64,000 bases of DNA from Cinnamomum chago (Eukaryota; Streptophyta; Magnoliopsida; Laurales; Lauraceae), in assembly GCA_038049695.1 (NCBI GenBank), contig CP142451.1, forward strand, positions 66,779,501-66,843,500, read 5' to 3'. The notes beneath the pieces were generated by a model. It was given only the letters and a program-made list of their open reading frames with translations, was not told where the DNA came from and did not search any database. Position 1 is the stretch's first letter. Each line of letters starts with the position of its first letter. A program made the translations under genes and the position numbers. Below are positions 1-64,000 of this stretch, piece after piece.

Positions 1-1056
1 TTGAGGGGCACGGGCCCCTAGTCATTCAAGACTTGCGGGAACTGACGGAACGAGATTCCGACTCCCGGTTTGATCGTACAGTTGAAATGTAGGTTTAAGT
101 TAGAACGTTAACTTAAAACTTAGAAAACGAGCATCCGAACGACCAAACTGAGCAAACGGTGTCCGTTGCTAGTGAAACTCGACGGGCATGGGCCCCTAGT
201 CATTCAAGACTTGCAGGAACTAACGGAACGAGCTTCCGACTCCCAGAATGATCGTACAGTTGAAACGTAGGTTTAAGTTAAAACGTTAACTTAAAACTTA
301 GAAAACAAGCCTCCGGGCGCCCAGAATGAGCAAACGGGTTCCGTTGCTCGTGAAACTTGACTGGCACGGGCCCCTACTCATTCAAGACTTGTAGGAACTG
401 ACGGAACGAGATTCCGACTTCCAGAATGATCGTACAGTTGAAACGTAGGTTTAAGTTAGATCCTTAACTTAAAACTTAGAAAACAAGCATCCGAGCGACC
501 AAAATGAGCAAACGGTGTCCGTTGCTCGTGATACTTGATGGGCACGGGCCCCTAGTCATTCCTGACTTGCAAGAACTGACGGAACGAGATTCCGACTCTC
601 GGTTTGATCGTACAGTTGAAACGTAGGTTTAAGTTAGAACGTAAACTTAAAACTTAGAAAACGAGCCTCCGGTCGACCAAACTGAGCAAACGGTGTCCGT
701 TGCTCGTGAAACTTGACGGGCACGGGCCCCTAGTCATTCCTGACTTGCAGGAACTGACGGAACGAGATTCCGACTCCCGGTTTGATCGTACAGTTGAAAA
801 GTAGGTTTGAGTTAGAACGTTAACTTAAAACTTAGAAAACGAGCATCCGGACGCCCAAAATGAGCAAACGGGGTCTGTTGCTCGTGAAATTTGAGGGGCA
901 CGGGCCCCTAGTCATTCCTGACTTGGCGGAACTGACGGAACGAGATTCCGACTCCCGGTTTGATCGTACAGTTGAAACGTAGGTTTGAGTTAGAACGTAA
1001 ACTTAAAACTTAGAAAACGAGCATCCGGGTGACCAAACTGAGCAAACGGTGTCCAT
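1..1056. repeat. 178-bp tandem repeat array (first block)
   Basis: Six consecutive monomers are visible. The shared core CGGGCCCCTAGTCATT (variants at some copies) recurs at 11, 189, 367, 545, 723 and 901, an exact 178-bp step each time. Other constant parts are GGAACTGACGGAACGAG, GATCGTACAGTTGAAA and TTAACTTAAAACTTAGAAAA. Copies differ by a few bases each. The period is not a multiple of three, so the array is not a coding repeat. It is cut at about 1056 by a solo LTR and resumes at 3280. Confidence 0.93.
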
Positions 1057-1946
1057 TGTAAGTCCATGGGGATCCGAACCCTAGAGGGGGGTGAATAGGG
1101 TGAGCTTCAATTATGACCAATTTTAATCAATTTTAACTTCTTTAAAACAAACTAGTCACATGTGATGATTTATCATACAAGATGCGGAAGCTAACAAAAG
1201 AATCACCACAAAGCAATCACCATCACACAAGGATTTATAGTGGTTCGGCCTCAATGCCTACATCCACTACCGGCTTGTGATCCAACACCCCACCGGATTT
1301 CCACTATTTATGCTTTTCAATAGGCTAAGCAATAACCTTTACAATATGCTTTCCAAGGCTAAGCAATAACCTTACATTGATGTTTTTCAAGGCTTAACAT
1401 CAACCTATACATTGATGTTTTTCAAGGCTTAACATCAACCTATACAATATGCTTTTATAGGCTAAGCAATAACCTCTTCAACCACAAGGTTGGTTATCTC
1501 TCTAATTTAGTGTCTTTAATACACTTGATGGAAATAGGCGGATATGGAAGTGTAAAACAAATACACACTCACACTATGAATGCAAAGATGAAAGTATATG
1601 AAGTGTGTGTGTGTGGTCCTCAATCATTTAGAAAATGAAAGCTCATAAATGTATGCCTAAGGCTTTTGAAAGTTTTAGCTCAAAAACATTTATGATTGAG
1701 GAAGTAATGCAATCACATGTTAAAAGTAACAACTTGTTAATGATATCAAAGTTACACAAGTTGTATGAAATGGATTAGCTCTAAACATGTGATGCATAGG
1801 GATGTCAATCAAATCAACATGAAGCTCAAAACATAAAAATAGATTTGATTGAAATTAGGGGACAAATCATATGTAATTATAAATACAACTTGAAAGTGAT
1901 TTACCAATCAAAGTAAGGCAAGTTGTGAAACTTTAAAACAATAATA

Positions 1947-2550
1947 CACATATGATTTGTAATGTTGTTGAATCCAAAACATAAGATACATTTGAGAGAG
2001 ATTTTCTTATGATGGAAAACAACACCCAAAGATTCAACAAAGTATATGAATCATGTTACATTTTTCATTAACATGATCTACTTAGATTTACCAAAGATAA
2101 AGTACTACTTTGATGAATCAATGGTGATGTATCCAAAACAATAGATCTATTCAAAATATAGAATATGCTAAGGATACAACAAATCATAGATTAACATGTT
2201 ACAAAGATTTACCAATGATAAAACAAACATGTAAACATATGATTTGTAAAGAAGTTGAATCCAAAACATAAGTTAGTTTTGAAAGAGATGTTCTTATGAT
2301 GGAAAACAACAACAAACGATTCAACCAAGTATAGGAATCATGTTACATATGATTTACCAAGTTTCTTTCATTAACATGATCTACTTAGATTTACCAAAGT
2401 TAAGTACTACTTGGATTGAATCATATGGTGTTGTATCCAAAACAATAAATCAACTCAAAACATAACACATGTTAAGGACACAACACAAACATAGTTTAAC
2501 ATGCTAGAAATGATTTACCAAAAATAAAACAAAAGCATGAAAACATATGA
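1947..2550. repeat. Tandem duplication of about 290 bp within the solo LTR
   Basis: The phrase CATATGATTTGTAA...GTTGAATCCAAAACATAAG begins near 1950 and again near 2238, followed in both copies by GATGGAAAACAACA, TTAACATGATCTACTTAGATTTACCAA and TATCCAAAACAATA. A third start (AACATATGATT) appears near 2540. The copies differ at many sites, so the duplication is not recent. Confidence 0.75.
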
Positions 2551-2744
2551 TTAAGGAAGGAAGAGCCTACTTGGTGGTTTAACTTCATTAATCCAAGCTT
2601 TAGCTTTCCTAATCATCCCCTTCATCCCTTGGTTCTTTTCCCTTTTGATATGCCTCAAATCCTCTCAAGGAGGGGTTAAAAATTCCCAACTTTTGGCAAG
2701 GGAAAGAACTCATATTTATAGCAAAAAGTTGCCAACGGCTAGTC

Positions 2745-2886
2745 CTCGGTCGACCGGCAAAGAGGTCTCGGTCGACCGGGAAGGCACAACGGTCAGATTT
2801 CTGACCGTTGGAGGTTTCAGTTCAGAAACTGCAGGTTTTACCTCCAGATGTCTCGGTCGACCGAGACCTGCCTCTCGGTCGACCGG
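2745..2886. repeat. Cluster of GGTCGACC palindromes
   Basis: GGTCGACC occurs at 2748-2755, 2770-2777, 2855-2862 and 2877-2884. The third is part of a perfect 16-bp palindrome, TCTCGGTCGACCGAGA (2851-2866). The cluster lies about 25 bp upstream of the minus-strand TATA-like sequence of the surrounding LTR. Confidence 0.9.
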
Positions 2887-3279
2887 CGACACTGCCGGGA
2901 CAGCCTCCCTTTGACAAAAAATGCAACTTTTGCATATTTGAAGGTTTTTCTATGGGGGACCTTTTGGCCACTAAATCAAGCTTGAAAAACATGTTTTAAA
3001 GATTCTAATGGTTTTTAAAACATGAACATAAAAAGCCTAAAACGATTCAAAACTTTTAAAACAAAGGCTTGCTTGATTTCTTGAAAACTCTTTTCTAAAA
3101 CAAATGCATCCAAGTTTTAAAAACAAATCATGCAAAAATCAATACTTTTATAAATCTTAAAAACAATGCATGAATAAAACAAGATTTCAAGTTTATTTAA
3201 AACCAATGCAAGTGTGTAAATCAAATGATGCTTGAATGATAATGCATCCATCAAATTGCAATCTAGAAAATTCCTAACA

Positions 3280-3560
3280 TCCATTGCTCGTGAAACTTGA
3301 CGGGCACGGGCCACTAGTCATTCTTGACTTGCTGGAACTGATGGAACGAGATTCCGACTCTCGGTTTCATCGTACAGTTGAAACATAGGTTTAAGTTAGA
3401 ACGTTAACTTAAAACTTAGAAAACGAGCCTCCGGCGTCCAAAATGAGCAAACAGTGTTCCTTGCTCTTGAAACTTGACGGGCACGGGCCCTTAGTCATTC
3501 GTGACTTACAGGAACTGACGGAACGAGATTCCGACTCCAGGATTGATGTTAATGTTGAAA
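3280..3560. repeat. 178-bp tandem repeat array (second block)
   Basis: The array resumes after the solo LTR with cores at 3307 and 3484 (177-bp step). It fades at about 3550-3560 into AT-rich sequence leading to the subterminal motifs of the CACTA element. Monomers here are more diverged than in the first block, as expected at the edge of an array. Confidence 0.85.
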
Positions 3561-3891
3561 CGTAAGTTAAAATTTTAATTTTAATTCTTAATTTTTTATA
3601 TTTAGTATAAATTGCCAATTTTTATACTTATCTTTTAATATTTATTTTTCTTTTTCTGTTCAGGTTTGAGAGCATCGGATATACCACGGCACCCGGCAAC
3701 CCGGCAAATTTTTTTTTTCTTTTTCCTGTAAATGTAATGGATATATTTTATTGAAACTTTTGTAATGTTTTGAATGAACATAATATAAGACTTTCTTTTT
3801 TTATTTGTGATTTTAATTGATGGTAGTAGTTGTATATATTTAGGTTTTGTTATTTGTAATTTTAATTGATGGCATGATTTGTATATACTCA

Positions 3892-3916
3892 GGTACAGGT
3901 ACAGGTACAGGTACAA
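3892..3916. repeat. CAGGTA hexamer microsatellite
   Basis: About four head-to-tail copies of CAGGTA in the AT-rich part of the CACTA element. No function is suggested. Confidence 0.8.
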
Positions 3917-3969
3917 AAACAAGGAAATAATTTGAGAAAATAAAAAGATTTTGTTAAAAAAAAAATAAC

Positions 3970-4325
3970 CTTTAGCGGCCGCCAGTGGCGGTCGCTAAAA
4001 GAGCCATTGGCGGTCGCTAATAGCATCAAAAATAAAAAAAAAATTAAAAAAAAAAAAAAACAATGTATTAGCGGCCGCCAGAGGAGTATTAGCGACCGCT
4101 AATACTAAAAAAAATTTAAAAAAAAATAAAAATTCAAAAAAAAGGGGGCATTAGCGACCGCTGTATAAGTATTAGGCGGTCGCTAAAAGTCAAAATGTTG
4201 TTTTTTTTAATTTTTTAATACTTTTAGCGACGAGCTTTTCGCGGCCGTCGAGAGGCGGTCGCTAAAGACTGTTAGCGACCGCCAATATACTTTTAGCGAC
4301 GGCAAGTGGCGGCCGCTAAAAGTCA
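3970..4325. repeat. CACTA subterminal repeat region
   Basis: About ten copies of a 10-12 bp motif close to TTAGCGACCGCC occur in both orientations, often as facing pairs (for example TTAGCGGCCGCC and GGCGGTCGCTAA around 3975-3998). They are separated by A/T-rich spacers. This layout is typical of transposase-binding subterminal repeats in CACTA elements; the binding itself is inferred. Confidence 0.85.
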
Positions 4326-4339
4326 ATTTTCTACTAGTG

Positions 4340-4667
4340 CTTATGAATGGACTCGGTCCCGTTTCCCACAAAATTCAAGCATCCTACTCTCCAAACATAT
4401 ATGGGGAAAGGTTCAGCCAGACAGCACGTCATTCACTTCAAGATCCTGACGGGAGCTATCGCAGATCAAGATGCCCTCAAGATCCGTCTCTTTGCAAGTA
4501 CCCTAAAAAGTACGGCCTTCAATTGGTACTCCACTCTGCCAAAGGACTCCATCCAAAATTGGGCCATGCTGGAGACACGCTTCCTCACCCACTTCAAAGG
4601 TGAAGATCACCCTATTACTATGGCGCAGCTCTGCAGCCTAAAATAGGGAGAGAATGAGTCAATTTAC
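4340..4667 (+). pseudogene. Tat-type Ty3/Gypsy gag, left-hand fragment
   Basis: Translated segments show a retrotransposon gag pattern, including KFKHPTLQTYMGK, ALKIRLFASTLKSTAFNWY and MLETRFLTHFKGED, of the type seen in Tat/Ogre-like Gypsy elements. The left end abuts the CACTA terminus. The right end is the insertion point of a Copia element with TSD TTTAC/CTTAC. Further gag sequence of the same type lies on the far side of that insertion at 24982. It is part of a fossil element. Confidence 0.8.
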
Positions 4668-4817
4668 TATTAGTTTTATGGTCTCAATACCAAGGGTATA
4701 TGATGTAATAAATTGATTAATTTCTTTACTTATCAAAACAATCATGATTTCCTTTCATGAGGTGAATGGTGTTTAATTATATACTTGCACATAACCAATA
4801 CGAATGACGTAATGACT
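4668..4817 (+). other. Copia A, recognisable 5' LTR portion
   Basis: This stretch matches the first 150 bp of the 3' LTR at 23220 (shared text includes TATGGTCTCAATACCAAGGG and ATTGATTAATTTCTTTACTT). The following sequence does not match the 3' LTR. Confidence 0.85.
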
Positions 4818-5655
4818 CGATCGACCTGGTGACTTGCAGGTCGGTCGACCAAGCCCTCTGGCCGGTCGACTGAGCCTACTGCACACAGCATGTTGCAGAA
4901 ACTGTTTTTTTTTTTTTTTTCAGTTTCGGGTCTTCTCTTACATCCTATTTTTTCAACATTATTTTGCAGCCTGTTTTTGTGATTTGTATGGTTGCATGAG
5001 ATACTAACTTGCATGTGATAATGTCCTCTCCATATGGCCCACAAGTCTTTTACTTTCTTTTTATGGTTATTGGTTTATTTGAGGCTGAGTGTAAAGGGCA
5101 TATGGTTTCCTTGGTTTCCCATGAAAGGGCAAGGCATGGTGAATTTCCCTATAGCCCTTTTATTTCCATGTTTAGATTACCATGTAAGTCTCATAATTGA
5201 GGCATAGGAATTTATGTAATTTTTCTAAATTTGTAAATTCTGGCGATGTCCGAGACGAGGAAGGAAAGCAAAGTTGGACTCCTAATCAAAGAGTTTGAAG
5301 ATTACCAAAAGCCTTTTGGTGATGCCCAAAGAGTTTGAGGAATCCCAAAGTTTTGGAAAGTCTAGAAGTCCAAGAAGTCTATTCCGCTTGGGCCATGTGG
5401 AGGAGAGGACTAGTTTCTAATTTTAGCACTTTCTATTTATGGATGAATGCTTAATTTAGAATGTTTTCAAATCTGATCCAAACATAGCAAGTTACCAAAA
5501 TTGGTCAAATCAAATTAATTTTTGGAAAGAGTTCTAATTAGAGTTGATGGGCCCATGAGATGGATCCATTGGTAACACTAATTTAGAAACTGGACTTTCC
5601 TTAAAATAACTTGACTTGGAACCAATCATTGATCATATCATGAGATGATTTGATG

Positions 5656-5691
<36 letters not shown>

Positions 5692-6288
5692 GGCCCTAAT
5701 ACCTTACAAGGAAATCCTCAATTCTAAAATATTAAGTGGGAGCAAGGCATTTATGTTTAAAAATCCCCATGGTTTTCCACCATATGTCCATTGTAAGGAA
5801 AGTATTAGCCTCGCGCCATCTTGAGAATGACTGTTCCCCACGGAAGGCTTTTACTTGTCTGGCTACTAGATATGGATCTCCTATGGATAGTGTTGGTGAG
5901 ACGAGGCGGGGGCCCACTCCCCAAGGAGGAGCTGCTCGCAACGGTTGTCATGCAATGCTAGTTGGTGGGTCACACTTAACTAAAATAATGATGTAGTATC
6001 CCCAAGGATTTGCCTCATTTATTTTAGAAACCGAAGCTAATCGGGAGTCATTCATTATTTGATATGAGATACCTAGATAATAATGAATGAAGGGGATCAT
6101 GAAAAGTTAGTCGTAATCCTAATTTTGACCAACTTTGATCCGTACCAATCTAGGTGGTATTCGCACTCCCTAAGGAGGCATACCCCGTGGATTGGGATTC
6201 CGATGTATTCTGAATTTAGTGGTTATGAGGATTCCATATAAATTTGGTAGAATACTAAACCCTAATGTCATTTAAATTCATTAATTGA
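4818..6288. other. Unassigned leader upstream of Copia A gag
   Basis: There is no convincing coding sequence and no recognisable tRNA primer-binding site. It holds TCGA-centred palindromes (CGATCGACC near 4817, GGTCGACC at 4843-4850, GGTCGAC at 4864-4870), a T tract near 4902-4920 and an (AT)n run at 5659-5688. It may be the genuine long leader of the element or sequence from another element; I cannot decide. Confidence 0.5.
5659..5688. repeat. (AT)n microsatellite
   Basis: About 15 dinucleotide units in the leader of Copia A. Confidence 0.9.
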
Positions 6289-7190
6289 ATGTATGGTTAT
6301 GTGATACAGTATTTCAAGCATGAATTCAAATACTTTCAATCCACTTGCGACATCCTCAACCAGAATAAGTTGGTGGGATCCAACTATGTAGACTGGAAAC
6401 AGAACCTGCATATAGTCCTACCAGCTTCAGGATATAAATATGTCCTTACCAAACCCCCCTTTGATGAGCCATTGCCGGAAGTATCATAGGAAGAAAATGA
6501 ACTTTACACCAGGTGGGCCAAAGACGATGAGATGGCCAGATGTTACATACAGGCATCCATGTCTAGTATTTCGCAACACCAACATCAATCCTTTAAGACT
6601 GCATATGATATTATATCAAACTTAAAGGAGATGTTTGCGGAACAAGGCAGGCCTGCTAGACAGGCTGCTATGAGGGTGCTTATAAGCACCAAGATGGCTG
6701 AAGGCACACCAGTACATGACCACATGTTGAAAATGATGGACTCATTGAATGAGTTAGATGTACTGGGGGCTGCGATTGATGCAGAATCGCAGATTGACAT
6801 AATCCTTGAGTCACTACCAGAGTCATTCAACAATTTCAAAGTCAGCTATAATATGAATAAGATGAATTTGACTGTAGCTGAGCTTTCTAGCCAGCTGGTG
6901 GTGACTGAAGGGATTATGAAGAAGAAGCCAACTGCCCTGATGACAAAAAAGTCATTTGCCAAGTCCAAACCGAAAGGCAAAGGGTGGAAAGGCAAGAAGA
7001 AGTCAGTTCCAAAGGGTCCTAAGGTGGAGAATGGTCCTAATGGTGGTGTTGGCAAGGCTAAGGGGTCGGGGACAAAAGGAACGTGTTTCCATTGTGGTAT
7101 GACAGGACATTGGAAAAGGAATTGTCCAGATTATCTGTCTAAGAAGAAGACCTCAGGTATGATTGAGTCACTTGTTTCTGAAGTTAGTTT
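6289..7190 (+). pseudogene. Copia A gag region
   Basis: The Gag capsid-like part is recognised by NKLVGSNYVDWKQNL, EMARCYIQASMSS, LKEMFAEQGRPARQAAMR and LPESFNNFKVSYNMNK. A basic K/G-rich stretch and one CCHC zinc knuckle (CFHCGMTGHWKRNC, about 7084-7125) follow, as in nucleocapsid domains that bind genomic RNA. It leads directly into the protease. Fossil. Confidence 0.88.
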
Positions 7191-7199
7191 TGCAATTGA

Positions 7200-7560
7200 T
7201 ACTTCAGAATCTTGGTGTGTGGACTCCGGGGCAACTAATCACATATGTAATTCGTTGCAGGGGTTCCGGGAAACCAGGGGACTCAGTGACGGTGAAATCA
7301 TTGTCAACCTAGGATCTGATGCTAAGGCGGATGTGGTCTCAGTAGGAGTTATTACTTTATGCTTTCAAGATAATAAGTTGGTTTTGTCAGACACTCTATA
7401 TGTACCGTCTTTAAGACGGAATTTAATTTCAGTTTCTAGTTTGGTGAATAAAAGTTATTCTATTACTTTTGGTACTGAAGTTGTCATAAAGAGGAACGGT
7501 ACTTTTATATGTTCTGGCAAGGTAACCAATGGGCTTTATCTGTTAACTCCCACAATGTAT
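7200..7560 (+). pseudogene. Copia A protease region
   Basis: The aspartic protease is recognised by the active-site block WCVDSGATNHICNS and the downstream LYVPSLRRNLISVSSL, typical of Copia proteases that cleave the polyprotein. It lies between the zinc knuckle and the integrase, as expected. Fossil. Confidence 0.88.
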
Positions 7561-7599
7561 GAGATACATAATACCGAAATAATTAATAGACTATCATTA

Positions 7600-8480
7600 A
7601 AGAAAAGGTCACCTTCATCAAATCGAACAAAACTTTGGCACTTGAGGCTAGGTCATATAAACCTAAATAGGATTGACAAGCTAGTGAAAGATGGTATCTT
7701 GCCTTCATTGGTTGTATAACCAATGCCTGTCTATGAGTCCTGTCTGGAAGGCAAAATGACCAAAAGACCATTTTCATGCAAGGGCAATAGGGCCAGAGAT
7801 TTATTGGAATTAGTGCATACTGATGTGTGTAGACCCATTAATGTCAGGGTCAGAGGAGGATACGAATATTTCATCACTTTCATAGATGATTATTCAAGAT
7901 ATGGATACATATACCTTATGCACCGCAAGTCCGAGGCTTTTGAAAAGTTCAAAGAGTTTCGAGCAGAAGTGGAAAAACAATTAGGTAAAAGTATCAAGAC
8001 TCTTCGATCAGATCGAGGAGGGGAATATCTGTCTGGAGATTTTATGGCACACTTATCAGAAAATGAGATTCTATCCTAGTTGTCTGCTCCTGGTATGCCT
8101 CAACAGAATGGATTAGCGGAAAGAAGGAACCGGACTCTTTTAGATATGATTAGGTCTATGTTGAGTTTCTCAGGAATACCTTTATCCTTTTGGGGACATG
8201 CCTTGGATACTGCGATGTACATACTAAACCTCGTACCATCTAAGTCTGTACCTAAGACTCCCCGGGAGTTATGGTCTGGGCGAAAGCCTAGTCTACAACA
8301 TTTACACATTTGGGGTTGTCCAGCACACGTGCTAAAGGTAAAGACGGATAAGTTGGAAATGAAGTCGGAAGTATGCACGTTTGTAGGATATCCTAAAGGA
8401 ACTAAAGGTTGGTTATTCTATAATCCCAGAGAGCAGAAAGTGCTGGTAAGCACCAATGTGGTTTTTCTGGAGGAAGATTA
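7600..8480 (+). pseudogene. Copia A integrase region
   Basis: The pre-integrase zinc-binding block starts with LWHLRLGHINLNRIDKLV. The catalytic core follows: FITFIDDYSRYGYIYLM, SDRGGEYLSGDF and [15 protein letters not shown], covering the usual D, D and E positions. Downstream are GCPAHVLK and [11 protein letters not shown], which are typical of Copia integrase C-termini. Fossil. Confidence 0.9.
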
Positions 8481-8739
8481 TATGATGGACCGAAAATCTT
8501 TAGAAAAGGTGATCTTGGAAGAGATTCAAGAACAATCAATTCCAAATCCAAATATAACCGAACTTGAGGAAGAACCACCCCTACCAGACCCAGTAGTTAC
8601 ATCAGTGCCTCGTCGTAGTGGGAGAATAATCAGGTCCCCTGATAGGTTCTCTTTCTTGGGAGAGTCTTACGAGGCAATCCAGGAAGAACTGGAACAAGAT
8701 CCCTGTAACTATGATGAAGCAATTAATGACATAGATTCG

Positions 8740-9222
8740 GTACATTGGCAAGATGCTATGAAAGCTGAGATGGAGTCTATGTACTCTAATCAGGTCTGGA
8801 CACTTGTGGACTTGCCTGTCAATATCAAACCTATTGGGTACAAGTGGGTCTACAAGAGAAAGAGGACCGGATGGAAGAGTTGAGACCTTTAAGGCCAGGC
8901 TTGTTGCGAAAGGGTATACTAAAAAAGAGGGTATCGATTATGAGGAAACCTTCTCGCCGGTAGCCATGCTCAAGTCCATCCGGATACTCTTATCCATAGT
9001 GGCTCATCTCAATTACGAGATTTGGAAAATGGATGTCAATACGGCGTTTCTCAACGGCCATCTTGAGGAAGACATCTATATGATGCAGCCAGACAGTTTT
9101 ATAGCAAGTAACCAAAAGCCAAGATTTTGCAAGCTGCAGAAGTCCATTTATGGACTGAAGCAGGCATCCAAAAGCTAGAACATCCGTTTTGACCGGGCAA
9201 TCAAATCATTTGGTTTTAGTCA
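8740..9222 (+). pseudogene. Copia A reverse transcriptase, first part
   Basis: RT blocks are visible: [24 protein letters not shown], then VNTAFLNGHLEEDIYM and KSIYGLKQASK. The stretch is cut by the Del/Tekay insertion, whose TSD AGTCA occupies 9218-9222. Fossil. Confidence 0.88.
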
Positions 9223-10486
9223 TGTAAGACCCCGACCCGAGAGAACTTGATTAGTACTCATTAAGTTGTGTGTTAGTTCTAAGCTTAATTAGTGATTTTG
9301 GCTAAGTTGGGTTTGGAATAGCTTTTGAAATAGTCTTTGGGGAATTTTGATTGTCTTGTGTTAGTGGGACCCTTTGGGGGTTCCTTTTTATGACCTTGCA
9401 TGCACTTGAAGATTAATTGAAGATTTTTCATTCATTGTTTTAATCTCATCTTATTGGTATTGTTAACCCCTACAACTTTTATGTTGATCTCGTCCCCGTT
9501 CGAGATCCCGAAACCCGATTTCATAGCCTTGAGGGCAAAACAGTCATTGTGCACAAAATCTGTACTCAAAACTTGATATTCCCGAAACCCGCGAAACATA
9601 TACTTTTTGAAAACTAGATATTTCCACGATCACTTTTCTCTTCTTCGTCGAATTCATTAGAAGCCCCGAAAGCCATGAATCCAGCCCAATTAGATTTCTA
9701 GTGGTGGAGCCCACTCCCCATTTGTGTATAAGGAAACCATTTCCCCTTCCATTTCCTTTTTCCAGCACAAGAGAGTGAATCTGGGGTTTTCCATTGCCTT
9801 CTTCTCGCTCTTGCTTCCATCACCAAACTCACCACCAACCTTACATAAATTGAGAGGAGGAGATCATCACCTTCTTCATCATCACCATAGCTCTCTATTG
9901 GTACCATTGCTAGAGCAAAACCCTCCATTACAAGACTCCTTTTGAGCTCACCTTGTCCATTAGAGGACCTTACAAGTAAGTAACCCTTCTCTTCTTCTAG
10001 AATTGTGTTCTCCTAGCTTAAGGGAATCTCCATCTTTGTTATTGAAGCTTCTTTCTTCCTATTCTATGTTTTGACTCTTTAGGGTTTTATTTTGGGATTT
10101 TCCTTATAGCTTGGACCTTTGATTTAAAGGACTTGTTAGAGCTTGATTTGCTTACTAGAGACCAAGGCAAGTGGATGAATGTTTTTTTTTCCTAAGCTTC
10201 CTTTGACTTTGGATATTTTCCATTAATGCATAGTTATTGCTTTGTTTTGAAATGAATGCTCATGATAGGGTATTAATGGTACATTTATGGTACATTTATG
10301 GTCCAAGAGATGTGTTGGTTCATAGCATTTAATTCCTCTTGTTTTGTCTCAAATATACATCTTATGTGAAATGGTTTCCTTCTTTATTTCCTTGTGATTG
10401 GATGTGATATGGATGGAGGAGAATCGGATGGATGTGGTGAAAGATTTGATGTTATTTGAATGGAGTTTTAGACTCCTCATCTGATG

Positions 10487-10494
10487 TATAAAAG
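10487..10494 (+). promoter_or_regulatory. Probable TATA box of the element C 5' LTR
   Basis: TATAAAAG occurs in the middle of the LTR and is conserved in the 3' LTR at 18536-18543. The palindrome cluster starts about 75 bp downstream, so it would lie in the transcribed leader if this TATA is used. The start site itself is not visible. Confidence 0.5.
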
Positions 10495-10567
10495 TGGCTA
10501 AAAAGGGATTGTAGAAGGAAGAGATAGAGAGGAGCTGAACTGGTCCGGAATCAGTTTCTGGACGGCT

Positions 10568-10836
10568 CGCTCGAGCGAACATGACACTTCGCTCGAGCGA
10601 CCTGTCTAGAGAAGGGTTCAGAGCATTCCATTAGCTTGGTCGCTCAAGCGTACCCTTGGTCGCTCGAGCGGACATCCCAGAACCTGTTCCAGAGAGTTGT
10701 TCGTTCGAACGCACTATAAACTTCGCTCGACCCAATGAGTTCGTTCGAGCGACCTCAACTTCACTCGAGCGAACCCACCCAGACAGTCGTTCCAAAGAGC
10801 TACTCGCTCGAGCGAACTCTCCAGTCCGCTCGAGCG
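10568..10836. repeat. CGCTCGAGCG palindrome cluster, 5' LTR of element C
   Basis: Perfect CGCTCGAGCG occurs at 10568-10577, 10590-10599, 10661-10670, 10805-10814 and 10827-10836. Near copies lie at 10641-10650, 10742-10751 and 10762-10771, and GTTCGAAC at 10703-10710. Spacing is 20-70 bp. The same cluster is in the 3' LTR. Confidence 0.93.
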
Positions 10837-11575
10837 TTGAGCCTTGTGGGTCAAGGCTATGTTTGGGACCACGTTTAACTATTTCAACGTATTGGGACTA
10901 TTCTTTGGGAACCCCTCTATGTCAAGGAAATTTGCTAAGCAATGTATGAGGCCATTCGTGAAAGAAACCATATCACGAAGATGTCATTTGAGGTTTTGAA
11001 AATTCGGAGTGCATAAGGAGTCCGGAATGTCCCCAAACTCAAAGAGTACTAGATTGTTAGTAGACTGACATACGAAGCCCCTATTCACTTCAAATAGAGA
11101 TTTTACCCGAAATGTCAATTGTTTACTGTACTTTATCGATCCCGAGATTTATACTACGTGCCTTATTTTCCCGAAAGCATTGAATTACACTTGATATAGC
11201 TACTTGTCTTGAAGTGCATTGCACCACATGAAATGATAGTGTGCCCTTGAGCACCCTCGTCTTGCCCGTGTATTTATTGTACTTGATTAATTGCATATGT
11301 CTCAATTGTATTTGACCTATGAGTCGGCACCACTAAGCTTGGATAACCCTGTTGGTCTGATCCACCGACTTGGAGATCCCCCTCTTATCCCTCCAGCTGC
11401 AGTTTGGATCCCGCTACCCGGTTATTACCGTGGTCTTGTCCCGATGCCGCAGATTGCTACTATGGTCCCCGATGCCCGGCTTGCTACCGTGGTCATATAT
11501 AGTATATGTATATGTATTTATAAGATCCACTGTTTCTCCTCACCTCGAGTGACTGAGATCAGTGCCTAGTTATTG

Positions 11576-11597
11576 CTCTATCACTTTAGTGATAGAG
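11576..11597. other. Conserved hairpin in the Del/Tekay 5' LTR
   Basis: Arms CTCTATCACT (11576-11585) and AGTGATAGAG (11588-11597) pair perfectly across a TT loop. The structure recurs at 19624-19645 and, with a paired base change, at 37432-37453 in a different LTR family. Confidence 0.85.
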
Positions 11598-12336
11598 GAC
11601 TTAGCTTCGTGTGGTTGCCATCTTGATTGTTTCTTGTTCCCTTGGTTACCTTTATATGTTTTATGATGCATACCCGTATTTGAATAAATCTTTTATCTTG
11701 TTTAGAGAAATTGTCATTTAAACAGGTTCAAATGTTTTCGGAGGTAAATTCACGTATTTTTTTCATATTGTTATTGTGTTTTATCCATTTGTCAAACCGT
11801 CGTGTTTGACCTACTCTTTGGTACTTAGGTCCCGTTGTTGGTTATCCCGAGGAGGAGCACGAGGAGGCGGTCGTAGAACCGCAACAGTTAGTTGAGTGGC
11901 ATGCTGACGACGTCATGTAGACGTTTGGTGGCTATGAGAGACTTTATATTTTGGGAAACTATTTAACCATTCTTTGGATTGGTATTTTGGTTATATTGGC
12001 CTTGTGGGCCTCTAGTTTTGGGAAAATGTAATTAAATAATAATTGTATAAACTTTAACTTACTTTGGGTAACATGCTAATGATCATTGCTCATTCTGATA
12101 CGGTTTACACTAATGCTATTATCTTTATAATTTGAGATGGATTGAATATTTGATTTACTACACGCTTCCGCACTTAATAGAAATATTCATTTATGGTTGT
12201 GATATCCTCACCGCGGACACATGTGGGAAATTAAATAAATATATGAAATCATTAAATGTTGTAATATCATCATCATTAATAAATGTCCCGATCCCGGATC
12301 AGTCACGTGGGGACCCGGTCCGGGGTTGCGACAGAC

Positions 12337-12348
12337 TGGTATCAGAGC
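12337..12348 (+). other. Primer-binding site of element C (initiator Met tRNA)
   Basis: TGGTATCAGAGC, three bases after the LTR end, is complementary to the 3' end of plant initiator methionine tRNA, the usual minus-strand DNA primer for these elements. Confidence 0.9.
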
Positions 12349-12493
12349 GAGACGTGTTTCAAGCAATTAAAAGAAACTAGAAATCCTAAGGACGTGGCGA
12401 GGATTCGTTAGACTCTTCGTTAGCTAGTATCGTGTGAGCAATGTGTAACCCTTTATTTGATTTTTATGTACTAACAATTTGTTTTGCAGCATC

Positions 12494-13760
12494 ATGCCAC
12501 CTCGTAAGAGACCAGTAAATGTTTTCCCTTCTGCTAGCGATAGTGATCACACAGTTCCACTTGAAGAGGATAGGGTTGATAAGAACCCACCAAATCAATT
12601 TCAGCAGATGATGCAGGCAATGCTTGACCAACAACGCCAAGCTAATGAGAATCAAGCTAGGTTGCAAGAACAAATGCTCAAAAGAGAGGAAGACCATGCT
12701 AGAGAATTGGCAGATATGCAGAGGCAGTTATTGGAAGTGTTACAAAGAAGACCCAAGCCGGTTCAACCTCAGCCCACAATCGTTATCAATCAAAGGCAAC
12801 ATGACCCGAACGCTTTGTTTGAGCGGTTTCTGAGAGAGCTCCGAAAGAGTTTCTGGGGATAGAAGATCGATAGAAGATCCATTGGCTGCAGATGACTGGT
12901 TGGAACATACGGAGAACATCTTTGAGATTTTCCATTGTACCGGAGGTGAAAGAGTGAAGCTAGCATCATCTCTATTTAGCGGTACAGTAGACAGATGGTG
13001 GAAGACGGTGAGGGAGGAATACAGGACCATGGCTGATGCAGAGGTTTGGGCAAACTTCAAGAGACAATTCCATGATAAGTACGTGCCCGCTCACATTAAG
13101 AAGCAAAACGCAATAGAATTTCAGCAGCTTGTATAAGGAAGTATGACAGTCCTCGAATACCTCACTAAGTTCGAGAGATTGTTCAGATATGCTCCGGAGT
13201 TGGTGGATACGGTGGAGAAGAAAATTGTCAAGTTCTTTGAAGGACTTAACCCTTTTATTGAGAGAGATGCCACCGGAGTAGTACCACCTGCAACTTTTGA
13301 TAAAGCGGTCAAGAGGGCCTATAAGTTTGAGAACTTTCACAACAAGATCCTTAGAGTCCAAGGCAAGGGACAAGCTCAGCAGCAGAACTACCAGCAAAGG
13401 AACCATCAGAACAAGAGACAGAGGACAGAACAGAGTGCTCAGGGTCCATTGGTTTGTACCCATTGTGGGAAGAACAATGAGAGTGCACAGTGTCGTACAC
13501 TCACAGGAGCATGTTTCAGATGTGGTTCCATGGCCCATCAGATGAGAGACTGTCCAAGGCAGAATATGCAAAATCAGCAGCAGCAGCAAGGGGCACAACG
13601 TCCAGCAGCACCACAGAATGCAATCGTTGTTCAGAATCAAGCAAGGCCCCTACAGCAACAAGCACCACAACAGCAGCAGCATAGACCACAACAACAACAG
13701 GCTCGTCAGCAGGGACAGAACCACAATCAGCTTGCACCGCAGCAGCATAGGAATGCACCA
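12494..13760 (+). pseudogene. Del/Tekay element C gag region
   Basis: Begins MPPRKRPVNVFP. A glutamine- and arginine-rich segment with coiled-coil character is followed by a capsid-like part (DDWLEHTENIFEIFHCTG, VKLASSLFSGTVDRWWKT, ANFKRQFHDKYVP) and a C-terminal zinc knuckle CFRCGSMAHQMRDCP, with another cysteine cluster just before it. A long Q-rich tail follows. Fossil. Confidence 0.88.
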
Positions 13761-13869
13761 TAAGGCAGACCACAACAGGCACAGAATAGGCCACAACATC
13801 GAGGCCAAATCTACGGGGTCAATAGAGTTGATGCGGAGGCAGCGGGAAATGTAGTGGAAGGTACACTTC

Positions 13870-14290
13870 TTGTTTATGGGAATAAAAGCTAAGATTTTAT
13901 TTGACCCTGGCTCTACACATTCATTCTTATCCCATGAATTTTCTAAGTTGATTGATATGCATGCTAGAGAACTTGAGTTTATTTTGACTGTGGCAACCCC
14001 AGTAGGCAAACAAATTATTTGTAGTACATATTACCCTAGTTGCACAGTCCAGATAGGAGAAGTGGTTTTAACCGCAGATCTCATTCTATTAGAGATGTTC
14101 GATTTTGATGTCATCCTAGGGATGGATTGGCTGGCAGGATACCATGCCACAATGGATTGTTTCCATAAGACCCTGACTTTCAAGTTAGATGAGACACCAG
14201 CAAGGGTGTTGTTTCAGGGAGAGAGGAGGAGTCCTCGTGCAGGGTTGGTCTCAGCATTGAAGGCTGATAGACTTTTAAGAAGTGGTTGTG
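13870..14290 (+). pseudogene. Del/Tekay element C protease region
   Basis: The aspartic protease is recognised by AKILFDPGSTHSFLSHEF, VATPVGKQIICSTYYPSC and FDVILGMDWLAGYHATMDC. It lies between the gag Q-rich tail and RT. Fossil. Confidence 0.88.
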
Positions 14291-14419
14291 AAGCATATTT
14301 GGCATTTATCATGGAGGATAAACGGTCCCAAGGGGTGGAGGAGATCCCAATTGTTTGGGAATTCCCGGATGTTTTTCCGGAGGAGATTCCAGGTTTACCA
14401 TCCCATCAGAGAGATTGAT

Positions 14420-15240
14420 TTCACTATTGAGTTGTTACCAGGGACCGCTCTGATATCTATTGCACCATATAGAATGACTCCAGCAGAGTTGGGAGAATTG
14501 AAGACTCAGTTGCAAGAATTGTTAGACAAAGGTTTTGTGAGACCGAGCATTTCACCATGGGGAGCTCCAGTTTTATTTGTAAAGAAGAAGGATGGTTCGA
14601 TGAGAATGTGTATAGATTACAGAAGATTGAATCAAATGACCATCAAGAACAAATATCCATTGCCAAGGATAGATGAATTGTTTGACCAGTTACAAGGTGC
14701 ATCATACTTTTCAAAGATTGATTTGAGATTCGGTTACCATCAGCTAAGAGTTAGAGAATCAGATGTGTTGAAAACAGCTTTCCGGACAAGATATGGCCAC
14801 TATGAGTTCCTAGCTATGCCATTTGGGTTGACTAATGCGCCGGCAGTGTTCATGGCGTTGACGAACAAGATATTTGCAGAGTATTTGGATCAATTTGTTG
14901 TAGTGTTCATAGATGACATTTTGGTGTACTCCAAGACCAGAGAGAGCATGAAGAGCACTTGAGGATAGCACTGCAACTCTTGAGAGAGAATCAGCTGTAT
15001 GCGAAGCTCAACAAGTGTGAATTTTGGTTGGAGCAAGTAGCATTTTTGGGACACATCATCTCGAAAGAAGGATTGTCAGTGGATCCGTCCAAGATTGAAG
15101 CAGTTATGAGTTGGGAAAGACCGAAGAATGCAACAGAAATCAGAAGTTTTCTGGGTTTAGCAGGTTATTACAGGAGGTTTGTGCAGAGATTTTCGTCGAT
15201 TGCGTCACCTTTGACGAAGTTAACAAGGAAGAATGTTTCA
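14420..15240 (+). pseudogene. Del/Tekay element C reverse transcriptase region
   Basis: RT fingers and palm are recognised by [56 protein letters not shown] and [12 protein letters not shown], where FIDD holds the catalytic aspartates. Then come ECEFWLEQ-type text ([21 protein letters not shown]) and [16 protein letters not shown], typical of the RT thumb/connection. Fossil. Confidence 0.92.
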
Positions 15241-15329
15241 TATGTGTGGACAGATCAGTGTGAAGATAGTTTCCAAGAGCTAAAGAAGAGATTGACTACA
15301 GCACCAGTCCTTACTTTACCATCCGGGAG

Positions 15330-15690
15330 TGGCGGTTTTACCATTTTTACCGATGCTTCGAATGTTGGACTTGGTTGTGTGTTGATGCAAGAAGGAAAAG
15401 TGATTACTTATGGATCTCGACAGTTGAAAGATCACGAGAAGAACTATGCCACCCATGATCTTGAGTTAGCAGCGGTTGTGTTCGCATTGAAAATGTGGAG
15501 ACATTACCTCTATGGAGAGAAGTTCGAAGTCCACTCCGATCATCGCAGCTTACAATACTTGTTTTCTCAGAAGGAATTAAACATGAAGCAAAGAAGATGG
15601 ATGGAATATATCAAGGACTATGATTTTCCAATCAAGTACCACCCGGGGAAAGCTAATGTAGTTGCCGATGCCTTGAGCAGAAAATCAGTA
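15330..15690 (+). pseudogene. Del/Tekay element C RNase H region
   Basis: RNase H is recognised by [57 protein letters not shown] and [10 protein letters not shown], covering the acidic catalytic positions. It removes RNA template during reverse transcription. Fossil. Confidence 0.92.
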
Positions 15691-15899
15691 GGCTTGGCAA
15701 ACCTAAGTGGCACTTGTATCTTTGAGAAATTTGAAGAGTTGAGTTTAGACCTACAGCCACTAAGGAAGGGTGTTTTGTTAGCTAACATGACAGTGTCAGA
15801 GCCTTCTTTCATTCAGAAGATCAAGGATAGTCAGTTGTAAGATCCAGAGTTGGCCAAGATTTCATAGCACATAGCAGAACGTCCCGATTTCCGTATTGT

Positions 15900-17271
15900 T
15901 GATGGAGTTTTGTACTACCGTGACCTTTTAGGCGTGCCTAACGTTGAAGACTTGAGGAATGATATCATGACCGAAGCTCACAGTATGAAGTACTCTATGC
16001 ATCCAGGCAGCACGAAGATGTATCAGAATTTGAAGGGCAGATTTTGGTGGAACAACATGAAGAAAGAAATTACAGCGTTTGTCTCCCGTTGTATGACTTG
16101 TCAGTTAATAAAAGCGGAACATCAGAGGCCTCCAGGATTGTTACAGCCATTAGAGATCCCGGAATGGAAATGGGAGCACATTACTATGGACTTTATTTCG
16201 GGATTACCGAGGACTAATAGAGGCAACGATGCGATATGGGTCATTGTGGACCGACTCACCAAGTCAGCGCATTTCATTGCTATGAGGACAGGGAAGAAGA
16301 TGCACATGCTACCTTTAGCAGAGTTGTTTGTCAACGAGATCGTCAGTCGACATGGGCAGCCAGTTTCTATCACATCCGACAGAGACAGCAGATTCGTCTC
16401 GAGGTTCTGGAAGACGCTACATGAGTCTATGGGTACGAAACTACAGTTTAGCACAGCGTATCACCCGCAAACAGATGGTCAATCAGAGAGAACGATTCAA
16501 ACTCTTGAGGATATGCTCCGTGCTTGTGTATTGGATTTCAAGACTCAATGGGACGAGACTCTACCGTTGTGTGAGTTTGCTTACAACAATAGCTACCACT
16601 CGAGCATTGGGATGGCTCCTTTTGAGGCTTTGTATGGCAGGAGGTGTCGGACACCTGTTTGTTAGGAAGAGGTCGGGATTCGCAGTTTCCATGGGCCGAC
16701 GATAGTAAGTGAAACCAGCGACAAAGTGAAGTTGATCCAAGAACGTCTGAAAGTAGCCCGGAGTAGGCAGAAAAGCTATGCAGATTCTCATAGGAGAGAT
16801 TTACAGTTCAAAGAAGGAGATAAGGTTTTCTTGAAAGTGTCACCTATGAGAGGAACATTGAGATTTGGACAGAAGGGCAAGTTATCACGGAGATACATTG
16901 GACCATATGACATTGTGAGCAAGATTGGTGACGTGGCTTATAGGTTAGCCTTACCACCTGAGCTATCCGGCGTACACAACGTCTTTCATGTGTCTATGTT
17001 GAAGAAATATGTTTCCGATCCTTCGCATGTACTCCGGCACGAGCCATTGGAGATCAGAGAAAATGCTACCTATGTCGAGAAGCCCGTTCAGATTATTGAT
17101 ACGAAGGAACAGGAGTTGAGGACACGGACTATTCAGTGGATAAAGGTTCTATGGGAGAATCATGGACCCGAAGAGGCAACGTGGGAATTACGAGACCAAG
17201 TACAGAAGAAGTATCCACATCTACTACCTGAGGTGAGTCTTATGTTTCATTTGGTGGACCAAATGCCCTAA
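15900..17271 (+). pseudogene. Del/Tekay element C integrase and chromodomain-like tail
   Basis: The zinc-binding part ([31 protein letters not shown]) is followed by the core ([64 protein letters not shown]). Then come the GPF-like block SRRYIGPYDIVSKIGDVAYR and the tail IQWIKVLWENHGPEEATWEL, which resembles the chromodomain of chromoviruses that directs integration to heterochromatin. Fossil. Confidence 0.9.
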
Positions 17272-17282
17272 GGGGTGGAGGA
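17270..17282 (+). other. Polypurine tract of element C
   Basis: AAGGGGTGGAGGA lies directly before the 3' LTR, the expected primer for plus-strand DNA. Confidence 0.9.
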
Positions 17283-20200
17283 TGTAAGACCCCGACCCGA
17301 GAGAACTCGATTAGTACTAATTAAGTCGTGTGTTAGTTCTAAGCTAAATTAGTGATTTTGGCTAAGTTGGGTTTGGAATAGCTTTTGAAATAGTCTTTGG
17401 GGAATTTTGATTGTCTTGTGTTAGTGAGACCCTTTGGGGGTTCCTTTTTAAGACCTTGCATGCGCTTGAAGATTTATCGAAGATTTTTCATTCATTGTTT
17501 TAATCTCATCTTATTGGTATTGTTAATCCCTACAACTTTTATGTTGATCCCATCCCTGTTCGAGATCCCGAAACCCGATTTCATAGCCTTGAGGGCAAAA
17601 CAGTCATTGTGCACAAAATCTGTACCCAAAACTTGATATTCCCGAAACCCGCGAAACATATACTTTTTGAAAACTAGATATTTCCACGATCACTTTTCTC
17701 TTCTTCGTCGAATTCATTAGAAGCCCCGAAAGCCATGAATCCAGCCCAATTAGATTTCTAGTGGTGGAGCCCACTCCCCATTTGTGTATAAGGAAACCCG
17801 TTCCCCTTCCATTTCCTTTTTCCAGCACAAGAGAGCGAATCTAGGGTTTTCCACTCCCTTATTCTTCCTCTTGCTTTCCATCACCAAACTCACCACCAAC
17901 CTTGCACAAATTGAGAGGAGGAGATCATCACCTTCTTCATCATCACCATAGCTCTCTATTGGTACCATTGCTAGAGAAAACCCTCCATTACAAGACTCCT
18001 TTTGAGCTCACCTTGTCCATTAGAGGACCTCGCAAGTAAGTAACCCTTCTCTTCTTCTAGAATTGTGTTCTCCTAGCTTAAGGGAATCTCCATCTTTGTA
18101 ATTGAAGCTTCTTTCTTCCGATTCTATGTTTTGACTCTTTAGGGTTTTATTTTGGGATTTTCCTTGTAGCTTGGACCTTTAATTTAAAGGACTTATTAGA
18201 GCTTGATTTGCTTACTAGAGACCAAGGCAAGTGGATGAATGTTTTTTTTTCCTAAGCTTCCTTTGACTTTGGATATTTTCCATTAATGTATAGTTATTGC
18301 TTTGTTTTGAAATGAATTCTCATGATAGGGTATTAATGGTACATTTATGGTCCAAGAGATGTGTTGGTTCATAGCATTTAATTCCTCTTGTTTTGTCTCA
18401 AATATATATCTTATGTGAAATGGTTTCCTTCTTTATTTCCTTGTGATTGGATGTGATCTGGATGGAGGAGAATGGGATGGATGTGGTGAATGATTTGATG
18501 TTATTTGAATGGAGTTTTAGACTCCTCATCTGATGTATAAAAGTGGCTAAAAAGGGATTGTAGAAGGAAGAGATAGAGAGGAGTTGAACTGGTCCGGTAT
18601 CAGTTTCTGGACAGTTCGCTCGAGCGAGCATGACACTTATCTCGAGCGACCTGTCCAGAGAAGGGTTCTGAGCATTCCAGTAGCTTGGTCGCTCGAGCGT
18701 ACCCTTGGTCACTCGAGCGGACATCCCAGAACCTGTTCCAGAGAGTTGTTCGTTCGAACACACTATAAACTTCGCTCGACCCAATGAGTTCGTTCGAGCG
18801 ACCTCAACTTTGCTCGAGCGAACCCACCCAGACAGCCGTTCCAGAGAGCTACTCGCTCGAGCGAACTCTCTAGTCCGCTCGAGCGATGAGCCTTGTGAGT
18901 CAAGGCTATGTTTGGGACCACGTTTAACTATTTCAACGTATTGGGACTATTCTTTGGGAACCCCTCCATGTCAAGGAAATTTGCTAAGCAATGTATGAGG
19001 CCATTCGTGAAAGAAACCATATCACGAAGATGTCATTTGAGGTTTTGAAAATTCGGAGTGCATAAGGAGTCCGAAATGTCCCCAAACTCAAAGAGTACCA
19101 GATTGTTAGTACACTGACATACGGAGCCCCTATTCACTTCAAATATATATTTTACCCGAAATGTCAATTGTTTACTGTACTTTATCGATCCCGAGATTTA
19201 TACTACGTGCCTTGTTTTCCCGAAAGCATTGAATTACACTTGATATAGCTACTTGTCTTGAAGTGCATTGCACCACATGAAATGATAGTGTGCCCTTGAG
19301 CACCCTCGTCTTGCCCGTGTATTTATTGTACTTGATTAATTGCATATGTCTCAATTGTATTTGACCTATGAGTCGGCACCACTAAGCTTGGATAACCCTG
19401 TGGTCTGATCCACCGACTTGGAGATCCCCCTCTTATCCCTCCAGCTGCAGTTTGGATCCCGCTACCCGGTTATTACCGTGGTCTTGTCACGATGCCGCAG
19501 ATTGCTACTATGGTCCCCGATGCCCGGCTCGCTACCGTGGTCATATATAGTATATGTATATGTATTTATAAGATCCACTGTTTCTCCTCACCTCGAGTGA
19601 CTGAGATCAGTGCCTAGTTATTGCTCTATCACTTTAGTGATAGAGGACTTAGCTTCGTGTGGTTGCCATCTTGATTGTTTCCTGTTCCCTTGGTTACCTT
19701 TTTATGTTTTATGATGCATACCCGTATTTGAATAACTCTTTTATCTTGTTTAGAGAAATTGTCATTTAAACAGGTTCAAATGTTTTCGGAGGTAAATTCA
19801 CGTATTTTTTTCATATTGTTATTGTGTTTTATCCATTTGCCAAACCGTCGTGTTTGACCTACTCTTTGGTACTTAGATCCCGTTGTTGGTTATCCCGAGG
19901 AGGAGCACGAGGAGGCGGTCGTAGAACCGCAACAGTTAGTTGAGTGGCGTACTGACGACATCATGTAGACGTTTGGTGGCTATGGGAGACTTTATATTTT
20001 GGGAAACTATTTAACCATTCTTTGGATTGGTATTTTGATTATATTGGCCTTGTGGGCCTCTATTTTTGGGGAAATGTAATTAAATGGTAATTGTATAAGC
20101 TTTAACTTACTTTGGGTAACATGCTAATGATCATTGCTCATTCTGATACGGTTTACACTCATGCTAATATCTTTATAATTTGAGATGGATTGAATATTTG

Positions 20201-20381
20201 ATTTGCTACACGCTTCCGTACTTAAAAGAAATATTCATTTATGGTTGTGATATCCTCACCGCGGACACCTGTGGGAAATTAAATAAATATATGAAATCAT
20301 TAAATGCTATAGTATCATCATCATTAATAAATGTCCCGATCCCGGATCAGTCACGTGGGGGCCCGGTCCGGGGTCGCGACA
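17283..20381 (+). repeat. 3' LTR of Del/Tekay element C
   Basis: Nearly identical to 9223-12333 (3099 versus 3111 bp). It has the TATA-like site at 18536-18543, the TCGA palindrome cluster at about 18616-18884 and the hairpin at 19624-19645. It ends GGTCGCGACA, followed by the TSD AGTCA. Confidence 0.95.
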
Positions 20382-20386
20382 AGTCA

Positions 20387-20951
20387 AAATCCGGATGAGT
20401 CATGTGTGTACATGAAAAATGAAGGTGACAGGGTAGTTTTTCTGATTTTATACGTCGACGACATCCTTCTCCTTGGGAAAGATATAGGAATGTTGTCGAC
20501 AGTAAAAGTTTGGTTAGCAAAGACTTTTGATATGAAGGACTTGGGAGAAGCTAGTTACATCCTAGGGATCAAACTCCATCGAGACAGAAAAAATAGGATG
20601 GTTGGCTTATCTCAAGCTGCTTACATAGATAAGGTACTGGTACGGTTTGCTATGTAGAACTCCAAGAAGGGTATCACACCTTTCAGGCATGGAGTGCACC
20701 TTTCCAAGGATCAGGGTCCCAAGACCCCGGAGGAAAAGGAGCAAATGAGAGCAATTCCATACGCTTCGGCTGTTGGTAGCCTCATGTATGCTATGCTACG
20801 TACTAGACCGGATATCTGACATGCAGTGGGCTTAGTCAGCAGATATCAGTCTAACCCAGGTCCTGACCATTGGACTGCTGTAAAATGTATCCTCAAGTAC
20901 TTGAGAAAAACTAAAGATTACATGTTGATTTACGGCAGAGATGAGCTGATT
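20387..20951 (+). pseudogene. Copia A reverse transcriptase, second part
   Basis: RT sequence continues after the nested Gypsy element: FLILYVDDILLLGKD with the catalytic YVDD motif, then WLAKTFDMKDLGEASYILGI and YASAVGSLMYAMLRTRPDI. It ends where the reversed solo Copia LTR is inserted. Fossil. Confidence 0.88.
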
Positions 20952-20956
20952 CCAAT

Positions 20957-22718
20957 TGTTGGAATATAGGTGGGCCTTCCAGACAGGTTTCAAAACTTTT
21001 GACCCACTTGATGCAGGGATCAATTGTCTAGAATGCAACAAACCCAATCCATGATGCAATTCCCTCAATCTCATAGCCATGTACAACAACATATACTATC
21101 TATAAGATAGAAAACAGCACATAAACATGCAACCACGAAATCCACAACATACAAGGATGTAGATATACCTTTGGAGCTTTGTTGTGCTCTAATGGAGGAT
21201 TTAAGTTCTTTACTTTGATGATGAACAACTTCACAATCCAATTCAGAATCTTCAACTCCTTTTGATCTTCCACGCTATAACCCGTATTAGATCTCTTTTC
21301 TTAAGAAGATGGTGGAATCTTCAAGAGAAAACCTAACTAGTAACTCTAAGGAACTAAAGGTGAAAGAGAGGAGAACTTAGAGAGGAAGAGGACTTGTGCA
21401 ACTCTTACACAATGGGGTTCAAGTGGTTGTCTGTGTTATGCACGACTCATGGGGGGGTGTGCTTCCTTTTATAGCCTTCCAATCCATCTCTATTCCTATT
21501 TGAAATAGAAGTTTAACTCCCATTACAAATAGGTAAACATCTCCCTTGCTAATTTCCATAGAAGTCTCACTTCTACAACTATTAGTAGCTTTCTCCTTTC
21601 TAATTAAAATAGAAGTCCTACTTCCATTAATAATTAGTAGATTACTATTACCACTATTAGAAGTCTCACTTCAAATAGAAATAGTAACCTTCCTATTAGA
21701 GTTCAAGTAGGATTAGTATCTTTCTAATAATTTGGGCTAGCGTGGGGACCACTAGGGATTCCTTAGAAAGCTGGCTCCAACTGGGACATGCGACCCCACA
21801 TCTCATGTGCAATCCGGGCCCACAGTTAATTGCAAATAACTCCACTAAATAAATGCAATTGCACTCCAGTCTTAGGAATAAATTACAATGAAGACCCTAA
21901 ACTTCCTCAGTACCACAAGTAGGCCCCTCCATCTATATCCATGGATCAAATGGACCTGTCCACCAAAATAGATCCATATCTTATTATCCTTGAGCCCCAA
22001 TTAATTATAGTGATCATTTGGTACCGATCCAATTAACTCTTAATCGGAATGGGTGCGCACTTACCAATGATAAATCCATTAATTGGCACAAGGGGATATT
22101 AAAGATAGATTCCATCTTGACCATTGAATGTTCCCACAGCTCTACTACCACGTACCCAAATCACCGAGGTGTTGACCTACAATTGGCCTTACTCATTGGT
22201 GACTCAAAGCAAATGAATAAATAGAAACTTGAGTTCATTAATGTCTCAGGATTATGAGCCTATTGCTAGGGAATTATGAGAGCAGACCTTAAAGTAAAGA
22301 CAGTGTATATAAGGTGCTTCTCATTGTCCTTCAATACATCCAATGTACCAGTACCATGATCCAGAATCTTCCATTCCGATGATCGAGACAAATCACACTA
22401 TCTCATAGTGATCAAGGCGTTGCAACCTTGTCAGATGAGATGTCCAATCTCATCACTGGTTGTGAAGATATTTGAGTATAAGATTTGCAATACATGTCTC
22501 ATGTATGTAGATCTCATCCATACACATGTATTACATCTAGTATACTCATGGACTCCGGTTCATCTCATGAGCCATTATGTCTTTTGTATTAGTTATGTGC
22601 AAGTATATAAAACACCATTCATCTCATGAAAGGAAAAACATGAATTGTATTGATAAATAAAGAAATTAATCAATTTATTACATCATATACCCTTGGTATT
22701 GAGACCATAAAACTAACA
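20957..22718 (-). mobile_element. Reversed solo LTR of the Copia A family
   Basis: This 1762-bp block is the reverse complement of the 3' LTR at 23220-24981, about 90 % identical over the roughly 330 bp compared. It has TG...CA ends and a 5-bp TSD, CCAAT (20952-20956) and CCAGT (22719-22723). It lies between the RT and RNase H of Copia A. The internal region of the incoming copy is absent, so it is a solo LTR. Confidence 0.92.
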
Positions 22719-23205
22719 CCAGTCGGATACACAGATTCTGACTTTATGTCAGATAAGGATTCCAGGAAATCCACCTCTGGTTATGTGTTTATGCTTGGCG
22801 GAGGAGCCATCAGCTGGAGGAGCATTAAACAGGAATGTATTGCTGATTCCACTTCTGAGGCTGAATATGTAGCGGCTTGTGAAGCAGCTAAGGAAGCAGT
22901 ATGGCTCAAAAGATTCCTTATGGAACTTGGAGTGGTACCTTTGGCACGACAGCCGCTCACAGTTTACTGTGACAGCAGCGGGGCAGTCGCTCAGTCCAAG
23001 GAGCCCAGGACCCATAAAATCCAAAAGCACGTACAGAGGAAGTATCACTTGGTCAGAGAGATTGTGCAGAGAGGTGATATTGCAATCACCAAGATAGCTT
23101 CTGCGGACAATCTGGCAGATCCCTTTACTAAGCCTTTGACCACCAAAGTCTTTGAGCAGCATGCAGACGGGATGGGCATGAGATGCAATCCCGATTGGCA
23201 TTGAG
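22719..23205 (+). pseudogene. Copia A RNase H region
   Basis: Recognised by [65 protein letters not shown] and [12 protein letters not shown], the standard Copia RNase H blocks. It is followed by the polypurine tract and the 3' LTR. Fossil. Confidence 0.92.
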
Positions 23206-23219
23206 CCCAATTGGGAGAT

Positions 23220-24981
23220 TGTTAGTTTTATGGTCTCAATACCAAGGGTATATGATGTAATAAATTGATTAATTTCTTTACTTATCAATACAATCATACT
23301 TTCCTTTCATGAGATGAATGGTGTTTAATTATATACATGCACATAACCAATACGAATGACATAATGGTTCATGAGATGAATCGGAGTCCACAAGTATACT
23401 AGATGTAATACATGTGTATGGATGAGATCCACATACAAGAGACATGTATTGCAAATCTTATACTTAAATATCTTCAAAATCAGTGATGAGATTGGGCATC
23501 TCATCTGACAAGGTTGCAGCACTTTGATCACTGTGAGATAGTGTGATTTGTCTCGATCATCAGAATGTAAGATTCTGGATCATGGTGCTGGTACATTGGA
23601 TGTATTGAAGGACCATGAGAAGCACCTTATATACACTGTCTTTACTTTAAGGTCTGCTCTCATAATTCCCTAGCAATAGGCTCATAATCTTGAGACATTA
23701 ATGAACTCAAGTTTCTATCTATGCATTTGCTTTGAGTCACCAATGAGTAAGGCCAATTGTAGGTCAATACCTCGGTGATTTGGGTACATGGTAGTAGAGT
23801 TGTGGGAACATTCAATGGTCAAGATGGAATCTATCTTTCATATCCCCTTGTGCCAATTAATGGATTTATCATTGGTAAGTGCACACCCATTCCGATTAAG
23901 AGTTAATTGGATCGGTACCAAATGGTCACTATAATTCATTGGGGCTCAAGGATAATAAGATATGGATCTAATTTGGTGGACAGGTCCAATTGATCCATGG
24001 ATATTGATAGAGGGACCTACTTGTGGTATTGAGGACGTTTAGGGTCTTGATTGCAATATATTCCTAAGACTGGAGTGCAATTGCATTTATATAGTGGAGT
24101 TATTTGCAACTAACTGTGTGCCCAGATTGCACATGAGATGTGGGGTCGCGTGTCCCAGTTGGAGACAGCTTTCTAAGAAATCCCTAGTGGTCCCCACGCT
24201 AGCCCAAATTATTAGAAAGATACTAATTCTACTTGAACTCTAATAGGAAGGTTACTATTTCTATTTGAAGTGAGACTTCTAATAGTGGTAATAGTAAGTT
24301 ACTAATTATTAATGGAAGTATGACTTCTATTTTAATTAGAAAGGAGAAAGCTACTAATTGTTGTGGAAGTGAGATTTCTATGGCAACTAGCAAGGGAAAG
24401 GGTACTACTTTGTAATGGGAGTTAAACTTCTATTTCAAATAGGAAAAGAGGTGGAATGGAGGACTACAAATAGGGGATAAAACCCCTCTTGGACGTCCAT
24501 ATTAATGTGAGCAATTTCAACCCCTTTGTGTAAGTGTTGCACAAGTTCTCTTCCTCTCTAAGTTCTCCTCTCTTTCTCCTTTAGTTCCTTAGAGTTACTA
24601 GTTGGGTTTTCTTTTGAAGATTCCACCATCTTCTTGAGAAAAGAGATCTAATATGGGACATAGCGTGGAAGATCAAAAGGTGTTAGAGATCTTGATTTGG
24701 TTAGTGAAGGTGTTCATCATCAAAGAAAGAACTCAAATTCTCCATTAGAGCACTACAAAGCTCCAAAGGTATATCTACATCCTTGTATGCTGTAGATTTC
24801 GTGGTTGTATGTTTAGGTGTTGTTTTCTATCTTCTAGATAGTATATGTTGCTGTACATGATCTATGAGTTTGAGGGAATGCATCCTGGATTGGGTTTGTT
24901 GTCTTCTAGATAATTGATCCCTGCATCAAGTGGGTCAAAAAGTTTTTGAAACCTATCTGAAAGGCCCACCTACTTTCAACA
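23220..24981 (+). repeat. 3' LTR of Copia A
   Basis: Starts TGTTAGTTTTATGGTCTC directly after the purine-rich AATTGGGAGAT and ends CTACTTTCAACA; 1762 bp. The same family appears reversed at 20957-22718 and as a more diverged solo LTR at 50021-51609. Confidence 0.92.
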
Positions 24982-26000
24982 CTTACGACTTCATTCACAA
25001 GTGGAAGGCAATGGCATACAAATGCTCCGATGTGCAGCCACAAGCGTCGCTGGTCGACATCTGCCGTAACAACATGAGAGCAAGGATCCGCTCCATGATT
25101 ATCGGCAACAAATCAAAGAACCTGGGAGAACTCCTAGAAGCTTCCATGGAGGCTGAAACGGTGATCAAAGACCTCAACAATCAGCAGTCATCAAAGAAAG
25201 AGCCATATACCATTACGACCTCAAAGCCAAAGAAAAAGGAGGTTCTTAATGTGTAAACCAAGTCAACTCCTCAATAGCTAAAGAAAACTGAAAATAAAGT
25301 TGGAGGTAAGAAACTTTAACTCTCCGAAGCCTTCAAAGAGTGAGTAGAAAAGAAATACCCATTCGATGAAGATGTTGAAGAAATTTTCGAGGCTCTCATA
25401 GCAAATGGTAAACTCACCTTGCCTGAGCCCAAAAGACTGAGAGATGTTAGCAAAACCAATGATCCTCGGTATTGTCCCTACCACCATATGATCTCGCATC
25501 CTCTCCACCAATGCTTTGTTGTGAGAGAAAAGAGCAACGAGATGTGGAAAAACGGGGTCATCACCTTTGACAAAAACTATGGGTCTACCTCCATCAACAT
25601 GGTGTCGTATGGACAAACTTCTAAATCACCAAAGGAGAAGACCGCTACTTCCTTTAACGTGATAAAAATGACCCAGTCGTCCCAAGAGTTGGTTCCTTAT
25701 CCAACATCAGATGGACAATCCATATGGGTGCATCCCGATCTCCTAGAAGATGAAAATTGGGAGATCGTCAAAACAAAGCCTACCGTTCAACAGCGAAGGC
25801 AAGCCAAGAGACAACTCCGCAAGCTCAAACAGCGCGAGAAAGCTCAACCAAAGCAAGAAGTCCCTAAAAAGGCAGAGACCTCTTCCACTGCTTCGCTGGG
25901 GGCAACGGAAGAACCCAAGGCTTCAAAGATGGTAAGAAAATTCACCCTTGGTGATTTCATGCCACCTCAATTCAGAAATGAAACTACACAGGGGGTGTCA
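24982..26000 (+). pseudogene. Tat element D gag, right-hand part
   Basis: Gag-like text such as TYDFIHKWKAMAYKCSDVQP and EASMEAETVIKDLNNQ is followed by DPRYCPYHHMISHPLHQC, the CPYH...HxxxxC zinc-finger-like block of Tat/Ogre gag proteins. A basic, charged linker (QRRQAKRQLRKLKQREK) follows, and then a long acidic, low-complexity region (about 26040-26950) of unknown role. Fossil. Confidence 0.82.
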
Positions 26001-27429
26001 TACCCTTGCAATTCGGTAATTGGATTCTCCATAGATGGATACGAGTCTAGTGACACCGCCAGTGACACCGACGAGTGGGAGGAATCCCTTGAAATAGGAG
26101 AATACCTTTCCGATGAAGAATGGATTCCCAAATCTCACCTTATGCCAGTAATCTGGTATAACCCATATCAGCAACAAGGATCCTGGTCCGATGATGAAGA
26201 AGACCAAGAGGTTGTTCAAGAAAATGCATTTGACTCAGCACCCTTCAACGCTCCAGTGGAACCCAATCGTGTTGAACCACAAGGGGCAGACGAAGAAGAA
26301 GATTTGGCTCCCATGCCTGATCTTGAAGAGTATGCGAGGGTTTTACAGCGCCTTGCCTTAGAACAAGAGCAAGATCTTCGCAATCAAAACCCAGAACCGG
26401 AACTCTCTGAAAATCAACAGGTACCTCCTCCTTCAACTCCTGAAAATGAAGAAAATTGCTGGATAGAAGATCCTCTCTCTTCCGATGATGAGCCCGACTC
26501 CCAACAGTCCACTCTAGGGGGATCTCCTATCAGGGCAACTTGCAATGCGATAGTTCAGGATGATAGCGCCCCTGAAGCATCATCTACCGAAGACACGTAC
26601 TCTCCGGCTACACCTGATAGTATATCTTCCGGAGCTACATTTTCTCAGGTGACTTCCACTGAGATAACACCTTCGCGGCCTTCATCCCCTGAAACTGTGA
26701 GATCACAACTCACAGCTCTTCCGACCGATCATCCTGAAGAAACTTCAGCCAATGGAGACCTGGTCAATTGGTCCCAGATACCTGACCTCATAGGAGACGT
26801 CTGGACCGACAAATTACTCAATGAAGGGGAAAAGTTACTGGATGTTGTTCAGGACTTGTTCCCGAAAAATGCTCCTTGTAACGCAGTCATTGAGGATGGT
26901 GACTCTGCTACAAATGAGAATGATCAACCCTTAGATCCCAAGAACGATCTTCCAAATGAAGACACTTCTCAAGAAGCTCTTGAAGTTAGTAGAGGTACCC
27001 GTTCTGACCGAGATTACCATAAAAATTACAACCAATCTTCTTTTTCTTCTTATGTAAATCCTTCGGGAAAGCAAATTGTAAACGCCCCAAGTGGCAACAA
27101 TAATGAACATGCAGGCCCGAAGGAAGCTTTCAAGTACGACTTGATTGAGCACTTCAAACACATACCTGCACGACTGCACATCCTTGATTTATTACGAATG
27201 TCTCTACACACTCGTGATAATCTCATTTCAGAACTACGAAGACTAAATGTGGATGTCGACAAACATGCCCCACAAGTCCTACAAATTGAAATGGACTGTA
27301 GGGTCAAAAAATCAAATACTCCCTCAAAGGGAGAAAAGAAGAAAATCAAGGGATCAGGCATTGAATGCCTCTCGGTACAGAAAGCAGCAAGTGCAACCAT
27401 CGCCTTCAGTAAGGATGACCTCCTGCTAG

Positions 27430-27800
27430 GCGAGATAAAGCACAACCGACCCCTGTACTTCACAGGGTACATCAAAGAAATGCCGATACACAGAGTCCAG
27501 ATCGACCCAGGTTCTGCACTCAACCTCATCTCTACTTCGTCACTTGAAGAGCTGGGCATCCCACCTAGCAAGCTGAGTCACACGTCTGTATCCATCTTTG
27601 GATATGATGGGACCGTTCAAAGGCCTATCGGCAAAATCAGGTTCAAGTTGCAAATCGGTGATCTTATCTCTGAAGTCACTGTGTATGCAATAAGAACCCT
27701 TTCGTGCTACAACATCCTTCTTGGACGCCCCTGGATACACGAGAATGGTGTCGTCCCTTCAACTCTACATCAATGCATCAAGTTCGTCGGCAACGACGGC
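27430..27800 (+). pseudogene. Tat element D protease region
   Basis: The aspartic protease is recognised by HRVQIDPGSALNLISTSSLE, FGYDGTVQRPIGKIRFKLQ and YNILLGRPWIHENGVVPSTL, typical of Tat-type proteases (the active site here reads DPGSA). The stretch before it (about 26950-27430) is a conserved linker with LRMSLHTRDNLISELRRL. Fossil. Confidence 0.85.
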
Positions 27801-28319
27801 TCGATACATCGAGTGTTTGTAGAAAAAAAGCCCTTCAAAGGCAAAGAAGTCCATTTTGCAGATGCTCAGATGTACAAAGAAAAAGAAAAAGGAGGAAGAA
27901 ATAGCACCCTTCCCTAAAAATCTTCAGAAAGATAAAGACAAGACTCCTCAGCGATCATCAGAAAAAAACAAACCTTCCCGCAAATCCGAAGAGAACAATC
28001 CATCTCCCTTCATTGTCTCTCTCAAATCTTCAAAGCCTTTGGTCATAACAACCAAAGCAAAAAGGATAAAGCAAAAGTCTGGGGGCAAGTTTGTTGTCTC
28101 TTTCGTATCATCGTGCAAGACACGAATTCAGAGTCAGAGTCAGAAGACGACATATAGTCAAGCCAAGCTGACACTCAGCAAATTCAGCCTGCTTTACCTC
28201 CAATAGAGACACTTGCTGACGTAGAAGATCCTACGTCTGTTTCCTTCGTTGTTCCGGCAACTTTAGCGGAAGAGAAGCCAATCTTCTCCCACAGATCAGA
28301 AGCTTCTTCATCAAATTCC

Positions 28320-28620
28320 ATGATTGAACCTTTCCAAAACGAAGGTATGGCTCAACTATTTCTATATAGTCCTATGGCACAAGCTATTATGAAGAAAATG
28401 GGTTATGACACTCAAAACCCAGTCGGTCTGGGGGAAGGTCGCAGTATTCTCACACCATTGGAGCCCGCCTTAACCAAAAGTCAACTGGAAGATTGGAGAC
28501 TCTATGGTCATGTAGAAAAATCTTCACATGGGTTGGGGTGTGATCCCGACACTCCCTTGAGAAAGTTGACACAAATGATGAGGAGTCGATTTGCCAACCA
28601 AGCCTCAACATCTCATGTCC
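28320..28620 (+). pseudogene. Tat element D degenerate G-patch-like segment
   Basis: MAQAIMKKMGYDTQNPVGLG, followed by LEPALTKSQLEDWRLYGH, resembles the glycine-rich G-patch-like linker before RT in many Tat elements. The glycine pattern is weak, so this is a tentative call. Confidence 0.5.
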
Positions 28621-29199
28621 TTGAAGACATCAATCTCCCTGGATATCTCTTTGAAGAGTCACCCGTCAAGGATCCAGGAAGCTCTACCAATTCGTACGGT
28701 TTCTCTGATGATGAAGAGGAATTGTCCGGTGATAAAGACATGTGGCGTTCTAACCCAGAAGAACCGTCGTCTCCAAAAGAAGTACCTTACTTCGACCCAG
28801 TTTCAACAGGCGATTGGGATCACCTCATAGCAAGCTTTGAGAAGATCACCGATCCTGAAGACCCATGGCCAGAAACAAAGCCTTGGCTTGAAAATGCCCT
28901 TGAAACTCTAGAAGGTTTCGTTGAGTTGGAAGCCTCCGAGAATATTGTGGAGGAACCACCTTCGAACCTTCCAACAGAAGATCATGTTCAAAAGATAGAC
29001 TTGGGAACACCAGATGACCCACGTCCTATATTCATAAGCAATAATATAAAGGATGATGAGTTACCCGAGTATATCTCTTTTCTTCGTGAGTTCGTTGATT
29101 GTTTTGCATGGTCTTTTGTTGAAATGCCTGGCTTAGACCTCAAGATAGCAGTCCACAAACTCAATCTGCAAAAAGATATCAAGCTTGTCAAACAAGGCC

Positions 29200-30770
29200 A
29201 AAGAAGATTCCGTCCATACGTGATGGACAAAATTGAACAAGAAGTTCAAAAACTCAAAAGCGTCGGCTTCATCTGTGAAGAACAACATTCTGAATGGTTG
29301 GCCAACATCATCCCCGTGACAAAGAAAAATGGGCAGATCAGGGTTTGTATTGATTATAGAAACCTAAATGGCGATTGCCCCAAAGATGAGTTCCCACTCC
29401 CCATACCAGAGGTGATGATTGACAACACCTGTGGGTTTGAGCGAATGACATTCATATATGGATTCTCTGGCTACAATCAGATAAAGATGCATCCTGAATA
29501 TGAAAAACACACATCATTTCGGACCCCATTTGGCGTGTATTGCTACACTGTCATGTCATTTGGTCTGAAAAATGCGGGTGCCACATATCATAGGGCTATG
29601 ATGAAGATATTCCAAGACATGCAGCACAAGACGGTTGAATGTTACATTGACGACCTCGCCATCAAAAGCAGAAGAAAACAAGACCATCTGAAAGACCTTC
29701 GGGAAGTCTTCCTCCGACTTCGCAAACACAAACTACGAATGAATCCCCTGAAATGCTTCTTCAGCGTCTCATCCGGTAAGTTTCTCGGATTCATAGTCCG
29801 GAAAGCTGGAATAGAACTTGACCCCATCAAAGTCAAGGCTATTCTAGAAATGCCTTCTCCAAGAACCTTAAGAGAACTAATAGGACTTCAAGGAAGGTTG
29901 GCATACATTCGATGGTTCGTCTCCAATCTGTCAGGAAAGTGTCGTCCATTCTCTCGCCTAATGAAGAAAGGTGTGAACTTTGTTTGGGATAATGAATGTG
30001 AAGCAGCATTTCAAGATATCAAGTCATACCTGACCAAACCTCCAGTGTTGGCTGCCCCTACCACTGGAAAACCATTCATCTTGTACACAAGAGCTCTCGA
30101 CTATTCCTTGGGTGCCCTGCTCACACAAGAGAATGACGAGGGAAAAGAAGCTGCTCTATACTACCTCAGTCGTATGTTGGTAGGTGTGGAGCATCACTAT
30201 TGTCTAGTCGAGAAAGAATGCCTTGTAGTGATGTTTGTTGTACAAAAGTTATGTCACTACCTTCTTTCGAACACAGTCTACCTGATTTCGAGGATCAACC
30301 TCTTAAAAGTCCTGGTCACAAAAGCAGGTTCTCTCAATGCCCGACTGCCAAAATGGTTCATCCTCCTATCACAATCTGATATTAGGTATGTACCACAAAA
30401 GGCGGTCAAAGGCCAAGCTCTAACAAACTTTCTTGCAGAGCAACCGTTGCCTAAAGATTCCCCACTAAGAGATGATCTCCCAGACGAACATGTCTATAAT
30501 GTGGAGACTTTCTCATCAAATGCCTCCTGGGACATGTACTTTGGCGGTGCAACCAGGACAAATGAAAAAAAAAAGCTGATCTCGGGAGTTGGCATCCTCT
30601 TTGTGAGCCCCAACAAGCACATGATTCCACGTGCTTTCTCGCTACTGGAACAATGCTCAAACAATGCCGCTGAATATCAAGCTCTAATCGTAGGACTGGA
30701 ACTAGCCCTCGAATCCGGCATCACCATGCTGGAAGTCTTTGGAGACTCTCAACTGATCATTACCAGATGA
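29200..30770 (+). pseudogene. Tat element D reverse transcriptase and two RNase H domains
   Basis: RT is recognised by RVCIDYRNLNGDCPKDEFPL, VMSFGLKNAGATYHRAM and ECYIDDLAIKSR. The first RNase H shows LYTRALDYSLGALLTQE and VEKECLVVMFVVQKL. A linker (PEWFI-type text, LPKWFILLSQSDIRYVPQKA) leads to the second RNase H with DMYFGGATRTNEKKKLISGV, SNNAAEYQALIVGLELALE and VFGDSQLI, the archaeal-type RNase H found only in Tat elements among plant Gypsy. Fossil. Confidence 0.92.
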
Positions 30771-30899
30771 ATCAAAAATTTGAAGTCAAGAAGCCTGATC
30801 CGTTGCCTTATTACAACAAGGCACAATCACTTCGCCAAAGGTTTGACATCTGTCATATGACCCATATCTTCAGAGGTGAGATAGGACCTATGATGTCCA

Positions 30900-31715
30900 T
30901 ACCCCAAGCTTCAGTTTTGCCGCTACAGATTATTTCTCCAAGTGGTCAGAAGCATTTGCGCTTAGCGAAATGAAGACCTCATCAATCCTTCAATTCTTGC
31001 GCATCAACATTATTTGTCGCCTCGGCATACCTAAAAGATTCGTCCATGATAACGGATCACAATTCCGGGATCACCAATTCTACAGGTTTTGCGACAAATA
31101 CAAAATCCAAAGTTGTCCTTCGACTCCATACAATCCGGCAACGAACGGACTAGCAGAAGCCTTCAACAAGACACTCTGCAAAATCCTCAAGAAAATGGTC
31201 TCTAGTCACAAAAGAGACTGGGGCGACAAATTACCTGAAACTTTATGGGCTTATCGAACCACCATCGAGGGCCAACCCATAGCACACCATTCTCTTTGGT
31301 CTATGGGTGCGAAGCAATTGTCCCTTTGGAAGTACAAATTCCTTCCTTTAGGGTATCTCTGTAAAATGACATGACGCAAGAAAGCAATGTCAAATTAAGA
31401 CTCCAAGAACTGGACAATCTCGATGAAAGACGGCTCGAAGCTCTACAAAGCATTGAGTTGTACCAAGCACGCATGGAAGGATCTTTCGACAAAAGGGTTC
31501 AGCAACACACCTACAAAAAGGGAGACTTGGTTCTTGCAATTAAAAGGCCAATGATTTTTTCCCACAAATCCAAAGGCAAACTCGAACCAAAATGGGAAGG
31601 ACCCTTCGTCATTGACAAAGTCTTCTCCAACGGCGCATACGCACTTCTAAACATGGAGGGCGACAGATGTATGCTGCCCATCAACGGCAAGTTCATGAAG
31701 CGGTACTACCCTTGA
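30900..31715 (+). pseudogene. Tat element D integrase region
   Basis: Core integrase text: YFSKWSEAF-like at the start, LGIPKRFVHDNGSQF, PSTPYNPATNGLAEAFNKTL and LPETLWAYRTT. A C-terminal domain follows with KGDLVLAIKRP, GKLEPKWEGPFVIDKVFSNG and INGKFMKRYYP. The zinc-binding N-terminal part is short or absent here. Fossil. Confidence 0.88.
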
Positions 31716-32079
31716 AGACTTACGCCACTGGGTCAGAGCAATGCATGCATGGCCAAAAGCCTATTCTCAAGTACTCGCTCGTCAAACCCACCTCTTTTAG
31801 ATTTTTCATCCTTCTGTTGAGATTTCTAAAAATTCAAAACAATTCTTACTTTCATAGTTTCAATGTTTAAAAAAAATCCAAAATCCAAGTTCAGGAGCCT
31901 CTTCCCGAACTTGACCAAATTTTCGTTCCTTGAACACAACTCATGGTTTGAAACAAAATCGGGACTCAGGAATTTCCACCCTAGTCCACTCTGACTTTTA
32001 CAACCAAAAAATGATTTTAAGTCAAAATTTACGACCCTCGTGTCTTTAAACAAAAAAAAATGGTTTTTTTAGAAACCAC

Positions 32080-32515
32080 GGGGAAGCGACGCTCAGTCAA
32101 TACTCGTAAAACCCAAAAATCGGAAGGATGCAAACCTCATTCGATACTTCCAAAATTTCAAAATCGCAAGGAAGCGACACTTTGTCCATACTTGCAGAAT
32201 TTCAAAAATCATGGAGACGCAACATTCCAGTTGATATCCACAAACCCAAAATTCAAACAAAAATCGAGGACCAAAAAAAAAAAGACCTCAAATTTCAAAA
32301 CTCGTGGGGAAGCGACATTCAATCAATACCCACAAAATCAAAATTTTTGAAAAAAGCAAGGAAGCGGTGTTTAGTCGATACTTGCACCAAAATTCGCGAG
32401 GAGGCGACATTCCATCGATACTCTCAACCGAATGAGCAAGGAGGCGACATTCCATCGATACTTGCAAGTTCATTCAGCAGGGAGGTGACTTTTAGTCGAT
32501 ACTTGCATTTTTGAA
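32080..32515. repeat. Tandem repeat 1 in Tat 3' region
   Basis: About eight diverged units built on GGAAGCGACATTCAGTCGAT followed by ACTTGC and an A-rich spacer; unit length is about 45-70 bp. Typical of the hypervariable 3' untranslated region of Tat/Ogre elements. Confidence 0.82.
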
Positions 32516-32529
32516 AACCAAAACCCGAC

Positions 32530-32955
32530 TCTCATGCCAAAATCGGCTATAAATGCCAAAAACCTGGCTCTCATGCCAAAAATCGGCTATCAACGCCACA
32601 AAATCGGCTATAAATGCCACAAAACCTAGCTCTCATGCCAATTCAAAATTTGGCTTTCATGCCAACAAAATAAAACTTGGTTTTCAAAAAAAAAACCGGC
32701 TCTCATGCCAAAAATCGGCTATAAACGCCACAAAAAAAATCGGTTATAAACGCCACAAAATTTCGGCTTCCATGCCAAAAACAAATTTCGACTTCCATGC
32801 CAAAAATAAATCCCGGCTATCAATGCCACAAACAAAAATTTTGGCTCCCATGCCACAAACAAAACCGGCTTCCATGCCATCCCAAATTTTGGCTTCCATG
32901 CCATCTCAAAATTCGGCTTCCATGCCATCTCAAGATTCGGCTTTCAGGCCAAAAC
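32530..32955. repeat. Tandem repeat 2 in Tat 3' region
   Basis: About 17 short units on the theme CGGCTNTCATGCCAAAA, or its variant CGGCTATAAACGCCACAAAA, with 20-35 bp spacing. Several sister unit types are interleaved. Confidence 0.88.
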
Positions 32956-33364
32956 AACCATTTGATAAAAGGTATTTCACAAAATGACAAACTTTTGATC
33001 AAATTTCCAAACAAACATTCTCATTTAACTATTACTTGAATTTATCACAAAAGAATTTGAGTGAAAAGAGGGAATACAAAAAAAAGAGAAGTGCTAAAAA
33101 ATAATGTCCACAAGCACTACAAGAGAAAGAGTACCAAAAAATATATGCGTGTATACACGGGTACCATAAAAAAAAGAAAAAAAGATTGTTACCAGAATCA
33201 GGAGCTCAGTCTCACATGGTCTTCAACCAAAGACTCAACTCCTCAAGCAGATTCTTAGCCTTAGCCTCTAAAGCTTCCAGGCCATGCTTCTTCAAAATCT
33301 TCCCATAAAATGTGGAGGAACGTCGCGATCCGTCTGCAACACAGGGAAGCTCTTCCCAAAGAAT

Positions 33365-34165
33365 CTACCATCGCTCGTACTCTTGAGTCTTCCTCCAGAG
33401 ATTGCTTTCAGCCTCCTCGACTTGGCGAATCAGAGTCCCTTCTCTGGCACGAGCTTCCACAATGGCAGCCCATTTTGCAGCAGCTTGTTCCTCCAATAGC
33501 TCAAGATGCTGCCTGGACTTAACGACCTTTCTATCAACACAGCGCAGATCTTCTGTCAGCTCAATGATAGCCAACTCGGTAACGTTCCTCTCCCGAACGA
33601 ATTGCTTCCGAGTCTGCAAGATCTCGTTTAACTCAGACTTGACCTCACCAGAAGGCTTCAGAAACATCTCGTTGAAGAAGTCACCACTTGGGAAGCTCTT
33701 GGTTTCATTCCACTTGTTCCCTAGAGTTATGACTTCATCAACGAAAGCCTTCGCACCTGCAATGTCCAGACCGACTTCTTCGCTATCGGCAAGGATGTCC
33801 TGTACATGTGTGATCATGCCGAAGCCAGCTTCCAAATGGCCAGAAGAAAGAGTTTTAACCCATGAGCTCAAAACACTCTTCAACACTTTCTTCACGTACT
33901 CAAGAGATGGCCCGGATGAAGGCTCGCCCCTCTCCATTGGTCGACTGCCCGTGTCATGTCCTACTGGAGGAGTGATCATTAAGCTCTTTCTAATCGGAGA
34001 CACTTGCGAAGGAATCTGCTTAGAAGATTTCGTCTCTGCCGCATTAAAACTGGGAGAAGAAGTCCCTACTTCTGGTTCAATTGCAGGCATCTCCTGCTCT
34101 GGCACTAAGAAAAACGGAGGAACCTCTTTCGATACCTCACAACCTACCAGCAAAACAAAAAACAA
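33365..34165 (-). CDS. Antisense open frame in the Tat 3' region
   Basis: A 266-codon open frame on the strand opposite to the element's pol. The middle has SLEYVKKVLKSVLSSWVKTL and GLDIAGAKAFVDEVITLGNKW. The last 100 residues are charged and look like a coiled coil (EIRQT-like ILQTRKQFVRERNVTELAII, QHLELLEEQAAAKWAAIVEA). There is no transmembrane segment apart from a hydrophobic start that may be non-coding. Antisense extra frames between pol and the 3' LTR are known in Tat elements such as Grande, but their function is unknown. I do not recognise the domain. The true start is uncertain; a short upstream exon cannot be excluded from DNA alone. Confidence 0.6.
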   Translation of the reverse strand: MFFVLLVGCEVSKEVPPFFLVPEQEMPAIEPEVGTSSPSFNAAETKSSKQIPSQVSPIRKSLMITPPVGHDTGSRPMERGEPSSGPSLEYVKKVLKSVLSSWVKTLSSGHLEAGFGMITHVQDILADSEEVGLDIAGAKAFVDEVITLGNKWNETKSFPSGDFFNEMFLKPSGEVKSELNEILQTRKQFVRERNVTELAIIELTEDLRCVDRKVVKSRQHLELLEEQAAAKWAAIVEARAREGTLIRQVEEAESNLWRKTQEYERW

Positions 34166-34489
34166 AAAGGGGCAGCACGTGAAAAAAAAAGAGAAAACAC
34201 GTGAAAAAAAAGAAAGAAAAAAAAAGGAGAAAGAAAAGAAAAGAAAAAGGAAAGAATTCTACTTCTACATGGAGTTTCTTACTTGAAGCCATTGATGGAG
34301 AAGAAGAAGAAAAGCTTGAAGATCTTTGAAGAAGAAGAAGAATTCTTGATCTTGGAGCACTCTTGGATACTCTTGCAAAGAAAGAAAGCAAAGAAGCAAA
34401 GATCCAATCTCCTGTTGCTTTTATAGAAGAGAGCAAATCAAAAGAGGAAACAAGGAGAAAAGAAAGGAGGTAAGTGCTAAAAATTAGCA

Positions 34490-34705
34490 ACCTTTCCAAA
34501 AGAAAGGAGATTTGAGATATTCTCTCCCAAAGAGAAGATTCTTTGAGAAATTTTCTCCAAAAAGAGAGGGAATGAGAAATATTCTCTCCCAAAGAAAGAC
34601 ACTTTGAGAAAATCTCTCCCAAAAGAAAGGAAACTTGAGAGATTCTCTCCAAGTAAAGATATTTTTAAATATTCTCTATCCAAAGGGATATTTTTAGATA
34701 TTCTT
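34490..34705. repeat. Tandem repeat 3 in Tat 3' region
   Basis: About five units of roughly 40 bp on the theme GAGATATTCTCTCCCAAAGA, with AAGGANACTTT spacers. It lies upstream of the antisense frame (on its strand), so it could sit in that frame's promoter region; this is inference. Confidence 0.8.
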
Positions 34706-34979
34706 TACAAAATGACACCATGTGAGATCTAAGTCATCTTTAAAGCTTAAGGTCCCATGGGATAGCCCATATGAGCCAGGTTACACCACCTAGGCACTAA
34801 AAGAGGCTTCCTTTCAAAATTCCTCTTACCAAGAGCGTACAAAATGGTCCCATGCCTCTTTTGAGTTGATTGGACCACACACAAAAAAATCCAAGCCTCA
34901 TGAGCTTCCAAAATTTCAAACCATCCCACCTCATATACCAAGTTGAGCCAAAATCCTGAAATTGACATTCCACAAAATT

Positions 34980-35160
34980 CAAACCTGACCCCCTAGCTTG
35001 CCACATCAACTTGTTAGATCACAAGGTCAAAACCAAATCTGACCCCCCAATTTGCCACATACAGCTTGTTGGGTCAGAAGGTCAAAATCCAAAAAAAAAA
35101 TCAAACCCCGACCCCCTAACCTGCCACATACAACTTGTTAGGTCACAAGGTCAAAAACCA
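34980..35160. repeat. Tandem repeat 4 in Tat 3' region
   Basis: Three units of about 60-70 bp sharing GACCCCCTAACCTGCCACAT and CTTGTTAGGTCACAAGGTCA. A further partial unit runs into the solo LTR at 35213 and resumes after it (CACAAGGTCAAAA at 38180). Confidence 0.85.
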
Positions 35161-36438
35161 AGAAATCCTTCTTGATCGCCTGACGCGCCACATAAAGCCC
35201 TTAGGTTCACAATGTAAGACCCCGACCCGAGTGAACCCGTTTAGTGCTAATTAAGTTGCGTTTTAGTGCTAAGCTTGATTAGTGTTTTGGTCTAGTTGGG
35301 TTTGGAATAGCCTTGATTCTAGTTTTGGGCTTTTTAGAGTGATTGGTAGCTTGTGGGGCCCTTTGGGGGTTTCCCTTTTCGGCTTTGCGTTTTCTTGCGA
35401 GATTTTCCCGATTGGTTGTGAATTGTGTTTTTGGCCCGTTGCATTCATCTTGTGGATTCTTACAACTTTCATGTTGATCCCGTGTCCATTCGAGGCCCCG
35501 AAACCCGATTTTCATAGCCTTGAGGGCAAAACAGTCATTGCACACAAAATCTGTACCCAAAACTTAATATTCTCGAAACTTGCAAAACATACACTTTTTG
35601 GAAACTAGATATTTCAACGAACAATTCTTCCTTCTTCGTCGAATTCATCCGAGGACCCGAGAGAGATGATATCAGCCCATTTAGTTTCATTAGTTGTGGG
35701 ACCCAATCCAACCCAACTCTTTAGCTAACAAGAGAAGCCATTAGCCATTCACTTCATTTATCATTTTCCAGCACAAGAGAAGAGTCTAGGGTTTCCCTTG
35801 GTTTTCTCTTCTTCTTCTTGCTTCTCCATCTCAAATCCCCACAAATCTTGCACCAAACTCAAAGTGGAGATCATCTTCTTCTTCCTCATCTTGCAAGCAT
35901 TCCATTGCTACCATTTGTGAAGAGAACCCTCCATCACAAGACTTCCATTAAGCTTACTCTTGCCATTAGAGGACTTTCCAAGTAAGTGATTCCTCCCATC
36001 TCCTAGATTAGTGTTCATCTAGCCTTAGGGAAGCTACATTTGCATTATTGGGAGTTATTTCATTTTCTTTCCTTGTGTAACCCATTTTAGGGTTTTATTT
36101 GGGGATTTTGCCTTGTAGCTTGGGCCATTTTCTTGGAGGACTTGATAGAGCTTAATATCATTAATTGAAGACTTGAGGCAAGTGAATGTTTGGATGTTTT
36201 TAAGTTTGAAATGGTTTGGTGATGCATTTATGGTTTTCATGTTTTCATTGATTACTTTCATTGATTTTTCTATGGTTGAAATAAATGATCTCTACACATC
36301 TTGATAGCCTCATTTAATGTCTTGGAATCATGTGTTTAAGTCTCCTTGTCCATAGTTGATTGTGGTTGTTGAGGTGTTGGAAGGAAAGGAAACAAAAAGG
36401 AGAAAAATCAAGTTCCCGGGCATGCTTCACGCCCAGTG

Positions 36439-36512
36439 CCGATCAATCGGACCTACAGGCCGATCGATCGGTCTGACTTTTAACAGTAAGGCTTTTTGGA
36501 CCGATCGATCGG
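36439..36512. repeat. CCGATCGATCGG palindrome cluster in solo LTR E
   Basis: CCGATCAATCGG at 36439-36450, CCGATCGATCGG at 36460-36471 and again at 36501-36512. It is placed in the LTR much as the CGCTCGAGCG cluster is in element C (offset about 1230 versus 1345). Confidence 0.92.
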
Positions 36513-37431
36513 ACCCTGCGTATTTCTGGTGGGTTTTGAAATTTATTTTTTTTGTGGACCTTGGCTACCCTCCTTGGACTCACTTGACCATATGTGAGAG
36601 TGTCTTGAGCCGATGCTCTTCACGGTTGGTCCGGAATGCATCGAAGTTCAATCGATTCAATCTTGAACGGGATGGAACGACACGATATCCTCTTCATACC
36701 TAAATGCAAAGTCTCTTTCCTTGGGTATCGCGAATTCTATTCCTTTCGGTGACTGAGTAGGTTGCTCGATGGTTCCGGGTTGACAACCTACTTAGGATGG
36801 ACCGTTTATAGTCTTGTTTTCCTATTATAATATCTAGTTATAACCATAAGCTCAATTTAAGTTTTAAAAGTCGTAAAAGTGCATAAGGAGCCCGGAACGT
36901 CTTCAAACTCAAGGAGTACCAAGTAATGGCTATAATTGACATACGGGACCCCTATTCACTTAAATAGATCTTGAGATCAATATTTCCCGGAATTGTAATA
37001 GTTCGTTTTATTCATTCATTTCCAAGATTTACCTTACATAATCTGTTTTCCCGAAAGTTGATGGTTACACTAGTAACATGGACTCGTCCCGAAGAGTATT
37101 GCCCGATATGAAATGAAAGTTATATATTGAATATTCTTGCCCGTTCATTAATTTACTTGCACTTTATTTTACTTGCATATGTCTCGATGTGTTATTTAAC
37201 CTATGTGTCGGCATCACTAAGCTTGGATACCTTGTCGGTTTGATCCACCGACTTGGAGATCCCTCTCCCGTCCCGCCAGCTGCAGTTTGGATCCCGATAC
37301 CCGGTTATTACCGTGGTCCCGTCCCGATACCCGGTTCGCTACCGTGGTCCCGTTCCCGTATAATTATATTGTATATATGTATACGTTGTTTCTCCTCACC
37401 TTGTGTGACTGAGATCAACGTCCCGTGATAC

Positions 37432-37453
37432 TGTTGTCACTTTAGTGACAGAG
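37432..37453. other. Hairpin in solo LTR E, related to element C hairpin
   Basis: Arms TGTTGTCACT and AGTGACAGAG across a TT loop. Compared with element C, an A-T pair has become G-C, and a C-G pair has become T-G, while the inner stem remains paired. Confidence 0.8.
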
Positions 37454-38423
37454 GACTTAGCTTTATGTGATTGCCACCTTGTTATTCCCGATTTCCTTGG
37501 TTACCTCATATGTTTTATCTTGTTTACATGTTTCTAGCAAATGATGTATCTATTTTATGAGAGTTCTGCTTTAACGGATTTCCTTGCTTTTCGAGATATT
37601 TCATCTATTACATGTTGTCGTATCTTCTCACTCTCTTGCCAGACCGTCGTGTCTGATCCTTTGCTTTGGTACTCAGGTCCCGTTGCCGGTTTCCTTGAGG
37701 AGGAGCCGGAGGAGGCGGTAGGTGAGCTGCAGCCTCTAGTTGAGTGGCGTGCTGACGATGTCATGTAGACGTCGGGTTGCCAAGAGGCGTAACATTTTGG
37801 GAGGACTTGTTAACTATTCTTGGGGTTATTATTTTGTAATATTGGCCTTTGTTGGCCTCTAATTTTGGGGAATGTAACTAAGTGATATTTTATCTAACTT
37901 TAACAACTTTTGGGAAACATGCTATAGATCATTGCTCTTTCTGATACAGTTTGATATTGATATAAATGCTTGCATGACTAGAGATAGTCTAACTATTTGA
38001 TTTGCTACACGCTTCCGCATTAAAAAGAAATATCCATGCAAGGTTTTGATATCCTCACCGCGGACACCTGTGGGAAGTTAAATAAGTTGTATTTTGAGGA
38101 TGTAGGTAATCCTCTTGAATAATCATCACACACTAATGTCCCGATCCCGGATTGGGATTCCCGGTCCGGGGTCGCGACACACAAGGTCAAAAGGAAAACC
38201 CAAAATCCAAAACCCAAATCCAACTCCCTCATGTCATTTTCAAAATTTTGCCTTGAGATGGTACGTGATCCCTCTCACTACCATAAAATCCCCTTGGAAA
38301 CTCAAAAGGCTATTAAAAAAAATGCTCAAAGACTCTTGGTCAAATCAAAAGCTCTCCTTCAAGTTTCTCTTCGAGGCACATCGACTCCAAAAGCTACTCG
38401 TCACTGTACCTCGAGGGGGCATT

Positions 38424-40770
38424 TGTTGACACCAAAAATGTCACTTTGCCTCTTCAACATCAAGAAGCCACATCCTACTACAAACGGGCAATGCTGCTTC
38501 AAGCATCAGATCTTGTCAAAATGAAACAAAAACTGCAAGATCCTCCAAGACAATCAAAAGAGGGGTTCATATGAAGTTTCGGGCCATTCCAACATTATTT
38601 GGCCTAACTTCACTCCTCCGACAGCCAAACATGCGCTCCTGGCGGCAGCGGCGTCGAAAACATCAAAACTTCGATCTGAGCCTACGGATGATCTCAAAAT
38701 ACCTCCAAAAGGCTCAACGTCAAATTTCAGGTCATTCCGGCGACGTTTGACCCAACTTCGACTCTTCTAAAGAAAATCAAGCCCCCCCGCGGCGAGAACC
38801 ACCGGGACCATTACTCATCAAATAGAGCATAACGGTGGCTTCAAGATGCTTCAAAAGGGTTGCACGTCAAATTTCAAGTCATTCCGACAACATTTGACCC
38901 GACTTTGACGCTCCGAAAGAAAATCAAGGCTACCGGCGGCGGAGCACCCCGGGATGATGAAATCCAAATCGGAGCTAAAGGATCATCTCAAAATGACTCC
39001 AATAAGTTCCCTGTCAAATTTTAGGTCAATCGGACATCGGTTGACCGCACATCAAAGCGCGACATCTTCCTCCCAGCGAGATCAAGCCTAGCAAAGACGG
39101 GACCCCAAACGGCTTCAAAACTCAAACCAAAGCCCATGGTTGGTCCTATTTACTGCTTAAGAGGATTCACCTCAAATTTCAAGTCATTCCGACATCATTT
39201 GACCTAGTTTCGACTCTTGACGGAAAATCGACCACAAAGTCTTCGGCTTTTCCAAAAAATAGGAAACTTTGTGCTCCAATTTGCACGGCTTCTTGTCAGG
39301 TTTTCTTCAGGAGAATCAAGCCAGAAAATGAGAAAAAAATGTCAAGAAAAATACAGGAGGAAAAAAGAAACAAAAATACTCGAAAAACGGCCGACGAATC
39401 GGCGACCAAAGGGGAAAATTCCCCCATGGTCGTCGACGACCCTGGAAGTCTAGGTCGCCGGATTTCCGCCGGAGGGCCCGTTTTCTGATCCATTTCACGT
39501 ATCGGGAGTTCCAGCCGCTGTGATTTCCTGAAAGCCTGACTTTTATGCTCGGAAATGACTGATCTTTTTCAGCATCACGGATCCGTCGTCAAAAGCATTG
39601 AATCATCATTGATCGCTCTAAGATCGCCAACCGGCTGACCAAGAAAGTACACTTTCTGTCCGACCGATCAAGAGATCCACAAGACAAATGGTACCGGGCC
39701 GCTGTTAGCAATCTATGTCTGAAGTTGCATGATCATTCGACATCAATCAACATGAAGATCCATCGTCGATCATCGCAAGAAGAATTCCAAAAGACGCGGC
39801 ACGGCCTGCAACTCTTCAAATCCCCGGCAACCACTTAATGCTGTTAATTGACCCAACTAAATGCAGTCAAATCAAATCCATCATGGCATTAAAACCATGA
39901 AACTCCTCTCATCATGGAGATTAAAGGCGATTAAAAGCCCATCATTCTCCATCGGCTAATCAGATTCAAGGAAAAAGGAGTTACAAAATCAAGAAATAAA
40001 AACTTGTAACTCCTCCCATCATGAAGCTTTAAAGCCATCAAAGCTTATAAACCCTCCTAAATGGCTACCAAAAGCCTATAATTAGGAGAGCATTCCAAGA
40101 ACGACGGATAAAAAAAATCGAAGAAAAATCAGTCAGAAAGACCGTCCAGAATTCCCAAAAGCCCTGCTTTTCTGAAGAAACTCTACTGCAACAAACACCA
40201 CAAGGTGATTGAAGTCCCTTGGGGGGGCACTCCCCCCAACGCAAAGTCCCCTCTTCTCATATTTAACAGGGCCTAGACATGGCTTTTCAACCCGTCTCTT
40301 CATCTTTTTTATCAAATATAGGACCTTCCTTGGTCTTTATCCCCTAAAAAGCTGAAGTCCAACCCAAGCCAAAAGAATCAAAGCATCGTACGTTCTCATC
40401 TAAAGGACGATGGCGAAGTCCATACATGACTTGCGACCGTCGATCTGAACGTGTCCCCGTAATCTCCTAAGAAGTCAGATCCCGTTTCTTACTTTTCTAT
40501 TGTATTTTATATTTTCCTTAAGAGACAAAAAAAATCACAATTCTTGTCTCTCATTTTGATAAGATTTGTAAATCGCCTTTCACGGCAAGATCGCCTTTTA
40601 CGGCAAAATCGCCTCTCACGGCATTCAAAAAACCTTGTCTCTTTTCTTAAATATATGTGCAATGGAAAGTTAGAAAAAAGATTGATTTCCTTTCTACTTG
40701 TGAAGGTGGATCTCCAGATCACCATTTCTAAATTCCAAGTAGAATAGAAAATATGACATACTCGTACAAA
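38424..40770 (+). repeat. 3' LTR of Tat element D
   Basis: Starts TGTTGACACCAAAAATGTCA just after the purine tract CGAGGGGGC (38412-38420). It has five 23-bp imperfect palindromes (GGYCA...TGRCC) at 38582, 38730, 38877, 39024 and 39182. The end is placed near 40770, where gag sequence of the next element begins; it could be off by some tens of bases. A related LTR in reverse is at about 47030-48887. Confidence 0.8.
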
Positions 40771-40792
40771 AATATTGATACCCGCCTTTCTC

Positions 40793-40806
40793 CCCCCCCC
40801 CCCCCT
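40793..40806. repeat. Poly-C tract
   Basis: Run of about 14 C at the boundary of the Tat LTR and the following Gypsy element. A possible sequencing weak spot. Confidence 0.8.
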
Positions 40807-41439
40807 TTTTCTCCCTCCATTTGGCCCTCTCGGTGACCCCGGGGACGGATGGGGGAGGAAAGGAAGGAAATCTGGTCCATCAGTGGTCAAGGACGCATAT
40901 TGGACAGAAGAGTCCCTGAAGGATGTCATTGCATTGGAGCAGCAGAGGATCTTGGCATTGATACCTCAGCCCAAGTCACAGAGTTCATCATCCCATCACT
41001 TTCAGCAACCAGCACCTAAGAGGCTACAGTACGAGCTAGTACTTTGGCAATTGCCGCAGAGGATCACTTGCACTTATTGTGGAGGCAGTCATCATGTCCG
41101 TGATTGCTGGAAGTAGTTCGGGGCATGTTATCATTGTGGAGACACAGGGCATAAGGTTTGCCATTGCCCAGGGAAGACAGGAGAGGCACTACCAGCATTC
41201 CCAGCTCCGGCGCCCAGGCGACCACTTCTTGCGCAGCCGTTGAGACAGATGCCTCCTGCACAGGCCAGGCCCCAGCAACAGCAGATGATAGTTAGACCAC
41301 CTCAGCCACCACAGCAGTGTCCTCCAATACCATAGCAGTGATTTCAACAGAGACCTCCAGCACCACCTTGACTCCAGGCTCATGGTCCTAGGCCCCAACA
41401 ACAGTATCACCAGCAGTGTCCCCAGTAGGCAGGGAAAGC

Positions 41440-41850
41440 TTATGCTTTGACTCATGAGGAAGCAGAGGTTGTAGGAAATGTCATAAAAGGTACACTTTTA
41501 GTTTGTGGATTTGATGTTAAAGTTCTATTTGATCCTGGATCCACACACTCATTTGTTGCACCAGCTTTTGCAATTCACTTGGGGGAGGATAAAGAGACAC
41601 TACCATATGATTTGATAGTAGCCACCCCTGTAGGTAGGTCAATACCTTGTAATGTTATCTACCTTAGATGTAGTGTTCAGATTTGAGGAGTTTAGCTGAC
41701 CGCCAATTTGATCATCTTTCCAATGTCAGAGTTTGATGTGATACTTGGTATGAATTGGTTAGAAACTAACCGAGCGTTGTTAGATTGTTTTAATAAGACC
41801 GTGAGGTTACAGGGTGCAGACCGTAGTGTTGAGTTTGTTGGAGCTGATAA
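41440..41850 (+). pseudogene. Element F protease region
   Basis: Recognised by VKVLFDPGSTHSFVAPAFAI, LIVATPVGRSIPCNVIYLRC and EFDVILGMNWLETNRALLDC, close to the element C protease. Fossil. Confidence 0.85.
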
Positions 41851-41999
41851 GCCCACCTCCACTTGGTTAATTTCTGCGTTGAAGGTGGAACGGTTGATAA
41901 GGAGCCGTTGTGAAGGCTTTTATTGGGTTTATCGTGGAGGACAAGGAGTCCAAGACTGTGGACGAGATTCCAGTGGTGAGAGAATTCCCGGATTTTTTT

Positions 42000-43310
42000 C
42001 CGAATGAGATTCCTGATTTGCCACCTATCTGTGAGTTGGATTTCACGATAGAATTACAACCAAGTACATCACCTATTTTGAAGGCCCCGTATAGGATGGC
42101 ACCAGCAGAATTAAAGGAGTTGAAGACTAAGATTGAAAATTTGTTGGACAAAGGTTTCATCAGATCCAGTGTTTCACCGTGGGGAGCTCCGGTGATATTT
42201 GTGAAGAAGAAGGACAGGACAATGAGGATGTGTATAGATTTCAGACAGTTGAATCAGGTGACTGTTAAGAACAAGTACCCGTTACCAAGGATTGATGAGT
42301 TGTTCGATCAGTTGCAGGGAGCTCAATTCTTTTCAAAGATAGATCTATGTTCCAGTTATTACCAACTACGAGTCAGGAAGGAGGATGTTCCTAAGACTTC
42401 ATTCCGGACGAGATTTAGCCATTTCAAGTTTCTTGTGATGCCATTCGGGTTGACGAACGCGCTAGCAAGTTTCATGGCATTGATGAACAAGGAGTTCGCT
42501 CCTTTCCTGGATCAGTTTGTGGTTGTCTTCATAGATGATGTGTTGGTATACACTAAGTCTAAGGAGGAGCATGAGCAGCAATTAAGAATGTCTTTACAGC
42601 TTTTGAGGGATAACCAATTATATGCTAAGTTGAGCAAATGTGAGTTTTGCTTGGAGCAAATGGCATTTTTGGGCCACATTATCTCTAAGGAAGGACTGAC
42701 AGTGGACCCTGAGAAGGTAGCAACAGTTGTCAATTGGGGAAGCCCGCGGAATGCAGCGGAGATTCGTAGTTTTCTTGGACTTGCAGGTTATTACAGGAGG
42801 TTTGTGAAAAGGTTTTCTACCATATCATCTCCACTCACTAAGTTGACAAGGAAGGATACTCCGTTTGTGTGGACGGAAGAATCAGAAAGGAGTTTCAAAG
42901 AGCTGAAGACCCGATTGACTACAGCACCCATACTTGCCTTACCCTCTAGAAGTGAAGGATTTGTGGTTTACACGGATGCATCAGGGATAGGATTGGGCTG
43001 TGTTCTCATGCAGAATGACAAGGTGATAATAACCTATGAGTTGAGGCAATTGAAGGATCATGAGAATACGTATGCCACACATGACTTGGAGCTAGCACAA
43101 TAGTGTTTGCATTGAAGTTGTGGAGGCATTATTTGTACGGTGAAAGATTTGAGGTGCGCACAGATCAAAAAAGCCTGCAATATTTATTTACACAGGGTGA
43201 TCTGAATAATAGGCAGCGAAGATGGATGGAGTACATAAAGGATTATGATTTTCCGATCAAGTACCTTCCTGGGAAGGTGAATGTGGTAGCATATGCTCTC
43301 AGTAGAAAGG
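42000..43310 (+). pseudogene. Element F reverse transcriptase and RNase H
   Basis: [54 protein letters not shown] and [13 protein letters not shown]. RNase [47 protein letters not shown]. Residue by residue it is close to element C, confirming the Del/Tekay lineage. Fossil. Confidence 0.9.
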
Positions 43311-43589
43311 CGGCATTTAGTGGATGTGTGATGCCTAAATGGAGATGAATGAAGCAATTTAGAGATATGGATGTGGAAGTATGGCCTGTCAATGAGAAAG
43401 TTTTAGTTGCTACTATGGGAGTTTGGAAGCCAGAGATAGTTAACAGGATCAAGGTAGCCCAGAAGGATGATCCAGAGCTACAGAGAATCATTAAGCATGT
43501 TGATGACAAGCCAGAGTTTAGATTGACTGATGGACATCTGTACTGCAAGGACAGATTGTGTGTTCCAGATGTTCAAGATATCAAGTCAG

Positions 43590-44735
43590 AGCTGATGACA
43601 GATGCGTACCACACCAGGTATTCTATTCACCCGAGGAGTACCAAGACGTATCAGAATTTGAAGAATCATTATTGGTGGGTGAATATGAAGAAAGGGATTG
43701 CAGAGTTCGTTTCCAAGTGTATGAGTTGTCAGTAAATTAAGGCAGAGCACAAGAAGCCTCCTGGTTTACTTCATCCATTGGAGATTCCACAGTGGAAATT
43801 AGAGAATGGCAGTGTTCACCATGGATTTCATGGCAGGGTTGCTGAACACCAAGAATGGCAATGTTGTTATTTGGGTAATTGTGGATAGCTTGACTAAGTC
43901 AGCACTATTCAAGACTGGTCAGTTTATGGACAAGATGACTAAGTTGTACATGGACAATATAGTCAAGTTGCATAAGTCCATAGTATTCGATCAAGACACT
44001 AAGTTTGTCTTTCAGTTTTGGTCTACTTTTCAGTCATCTATGGGTACCCAGTTGAAGTTTAGTACAGCTTATCACCCTCAGACAGATGGAGAGTCAGAGC
44101 GTACCATTCAAACGTTGGAAGATCTTATCGGAGCTTGTGTTTTGGACTTCAAGGAGAGTTGGGATGAAAGTTTGCATGTATGTGAGTTTGCCTACAATAA
44201 CAGCTACTATTCAAGCATTGGTATGGCACCATTTGAGGCATTGTATGGACAGAGATACAGGAACCCGACATGTTGGGAGGAAGTAGGAGTTCGAAGTTTC
44301 CATGGCCCCTCAGAGATTGTTGATTCCAGTGAGAAAGTTAGGATTGTGCATATGAGAATGAAGGAGTCACGTGATTGTCAAAAGAGTTATGCACACAAAA
44401 GACGGGGACCTTTAAAATTCCAAGTGGGGGATATGGTGTTTCTAAAAGTGTCTCTAATGCGAGGTGTTGTTAGATTCGGGTAGAAAGGGAAGCTTGCCAA
44501 AAGGTTTGCGGGACTGTATGAGATCAAGAGCAAGATTGGAGACGTGGCCTATCGTCTTGTGCTACCGCCAGAGCTAGCCGGTGTGCACAACGTTTTCCAT
44601 GTCTCAATCCTTCATAATTATATTCCAGATCCCACCCATGTGTTGCAGCACGAACCACTTCAGCTTCAAGCAGACGCAACCTATGTGGAGCAGCCGGCGC
44701 AGATCATCGATACCAAGGAGAGAGTACTATGTACC
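43590..44735 (+). pseudogene. Element F integrase region
   Basis: Recognised by [83 protein letters not shown] and the tail SKIGDVAYRLVLPPELAGVH. Its last part continues at about 46320 after the Mutator-like insertion. Fossil. Confidence 0.88.
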
Positions 44736-46319
44736 ATGGTTCAAAATCGCGGTATTGGTCGCAGTATCGGCTAGGATAAAAAACTGATATCATATCGGTA
44801 TCAGCGTGGTTATCGGTCCGTCGCAGTATGAATTTTTTTTAATACAAATATTCTTTTAAAAATATCCAAAAATCCATAATATTTTAAAATGCTGGAAAAC
44901 AGTATCTTTTTCCATTAGTAACAAACTATAAGTCAAAATATCAATCCCCACAAGTCATAAGAGCATGTATCGCTCACTAATCATTAATTATTAAATATGT
45001 CAAGTTTTAATGGATAATATATGTGTCCATTCTTATAATTTACAAACCCATTAATGTAGCCATATTTAAAATCCCAATGATTAAAAATAACTATCACATC
45101 TTGTAACAGCTTTGTAAAAATTTTACTTGAGTCATAGTCTGGCAACAATTGAATTCGCCATGCTATATGATTTGAATCATTACTCTAGATGTCTTATAAA
45201 TGGTTAATTCACTAGGCCCAACTCCTATTTGAGTAAGAAAAATTAAAGGACCACACAAGAAGGGACATTTATCTTTGAATGGTTTAGATTTAAGATAATT
45301 AGGCCCTTTTAGTCAGGTTTAATTTAAAACTAATGAGGGTAGTTTAGAAATCTTGTAGTCTTCATAGTAGACCCGCCTAGAAAAATCTAAACCACTCAAA
45401 ATAGTTTCCCTTCTCTTGCATGGGCCCTCGTCCAAATCTCATTTTATTAGGGGTTTGTTCTTTTTAGATTGAGTTTTTTTTTCTAAATTGGTTGATTGAT
45501 TAATCTAATGGTAGGAAAATTTCCAATTAGAGTGAAACTTTCTCAGGATATGATAAAGGGAGGGAGAGTTATTTTGAACTGTTTGGATTTTATGTAGGTG
45601 CCACGGTTTTAATGTTATAGACTCAATTAATGGTTAGAAAAGGAAAGAAACCCTAAAAGGGAATTTACCATTTTCCCCCCTTTCACACGTCCTTTCATTT
45701 CGTCAATTGCCTGAAACAGAGGAGAGAAACTGGTAGGGAAATGAAGGATGGAAAGGAAAGAGGAAAAGGGAAAGGGAAAAAGAAAACGAAAGGAAAGAAA
45801 GGAGAGGAGGAGAAGAAAAGGAAGAGGAAGTGAGGAGAGGAGGGGAAGAAGTCGGACTGGCGGAGCGATGGTCGGCTGGTGCAGTGGTGCGGCAGTGCGG
45901 CCGGCCAGTAGTAGTAGAGGAGCCAAAGGGCGAGATGGAATCCAGGTGCTTTCTCTCCTCCTCATCCCCTCCTTCAATCTTTGTTTTATTTTACGGCAAC
46001 ATGCAGTTTTTTGTTTTTTTTTTTCCATTTTAACTTGCATGAAGAAGGCTCAGGGATTATCGGCTTATGAAGAAAGCTTAGGGATTAGCGAAGACAACTA
46101 AGAACGAGGGAGAGACTAATGGACCGATATTTCATAATATCGGCTGATATATCGGTCTGGCCGATTTTTTAAAAAATCGGCCGATATCGCCAGATATACT
46201 TCGATATTTTTGGGGGCGGTACCGATACCAATATCTCCAGCCGATATCAGATCAGTACCGGTCGATACTGATTCATATCAGCCGATTCAAACCGGTACCG
46301 GCCGATTTTTTTAACCATG
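44736..46319. mobile_element. Mutator-like (MULE-type) non-autonomous transposon
   Basis: The insertion splits the tail of element F and is flanked by a 9-bp TSD, CTATGTACC (44727-44735) and CTGCGTACC (46320-46328), the length used by Mutator-like elements. Ends are inverted: ATGGTTCAAAATCGC on the left, and GGCCGATTTTTTTAACCATG on the right. Both terminal regions are rich in ATCGG/CCGAT steps, and a perfect 24-bp palindrome lies at 46159-46182. No transposase is recognisable. The middle (about 45600-46080) is purine-rich with a GC-richer patch and could be captured host DNA. A fold-back or MITE-type classification is also possible. Confidence 0.72.
46159..46182. repeat. Perfect 24-bp palindrome in the MULE-type element
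   Basis: GGCCGATTTTTT is followed directly by its exact reverse complement. It lies in the right terminal region. Confidence 0.95.
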
Positions 46320-47029
46320 CTGCGTACCAAGACCATCCAATGAGTCAATGTACAATGGGAGAATCATAATGCAGTGGGAGCTCAAGAACTAGATTCAGAA
46401 GGCGTACCCTTCTTATCTTTTTCCTGATGAGGTACGTTTAGGCATTTGGAGGACCAAATGTTCTTTTCAGTTGTGAGAGTTGTAAGGTCCTCGACCTTAC
46501 TAGGTCAGTTGGGCCCAATAGTAAGATCGTTGACCCGCTTGTTTTTGTGATTATTATAACTACTTGTATTGTTAGTTATTTAAGTAGGTTTAGATCATTA
46601 GAGAGTTTCTTTTAGTGTTAGAATAGTGTTTGCGAAGTTTCGTGCGATTTCAAGCGCATTTGATTCTAGTAAGGGGGTAATTTACAATTTAGGGAAAATT
46701 GAGTGTTTTTCCGAAAATTTCGATTGCCGTGATTTTTGGTTCGTTGGAAAGGTCTCGTCGCGCTGATCATTTTTATCTCCTGGCTCGTTGCGATCCGACG
46801 ATCAAAAACTCTTCAAGTGGTCCATTCCTTCACCGGACCCACTTAAGAGCAATTCAGTCATTTTCTCCCTCTCTTCTTCTTAAACATCGATTAGCCCTAA
46901 TCATAACTCTTATCACAATCTCTGTAACGAAAGAATTCCAGCAGCCTTCTTCTTCCTCTTCATCTTCTTTAGCCCTGAACTCCATCTTGGAAGATCATCC
47001 TCGAAAATCCAAACCGCTTAACTTCAGCC

Positions 47030-48887
47030 TTACAGAGGATGCTCTTCACTCGCTTAGCTCGGCTTAAACCTCAAATTCTTAGAGGACAAAGACCAAAAGG
47101 AGGTCCTATGTCCAATAAAAAGCTAAGAAGACGGGCTGAAAAACCGCGTCTAAGCCATAGAGGAGGAAAAGGAGAAAGACCTTGGGGGGAGGGGGCCACA
47201 TAATGGGAGGAGTTACAAGTTTTAATTTATCATTTTTGTAACTCCTTTTTCTTGGCTTCTGATTGGCCAGTGGAGAATTAAGAACCTTTAATCGCCTTTA
47301 AGCTCCATGATTGGAGGAGTTAAATGGTTTAATGTCACTTTTGTAACTCCCATTTGCTCGCTTCTGATTGGGCCATCCGAAATAATGAGTTAATGACGAC
47401 ATTAATTTTTCATAAAACGGGTCATTTAACTGCATCAAGTGGTCGTTGAGGCGCTTGAAGAGTCACGGAACGTGCCGTGTCTTTTGGAATTCTTCTTATG
47501 ATGGTCGTCGATGGATCATAATGCTGATCGTTGTCGGAAGACCATGCAACTTTAGACATTGATTGCTACAAGTGGGTCGGTGCCATCTGTCTTGTCAATC
47601 GATTTTTCGATCGATCAAGCAGAAAGTGTGTTTTCTTGGTCAACCGATTGGCGATTTCGCAACGATCAATGATGATTTCATGCTCTTGACTGCGGATCCA
47701 TGTGTTAACGAAGATTGACGGATTTTGGGCCTCAAAAGTCAGAATTTTAGAAAACCACAGGGGTCGGACATCTCGAAACGCGAAAAAGGACAAAAAAGGG
47801 TCATTCGGCGAAAATCCGGCGACCCAGATTTCCAAGTTTGCAGGCGATAATGCACCAGCGACCCTGGGGGATTTTTCCCCTTTTGGTCGCCAATTTTCAG
47901 TCGTCTTTCCAGTTTTTCCGATTCTTTTTTCTTCGGTATTTTTCCTTCCATTTTTGTATATGTATTGGTCTGATTTCCCTGCAGAAAACTTGACAAGAAG
48001 CCTTGTATATAGGAAAGAAAAGTTTCCGATTTTCCGGGAAAGTTGAAGACTTTGTCGCGAAGAGTAACAAATTCGCCGTCAGAAGCCAAAACTGGGTCAA
48101 ACGATGTCGGAATGACCTGAGATTTGAGGTGAAGCCTCTTGATCAATAAATAAGACCAACCATAGGCTTTTGTTTATGTTTTGAAGCCGTGTGGGGTCAT
48201 GTCGCCAGTAAACTTGATTTTGTTGTGAGGAAGATGCCGCACTTTGATGTACGGTCAACCGATGCCCGATTAGCTTGAAATTTTATAGAGAGCCTATTGG
48301 AGTCATTTTGAGACGATCCATTAGCTCCGATTTGGAGATCATGGTCTTGGGGAGCTTCACCGCCAGGAGGCCTGATTTGGCTTCTGAGAGTCAAAGTCCG
48401 GTCAAATGTTGTCGAAATGACCTGAAATTTGATATATATAACCTTTTGGAAGCCTTTCAAAGTCACCCATGTGCTTTGTTTGATGAGTGATGGCCTTGGT
48501 GGTTCTCGCTGCCGGGAGGCTTGATTTTGCTACTCGAGGGTTGATGTAGGTCAAACGTTGTCGGTTTGACCTGAAACTTGACATAGAGCCTTTTAGAGGT
48601 ATTTTGGGACCATGCATAGGCTCAGATCGAAGATTTGATGTCTTCGACGATGTCGTCCCAATGGGCTCTTGTTCAGCTGCTGGAGGAGTGAAGTTAGGCC
48701 AAATAATACTGAAATGGCCCGAAACTTCATGTGTACTCTTCTTTTGGCTATTTTGAAGAATCTTGTAGTTTTTGTTTGATTCTTACAAGATTTGACGCTT
48801 GAAGTAGCATTGCCTATTTGTGGTAAGATGCAACTTCATGTAGCTACTTGATGTTGAAGACGCAAAGTGACATTTTTGGTGTCAACA
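47030..48887 (-). repeat. Reversed Tat-type LTR H
   Basis: Its 5' end on the minus strand is TGTTGACACCAAAAATGTCA (48868-48887), the same 20 bases as the start of the Tat element D LTR. Similarity continues to about 47030, with roughly a quarter to a third of bases differing, so it is a sister family. Five 23-bp palindromes lie at 48697, 48549, 48400, 48253 and 48095. No internal Tat sequence is attached. The left boundary and TSD are unclear. Confidence 0.8.
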
Positions 48888-49769
48888 GCCTCCGGGCATC
48901 CGGGCTGGCGTCCGGCCGCCAAAACTCACCCGACCTGGGTGAGGTCTGCCTCGATCCGCATTTTGAAAGGTTTTTTATCCAAAAACCTATAAATAAAATC
49001 CTAAACTCATTCTCAACATGATTAACATCTAGGGAGAAGATCTGGAGGCTGGTTTAGGGAGCTTTGGAAGAGCGTCAATGGGGATTTCGACAGAGATTCT
49101 TCATCAACCTCTCGCCATGCGCAACTAACTCTCCATCTTAGGGTTGCGATGAAGCCCTAATTGTGTGTTTTTGATGAGGTATAGGTTCTAGGGTTTTACT
49201 AAGAACGCTATTTGGTTATATGACATGATGTTATCCATTGATTGTATTTTATTAATGCAATATCTCTGTCTTTGGTATTTTAATCTTGTAGATTCGAATA
49301 CTAGTCATATAACGATGCTTGAATGAATGTGTTGTTAGATCTAAGATAATTTATGCCATGGGGATAGGTTATGCCCCGATCTACATCCACAGCCCTTATT
49401 TATTGACTCTATGAAGGTTTGTAACCAGAACGAGTCTTTTTAACATTGATACTGAAATCTTAGGTCTATACTTGCCATTGTGCGAGGTTAGAGTGGATTC
49501 GTACCCAGAGATCTTTTCTTTGATTAAATCAAAACCTCGTATTTTAATTTGTTAATTTAGGAAGCAAACGAATACTTCGTTTTCTAATAGGATTAGTTTA
49601 GGAATCAACACTTTGTCTTCTATTAGGATTAGTTAAGGAATTTAGAAACCAACACAACTTACTTTTTGTCTCAGTGGATACGATACTCGGTTAACATCTT
49701 TGCTTTTGCGAGTAGAGATAGTAGTGAAGGATCATTTATATTTGAAAACCTTGTTTTGGGACTATCACA
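48888..49769 (+). mobile_element. LTR-like fragment, unclassified
   Basis: It ends in TTTTGGGACTATCACA (49754-49769). Before that it has CTCAGTGGATACGATACTCG (about 49670), a pattern common near the 3' ends of long plant LTRs such as Athila-type ones. The start is a GC-rich CCGG-bearing stretch. No coding sequence is visible and no 5' end or TSD is found. Confidence 0.4.
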
Positions 49770-50020
49770 AGCTGATAATAAGATAGGCCCTTCCATGATC
49801 TAAACTCACATCTTTTTTATGATCCTAACCCTTAGCTGGACTTCTGAGGAAAAGAATAAGATGATTAGTTATAATTTTTATGCATAAGGTGCAAGTGAGG
49901 CATGATGCAAACTGATCATACATAGGCCAATTTGACCTTGACATGGGCTAAAGTCAAGCCAGTTTGTTAATCATGACCATTTGATTTGATGGCTAAGGAA
50001 AAGAAGTAGGTAGCTAAGAG
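49770..50020. other. Unassigned spacer
   Basis: Nothing recognisable except the 5-bp TSD of the following solo LTR at 50016-50020. Confidence 0.6.
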
Positions 50021-51609
50021 TGTTAGATTGTATGTCCTCAATCCATTAGATAATGTGAATAAATTGATTTATCCCATTAATTAATTTACATTTTCATGCT
50101 TTATTCATGTGATGAATGGTATTTTATTATATGTTTGCACATAACTAATACAAAATGACATGATGGTTCATGAGATGAATGAGAACCCACAAGTATATTA
50201 AATGTAATCCATGTGTGTGGATGAGATTCACATATAGGAGATATGAATCACAAATCTTATACTTGAAGTATTTTCACAACCAATGATGAGATTGGGCATC
50301 TCATCTGAAAAGTTTGTAGCACTGCGCTTACTATGAGATAGTGTGATTTTTCTTAATCATCAGAGTATAAGACTCTGGATTGTTGTGCTAATACATTGAA
50401 TGTACTGAATGACCATTAGTAGCACCTCATGCAAATCTATCTTTGATTTAAGGACTAATCTCATAAATCCCAAGCAATAGTTTCTTAATCCTGAGAGATT
50501 AATGGACTCAAGTTTTTACTGAGCATTTACTTTGAGTCACCAATGAGTGGGGTCAACTATAGGTCAACACCTCGGTTCTTGGGTACGTGGTAGTGGGGCT
50601 ATGAGAATATATAATTCTCAAGATGGAATCTATCTTTTAAAAAAGAAATATCCCTCATGCCAATTAATGAAATTTATCATTGGTAAGTGCGCACCCATCT
50701 TGAATAAGAATTGATCAAATGGTACCGATGATTACTGTGATTAACTGGGTTACAAGTATAATAAGATATAGATCCAATTTGGCTGGACATAATAATTCCA
50801 GTGGATACATGGATATAATTGATGGAGGGGCCTACTTGCAGTAATTGAGTGGATTATGGTCTTCTTGTTATTATTCCTAAGATTGGAGTGTAATTGCATT
50901 TATATAGTGGACTTCTTTGCAATTAATTGTGGGGCTGAAGTTCACATGAGATGTGGGGTCCAAATTTTCAGTTGGAGCCAGATTCTAAGGAATCCTTAGG
51001 GATTCTCATGCTAGCCCTAATAAGAGAAGGTTACTAATCCAATTGGAACTCTTAAAGAAAAGAGGGGTAAGACATATACTAAGAATAGAAGTGAGACTTC
51101 TAATTCTGGACAAAGAGGATGTGCTCCATAAACTATAAATAAGAGGAGAGGGTTAGATATCTCTCTACACAATCTCATAAGCCTCTCTCTTCTTCCTCCT
51201 CTTCTCTCCTCTGGTTTCTTTCTAGAGTGCTAGGGTTTTTTTTCTTCTTCGTAATTATACCACCATTCTCTTTGGGAAGTTCTCTACAAGAGGGTCATAG
51301 CGTGGAAGAACACAAAGGCTAAGAAGATCAAATCTGTGAAAGGGTTTCATAGAATCAAGTTTTCAAGTTCTCGATTTGAGCACAACCAAGCTCTTAAGTT
51401 ATAGATCTACCATCTATTTCCTTTTAGTAGATCTTCTAGTTTGTGCTTCATTTTCTTGATCTGTCTTCTTAATAGATCTTTGATCTTAATGCATGGGATT
51501 AGGGTTTTAGATCTTGGGATTGGGTTCTTGGCCTTCTGGGTGTTTGATCCCTGAATTAAGTGGGTCAAAAGTTTTTGAAACCCATCTAGAAGGCCACCTT
51601 CTTCCAACA
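50021..51609 (+). mobile_element. Solo Copia LTR J, related to Copia A
   Basis: Starts TGTTAGATTGTATGTCCTCA and ends CTTCTTCCAACA, with a perfect TSD AAGAG (50016-50020 and 51610-51614); 1589 bp. It is collinear with the 3' LTR of Copia A (shared phrases include GATGAATGG, GAGATTGGGCATCTCATCTG and AAGTGGGTCAAAA) but is clearly more diverged. No internal region. Confidence 0.92.
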
Positions 51610-51614
51610 AAGAG

Positions 51615-53596
51615 TCTTATCTTTAGTACCATTCACTCCTAGTTCCCTCATAATTAGATAATATAGAGAATCCGACAATCTGAGGGTCTGATCAACGTCA
51701 TTCTTTTCACTTCTACCTTGAGCAGTTAAGGGTATGTAATGGTCGGATGGTAAGGAGTGTGTAAGCTGCTGACGCTTCTTTTTTATTTTGGGTATGGTAA
51801 GTACTCGCATGCGCGTGCGCACACACACTCAGCAAGTCCCTCACCATCAGCGCTACAGCTTGGGATGATCCCTTATTGTTTTTGTGGAAGGGAGGTGCCT
51901 CACCAAGCAAACCAAAATGCTTGAGTTAGAGTTCCTATATAAAGGTGGTTACCAATGAGGAATTTAACAAGGCCCCTTTAAAAGCTTTTAGGCTTATTTA
52001 TTATTAGAATAACTTTCTCCTTCAAGCAGATTGTATGTACATTCCAACTTTATGGGGCCCAGTGGGGCATGCCTTTCATCATTGCAACTCCTTTCGCAAT
52101 CTTTATCACCCAATGATCTGGCATCTTGCCCAATTTTACGTTTGAATTGAATCTCAAAATGAATCCTCAAGTTTAAGATCATGGGCCCTCAAGGCTGTTA
52201 AATCAAGGACTATGATAATTTGATAGAGCAGATCACCTCCGCCAAGCATCGATGCTCATGTTATCATGAGCATCGCACCTAGTGGGCCCACTAATGATCC
52301 ATCCGAGTGGTCCATAAAACAAGGGCCTCACCTGTTAATCATCAATCCCAAGTTTGGTGCCCAAATGGACTGAACCATTGAATTGACTCTGCACTCATTT
52401 GGGTGGTACAAACTTGTAGGTCGTTGATCAAGTGTTTTAGATGATGATCTGGGCCCCCATCCCTCTTTATCGTGGGCCCCATGAACATTGGTGCTCAGTA
52501 CAGGAGCACCCTTTTTTTATGACGTATCCATAGGGAGACTTTTCCCTCTATCTTGTCCTGAATGCATCCAAGTAGGCTCCACGACCTTGACCGCATAAAC
52601 CCACTATGAAGTCTGCTCTGGGTGGAAAATCTTCATTACTATTCTGAATGCCGTTTAGAATTAGCTTCTTGATATGATGAACCGTTAAAGGAAGGGGTGA
52701 GAAAAGAATATTAATTACCATGGCAAGAAGTTGAGTGAAGTTGTGGGGCCTACTTGGGACTGATTAAATGGACGTTTTTGGTCCGGACCTCACTATTGCC
52801 TTATAGACTGTAAGTTGGATCCCCCCCCACCCCACCCCCCCCCCCCCCCCCCCCCCCCGCCCGGGCCTACTTGGGACTGATTAAATGGACGTTTTTGGTC
52901 CGGACCTCACTATTGCCTTATAGACTGTAAGTTGGATCTCCCCCCCCCCCCCCCGGGCCCGTCGGCTGAAGATGGACCTTCTTTTTCTTTCAATAGTTAA
53001 AGAGGCCTGGAATGGGCCCATGCATGTTTAAAGGTCCCACCTGGAGTAAATAGGTTGGATCTGGGCCTGACTTGGGCTGACCCCTCAGAGACCTAACCGT
53101 GTAAATAATATCCTAGCAAATCATAAATAAATAAATAAGCGTATACTGGGGATGGAAATTAATAAAATGACCCCACCCAACTCAATTCAAAGGGTCAAGT
53201 CAGGTCTGAGATTAGTTAATGCATCAACTCTAACCCGAATCTGAGTGAAGAAAGTGTTCAGGTTGATAATTTCCACCCAACTACAAATGGGTAGGGTTCT
53301 GCTAATGGGCTGATAGCCATTTCCCTCCAAGGTAAACTTGAGCTACTCCCAAGTCCGACCTTGGGAGAATATATACTACATGGGGAAAAACGCTTCACGA
53401 AGCAATAGAAACAGTAGAGGGACTTATCAATGTCCAGTAAGGCTGCCCTGTGCGGCCTACAACTTAGTCCTTGCATGTCATGGAGACTAAATGGTCTAAA
53501 ATCACCTTGACTTCATCAGACTAAAATGGTTCTGTCATTGAATCTAAATGACCTTAAAATTGTCAAGATTTTCATTTGCAATCCATTCTATTTGCC
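51615..53596. other. Intergenic stretch without a gene
   Basis: Non-coding as far as I can see. It holds an 11-bp stem hairpin at 52250-52275, a (GCGT/CACA)-type alternating run near 51808-51830 and a duplicated segment with C tracts at 52747-52960. GGGCCCAC-type phrases suggest old transposon debris, but nothing can be named. Confidence 0.6.
52747..52960. repeat. Duplicated 75-bp segment joined by poly-C tracts
   Basis: The segment GGGCCTACTTGGGACTGATT...TTGGATC occurs at about 52746-52820 and again at about 52863-52938. Each copy is followed by long C tracts (about 52821-52858 and 52940-52953). The copies look nearly identical. Confidence 0.88.
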
Positions 53597-55206
53597 TAGA
53601 GATGTCAAAGGGGCCGTGCCTGTTTCATGATGGGTCGTGCCATGCCTTCCTGCCGGCGGTCTTCTCTTTAGTTTCAGTCTTACACTTTTGTTTCAGTCTT
53701 CTCTTTATTTTGGAAGATAGAACCCTCTATCAAAGATGCAAGTGGCATCTGTAATTTCAATAGTTCAATAGCCACTATATTATTTGTTGCATTATCTAAA
53801 GTTACAACTATAACTTTATCCTTAATATTATATTCATCTAGTTTTTCCAAAACAAGGGAACTTATTCCATTGCCATCGTGTGGCCATTCAAGTTTGCCAA
53901 AACTAATTATTCATTTATTAATAGTTCATTTTGCATCTATGTTATCATCTCCTCTAGATGACCATATATCTGTAGTTATTGTTGTTCTACTAGGAATGTC
54001 TGCAAAGTAATTTTTAATATTTTCCTACTCACTTTGCCATAGCCTAATAGCATCATTTCTAGAATTCTTTCTAAATTGTGGGCATAGATTATTTTGAACA
54101 TATTCTTCAAAAAACTCATTTTCAGCAAAAACAAATGGTAATTTAGCTAAGAGAATCATTTTAACAAGTAATTATCCAACAGTAATACCATTATAAGAAA
54201 AAAGCCCCAAACTACTACCACTAGTAGTAGAAACTTGGGTCTGTATCCTTGACCCCCATTCCCCTTGAGTCCCCGCAATATGTTTGGGTTCACATTTTTT
54301 CCTATGCCTAATCAAATGGCCGATACCCCCAGATGATTTGATAACATAAATCTTACCATAATATTTACGTTTAGCCTTAGGGACCTCCTTTCCATCTTCA
54401 ATTATCGTAATAATTTCATATGCTTGCCAAAGAATAGAAGTCCTAGCTCTTTTAGATGTTCTAGGGGAACTAGTAGGTTGTACTAGGACTTTTCCCCTAT
54501 TTCTTCCTCTTCCATTTGGACAAAATCGTCTTCTTCCCTAAATTAATGGAAGAAGATTGTGTGAGAATTCTTCTAAAAGATCATCCAGCCATATTTCGAA
54601 AATGAGATTTGAAAGCAAAAGTTATATAATAATAGTAATAGTGTTCTTTTTGTGATAATAATATAAGAAAGGGGAGAAGATGAGAGTTAATATAATATAT
54701 TATAGACTTGTAAATATGGGATCTCAAATTTTAATGATATTAATATCTCCAAAATTTTTATGGCCCCTTTAATCTTGTCTCTTGATGACTTGATCTTTTG
54801 GTCCTCCAAAAACTTCTTAGAGAGAGAGAGTTGATTGCTTTGAAAGAGAGAGTTAGAGAGTGTAGAGAGAGTAAGAGAGTTGCATGATTTTGTGAGAAAT
54901 GAGAATGGGAGGGTGAGACTATTTATATAGACTTTGTAAAATTAAAAAAGACACAAAATACCCCCGATATGACAATTTTATGGTTGCAGGGGGTAAAATG
55001 GTATTTTTAAAAGACAATAGTTGATTTTTACCGTTAGGCCCATCAGATGGGCCTTATGGGCCGTGTCGTGTCCAACTGGACTTCTCGTGCCAGGCACCTT
55101 GGCCCCATGGGCCGTGCCGTTGACCGTGTTGAGTCGGGCCATGGGTCATTGACTCCCGTGCTAGGCCGTGCCGTGCTGTGTCGGCCTAGCCCATTTGACG
55201 TCTCTA
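53597..55206 (-). mobile_element. hAT DNA transposon, internally deleted
   Basis: Terminal inverted repeats: TAGAGATGTCAAAGGGGCC at the left (53597) and GGCCTAGCCCATTTGACGTCTCTA-type sequence ending at 55206 on the right, matching the plant hAT consensus TAGAGATGTCAAATGGGCC. GGGCCGTGCC-rich subterminal DNA is on both sides. A decayed hAT transposase lies on the minus strand. At 1610 bp it is shorter than autonomous elements (usually 3-4 kb). I could not find an intact 8-bp TSD (TATTTGCC versus AATTATGA). Confidence 0.82.
53720..54545 (-). pseudogene. hAT transposase remnant with BED zinc finger
   Basis: Read on the minus strand, the N-terminal part resembles a BED finger: ILWQAYEIITIIEDGKEVPK, then GIGHLIRHRKKC with the late His/Cys ligands. 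The early cysteine pair is not kept (it reads RKYYGKIY). Next comes hAT core sequence: LLAKLPFVFAENEFFEEYVQ, NNLCPQFRKNS, RLWQSE, TITTDIWSSRGD, then VVTLDNATNN. The C-terminal hAT dimerisation part is missing, so only about a third of a full transposase is represented. Stop codons are present, including one between the acidic N-terminus (MEEEEIGEKS) and the BED part, and others in the core. The gene is dead. The start codon is not defined. Confidence 0.8.
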
Positions 55207-55414
55207 AATTATGACCTTCCTATGTCACCTTCTAAATGTGTGGATGATCCATCATGGGCCAAAATACAATAAGGTCATTCATAAATCATGTCATACCATC
55301 ATGGTCATTATCCGGATCAACTTAGCCCTAATGAATCTCTAGGATTAGATTAATGCGTTCTACTCATAAGAACAAAACACGCCATATATCATCATCATCA
55401 TCATAAGCAACATT
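55207..55414. other. Spacer, includes CAT/ATC microsatellite
   Basis: No gene. A short (ATC)n run lies at about 55389-55402. Confidence 0.6.
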
Positions 55415-56178
55415 TGTTAGTTTTAAGAAAAAGTTAGTTCAGCATGATGCATTGTCCTAGTTCAAGGAAAGTACCTTCAACAATCATACTATATCATTCT
55501 TATATAATGTATACAATATTAAGAAAACCAAATCCCAATATTTAATATTAAGAAACAAAATTGAAAACCACAAGAAGAAAGTTAAGCCACAAAGCTTGCA
55601 AATTAAATATTTTAATTCGTCCTAGTCATGACCTATGAGCTATGATGCCCAAATATGGCATCACTATATCATGGATATGGCAAGGACATAGATTTTCCAT
55701 ATAAAAAGTGATGTATTGAATATGAAATGTTGCCTATTTTGAAGTATCGATCTGGGTCTTATTGCTAGACTTACCCATCCCTTAGGATCAAGGTATAACT
55801 TGGATCTAATATGAATAATGTTCATTACAATATCTTAAGATGAAATTAAATAATACCTCCAAGATCCATGGCTTCTTAATTAGTTGAAAGATGGGGTTTA
55901 CAACTCTCTTCTACTTCCCTTTCTGCAAGTTTCAGTGATGGCTGTTTACAAGTATTTCAAGTGTAGAGAGTTACCCAAGGTATTCTCTTTTATAGGCTTT
56001 CCTAAAAGCATCCCTTCCATCAAGGGACACTAGGCATTATCTTTTCTTTAATAAGAGTGAATGAGGAAGAAGGAAAAAAAGGGAAGGCAAAAACTCATTC
56101 ATGCATACGTCCTTTCATATGGAGAGAGGAGAGAATATTTTTGTGGTCATGTGGACCACCTTAAATGGTGTTCCAACA
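55415..56178 (-). repeat. Probable 3' LTR of Copia L
   Basis: The minus-strand start TGTTGGAACACC (56178 leftward) directly follows purine-rich AAGTGGGAGAC. The proposed end CTAACA at 55415 gives 764 bp with TG...CA ends; the end position is a guess because no partner LTR is in the window. A minus-strand TATAAAAGAGAATACC near 55990 could be the promoter. Confidence 0.55.
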
Positions 56179-56644
56179 GTCTCCCACTTGGTCCATGTGA
56201 CCACATGCATATAACTCGAATTATTATTAGTTAGATAAAAATAATTTTAAAAGAAACTCAAAAATTAAAAAAGAAGACTTTTACTGGTGCACCACTTTGA
56301 AAAATAATTCTCATTCAACTTTAAAAATGCCATTCTTTAATTTGTGATTAGTCAAAAATACTAATGTGAATCGTTGCGGTCACATATCATTATTGATATA
56401 TTTCCTTCCACAATCACAACATCAATATTCTTCCCTAATCAAGTCTTTAACAAGGATTAAAATAGGATCTTAACACGATAATCTTATTTTAGCGGATACT
56501 TTAATGCCATAACCTTACATTCTCACTTTATCCACATTAATCACATGTGATGACAAAATAAAGTAGGAATGACGAAATCGTTTCTTTTAATGCGACTGTA
56601 ATGATAAAAGTACATGGTGTCAATTAAACATAAATATATAGATC

Positions 56645-56952
56645 CTAATAAGGTTGTTCATACAAGCTCATATTTAATACATATCCATTATAAACCATCA
56701 AAGGTAGTGGCTTCGTTAGTGGATCTGCAATCATGGGGTCTGATGGAGCCTCAACAATAGACACTAAATGATCTCGTACTTTCTTTTTAAAGACAAGATA
56801 TTTAACTTTCAAGTATTTAGATTTACTTGAACATTCGTCAATTTGGGAAAAATGACTCGCTGCATCATTATCGCAGTAAAATTTTAGAGGCTCGGAGATT
56901 TGATCCATCATCCTAAGTCTTGATATGAAATTACGCAACCACATAGCATGAC
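56645..56952 (-). pseudogene. Copia L RNase H, distal part
   Basis: Minus-strand reading: MWLRNFISRLRMMDQISEPL, KFYCDNDAASHFSQ, SKYLKVKYLVFKKKVRDHLV and MIADPLTKPLPL, the standard end of a Copia RNase H. Cut on the right by the solo LTR at 56954. Fossil. Confidence 0.88.
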
Positions 56953-56953
56953 A

Positions 56954-57153
56954 TGATCAGTCTACAAAATTAGGTCATTAGGTAATCATTTCATGAGCAT
57001 TTGTGGACTTAATTATATTTAATTGCATAGAATTGCACTTAATTTCATGATTACATGTATTTGGGGATATTTATGGGAAAATTTTCAAAATTCATTGAAT
57101 TGCATGACTTTTGTGAAATTAAGGTTTTCCATCTCATTTATCACCCCAAAATT

Positions 57154-57188
<35 letters not shown>

Positions 57189-59566
57189 CATCAATGTATA
57201 CCTACTATTTTTGGCACCATGTGCTATTTTTGCAAAGTTTGTCGTTTGGGTGCATCATTAGGCATGTAGGGTCCCATGCATGGTTCATATTTATTTTCTT
57301 ACATATGATTAATGTTAAAATTGCCTTTTTCAATTTCTAGGAGAAATCAAGAATTGGGGCCTGTGCACTGGTGGAATTTGAGAGATCGAGATAAAGAGAA
57401 TATTTGTCAAGCCATGGACCCACTCTTAAATCCAACTTCAAAGTGGCGCTCAGGAATCCATGAGTTATGGCTCCCACCACTAAAACTCATGCTCACGTGG
57501 TGGATTTTATGAAGCTCACACATGTTCATATGGTGGATTACATGAGAAAAGAATACCATTATTTTATGCAATTTCCTTTGCCTTGTCATCTACAAGACCC
57601 TAGATGGGACACACATGAGATCTCATCTCTCCATGATTGTCATAAGAGGAAAAGATCAGCTAAGTGCACATGCCTTGGACGTCCACTAGATGAAAGCATC
57701 ATTCATGGCAAATTTCGAAACTATTTTGGAAAATTCTCACGTGCAATATTTTGGAGCTCTACTTGGCAAGACTTGCTCCTAAAGAGAACTATTTTGGAAG
57801 GCAATATTTTCCTACGCAAGAAGTTTCTTGGAACCTAAGCTAGTAGTCTTTGCAGGGAAGGAAGGAGAGCCTAACTAGGAAACAACTCTTAGCAAACCTA
57901 TGGGCACAAAAATCTACATAAGCAGCCGGCCACTACATGGAATGGGGGACACCAGCCCTCCCTCCACTTCACACGTCCATACCTTGGAGGTTCTCTCTCC
58001 ATTCTTCCCCATCCATTCCCTTTCTCTATAATCCCTTTCTTCTTCTTCTTCTTCTTCTTCTCCCTTCTAGTTCTTTAGACATAGGTTGAGAGATCATGTT
58101 GAGAGAATGAAAAGGATAGGAGAATCTTAATTTTTTTTGTACTTCAAGATCAAGGAATAAGACACAACTTTGATTAATTCTGTGTGCTCAAGTTCTTCTT
58201 AGAGTAAGTGATTTATGTTTTCCTTGTCTAGTATCTAATATGTTATAATTGGAGACGATATAGCATATGCTTAGATCTAGGGATTGAAAATATAAGAGGC
58301 GAATCAGAGTCGAGAGAAATCACGTAATTCTAAGGTCACTTACATCTTTCCCTACTCTGAGAAGAGAGGAGAAGAACTACACAGCCCGTATTTTCAATGC
58401 TTAGACCTATGTCAAGTTTTTAGATCTTGGGGCATAATTTCGCACTTTATTTTTTTTCCACCATTCTTATTTTTTTTATTTTTAGTTATTTACATGAATG
58501 TTTATGCAAATATTTTTTCTGATTTAGAAGTTTAGAACTGCATTTTCTTAGGTTTAGTAGAAACCTTCTATTTATGTCTTTTCATAGTCTATGGTTCGAA
58601 AGTACCCATTGCATGCATTAGGTTTAGGGATTTCATTTAAACTTGTGTTTGGTTGCTAGAAACCAAAGATTATTGACTGATTAGAAAGATCAGATTCGGA
58701 CCTTATACGTGAATAGTGAAGAAGACAGCATTATTACAGCAGTTTCAAGCAGTTTTTCTCTCAAAAGTGCACGATTTGAAAATTAGGCAAACGAGCTTAG
58801 TTTCCATCGAAACTTTGCAGAATTAATATTTGGAAACAAGTCTTTGCAACCTCAGAGTTTCAAAGAAAAATAATTTTGGGAAGTGGGGTAAACATCAGCC
58901 TAAACAGAGGTAGTCAAACAGCCTGCAATCAGATTTCCAGCACAAAACTGGTTCAACTAGACATCTTTAGGTGATCATATCTTTTCCGTTTTAAGATTTT
59001 TTCATTTTTATTTTTTTGTTGTGTTCATACATCATCATAGTATTGACTCCAGCCATTAGATTTAGGTTTAGATCATTCTAGACAGGTCGTACAGTCGAGC
59101 AAAACTGGGCATGTGCAATAGTTTCCATATTTAACAATTTTGCAACATGCATCAGATTTTTAGGAACTTGTCTAGAATTGCAGTTTTTTCATGTAGGGTC
59201 TCATAAATCATTCATATTTACTTTGTAATTTGTTTTAAGAAGTTTTGTTTTGATTTATCTTATATTAAATTGGTTGTTTTGATGAGTTTGTTACTTTTGC
59301 AGGTTATAGTTAGAATAGGGTTGAAAAATCTAGGTTTCTTTACTTAGTTTAGGTTTATTTTTTATTTGGAAAGTTGTAATTGTTAATTTTCAGCTTTTAG
59401 GAATTTTCTTGTAATTTGATTAGTTTCTTTATTATGTTAGATTTAGTTTCAAAATTAAGACAGGTTAAAGTTAGAAAGTTTCTTAAAAAGCATTGCTCCC
59501 TATGGATCAACTTGGACACTCACCAAATTATTACTACATCGCGACCCTACAATTGGGGTTCGATCA
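56954..59566 (+). mobile_element. Putative solo LTR M in Copia L RNase H
   Basis: The 2613-bp insertion splits RNase H between conserved neighbours. Ends TGATCAG...TCGATCA form a short inverted repeat, and the flanks TGACA (56949-56953) and TGACC (59567-59571) are a likely TSD. CTCCCTATGGATCAACTTGG and TACTACATCGCGACCCTAC near the right end resemble 3' ends of long Gypsy LTRs, perhaps Athila-type. It carries a T run at 57156-57184 and a CTT microsatellite near 58038. No coding sequence. Family uncertain. Confidence 0.6.
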
Positions 59567-60119
59567 TGACCCGTGGCTTCAAAGCATGCCACGTACTCTA
59601 CATGAAGTGTAGAAGGAGTGGTTAGCATTTTCTTTGCACTTCTCCACGAAATTGTCCCACCGAATAATAGGAATATGTATCCTGAAGTTGACCTTCTAGT
59701 GTTGAGAAATCTAGCAATGTCTGAATCTAAGTATCCTATCACCTCTAAATGATCAGATCTCTTGTATGTGAGTAAGCATTTGCTAGTACCACATAGATAC
59801 CGTAGAATCTTCTTGGCCCCGATCCAATGTGCCATGTCCGGATCACTTTGGTATTTACTTAACATTCCGACTTCAAAGTTGATTAAATGATCGGATCTCT
59901 TGTATGTGAGCATGTATTGGCTAGTAACACATAGATACCGTAGAATCTTCTTGACACCGATCCAATTTGCCATGCCTGGATCATGGTATCTACTCAACAT
60001 TTCGACTACAGAGCTGATATTAGGTTTGGTACAAGTCTGTGCGTACATCAGACTTCCTATTGCATCCGCATATGGACATTTGCTCATTTGTTCCCTTTCT
60101 ATTTCATTCCTTGCACGTT
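59567..60119 (-). pseudogene. Copia L RT-RNase H junction with a duplicated segment
   Basis: Minus-strand reading: YADAIGSLMYAQTCTKPNIS, then two successive similar blocks (WIGVKKILRYLCVTSQYMLT and WIGAKKILRYLCGTSKCLLT, about 132 bases apart), then GYLDSDIARFLNTRRSTSGY and SWRSAKKMLTTPSTLHVEYV. The block is single in ordinary Copia elements. Cut on both sides by solo LTRs. Fossil. Confidence 0.85.
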
Positions 60120-60124
60120 GATCC

Positions 60125-62131
60125 TGAAAGTTCATGCTATAGAGATCTGAACTTGGACGTCCATGGCTGATATGGTTTTTCTTGTCTTAAAACAAAACCA
60201 AATCTGATTATTCAGCCATGAAACATGCATAAAAACTCCATGAAATCATGATCAACATGTGTATAAAGCAAGGAGATGATAGAGGACTAATACCTTGATG
60301 ATATGAATGCCTCAAATCTCTGAAAAGAAAGCTACAAAGGTCTGATCTCAGCCTGCAATCAGCAATGTAAGTTGCAGGAATTTCTGCAGCAGATTTTTCC
60401 TTTGATCTTCTCTTCTATTCCACAACCCAATCTGATTGGCTCTGATTGTGGGATCAAAATATGGATTCCAAGAAGGGTTTTCTGAACTACACTTTGTGGA
60501 AAAAGTCCAGGACCTGACCAGGACCTGATCTCCTCTCTCCAATGAAGAAGAAGAGAGCAATGGGCTGGGCGTGAGTTTTTCTTCTTTACTTGGACGGCCA
60601 ATGGAGCTCCTATTAATCCACGCCTAGGGTTAATTCCTCTCTCCTTTTTTTCATGTGTTGCACGCCCAGGGTAGTGTCTCATATATTTATAAAGTTCACA
60701 TTCCTTTATGAGTCCTCTCTCTAATAGGAATAACAATCCCATAAAATAAGCAACCAGCCACCTTAGTTGTGCAACACTTTCTAATTAAAGATACTAAAAA
60801 AATTAGTAAACTTTAATTATAGGAATTCTTACCCAAAGAGGAGTTCTTCCTTCCAAGTAAAGATACCTAGTTAAACTTGGAAACCTCACACAAGGGGCTC
60901 CCCTTATGGCTGGCCCACAAGATAGATAAACACACCATGGCCCACAAGTTAATAATTTAGCTAGAGTTAAATTCATGTATGCCATCAAAAGCCTATTTGA
61001 ATTTAAACTCAAAATTATTCTTTCACAAAATTAATTCAACCACATATCATTTAATTAAATTAGGAAACCATGCCAATATAGGAAGATGGCTAGAAGAGGG
61101 ACCAAAAGACATATTTGCCCTTGGCTCCCAAAATGACCAAAATGTCCATGCTAACCCCATAGCAACATTAAGATCATTTTAACCCTAACTCATTCCACTA
61201 AAGAGTTATGGTTGCACTCCAGGGACAAATATTAAATTGCAAATTAAGCTCATCATAAACTGACGATTGTCTTTGACCTACCAAGTACAATGACCACAAT
61301 GCCCCTCAATGTAACATCCATAATCAAGTAGGTTAACCGATGTACTATCTACCTTCTTGATTACATCTCATCCTTAGAACTTCATACCCTTGACTTAATC
61401 ATCATCCGGATATCATTCTCTTGATCCAGGGAGCGACCCACAAGTTCAATATCCATATGGAACATCCATATACGAAGATCTTAGATTCTGATGATTAATC
61501 GGATAATTCTAAGGGGACGATCATTCCATCACACGATGGCATAGATTCCATATTGCATTTGCACGTCCCAACTAATCAAGCCCGAGTACCCAAAACACAG
61601 AGCTGTTGACCCATGAACAGGATCTCACCCATAGTGAATTAAAGTACAAGAACTCGACTTCGTCAGTTCATCCACAAATGCTCAAGATTAAGAGCACTGG
61701 TCACTCAGTAGCAAGAGGTGACTTGATCTCTCTCTGTGATAGTACTATTTTAGAGATCACACCTTTAATGGTCCTGTTCAATGCATGACACATGCACTAG
61801 TGAGATATATCCGGGAAAGACCTCCCGTGACTAAGGTAAGTCACCCTGAACACAGGAGAGTTTCTCACTATAACTTATACCAAGATGAAGTGCCCAACTC
61901 CATCTCTCAGTTATGAACAAGTTTATTGTTTCAAGTGTCCATGACTCAGACCTTTCTGTGTGTAGCCACTACACACCCAAGTCATTTACTAGAAAACAAT
62001 GGGCCTTACACAACCATACATATACACAAGTAATAAGAGAAAAATGTCATTCTATTAAATAACCAATAAATATCCAGTAACAGAGATGTGAGTGCAGTCA
62101 GTGGGCTTTAGGGCATACACCAATCCCAACA
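60125..62131 (-). mobile_element. Solo Copia-type LTR N in Copia L
   Basis: The minus-strand start TGTTGGGATTGGTGTATGCC (62131 leftward) is a form common in plant Copia LTRs. The end is at 60125. A perfect TSD, GATCC, is at 60120-60124 and 62132-62136; 2007 bp. A minus-strand TATA-like TATAAATATAT is at 60681-60691. No coding sequence. Confidence 0.9.
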
Positions 62132-62136
62132 GATCC

Positions 62137-63115
62137 ATACTAAATTTATCTCCCTTAATAATCGACGTATTTTGTGGCCTACACCCTTCTATATGAAATG
62201 TTTTAAGAATAATATTGGTGTAGGCTTCCTGAGATAACCCAAGTAATCCTCAAGATCTGTCCCGAAAGATCTCGATTCCTATTACAAATTAAGGTTGCTT
62301 CGCCCATATTTTTCATATCAAAATTATTGTCAAGATAACCTCTGGTCTCACGAATCATACCAAGGTCATTACGAGCCAATAAGATATCGTCAACATAGAA
62401 GACTAAAATCATAAACATGCTCCCACTGATTTTAAGATAGATGCAATGGTCAAAAACATTTTCGGTGAAACCAAACGCTGTGATAATGTTGTTGAACAAG
62501 ATAACATTGTCTAGAAGCTTGTTTAAGACCATATATTGACTTCTTTAATTTACAGACTAGTTTATTGTTGCCTTGTTCGACGAAACATTCAGGTTGGTTC
62601 ATGTATACTTCCTCTTCCAGACTCCCATTTAGAAACGTAGTCTTGACGTCCATTTGATGTAACTCTAAGTTAAAATGAGCTACAATGGTCATAACAAGTC
62701 GGGCTTTGAATCGTTTAACTTTTCCTTTGGAATCTTTTTTGGTCTTAAAGTCCGATTTACATCCAATAGTTTGGATCCCTTCGGAAGTTCAACAAGATCC
62801 CAAACTTTGTTTTCAACCATGGATTTTAATTCATCTATCATAGATTTTATCCATTTATCAGAATTGTCACTGTTGATGGCTTCTTTGAACGTTCCAGGAT
62901 CTTCTTTTATTCCAATATCTGCCTCTTCCAAATACACAACATAATCATCTGTAATAGTAGGTCTTTTTACTTGAGTTGACCTTCTCAATTCTTCTATATT
63001 CATTTCACTTACATTTGGTTGTGTAATATATGGAGTTTGATCACCTTCAACAGTTTGTCCAAGGAGTGTTTCAATGTTGATGGGTTGTTGTTCCACTTGA
63101 GTATCAATGTTCATG
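62137..63115 (-). pseudogene. Copia L reverse transcriptase and preceding linker
   Basis: Minus-strand reading: DDYVVYLEEADIGIKEDPGT, KWIKSMIDELKSMVENKVWD (RT start), MDVKTTFLNGSLEEEVYMNQ, KSIYGLKQASRQ and FYVDDILLARND with the YVDD catalytic motif, then YLDNNFDMKNMGEA. Fossil. Confidence 0.88.
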
Positions 63116-63239
63116 TTATCAAGAATAACATCTCGTTCATTCGGTGGTAGTTATACCTCTTGAATACCAACATCAAGTGGGACAACTATTCAAGTGGGGC
63201 AACTATGCCACTTCTATCATGTAATATTACATCCCTGAC

Positions 63240-64000
63240 TATTTCATAATTGATTTTCCTTGTGTCGCAACCCTCACTGTTTTGGTGATTCTCTAAAAAT
63301 TCTGCATTATTGGATTCCACAATCCTAGTGGTATGATTAGGACAGTAAAACATATACCCCTTGGACCTTTCCAGATAACCGAAAAAATACTCACTTACTG
63401 TTCTATGGTCTAATTTCTTTTCTTATGAGTTAAACACTTTCACTTCAGATGGACATCACCAGATTCGAAAATGGTTTAGGCTGGGTTTTCTGCCAGTCCA
63501 TAACTCAAAAGGAGTTTTAGGAACTGCTTTACTAGGCACATGGTTCAAAATGTACATTGCCATCTTTAGTGCTTCAGCCCACATAGATTCTGGTTATGTG
63601 GTATTACTGACCATACTCCTAATCATATACATCAACGTCCTATTTCTTCTCTCAGCAACACCATTCTGTTGAGGCATTCCAAGCATTGTGTATTGGACAA
63701 CAATGCCTTCTTGTTTAAGGAATCTTTCAAATGGACTCGGGTTATGACCTGATTCGTTGTATATATCTTCCATAATATTCCCCACTTCTATCCGACCTCA
63801 CAACTTTAATTCGTTTATCTAATTGCTTTTCTACTTCAGCTTTGAATATTTTGAAAACATTCAAACATTCAAGGCTTTAGATTTTTCTTTAATTAGATAA
63901 ATGTAACCATAACGTGAGTAGTCGTCAATGAAGGTGATGAAATATGCTTAACCCATAAAACAAGGTAATATTTCCAAAAGTAGCCCTGAATGCATGAAAT
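63240..64000 (-). pseudogene. Copia L integrase region, continuing past the window
   Basis: Minus-strand reading: FITFIDDYSRY at the window edge, then FKAEVEKQLD-like text, GIVVQYTMLGMPQQNGVAER and NRTLMYMIRSMV, and, further on, the end of the integrase with GVLG and MYIA. This fixes the element's orientation. Fossil. Confidence 0.85.

Follow-up and report, generated by a model that had tools for sequence, protein, structure and literature searches.

Palindrome clusters in the LTRs of Cinnamomum chago: a Sirevirus-type box and a similar architecture, apparently exchanged as cassettes, in Ty3/gypsy-type LTRs

We analyzed a stretch of 64,000 nucleotides from Cinnamomum chago (contig CP142451.1, positions 66,779,501 to 66,843,500; the window), in which short palindromes are clustered within LTRs. 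A solo Sirevirus-type LTR of 2223 bp, whose ends were read from the sequence, occupies 1057-3279, flanked by the TSD TCCAT (1052-1056 and 3280-3284) and inserted in a 178-bp satellite array. Its minus-strand orientation is supported by two relatives: in L092 the PPT AGGGGGAG, followed by AT, precedes TGTTAGG, and in L093 the PBS-like TGTTATCAGAGC follows the LTR end. Furthermore, L092 carries two AGGGGGAG octamers in 100 bp, the last followed by AT-TG, which is the PPT octamer feature of a Sirevirus element. The GGTCGACC cluster of this LTR lies at 2747-2885 and comprises four exact units of CGGTCGACCG, whose starts are separated by 22, 85 and 22 bp; its exact TCGA-core palindromes are at 2747-2756, 2769-2778, 2850-2867 (18 bp) and 2876-2885, and a further dyad, AACGGTCAGA-TT-TCTGACCGTT, was read from the sequence at 2788-2809. 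The TATA-like sequence that the first-pass annotation had placed beside this cluster is present and can be specified as a canonical TATAAAT box (2714-2720) on the minus strand, the element's own orientation, about 27 bp downstream of the CGGTCGACCG cluster in LTR orientation.

That annotation had also assigned the first cluster to a Copia-type LTR apparently unrelated to the others. By its sequence features, the cluster is of an already known kind, the repeated-motif (RM) box of Sireviruses (Ty1/copia), here in a solo LTR. Its dyad word bears the CGG-CCG signature, and the cluster, at LTR positions 395-533 of 2223, falls in the upper half, upstream of the TATA box. RM boxes have at least eight copies per element; four units were found in the solo LTR, which has no internal part. 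Moreover, the CGGTCGACCG word is identical to the RM listed for the Vitis Sirevirus in Table 3 of Bousios et al. 2010 (PMC2829016). Another, imperfect GGTCGACC cluster of three units lies at 4817-4870 and includes one exact TCGA-core palindrome (4843-4850); the two GGTCGACC clusters show weak similarity (76.9% over 39 bp, E 0.001).

The remaining clusters lie in LTRs of another type. A Ty3/gypsy chromovirus-like element occupies 9223-20381 on the plus strand, with LTRs at 9223-12333 and 17283-20381, the TSD AGTCA and a PBS at 12337. Coding matches at 14917-17271 (RNaseH, integrase, SH3 and a weak chromodomain) follow the Ty3/gypsy order, the chromodomain after the integrase matching PF00385 with E 8.5e-4 and 19.6 bits, under the cut-off of 25.1. 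We take this element to be Del/Tekay-like, following the label of the first-pass annotation and the LTR length rather than an RT phylogeny. Judged by the coding evidence, which comes from this class A element, the host of the Tekay-like clusters is not a Ty1/copia Sirevirus. The 5' LTR holds a cassette of 10-11 units (up to 4 mismatches) of TCGCTCGAGCGA and its variants (class A), at 10567-10836, LTR offset 1345-1614, and the 3' LTR holds its partner at 18616-18885; each stretch contains six exact TCGA-core palindromes. A solo LTR of a related family is located at 35213-38179 on the plus strand (TSD CACAA, 35208-35212 and 38180-38184). Its cassette, at 36439-36512 (LTR offset 1227-1300), consists of one imperfect and two exact units of CCGATCGATCGG (class B), with starts 21 and 41 bp apart: the imperfect palindrome CCGATCAATCGG at 36439-36450 and exact TCGA-core palindromes at 36460-36471 and 36501-36512. 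The offsets in these related LTRs, previously called similar, are so, but they are not equal. An AT-run is common to the A and B LTRs and lies some 0.65-0.87 kb farther downstream than the clusters, and TATAAAAG occurs near the A cluster and nowhere in the B LTR.

The TCGA-core palindromes first noted at these places are confirmed, and they exceed chance. The window holds 18 such palindromes of at least 10 bp, compared with 3.2 +/- 1.8 (maximum 9) in 100 dinucleotide-preserving shuffles, and these counts reject a chance origin; the densest cluster has 6 palindromes of at least 8 bp in a span of 300 bp, against a maximum of 3 in shuffles. Taken alone, two stretches were unremarkable against local shuffles: the B stretch with its two units (2 palindromes against a mean of 0.62 and a maximum of 4 in 500 shuffles) and 4790-4890 (2 palindromes against a mean of 0.36 and a maximum of 3). 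Genome-wide (1.06 Gb), counts of the four words and of their reversed forms were 20,150/5, 15,936/24, 10,686/2 and 5,366/6. The clusters are also rich in CpG, with an observed/expected ratio of 1.04-1.23 in five cluster stretches compared with 0.59 for the window, and each of the four words contains 2-3 CpGs. The CpGs might thus be what is kept, as a dense target for a methylation-sensitive reader or for a CpG-island-like promoter state. This would, however, leave the palindromy unexplained, and since non-CpG sites of class B units are also nearly invariant (0.17% of cells), we regard the explanation as very unlikely.

We then compared the cluster position among related LTRs. In 29 of 30 sampled Tekay-like LTRs, one and the same stretch holds units of class A, class B or a third class C, whose words are CGGCTAGCCG/CGGCTAACCG with a CTAG core, whereas none of the words occurs within the first 1100 bp of the 30 sampled LTRs or of the three window LTRs. 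The proposal that all palindromes are centered on TCGA thus holds for the clusters in the window and fails for the family, and the TCGA core is rejected as a general rule. Class C also carries the CGG-CCG signature, which is absent from A and B. Median unit numbers per locus (up to 3 mismatches) were 9 for class A (45 loci) and 3 for class B (35 loci), with some loci cut within the cluster. On a tree of the 5' flanks, the three classes need at least five changes, and class C as a single clade is rejected (AU p = 7e-9). A fixed position with a changing word, as the first-pass annotation expected, is accordingly borne out; the clusters are neither randomly placed nor mere local duplications lacking family-to-family replacement, the two outcomes it had named as contrary to its idea.

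Plus-strand comparison of the A, B and C cassettes detected no similarity (best E 0.5), and several loci are mosaics. In L035, A-like sequence abuts a C cassette, with identities of 0.77-0.83 before and 0.80-0.92 after the cassette and 0.34-0.51 within it, and two A units survive at the cassette's end. L052 shares the C cassette of L035 (91% over 276 bp), and the 3' flank that follows it is B-like (93% over 450 bp). In L031 and L045, an A cassette runs into B-like sequence at 98.6% over 69 bp and 97.2% over 72 bp, respectively, these being all of the B-like stretch that the two loci still cover. From these alignments, cassettes that lack detectable homology to each other but sit in homologous LTRs appear to have been swapped, yielding the mosaics, and the words would change because whole cassettes are exchanged.

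The alternative route, in which single bases are replaced and symmetry is preserved, is not supported. We compared the two arms in 372 class A units from 210 distinct contexts: both had changed in 13 pair-cells, 8 mirrored and 5 not, where about 15 are expected under independence, and stepwise mirrored substitution within class A units is thereby rejected. Pair 4, with 7 mirrored and 2 other changes against 5.1 expected, largely reflects one inherited unit, CGTTCGAACG. The test rests on class A, as class B, with 108 of 114 units exact, varies too little. Because mirrored drift in class A does not go beyond expectation, the data lend no support to selection for symmetry itself. Conservation of the word itself was assessed within the query region by which the copies had been chosen, as a control for ascertainment. 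In class B, unit sites had a non-majority letter in 0.19% of cells compared with 2.44% in the rest of this region, CpGs included. Class A units were no better conserved than the rest (2.90% vs 2.58%; 3582 of 5000 shifts as low), so that general unit conservation is rejected for class A, where an earlier lower divergence vanished under this restriction, and persists for B. The sequences therefore support selection for a fixed word in class B and not in class A.

The same unit variation bears on RNA structure, that is, on palindromes that would fold the transcript, with the region giving rise to small RNAs or being targeted by them. A role of this kind has been argued for maize Sireviruses, whose palindromes attract small RNAs (PMC10760457, PMC5311732, as far as their accessible text goes). 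On either strand, 200-nt cluster windows from five LTRs had predicted folds stronger than those of 40 shuffled sequences (z -2.6 to -8.8), and Tekay-like flank windows folded near z -1 to +2, except for -2.1/-2.5 beside the L057 cluster. However, two Sirevirus flank windows also folded strongly (z -4.0 to -6.4), which limits the specificity of folding there; folding was about equal on both strands, as any set of palindromes must give; and class A units showed no excess of compensatory changes. Small-RNA targeting may also be a consequence and not a cause, and we consider this explanation unlikely. Palindromic dimer-initiation loops in retroviruses mediate genomic RNA dimerization, and self-complementary kissing sites could in principle do so here, with words that differ between related elements. 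The many copies, in place of one loop, and the location of the Sirevirus cluster upstream of the TATA box, which would keep it away from the 5' terminus of the genomic RNA, make this extremely improbable.

Under a neutral origin, a 10-12-mer without function would have spread by minisatellite-like duplication and gene conversion while hitchhiking on recombinant LTRs. Part of class C is indeed made up of tandem copies of about 115 bp (L057), local duplications occur in the unit spacers, class A units show no special conservation, and LTR amplification by itself accounts for the copy number. Unit spacing gave a weak signal. The gaps in the fetched loci cluster at 20-23, 29-33, 39-43, 49-51 and 62-63 bp, and a scan of periods 7-16 over 42 merged gap values from five classes was best at 10.25 bp (R 0.39, p 0.036), although gaps are not independent, owing to shared descent within a class, and the values had already been inspected when they were merged manually. 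Smaller lists gave p 0.0035 (30 values) and 0.03 after the scan (16 distinct values), so that the signal weakened with all 42; p was 0.18 without class C, 0.38 for class A alone and 0.70 for class B alone. Class C gaps fit 11.75 rather than 10.5 bp, and gaps of 12, 17-18, 37, 46, 66, 78, 81, 90 and 121 bp are off the pattern. Gap variants in the Sirevirus LTRs, at 75, 85 and 96 bp, lie about one turn apart. The gaps may thus lean weakly toward multiples of about 10.5 bp. Against neutral spread stand three cassettes of the same architecture at one place without detectable homology, a similar cluster architecture in a different superfamily, and the invariance of class B units, and we judge it decidedly unlikely.

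We tentatively favor, at somewhat less than even confidence, the reading that each cluster is a putative array of binding sites for a dimeric DNA-binding protein; the binding, its transcriptional effect and the kind of protein are inferred. The binder would most likely be a host transcription factor, and the array would act as an enhancer-like cis-regulatory module within the LTR. A dimeric protein would account for the dyad form of the site, and its recognition of a particular word would explain why a given family keeps to that word. A new word would be gained by LTR-LTR recombination that brings in a whole different cassette, probably through template switching in reverse transcription or DNA recombination, and extra units would come from local duplication. 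The fixed place, the cassettes lacking detectable homology, the mosaics, the absence of excess mirrored drift in class A and the invariance of the class B word speak for such an array, as do the genome-wide counts of the words compared with their reversed forms, the position of the Sirevirus cluster upstream of its TATA box and, weakly, the gaps near multiples of 10.5 bp. The unremarkable conservation of class A units, the weakness of the spacing signal and the fact that no promoter could be placed in the Tekay-like LTRs speak against it. In a bolder version, which we put forward as speculative and improbable, two unrelated superfamilies would use a common set of dyad words, recognized by a few host or element-encoded dimeric proteins; the cassette would be an exchangeable docking module, perhaps helically phased, and a change of word would alter the host factor, tissue or route of escape from silencing.

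Among the open-licence papers listed for Tekay or chromovirus together with palindromes, there was no record of palindrome clusters in Tekay-like LTRs, the accessible portions of PMC6911290, PMC3212565 and PMC11963269 describe no such clusters, and the matches listed for the words themselves had biomedical titles without relation to them. The palindrome-cluster architecture in Ty3/gypsy-type LTRs, with words apparently exchanged as cassettes at one place, therefore appears to be new. Palindromic repeated motifs have so far been described as special to Sireviruses, and Ty3/gypsy-type LTRs now show the same architecture. This bears on the puzzle of why elements retain a region that also draws silencing. 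With about 52,000 genome copies of the four words in total, a host factor able to bind them would find a very large number of sites. The natural A/B/C swaps in similar LTRs lend themselves to comparing protein binding, small RNAs and methylation, and thus offer a testable system for promoter evolution.

Among known systems, CACTA elements have subterminal repeats bound by transposase, and VANDAL elements carry VANC anti-silencing motifs. The clusters resemble both in being groups of short motifs, variable from family to family, that lie in non-coding transposon sequence, with protein binding putative here. A 2016 Genome Research study reportedly described an LTR region that is rich in palindromes, evolves fast and is predicted to fold strongly. 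The region analyzed here shares these three properties, but it belongs to another superfamily, and its words are swapped between homologous LTRs. The closest parallel is the Sirevirus RM box, called Sirevirus-specific relative to other Ty1/copia elements in the accessible part of Bousios et al. 2010 (PMC2829016), which likewise consists of CpG-rich clustered dyad words in the upper LTR half adjoining the TATA box; the Citrus Sirevirus RM AATCCGGCTWRCCGGATT given there contains CGGCTWRCCG, which fits the class C word. Unlike the RM boxes as described in that part, classes A, B and C occur in Ty3/gypsy chromovirus-like LTRs, A and B do without the CGG-CCG signature, and the Tekay-like cassettes appear to be exchanged at one homologous place.

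Reading of the window sequence bore out the palindrome positions given in the first-pass annotation. TCGA-cored palindromes of at least 8 bp number 32 among the 299 palindromes of the 64-kb window, and the proposed comparison with shuffled sequence also upheld the excess: 18 have a length of at least 10 bp, where 100 rounds of dinucleotide shuffling gave 3.2 ± 1.8. The densest cluster holds six within 300 bp, whereas the shuffles give at most three. The two-unit class B stretch and the 4790-4890 stretch, each taken alone, fell within the maximum of their local shuffles. Short irregular tandem repeats, with CGGCTATAAACGCCA-like and CGGCTTCCATGCCA-like units, occupy 32519-32951.

The class A word is carried by a Ty3/gypsy chromovirus-like element (9223-20381; TSD AGTCA, PBS at 12337), which has LTRs and the Ty3/gypsy chromovirus domain order, its chromodomain match scoring under the cut-off, and the class B word by a Tekay-like solo LTR (35213-38179; TSD CACAA). 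The LTRs of both open with TGTAAGACCCCGACCCGAG, of which the genome has 4,389 copies. The first 30 places listed, taken regardless of content and all on contig C1, were read as far as 1519 bp from the LTR start. Among these related LTRs, whose collection the first-pass annotation had proposed, exact units were present in 29 of 30, and 27 had more than one; the single unit-free LTR (L036) is interrupted by Sirevirus sequence. Class A was found in 16, class B in 5 and the CTAG-cored class C in 8, with one B unit alongside the A units of L031. All of the words are absent from the initial 1100 bp in the 30 surveyed LTRs and the three window LTRs alike.

We aligned one A, one B and four C LTRs and took identity per 100 columns. 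Identity between A and B was 0.59-0.89 to about offset 945, 0.49-0.52 and gap-rich over 946-1200, 0.23-0.48 over 1200-1760, and 0.61-0.89 beyond. Likewise, between A and the class C locus L035, identity drops from 0.78 to 0.34-0.51 across 1200-1565 and returns to 0.88, and upstream parts of L035 (~570-860) are closer to B than to A. The L041 LTR aligned poorly over a longer stretch (0.45-0.59 to ~2100). The A, B and C cassettes have no mutual BLAST similarity on the plus strand (best E 0.5), and several LTRs are mosaic: two intact A units close the C cassette of L035, L052 carries the same C cassette as L035 (91%), followed over 450 bp by B-like sequence (93%), and in L031 and L045 an A cassette is followed by a B-like tail (97-99% over the remaining 69 and 72 bp). 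In a tree built from the initial 1150 bp (32 rows, without L036), the classes required five changes, the minimum possible being two, and a single class C clade was rejected (AU p 7e-9), although recombination within the flank may distort this tree. Change of the word by drift was rejected: the cassettes show no detectable homology, and mosaic LTRs were seen. The simplest account is that words change through takeover of a different cassette, each family otherwise keeping its own word.

Variation within a class was examined in 90 loci together with the three window LTRs; removing three window duplicates left 90 of these 93 sequences. Two or more exact class A cores are present in 45 of the 90, and two or more class B cores in 35. 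The 372 class A units fall into 210 distinct contexts, and the earlier idea that symmetry is preserved while bases are swapped was not supported here as mirrored change, with both-arm changes in 13 pair-cells against ~15 expected, alongside 225 one-arm changes. Pair 4 showed nine both-arm changes (seven mirrored) against 5.1 expected, largely reflecting one inherited unit, and the half-site TCGCTCGACCCA is inherited in 27 class A units. Class B has 114 units, all but six of them (108) exact. An initial comparison, which used copies picked by similarity, gave lower unit divergence in both classes. When the comparison was re-run within the query region, the share of differing cells was 0.19% for class B units and 2.44% for the remainder (0/5000 shifts as low); for class A the two values were 2.90% and 2.58% (3582/5000). 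Selection on the word is thus supported for class B only.

Within the fetched A and B loci, the usual gap from one unit to the next is 20-23, 29-33, 39-43, 49-51 or 62-63 bp, with off-pattern gaps of 12, 17-18, 78 and 81; the first 50 places listed for each of three words added gaps including 37, 46, 66, 72, 82, 90, 103, 119 and 121, and Sirevirus-type copies combine 22 with 75, 85 or 96. A fifth TCGA-cored array, the tandem repeat at 786-1500 in the flank of locus L053 (units of 53 and 74 bp, GGTTCGAACC 15 times at gaps of 21, 53-54 and 74), had no BLAST match in the window or other loci. Scanning periods 7-16 over 42 gap values, merged by hand and drawn from five classes, put the optimum at 10.25 bp (R 0.39), with a scan-corrected p of 0.036; leaving out class C raised this p to 0.18, and for gaps of at most 66 bp alone it was 0.023. 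An earlier, less complete set of 30 values gave p 0.0035. Fixing the period at 10.5 bp gave p 0.005, this value having been sought only once 21-22 had been seen. With same-class gaps sharing descent, these values are weakly suggestive of a ~10.5-bp spacing preference. Separately, ten GCG[AG][CT]CGC motifs (3975, 3988, 4010, 4071, 4092, 4154, 4176, 4255, 4275 and 4309) lie in 3975-4337, with terminal CACTAGTAGAAAATTG on the minus strand, which we take to be a likely CACTA transposon end; they are separated by 20-22 or 61-62 bp in six of nine cases, and by 13, 34 and 79 bp in the others.

The first cluster lies in a 2.2-kb minus-strand solo LTR (1057-3279; TSD TCCAT) inside a 178-bp satellite array (1-1058 and 3280-3620), which it splits. 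Contig C9 has a tandem array of relatives (13453689-13572094; Sirevirus LTR plus short internal part, period ~4541 bp), which holds 21 among the 40 matches listed and from which the orientation of the window LTR was taken. On the minus strand, these relatives have the octamer AGGGGGAG, then AT and TG, directly before the LTR, a second octamer further upstream, and the primer-binding-site-like TGTTATCAGAGC after the LTR end. Another Sirevirus LTR starts inside the class A cluster of L042, at about offset 1425 of that LTR, and is identical to the window copy over 95 bp.

The simplest account of a palindrome array is a set of dimer binding sites in the regulatory part of the LTR, and the Tekay-like cluster may act as an enhancer. 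On either strand, predicted folding of the cluster windows was stronger than that of their shuffles (z -2.6 to -8.8), which any palindrome set would give, and two Sirevirus flank windows likewise folded more strongly; this folding is consistent with the small-RNA hotspot described in maize Sireviruses (PMC10760457, PMC5311732).

The first cluster is of an already known kind. The Sirevirus features described by Bousios et al. 2010 (PMC2829016), namely a repeated octamer and a motif cluster just upstream of the TATA box, are matched by the window LTR and its relatives. Set against the Sireviruses of that paper, the window LTR has only four units, and at 2.2 kb it exceeds all LTRs of its Table 2 (0.54-1.68 kb). 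A chance match to published words is not negligible, given 13 words and the common CGG-CCG signature. The Vitis Sirevirus word in Table 3, CGGTCGACCG, has the same ten letters as the first-cluster word, and the published Citrus Sirevirus word fits the Tekay-like class C word; such words common to both superfamilies suggest that common host factors may read them in each.
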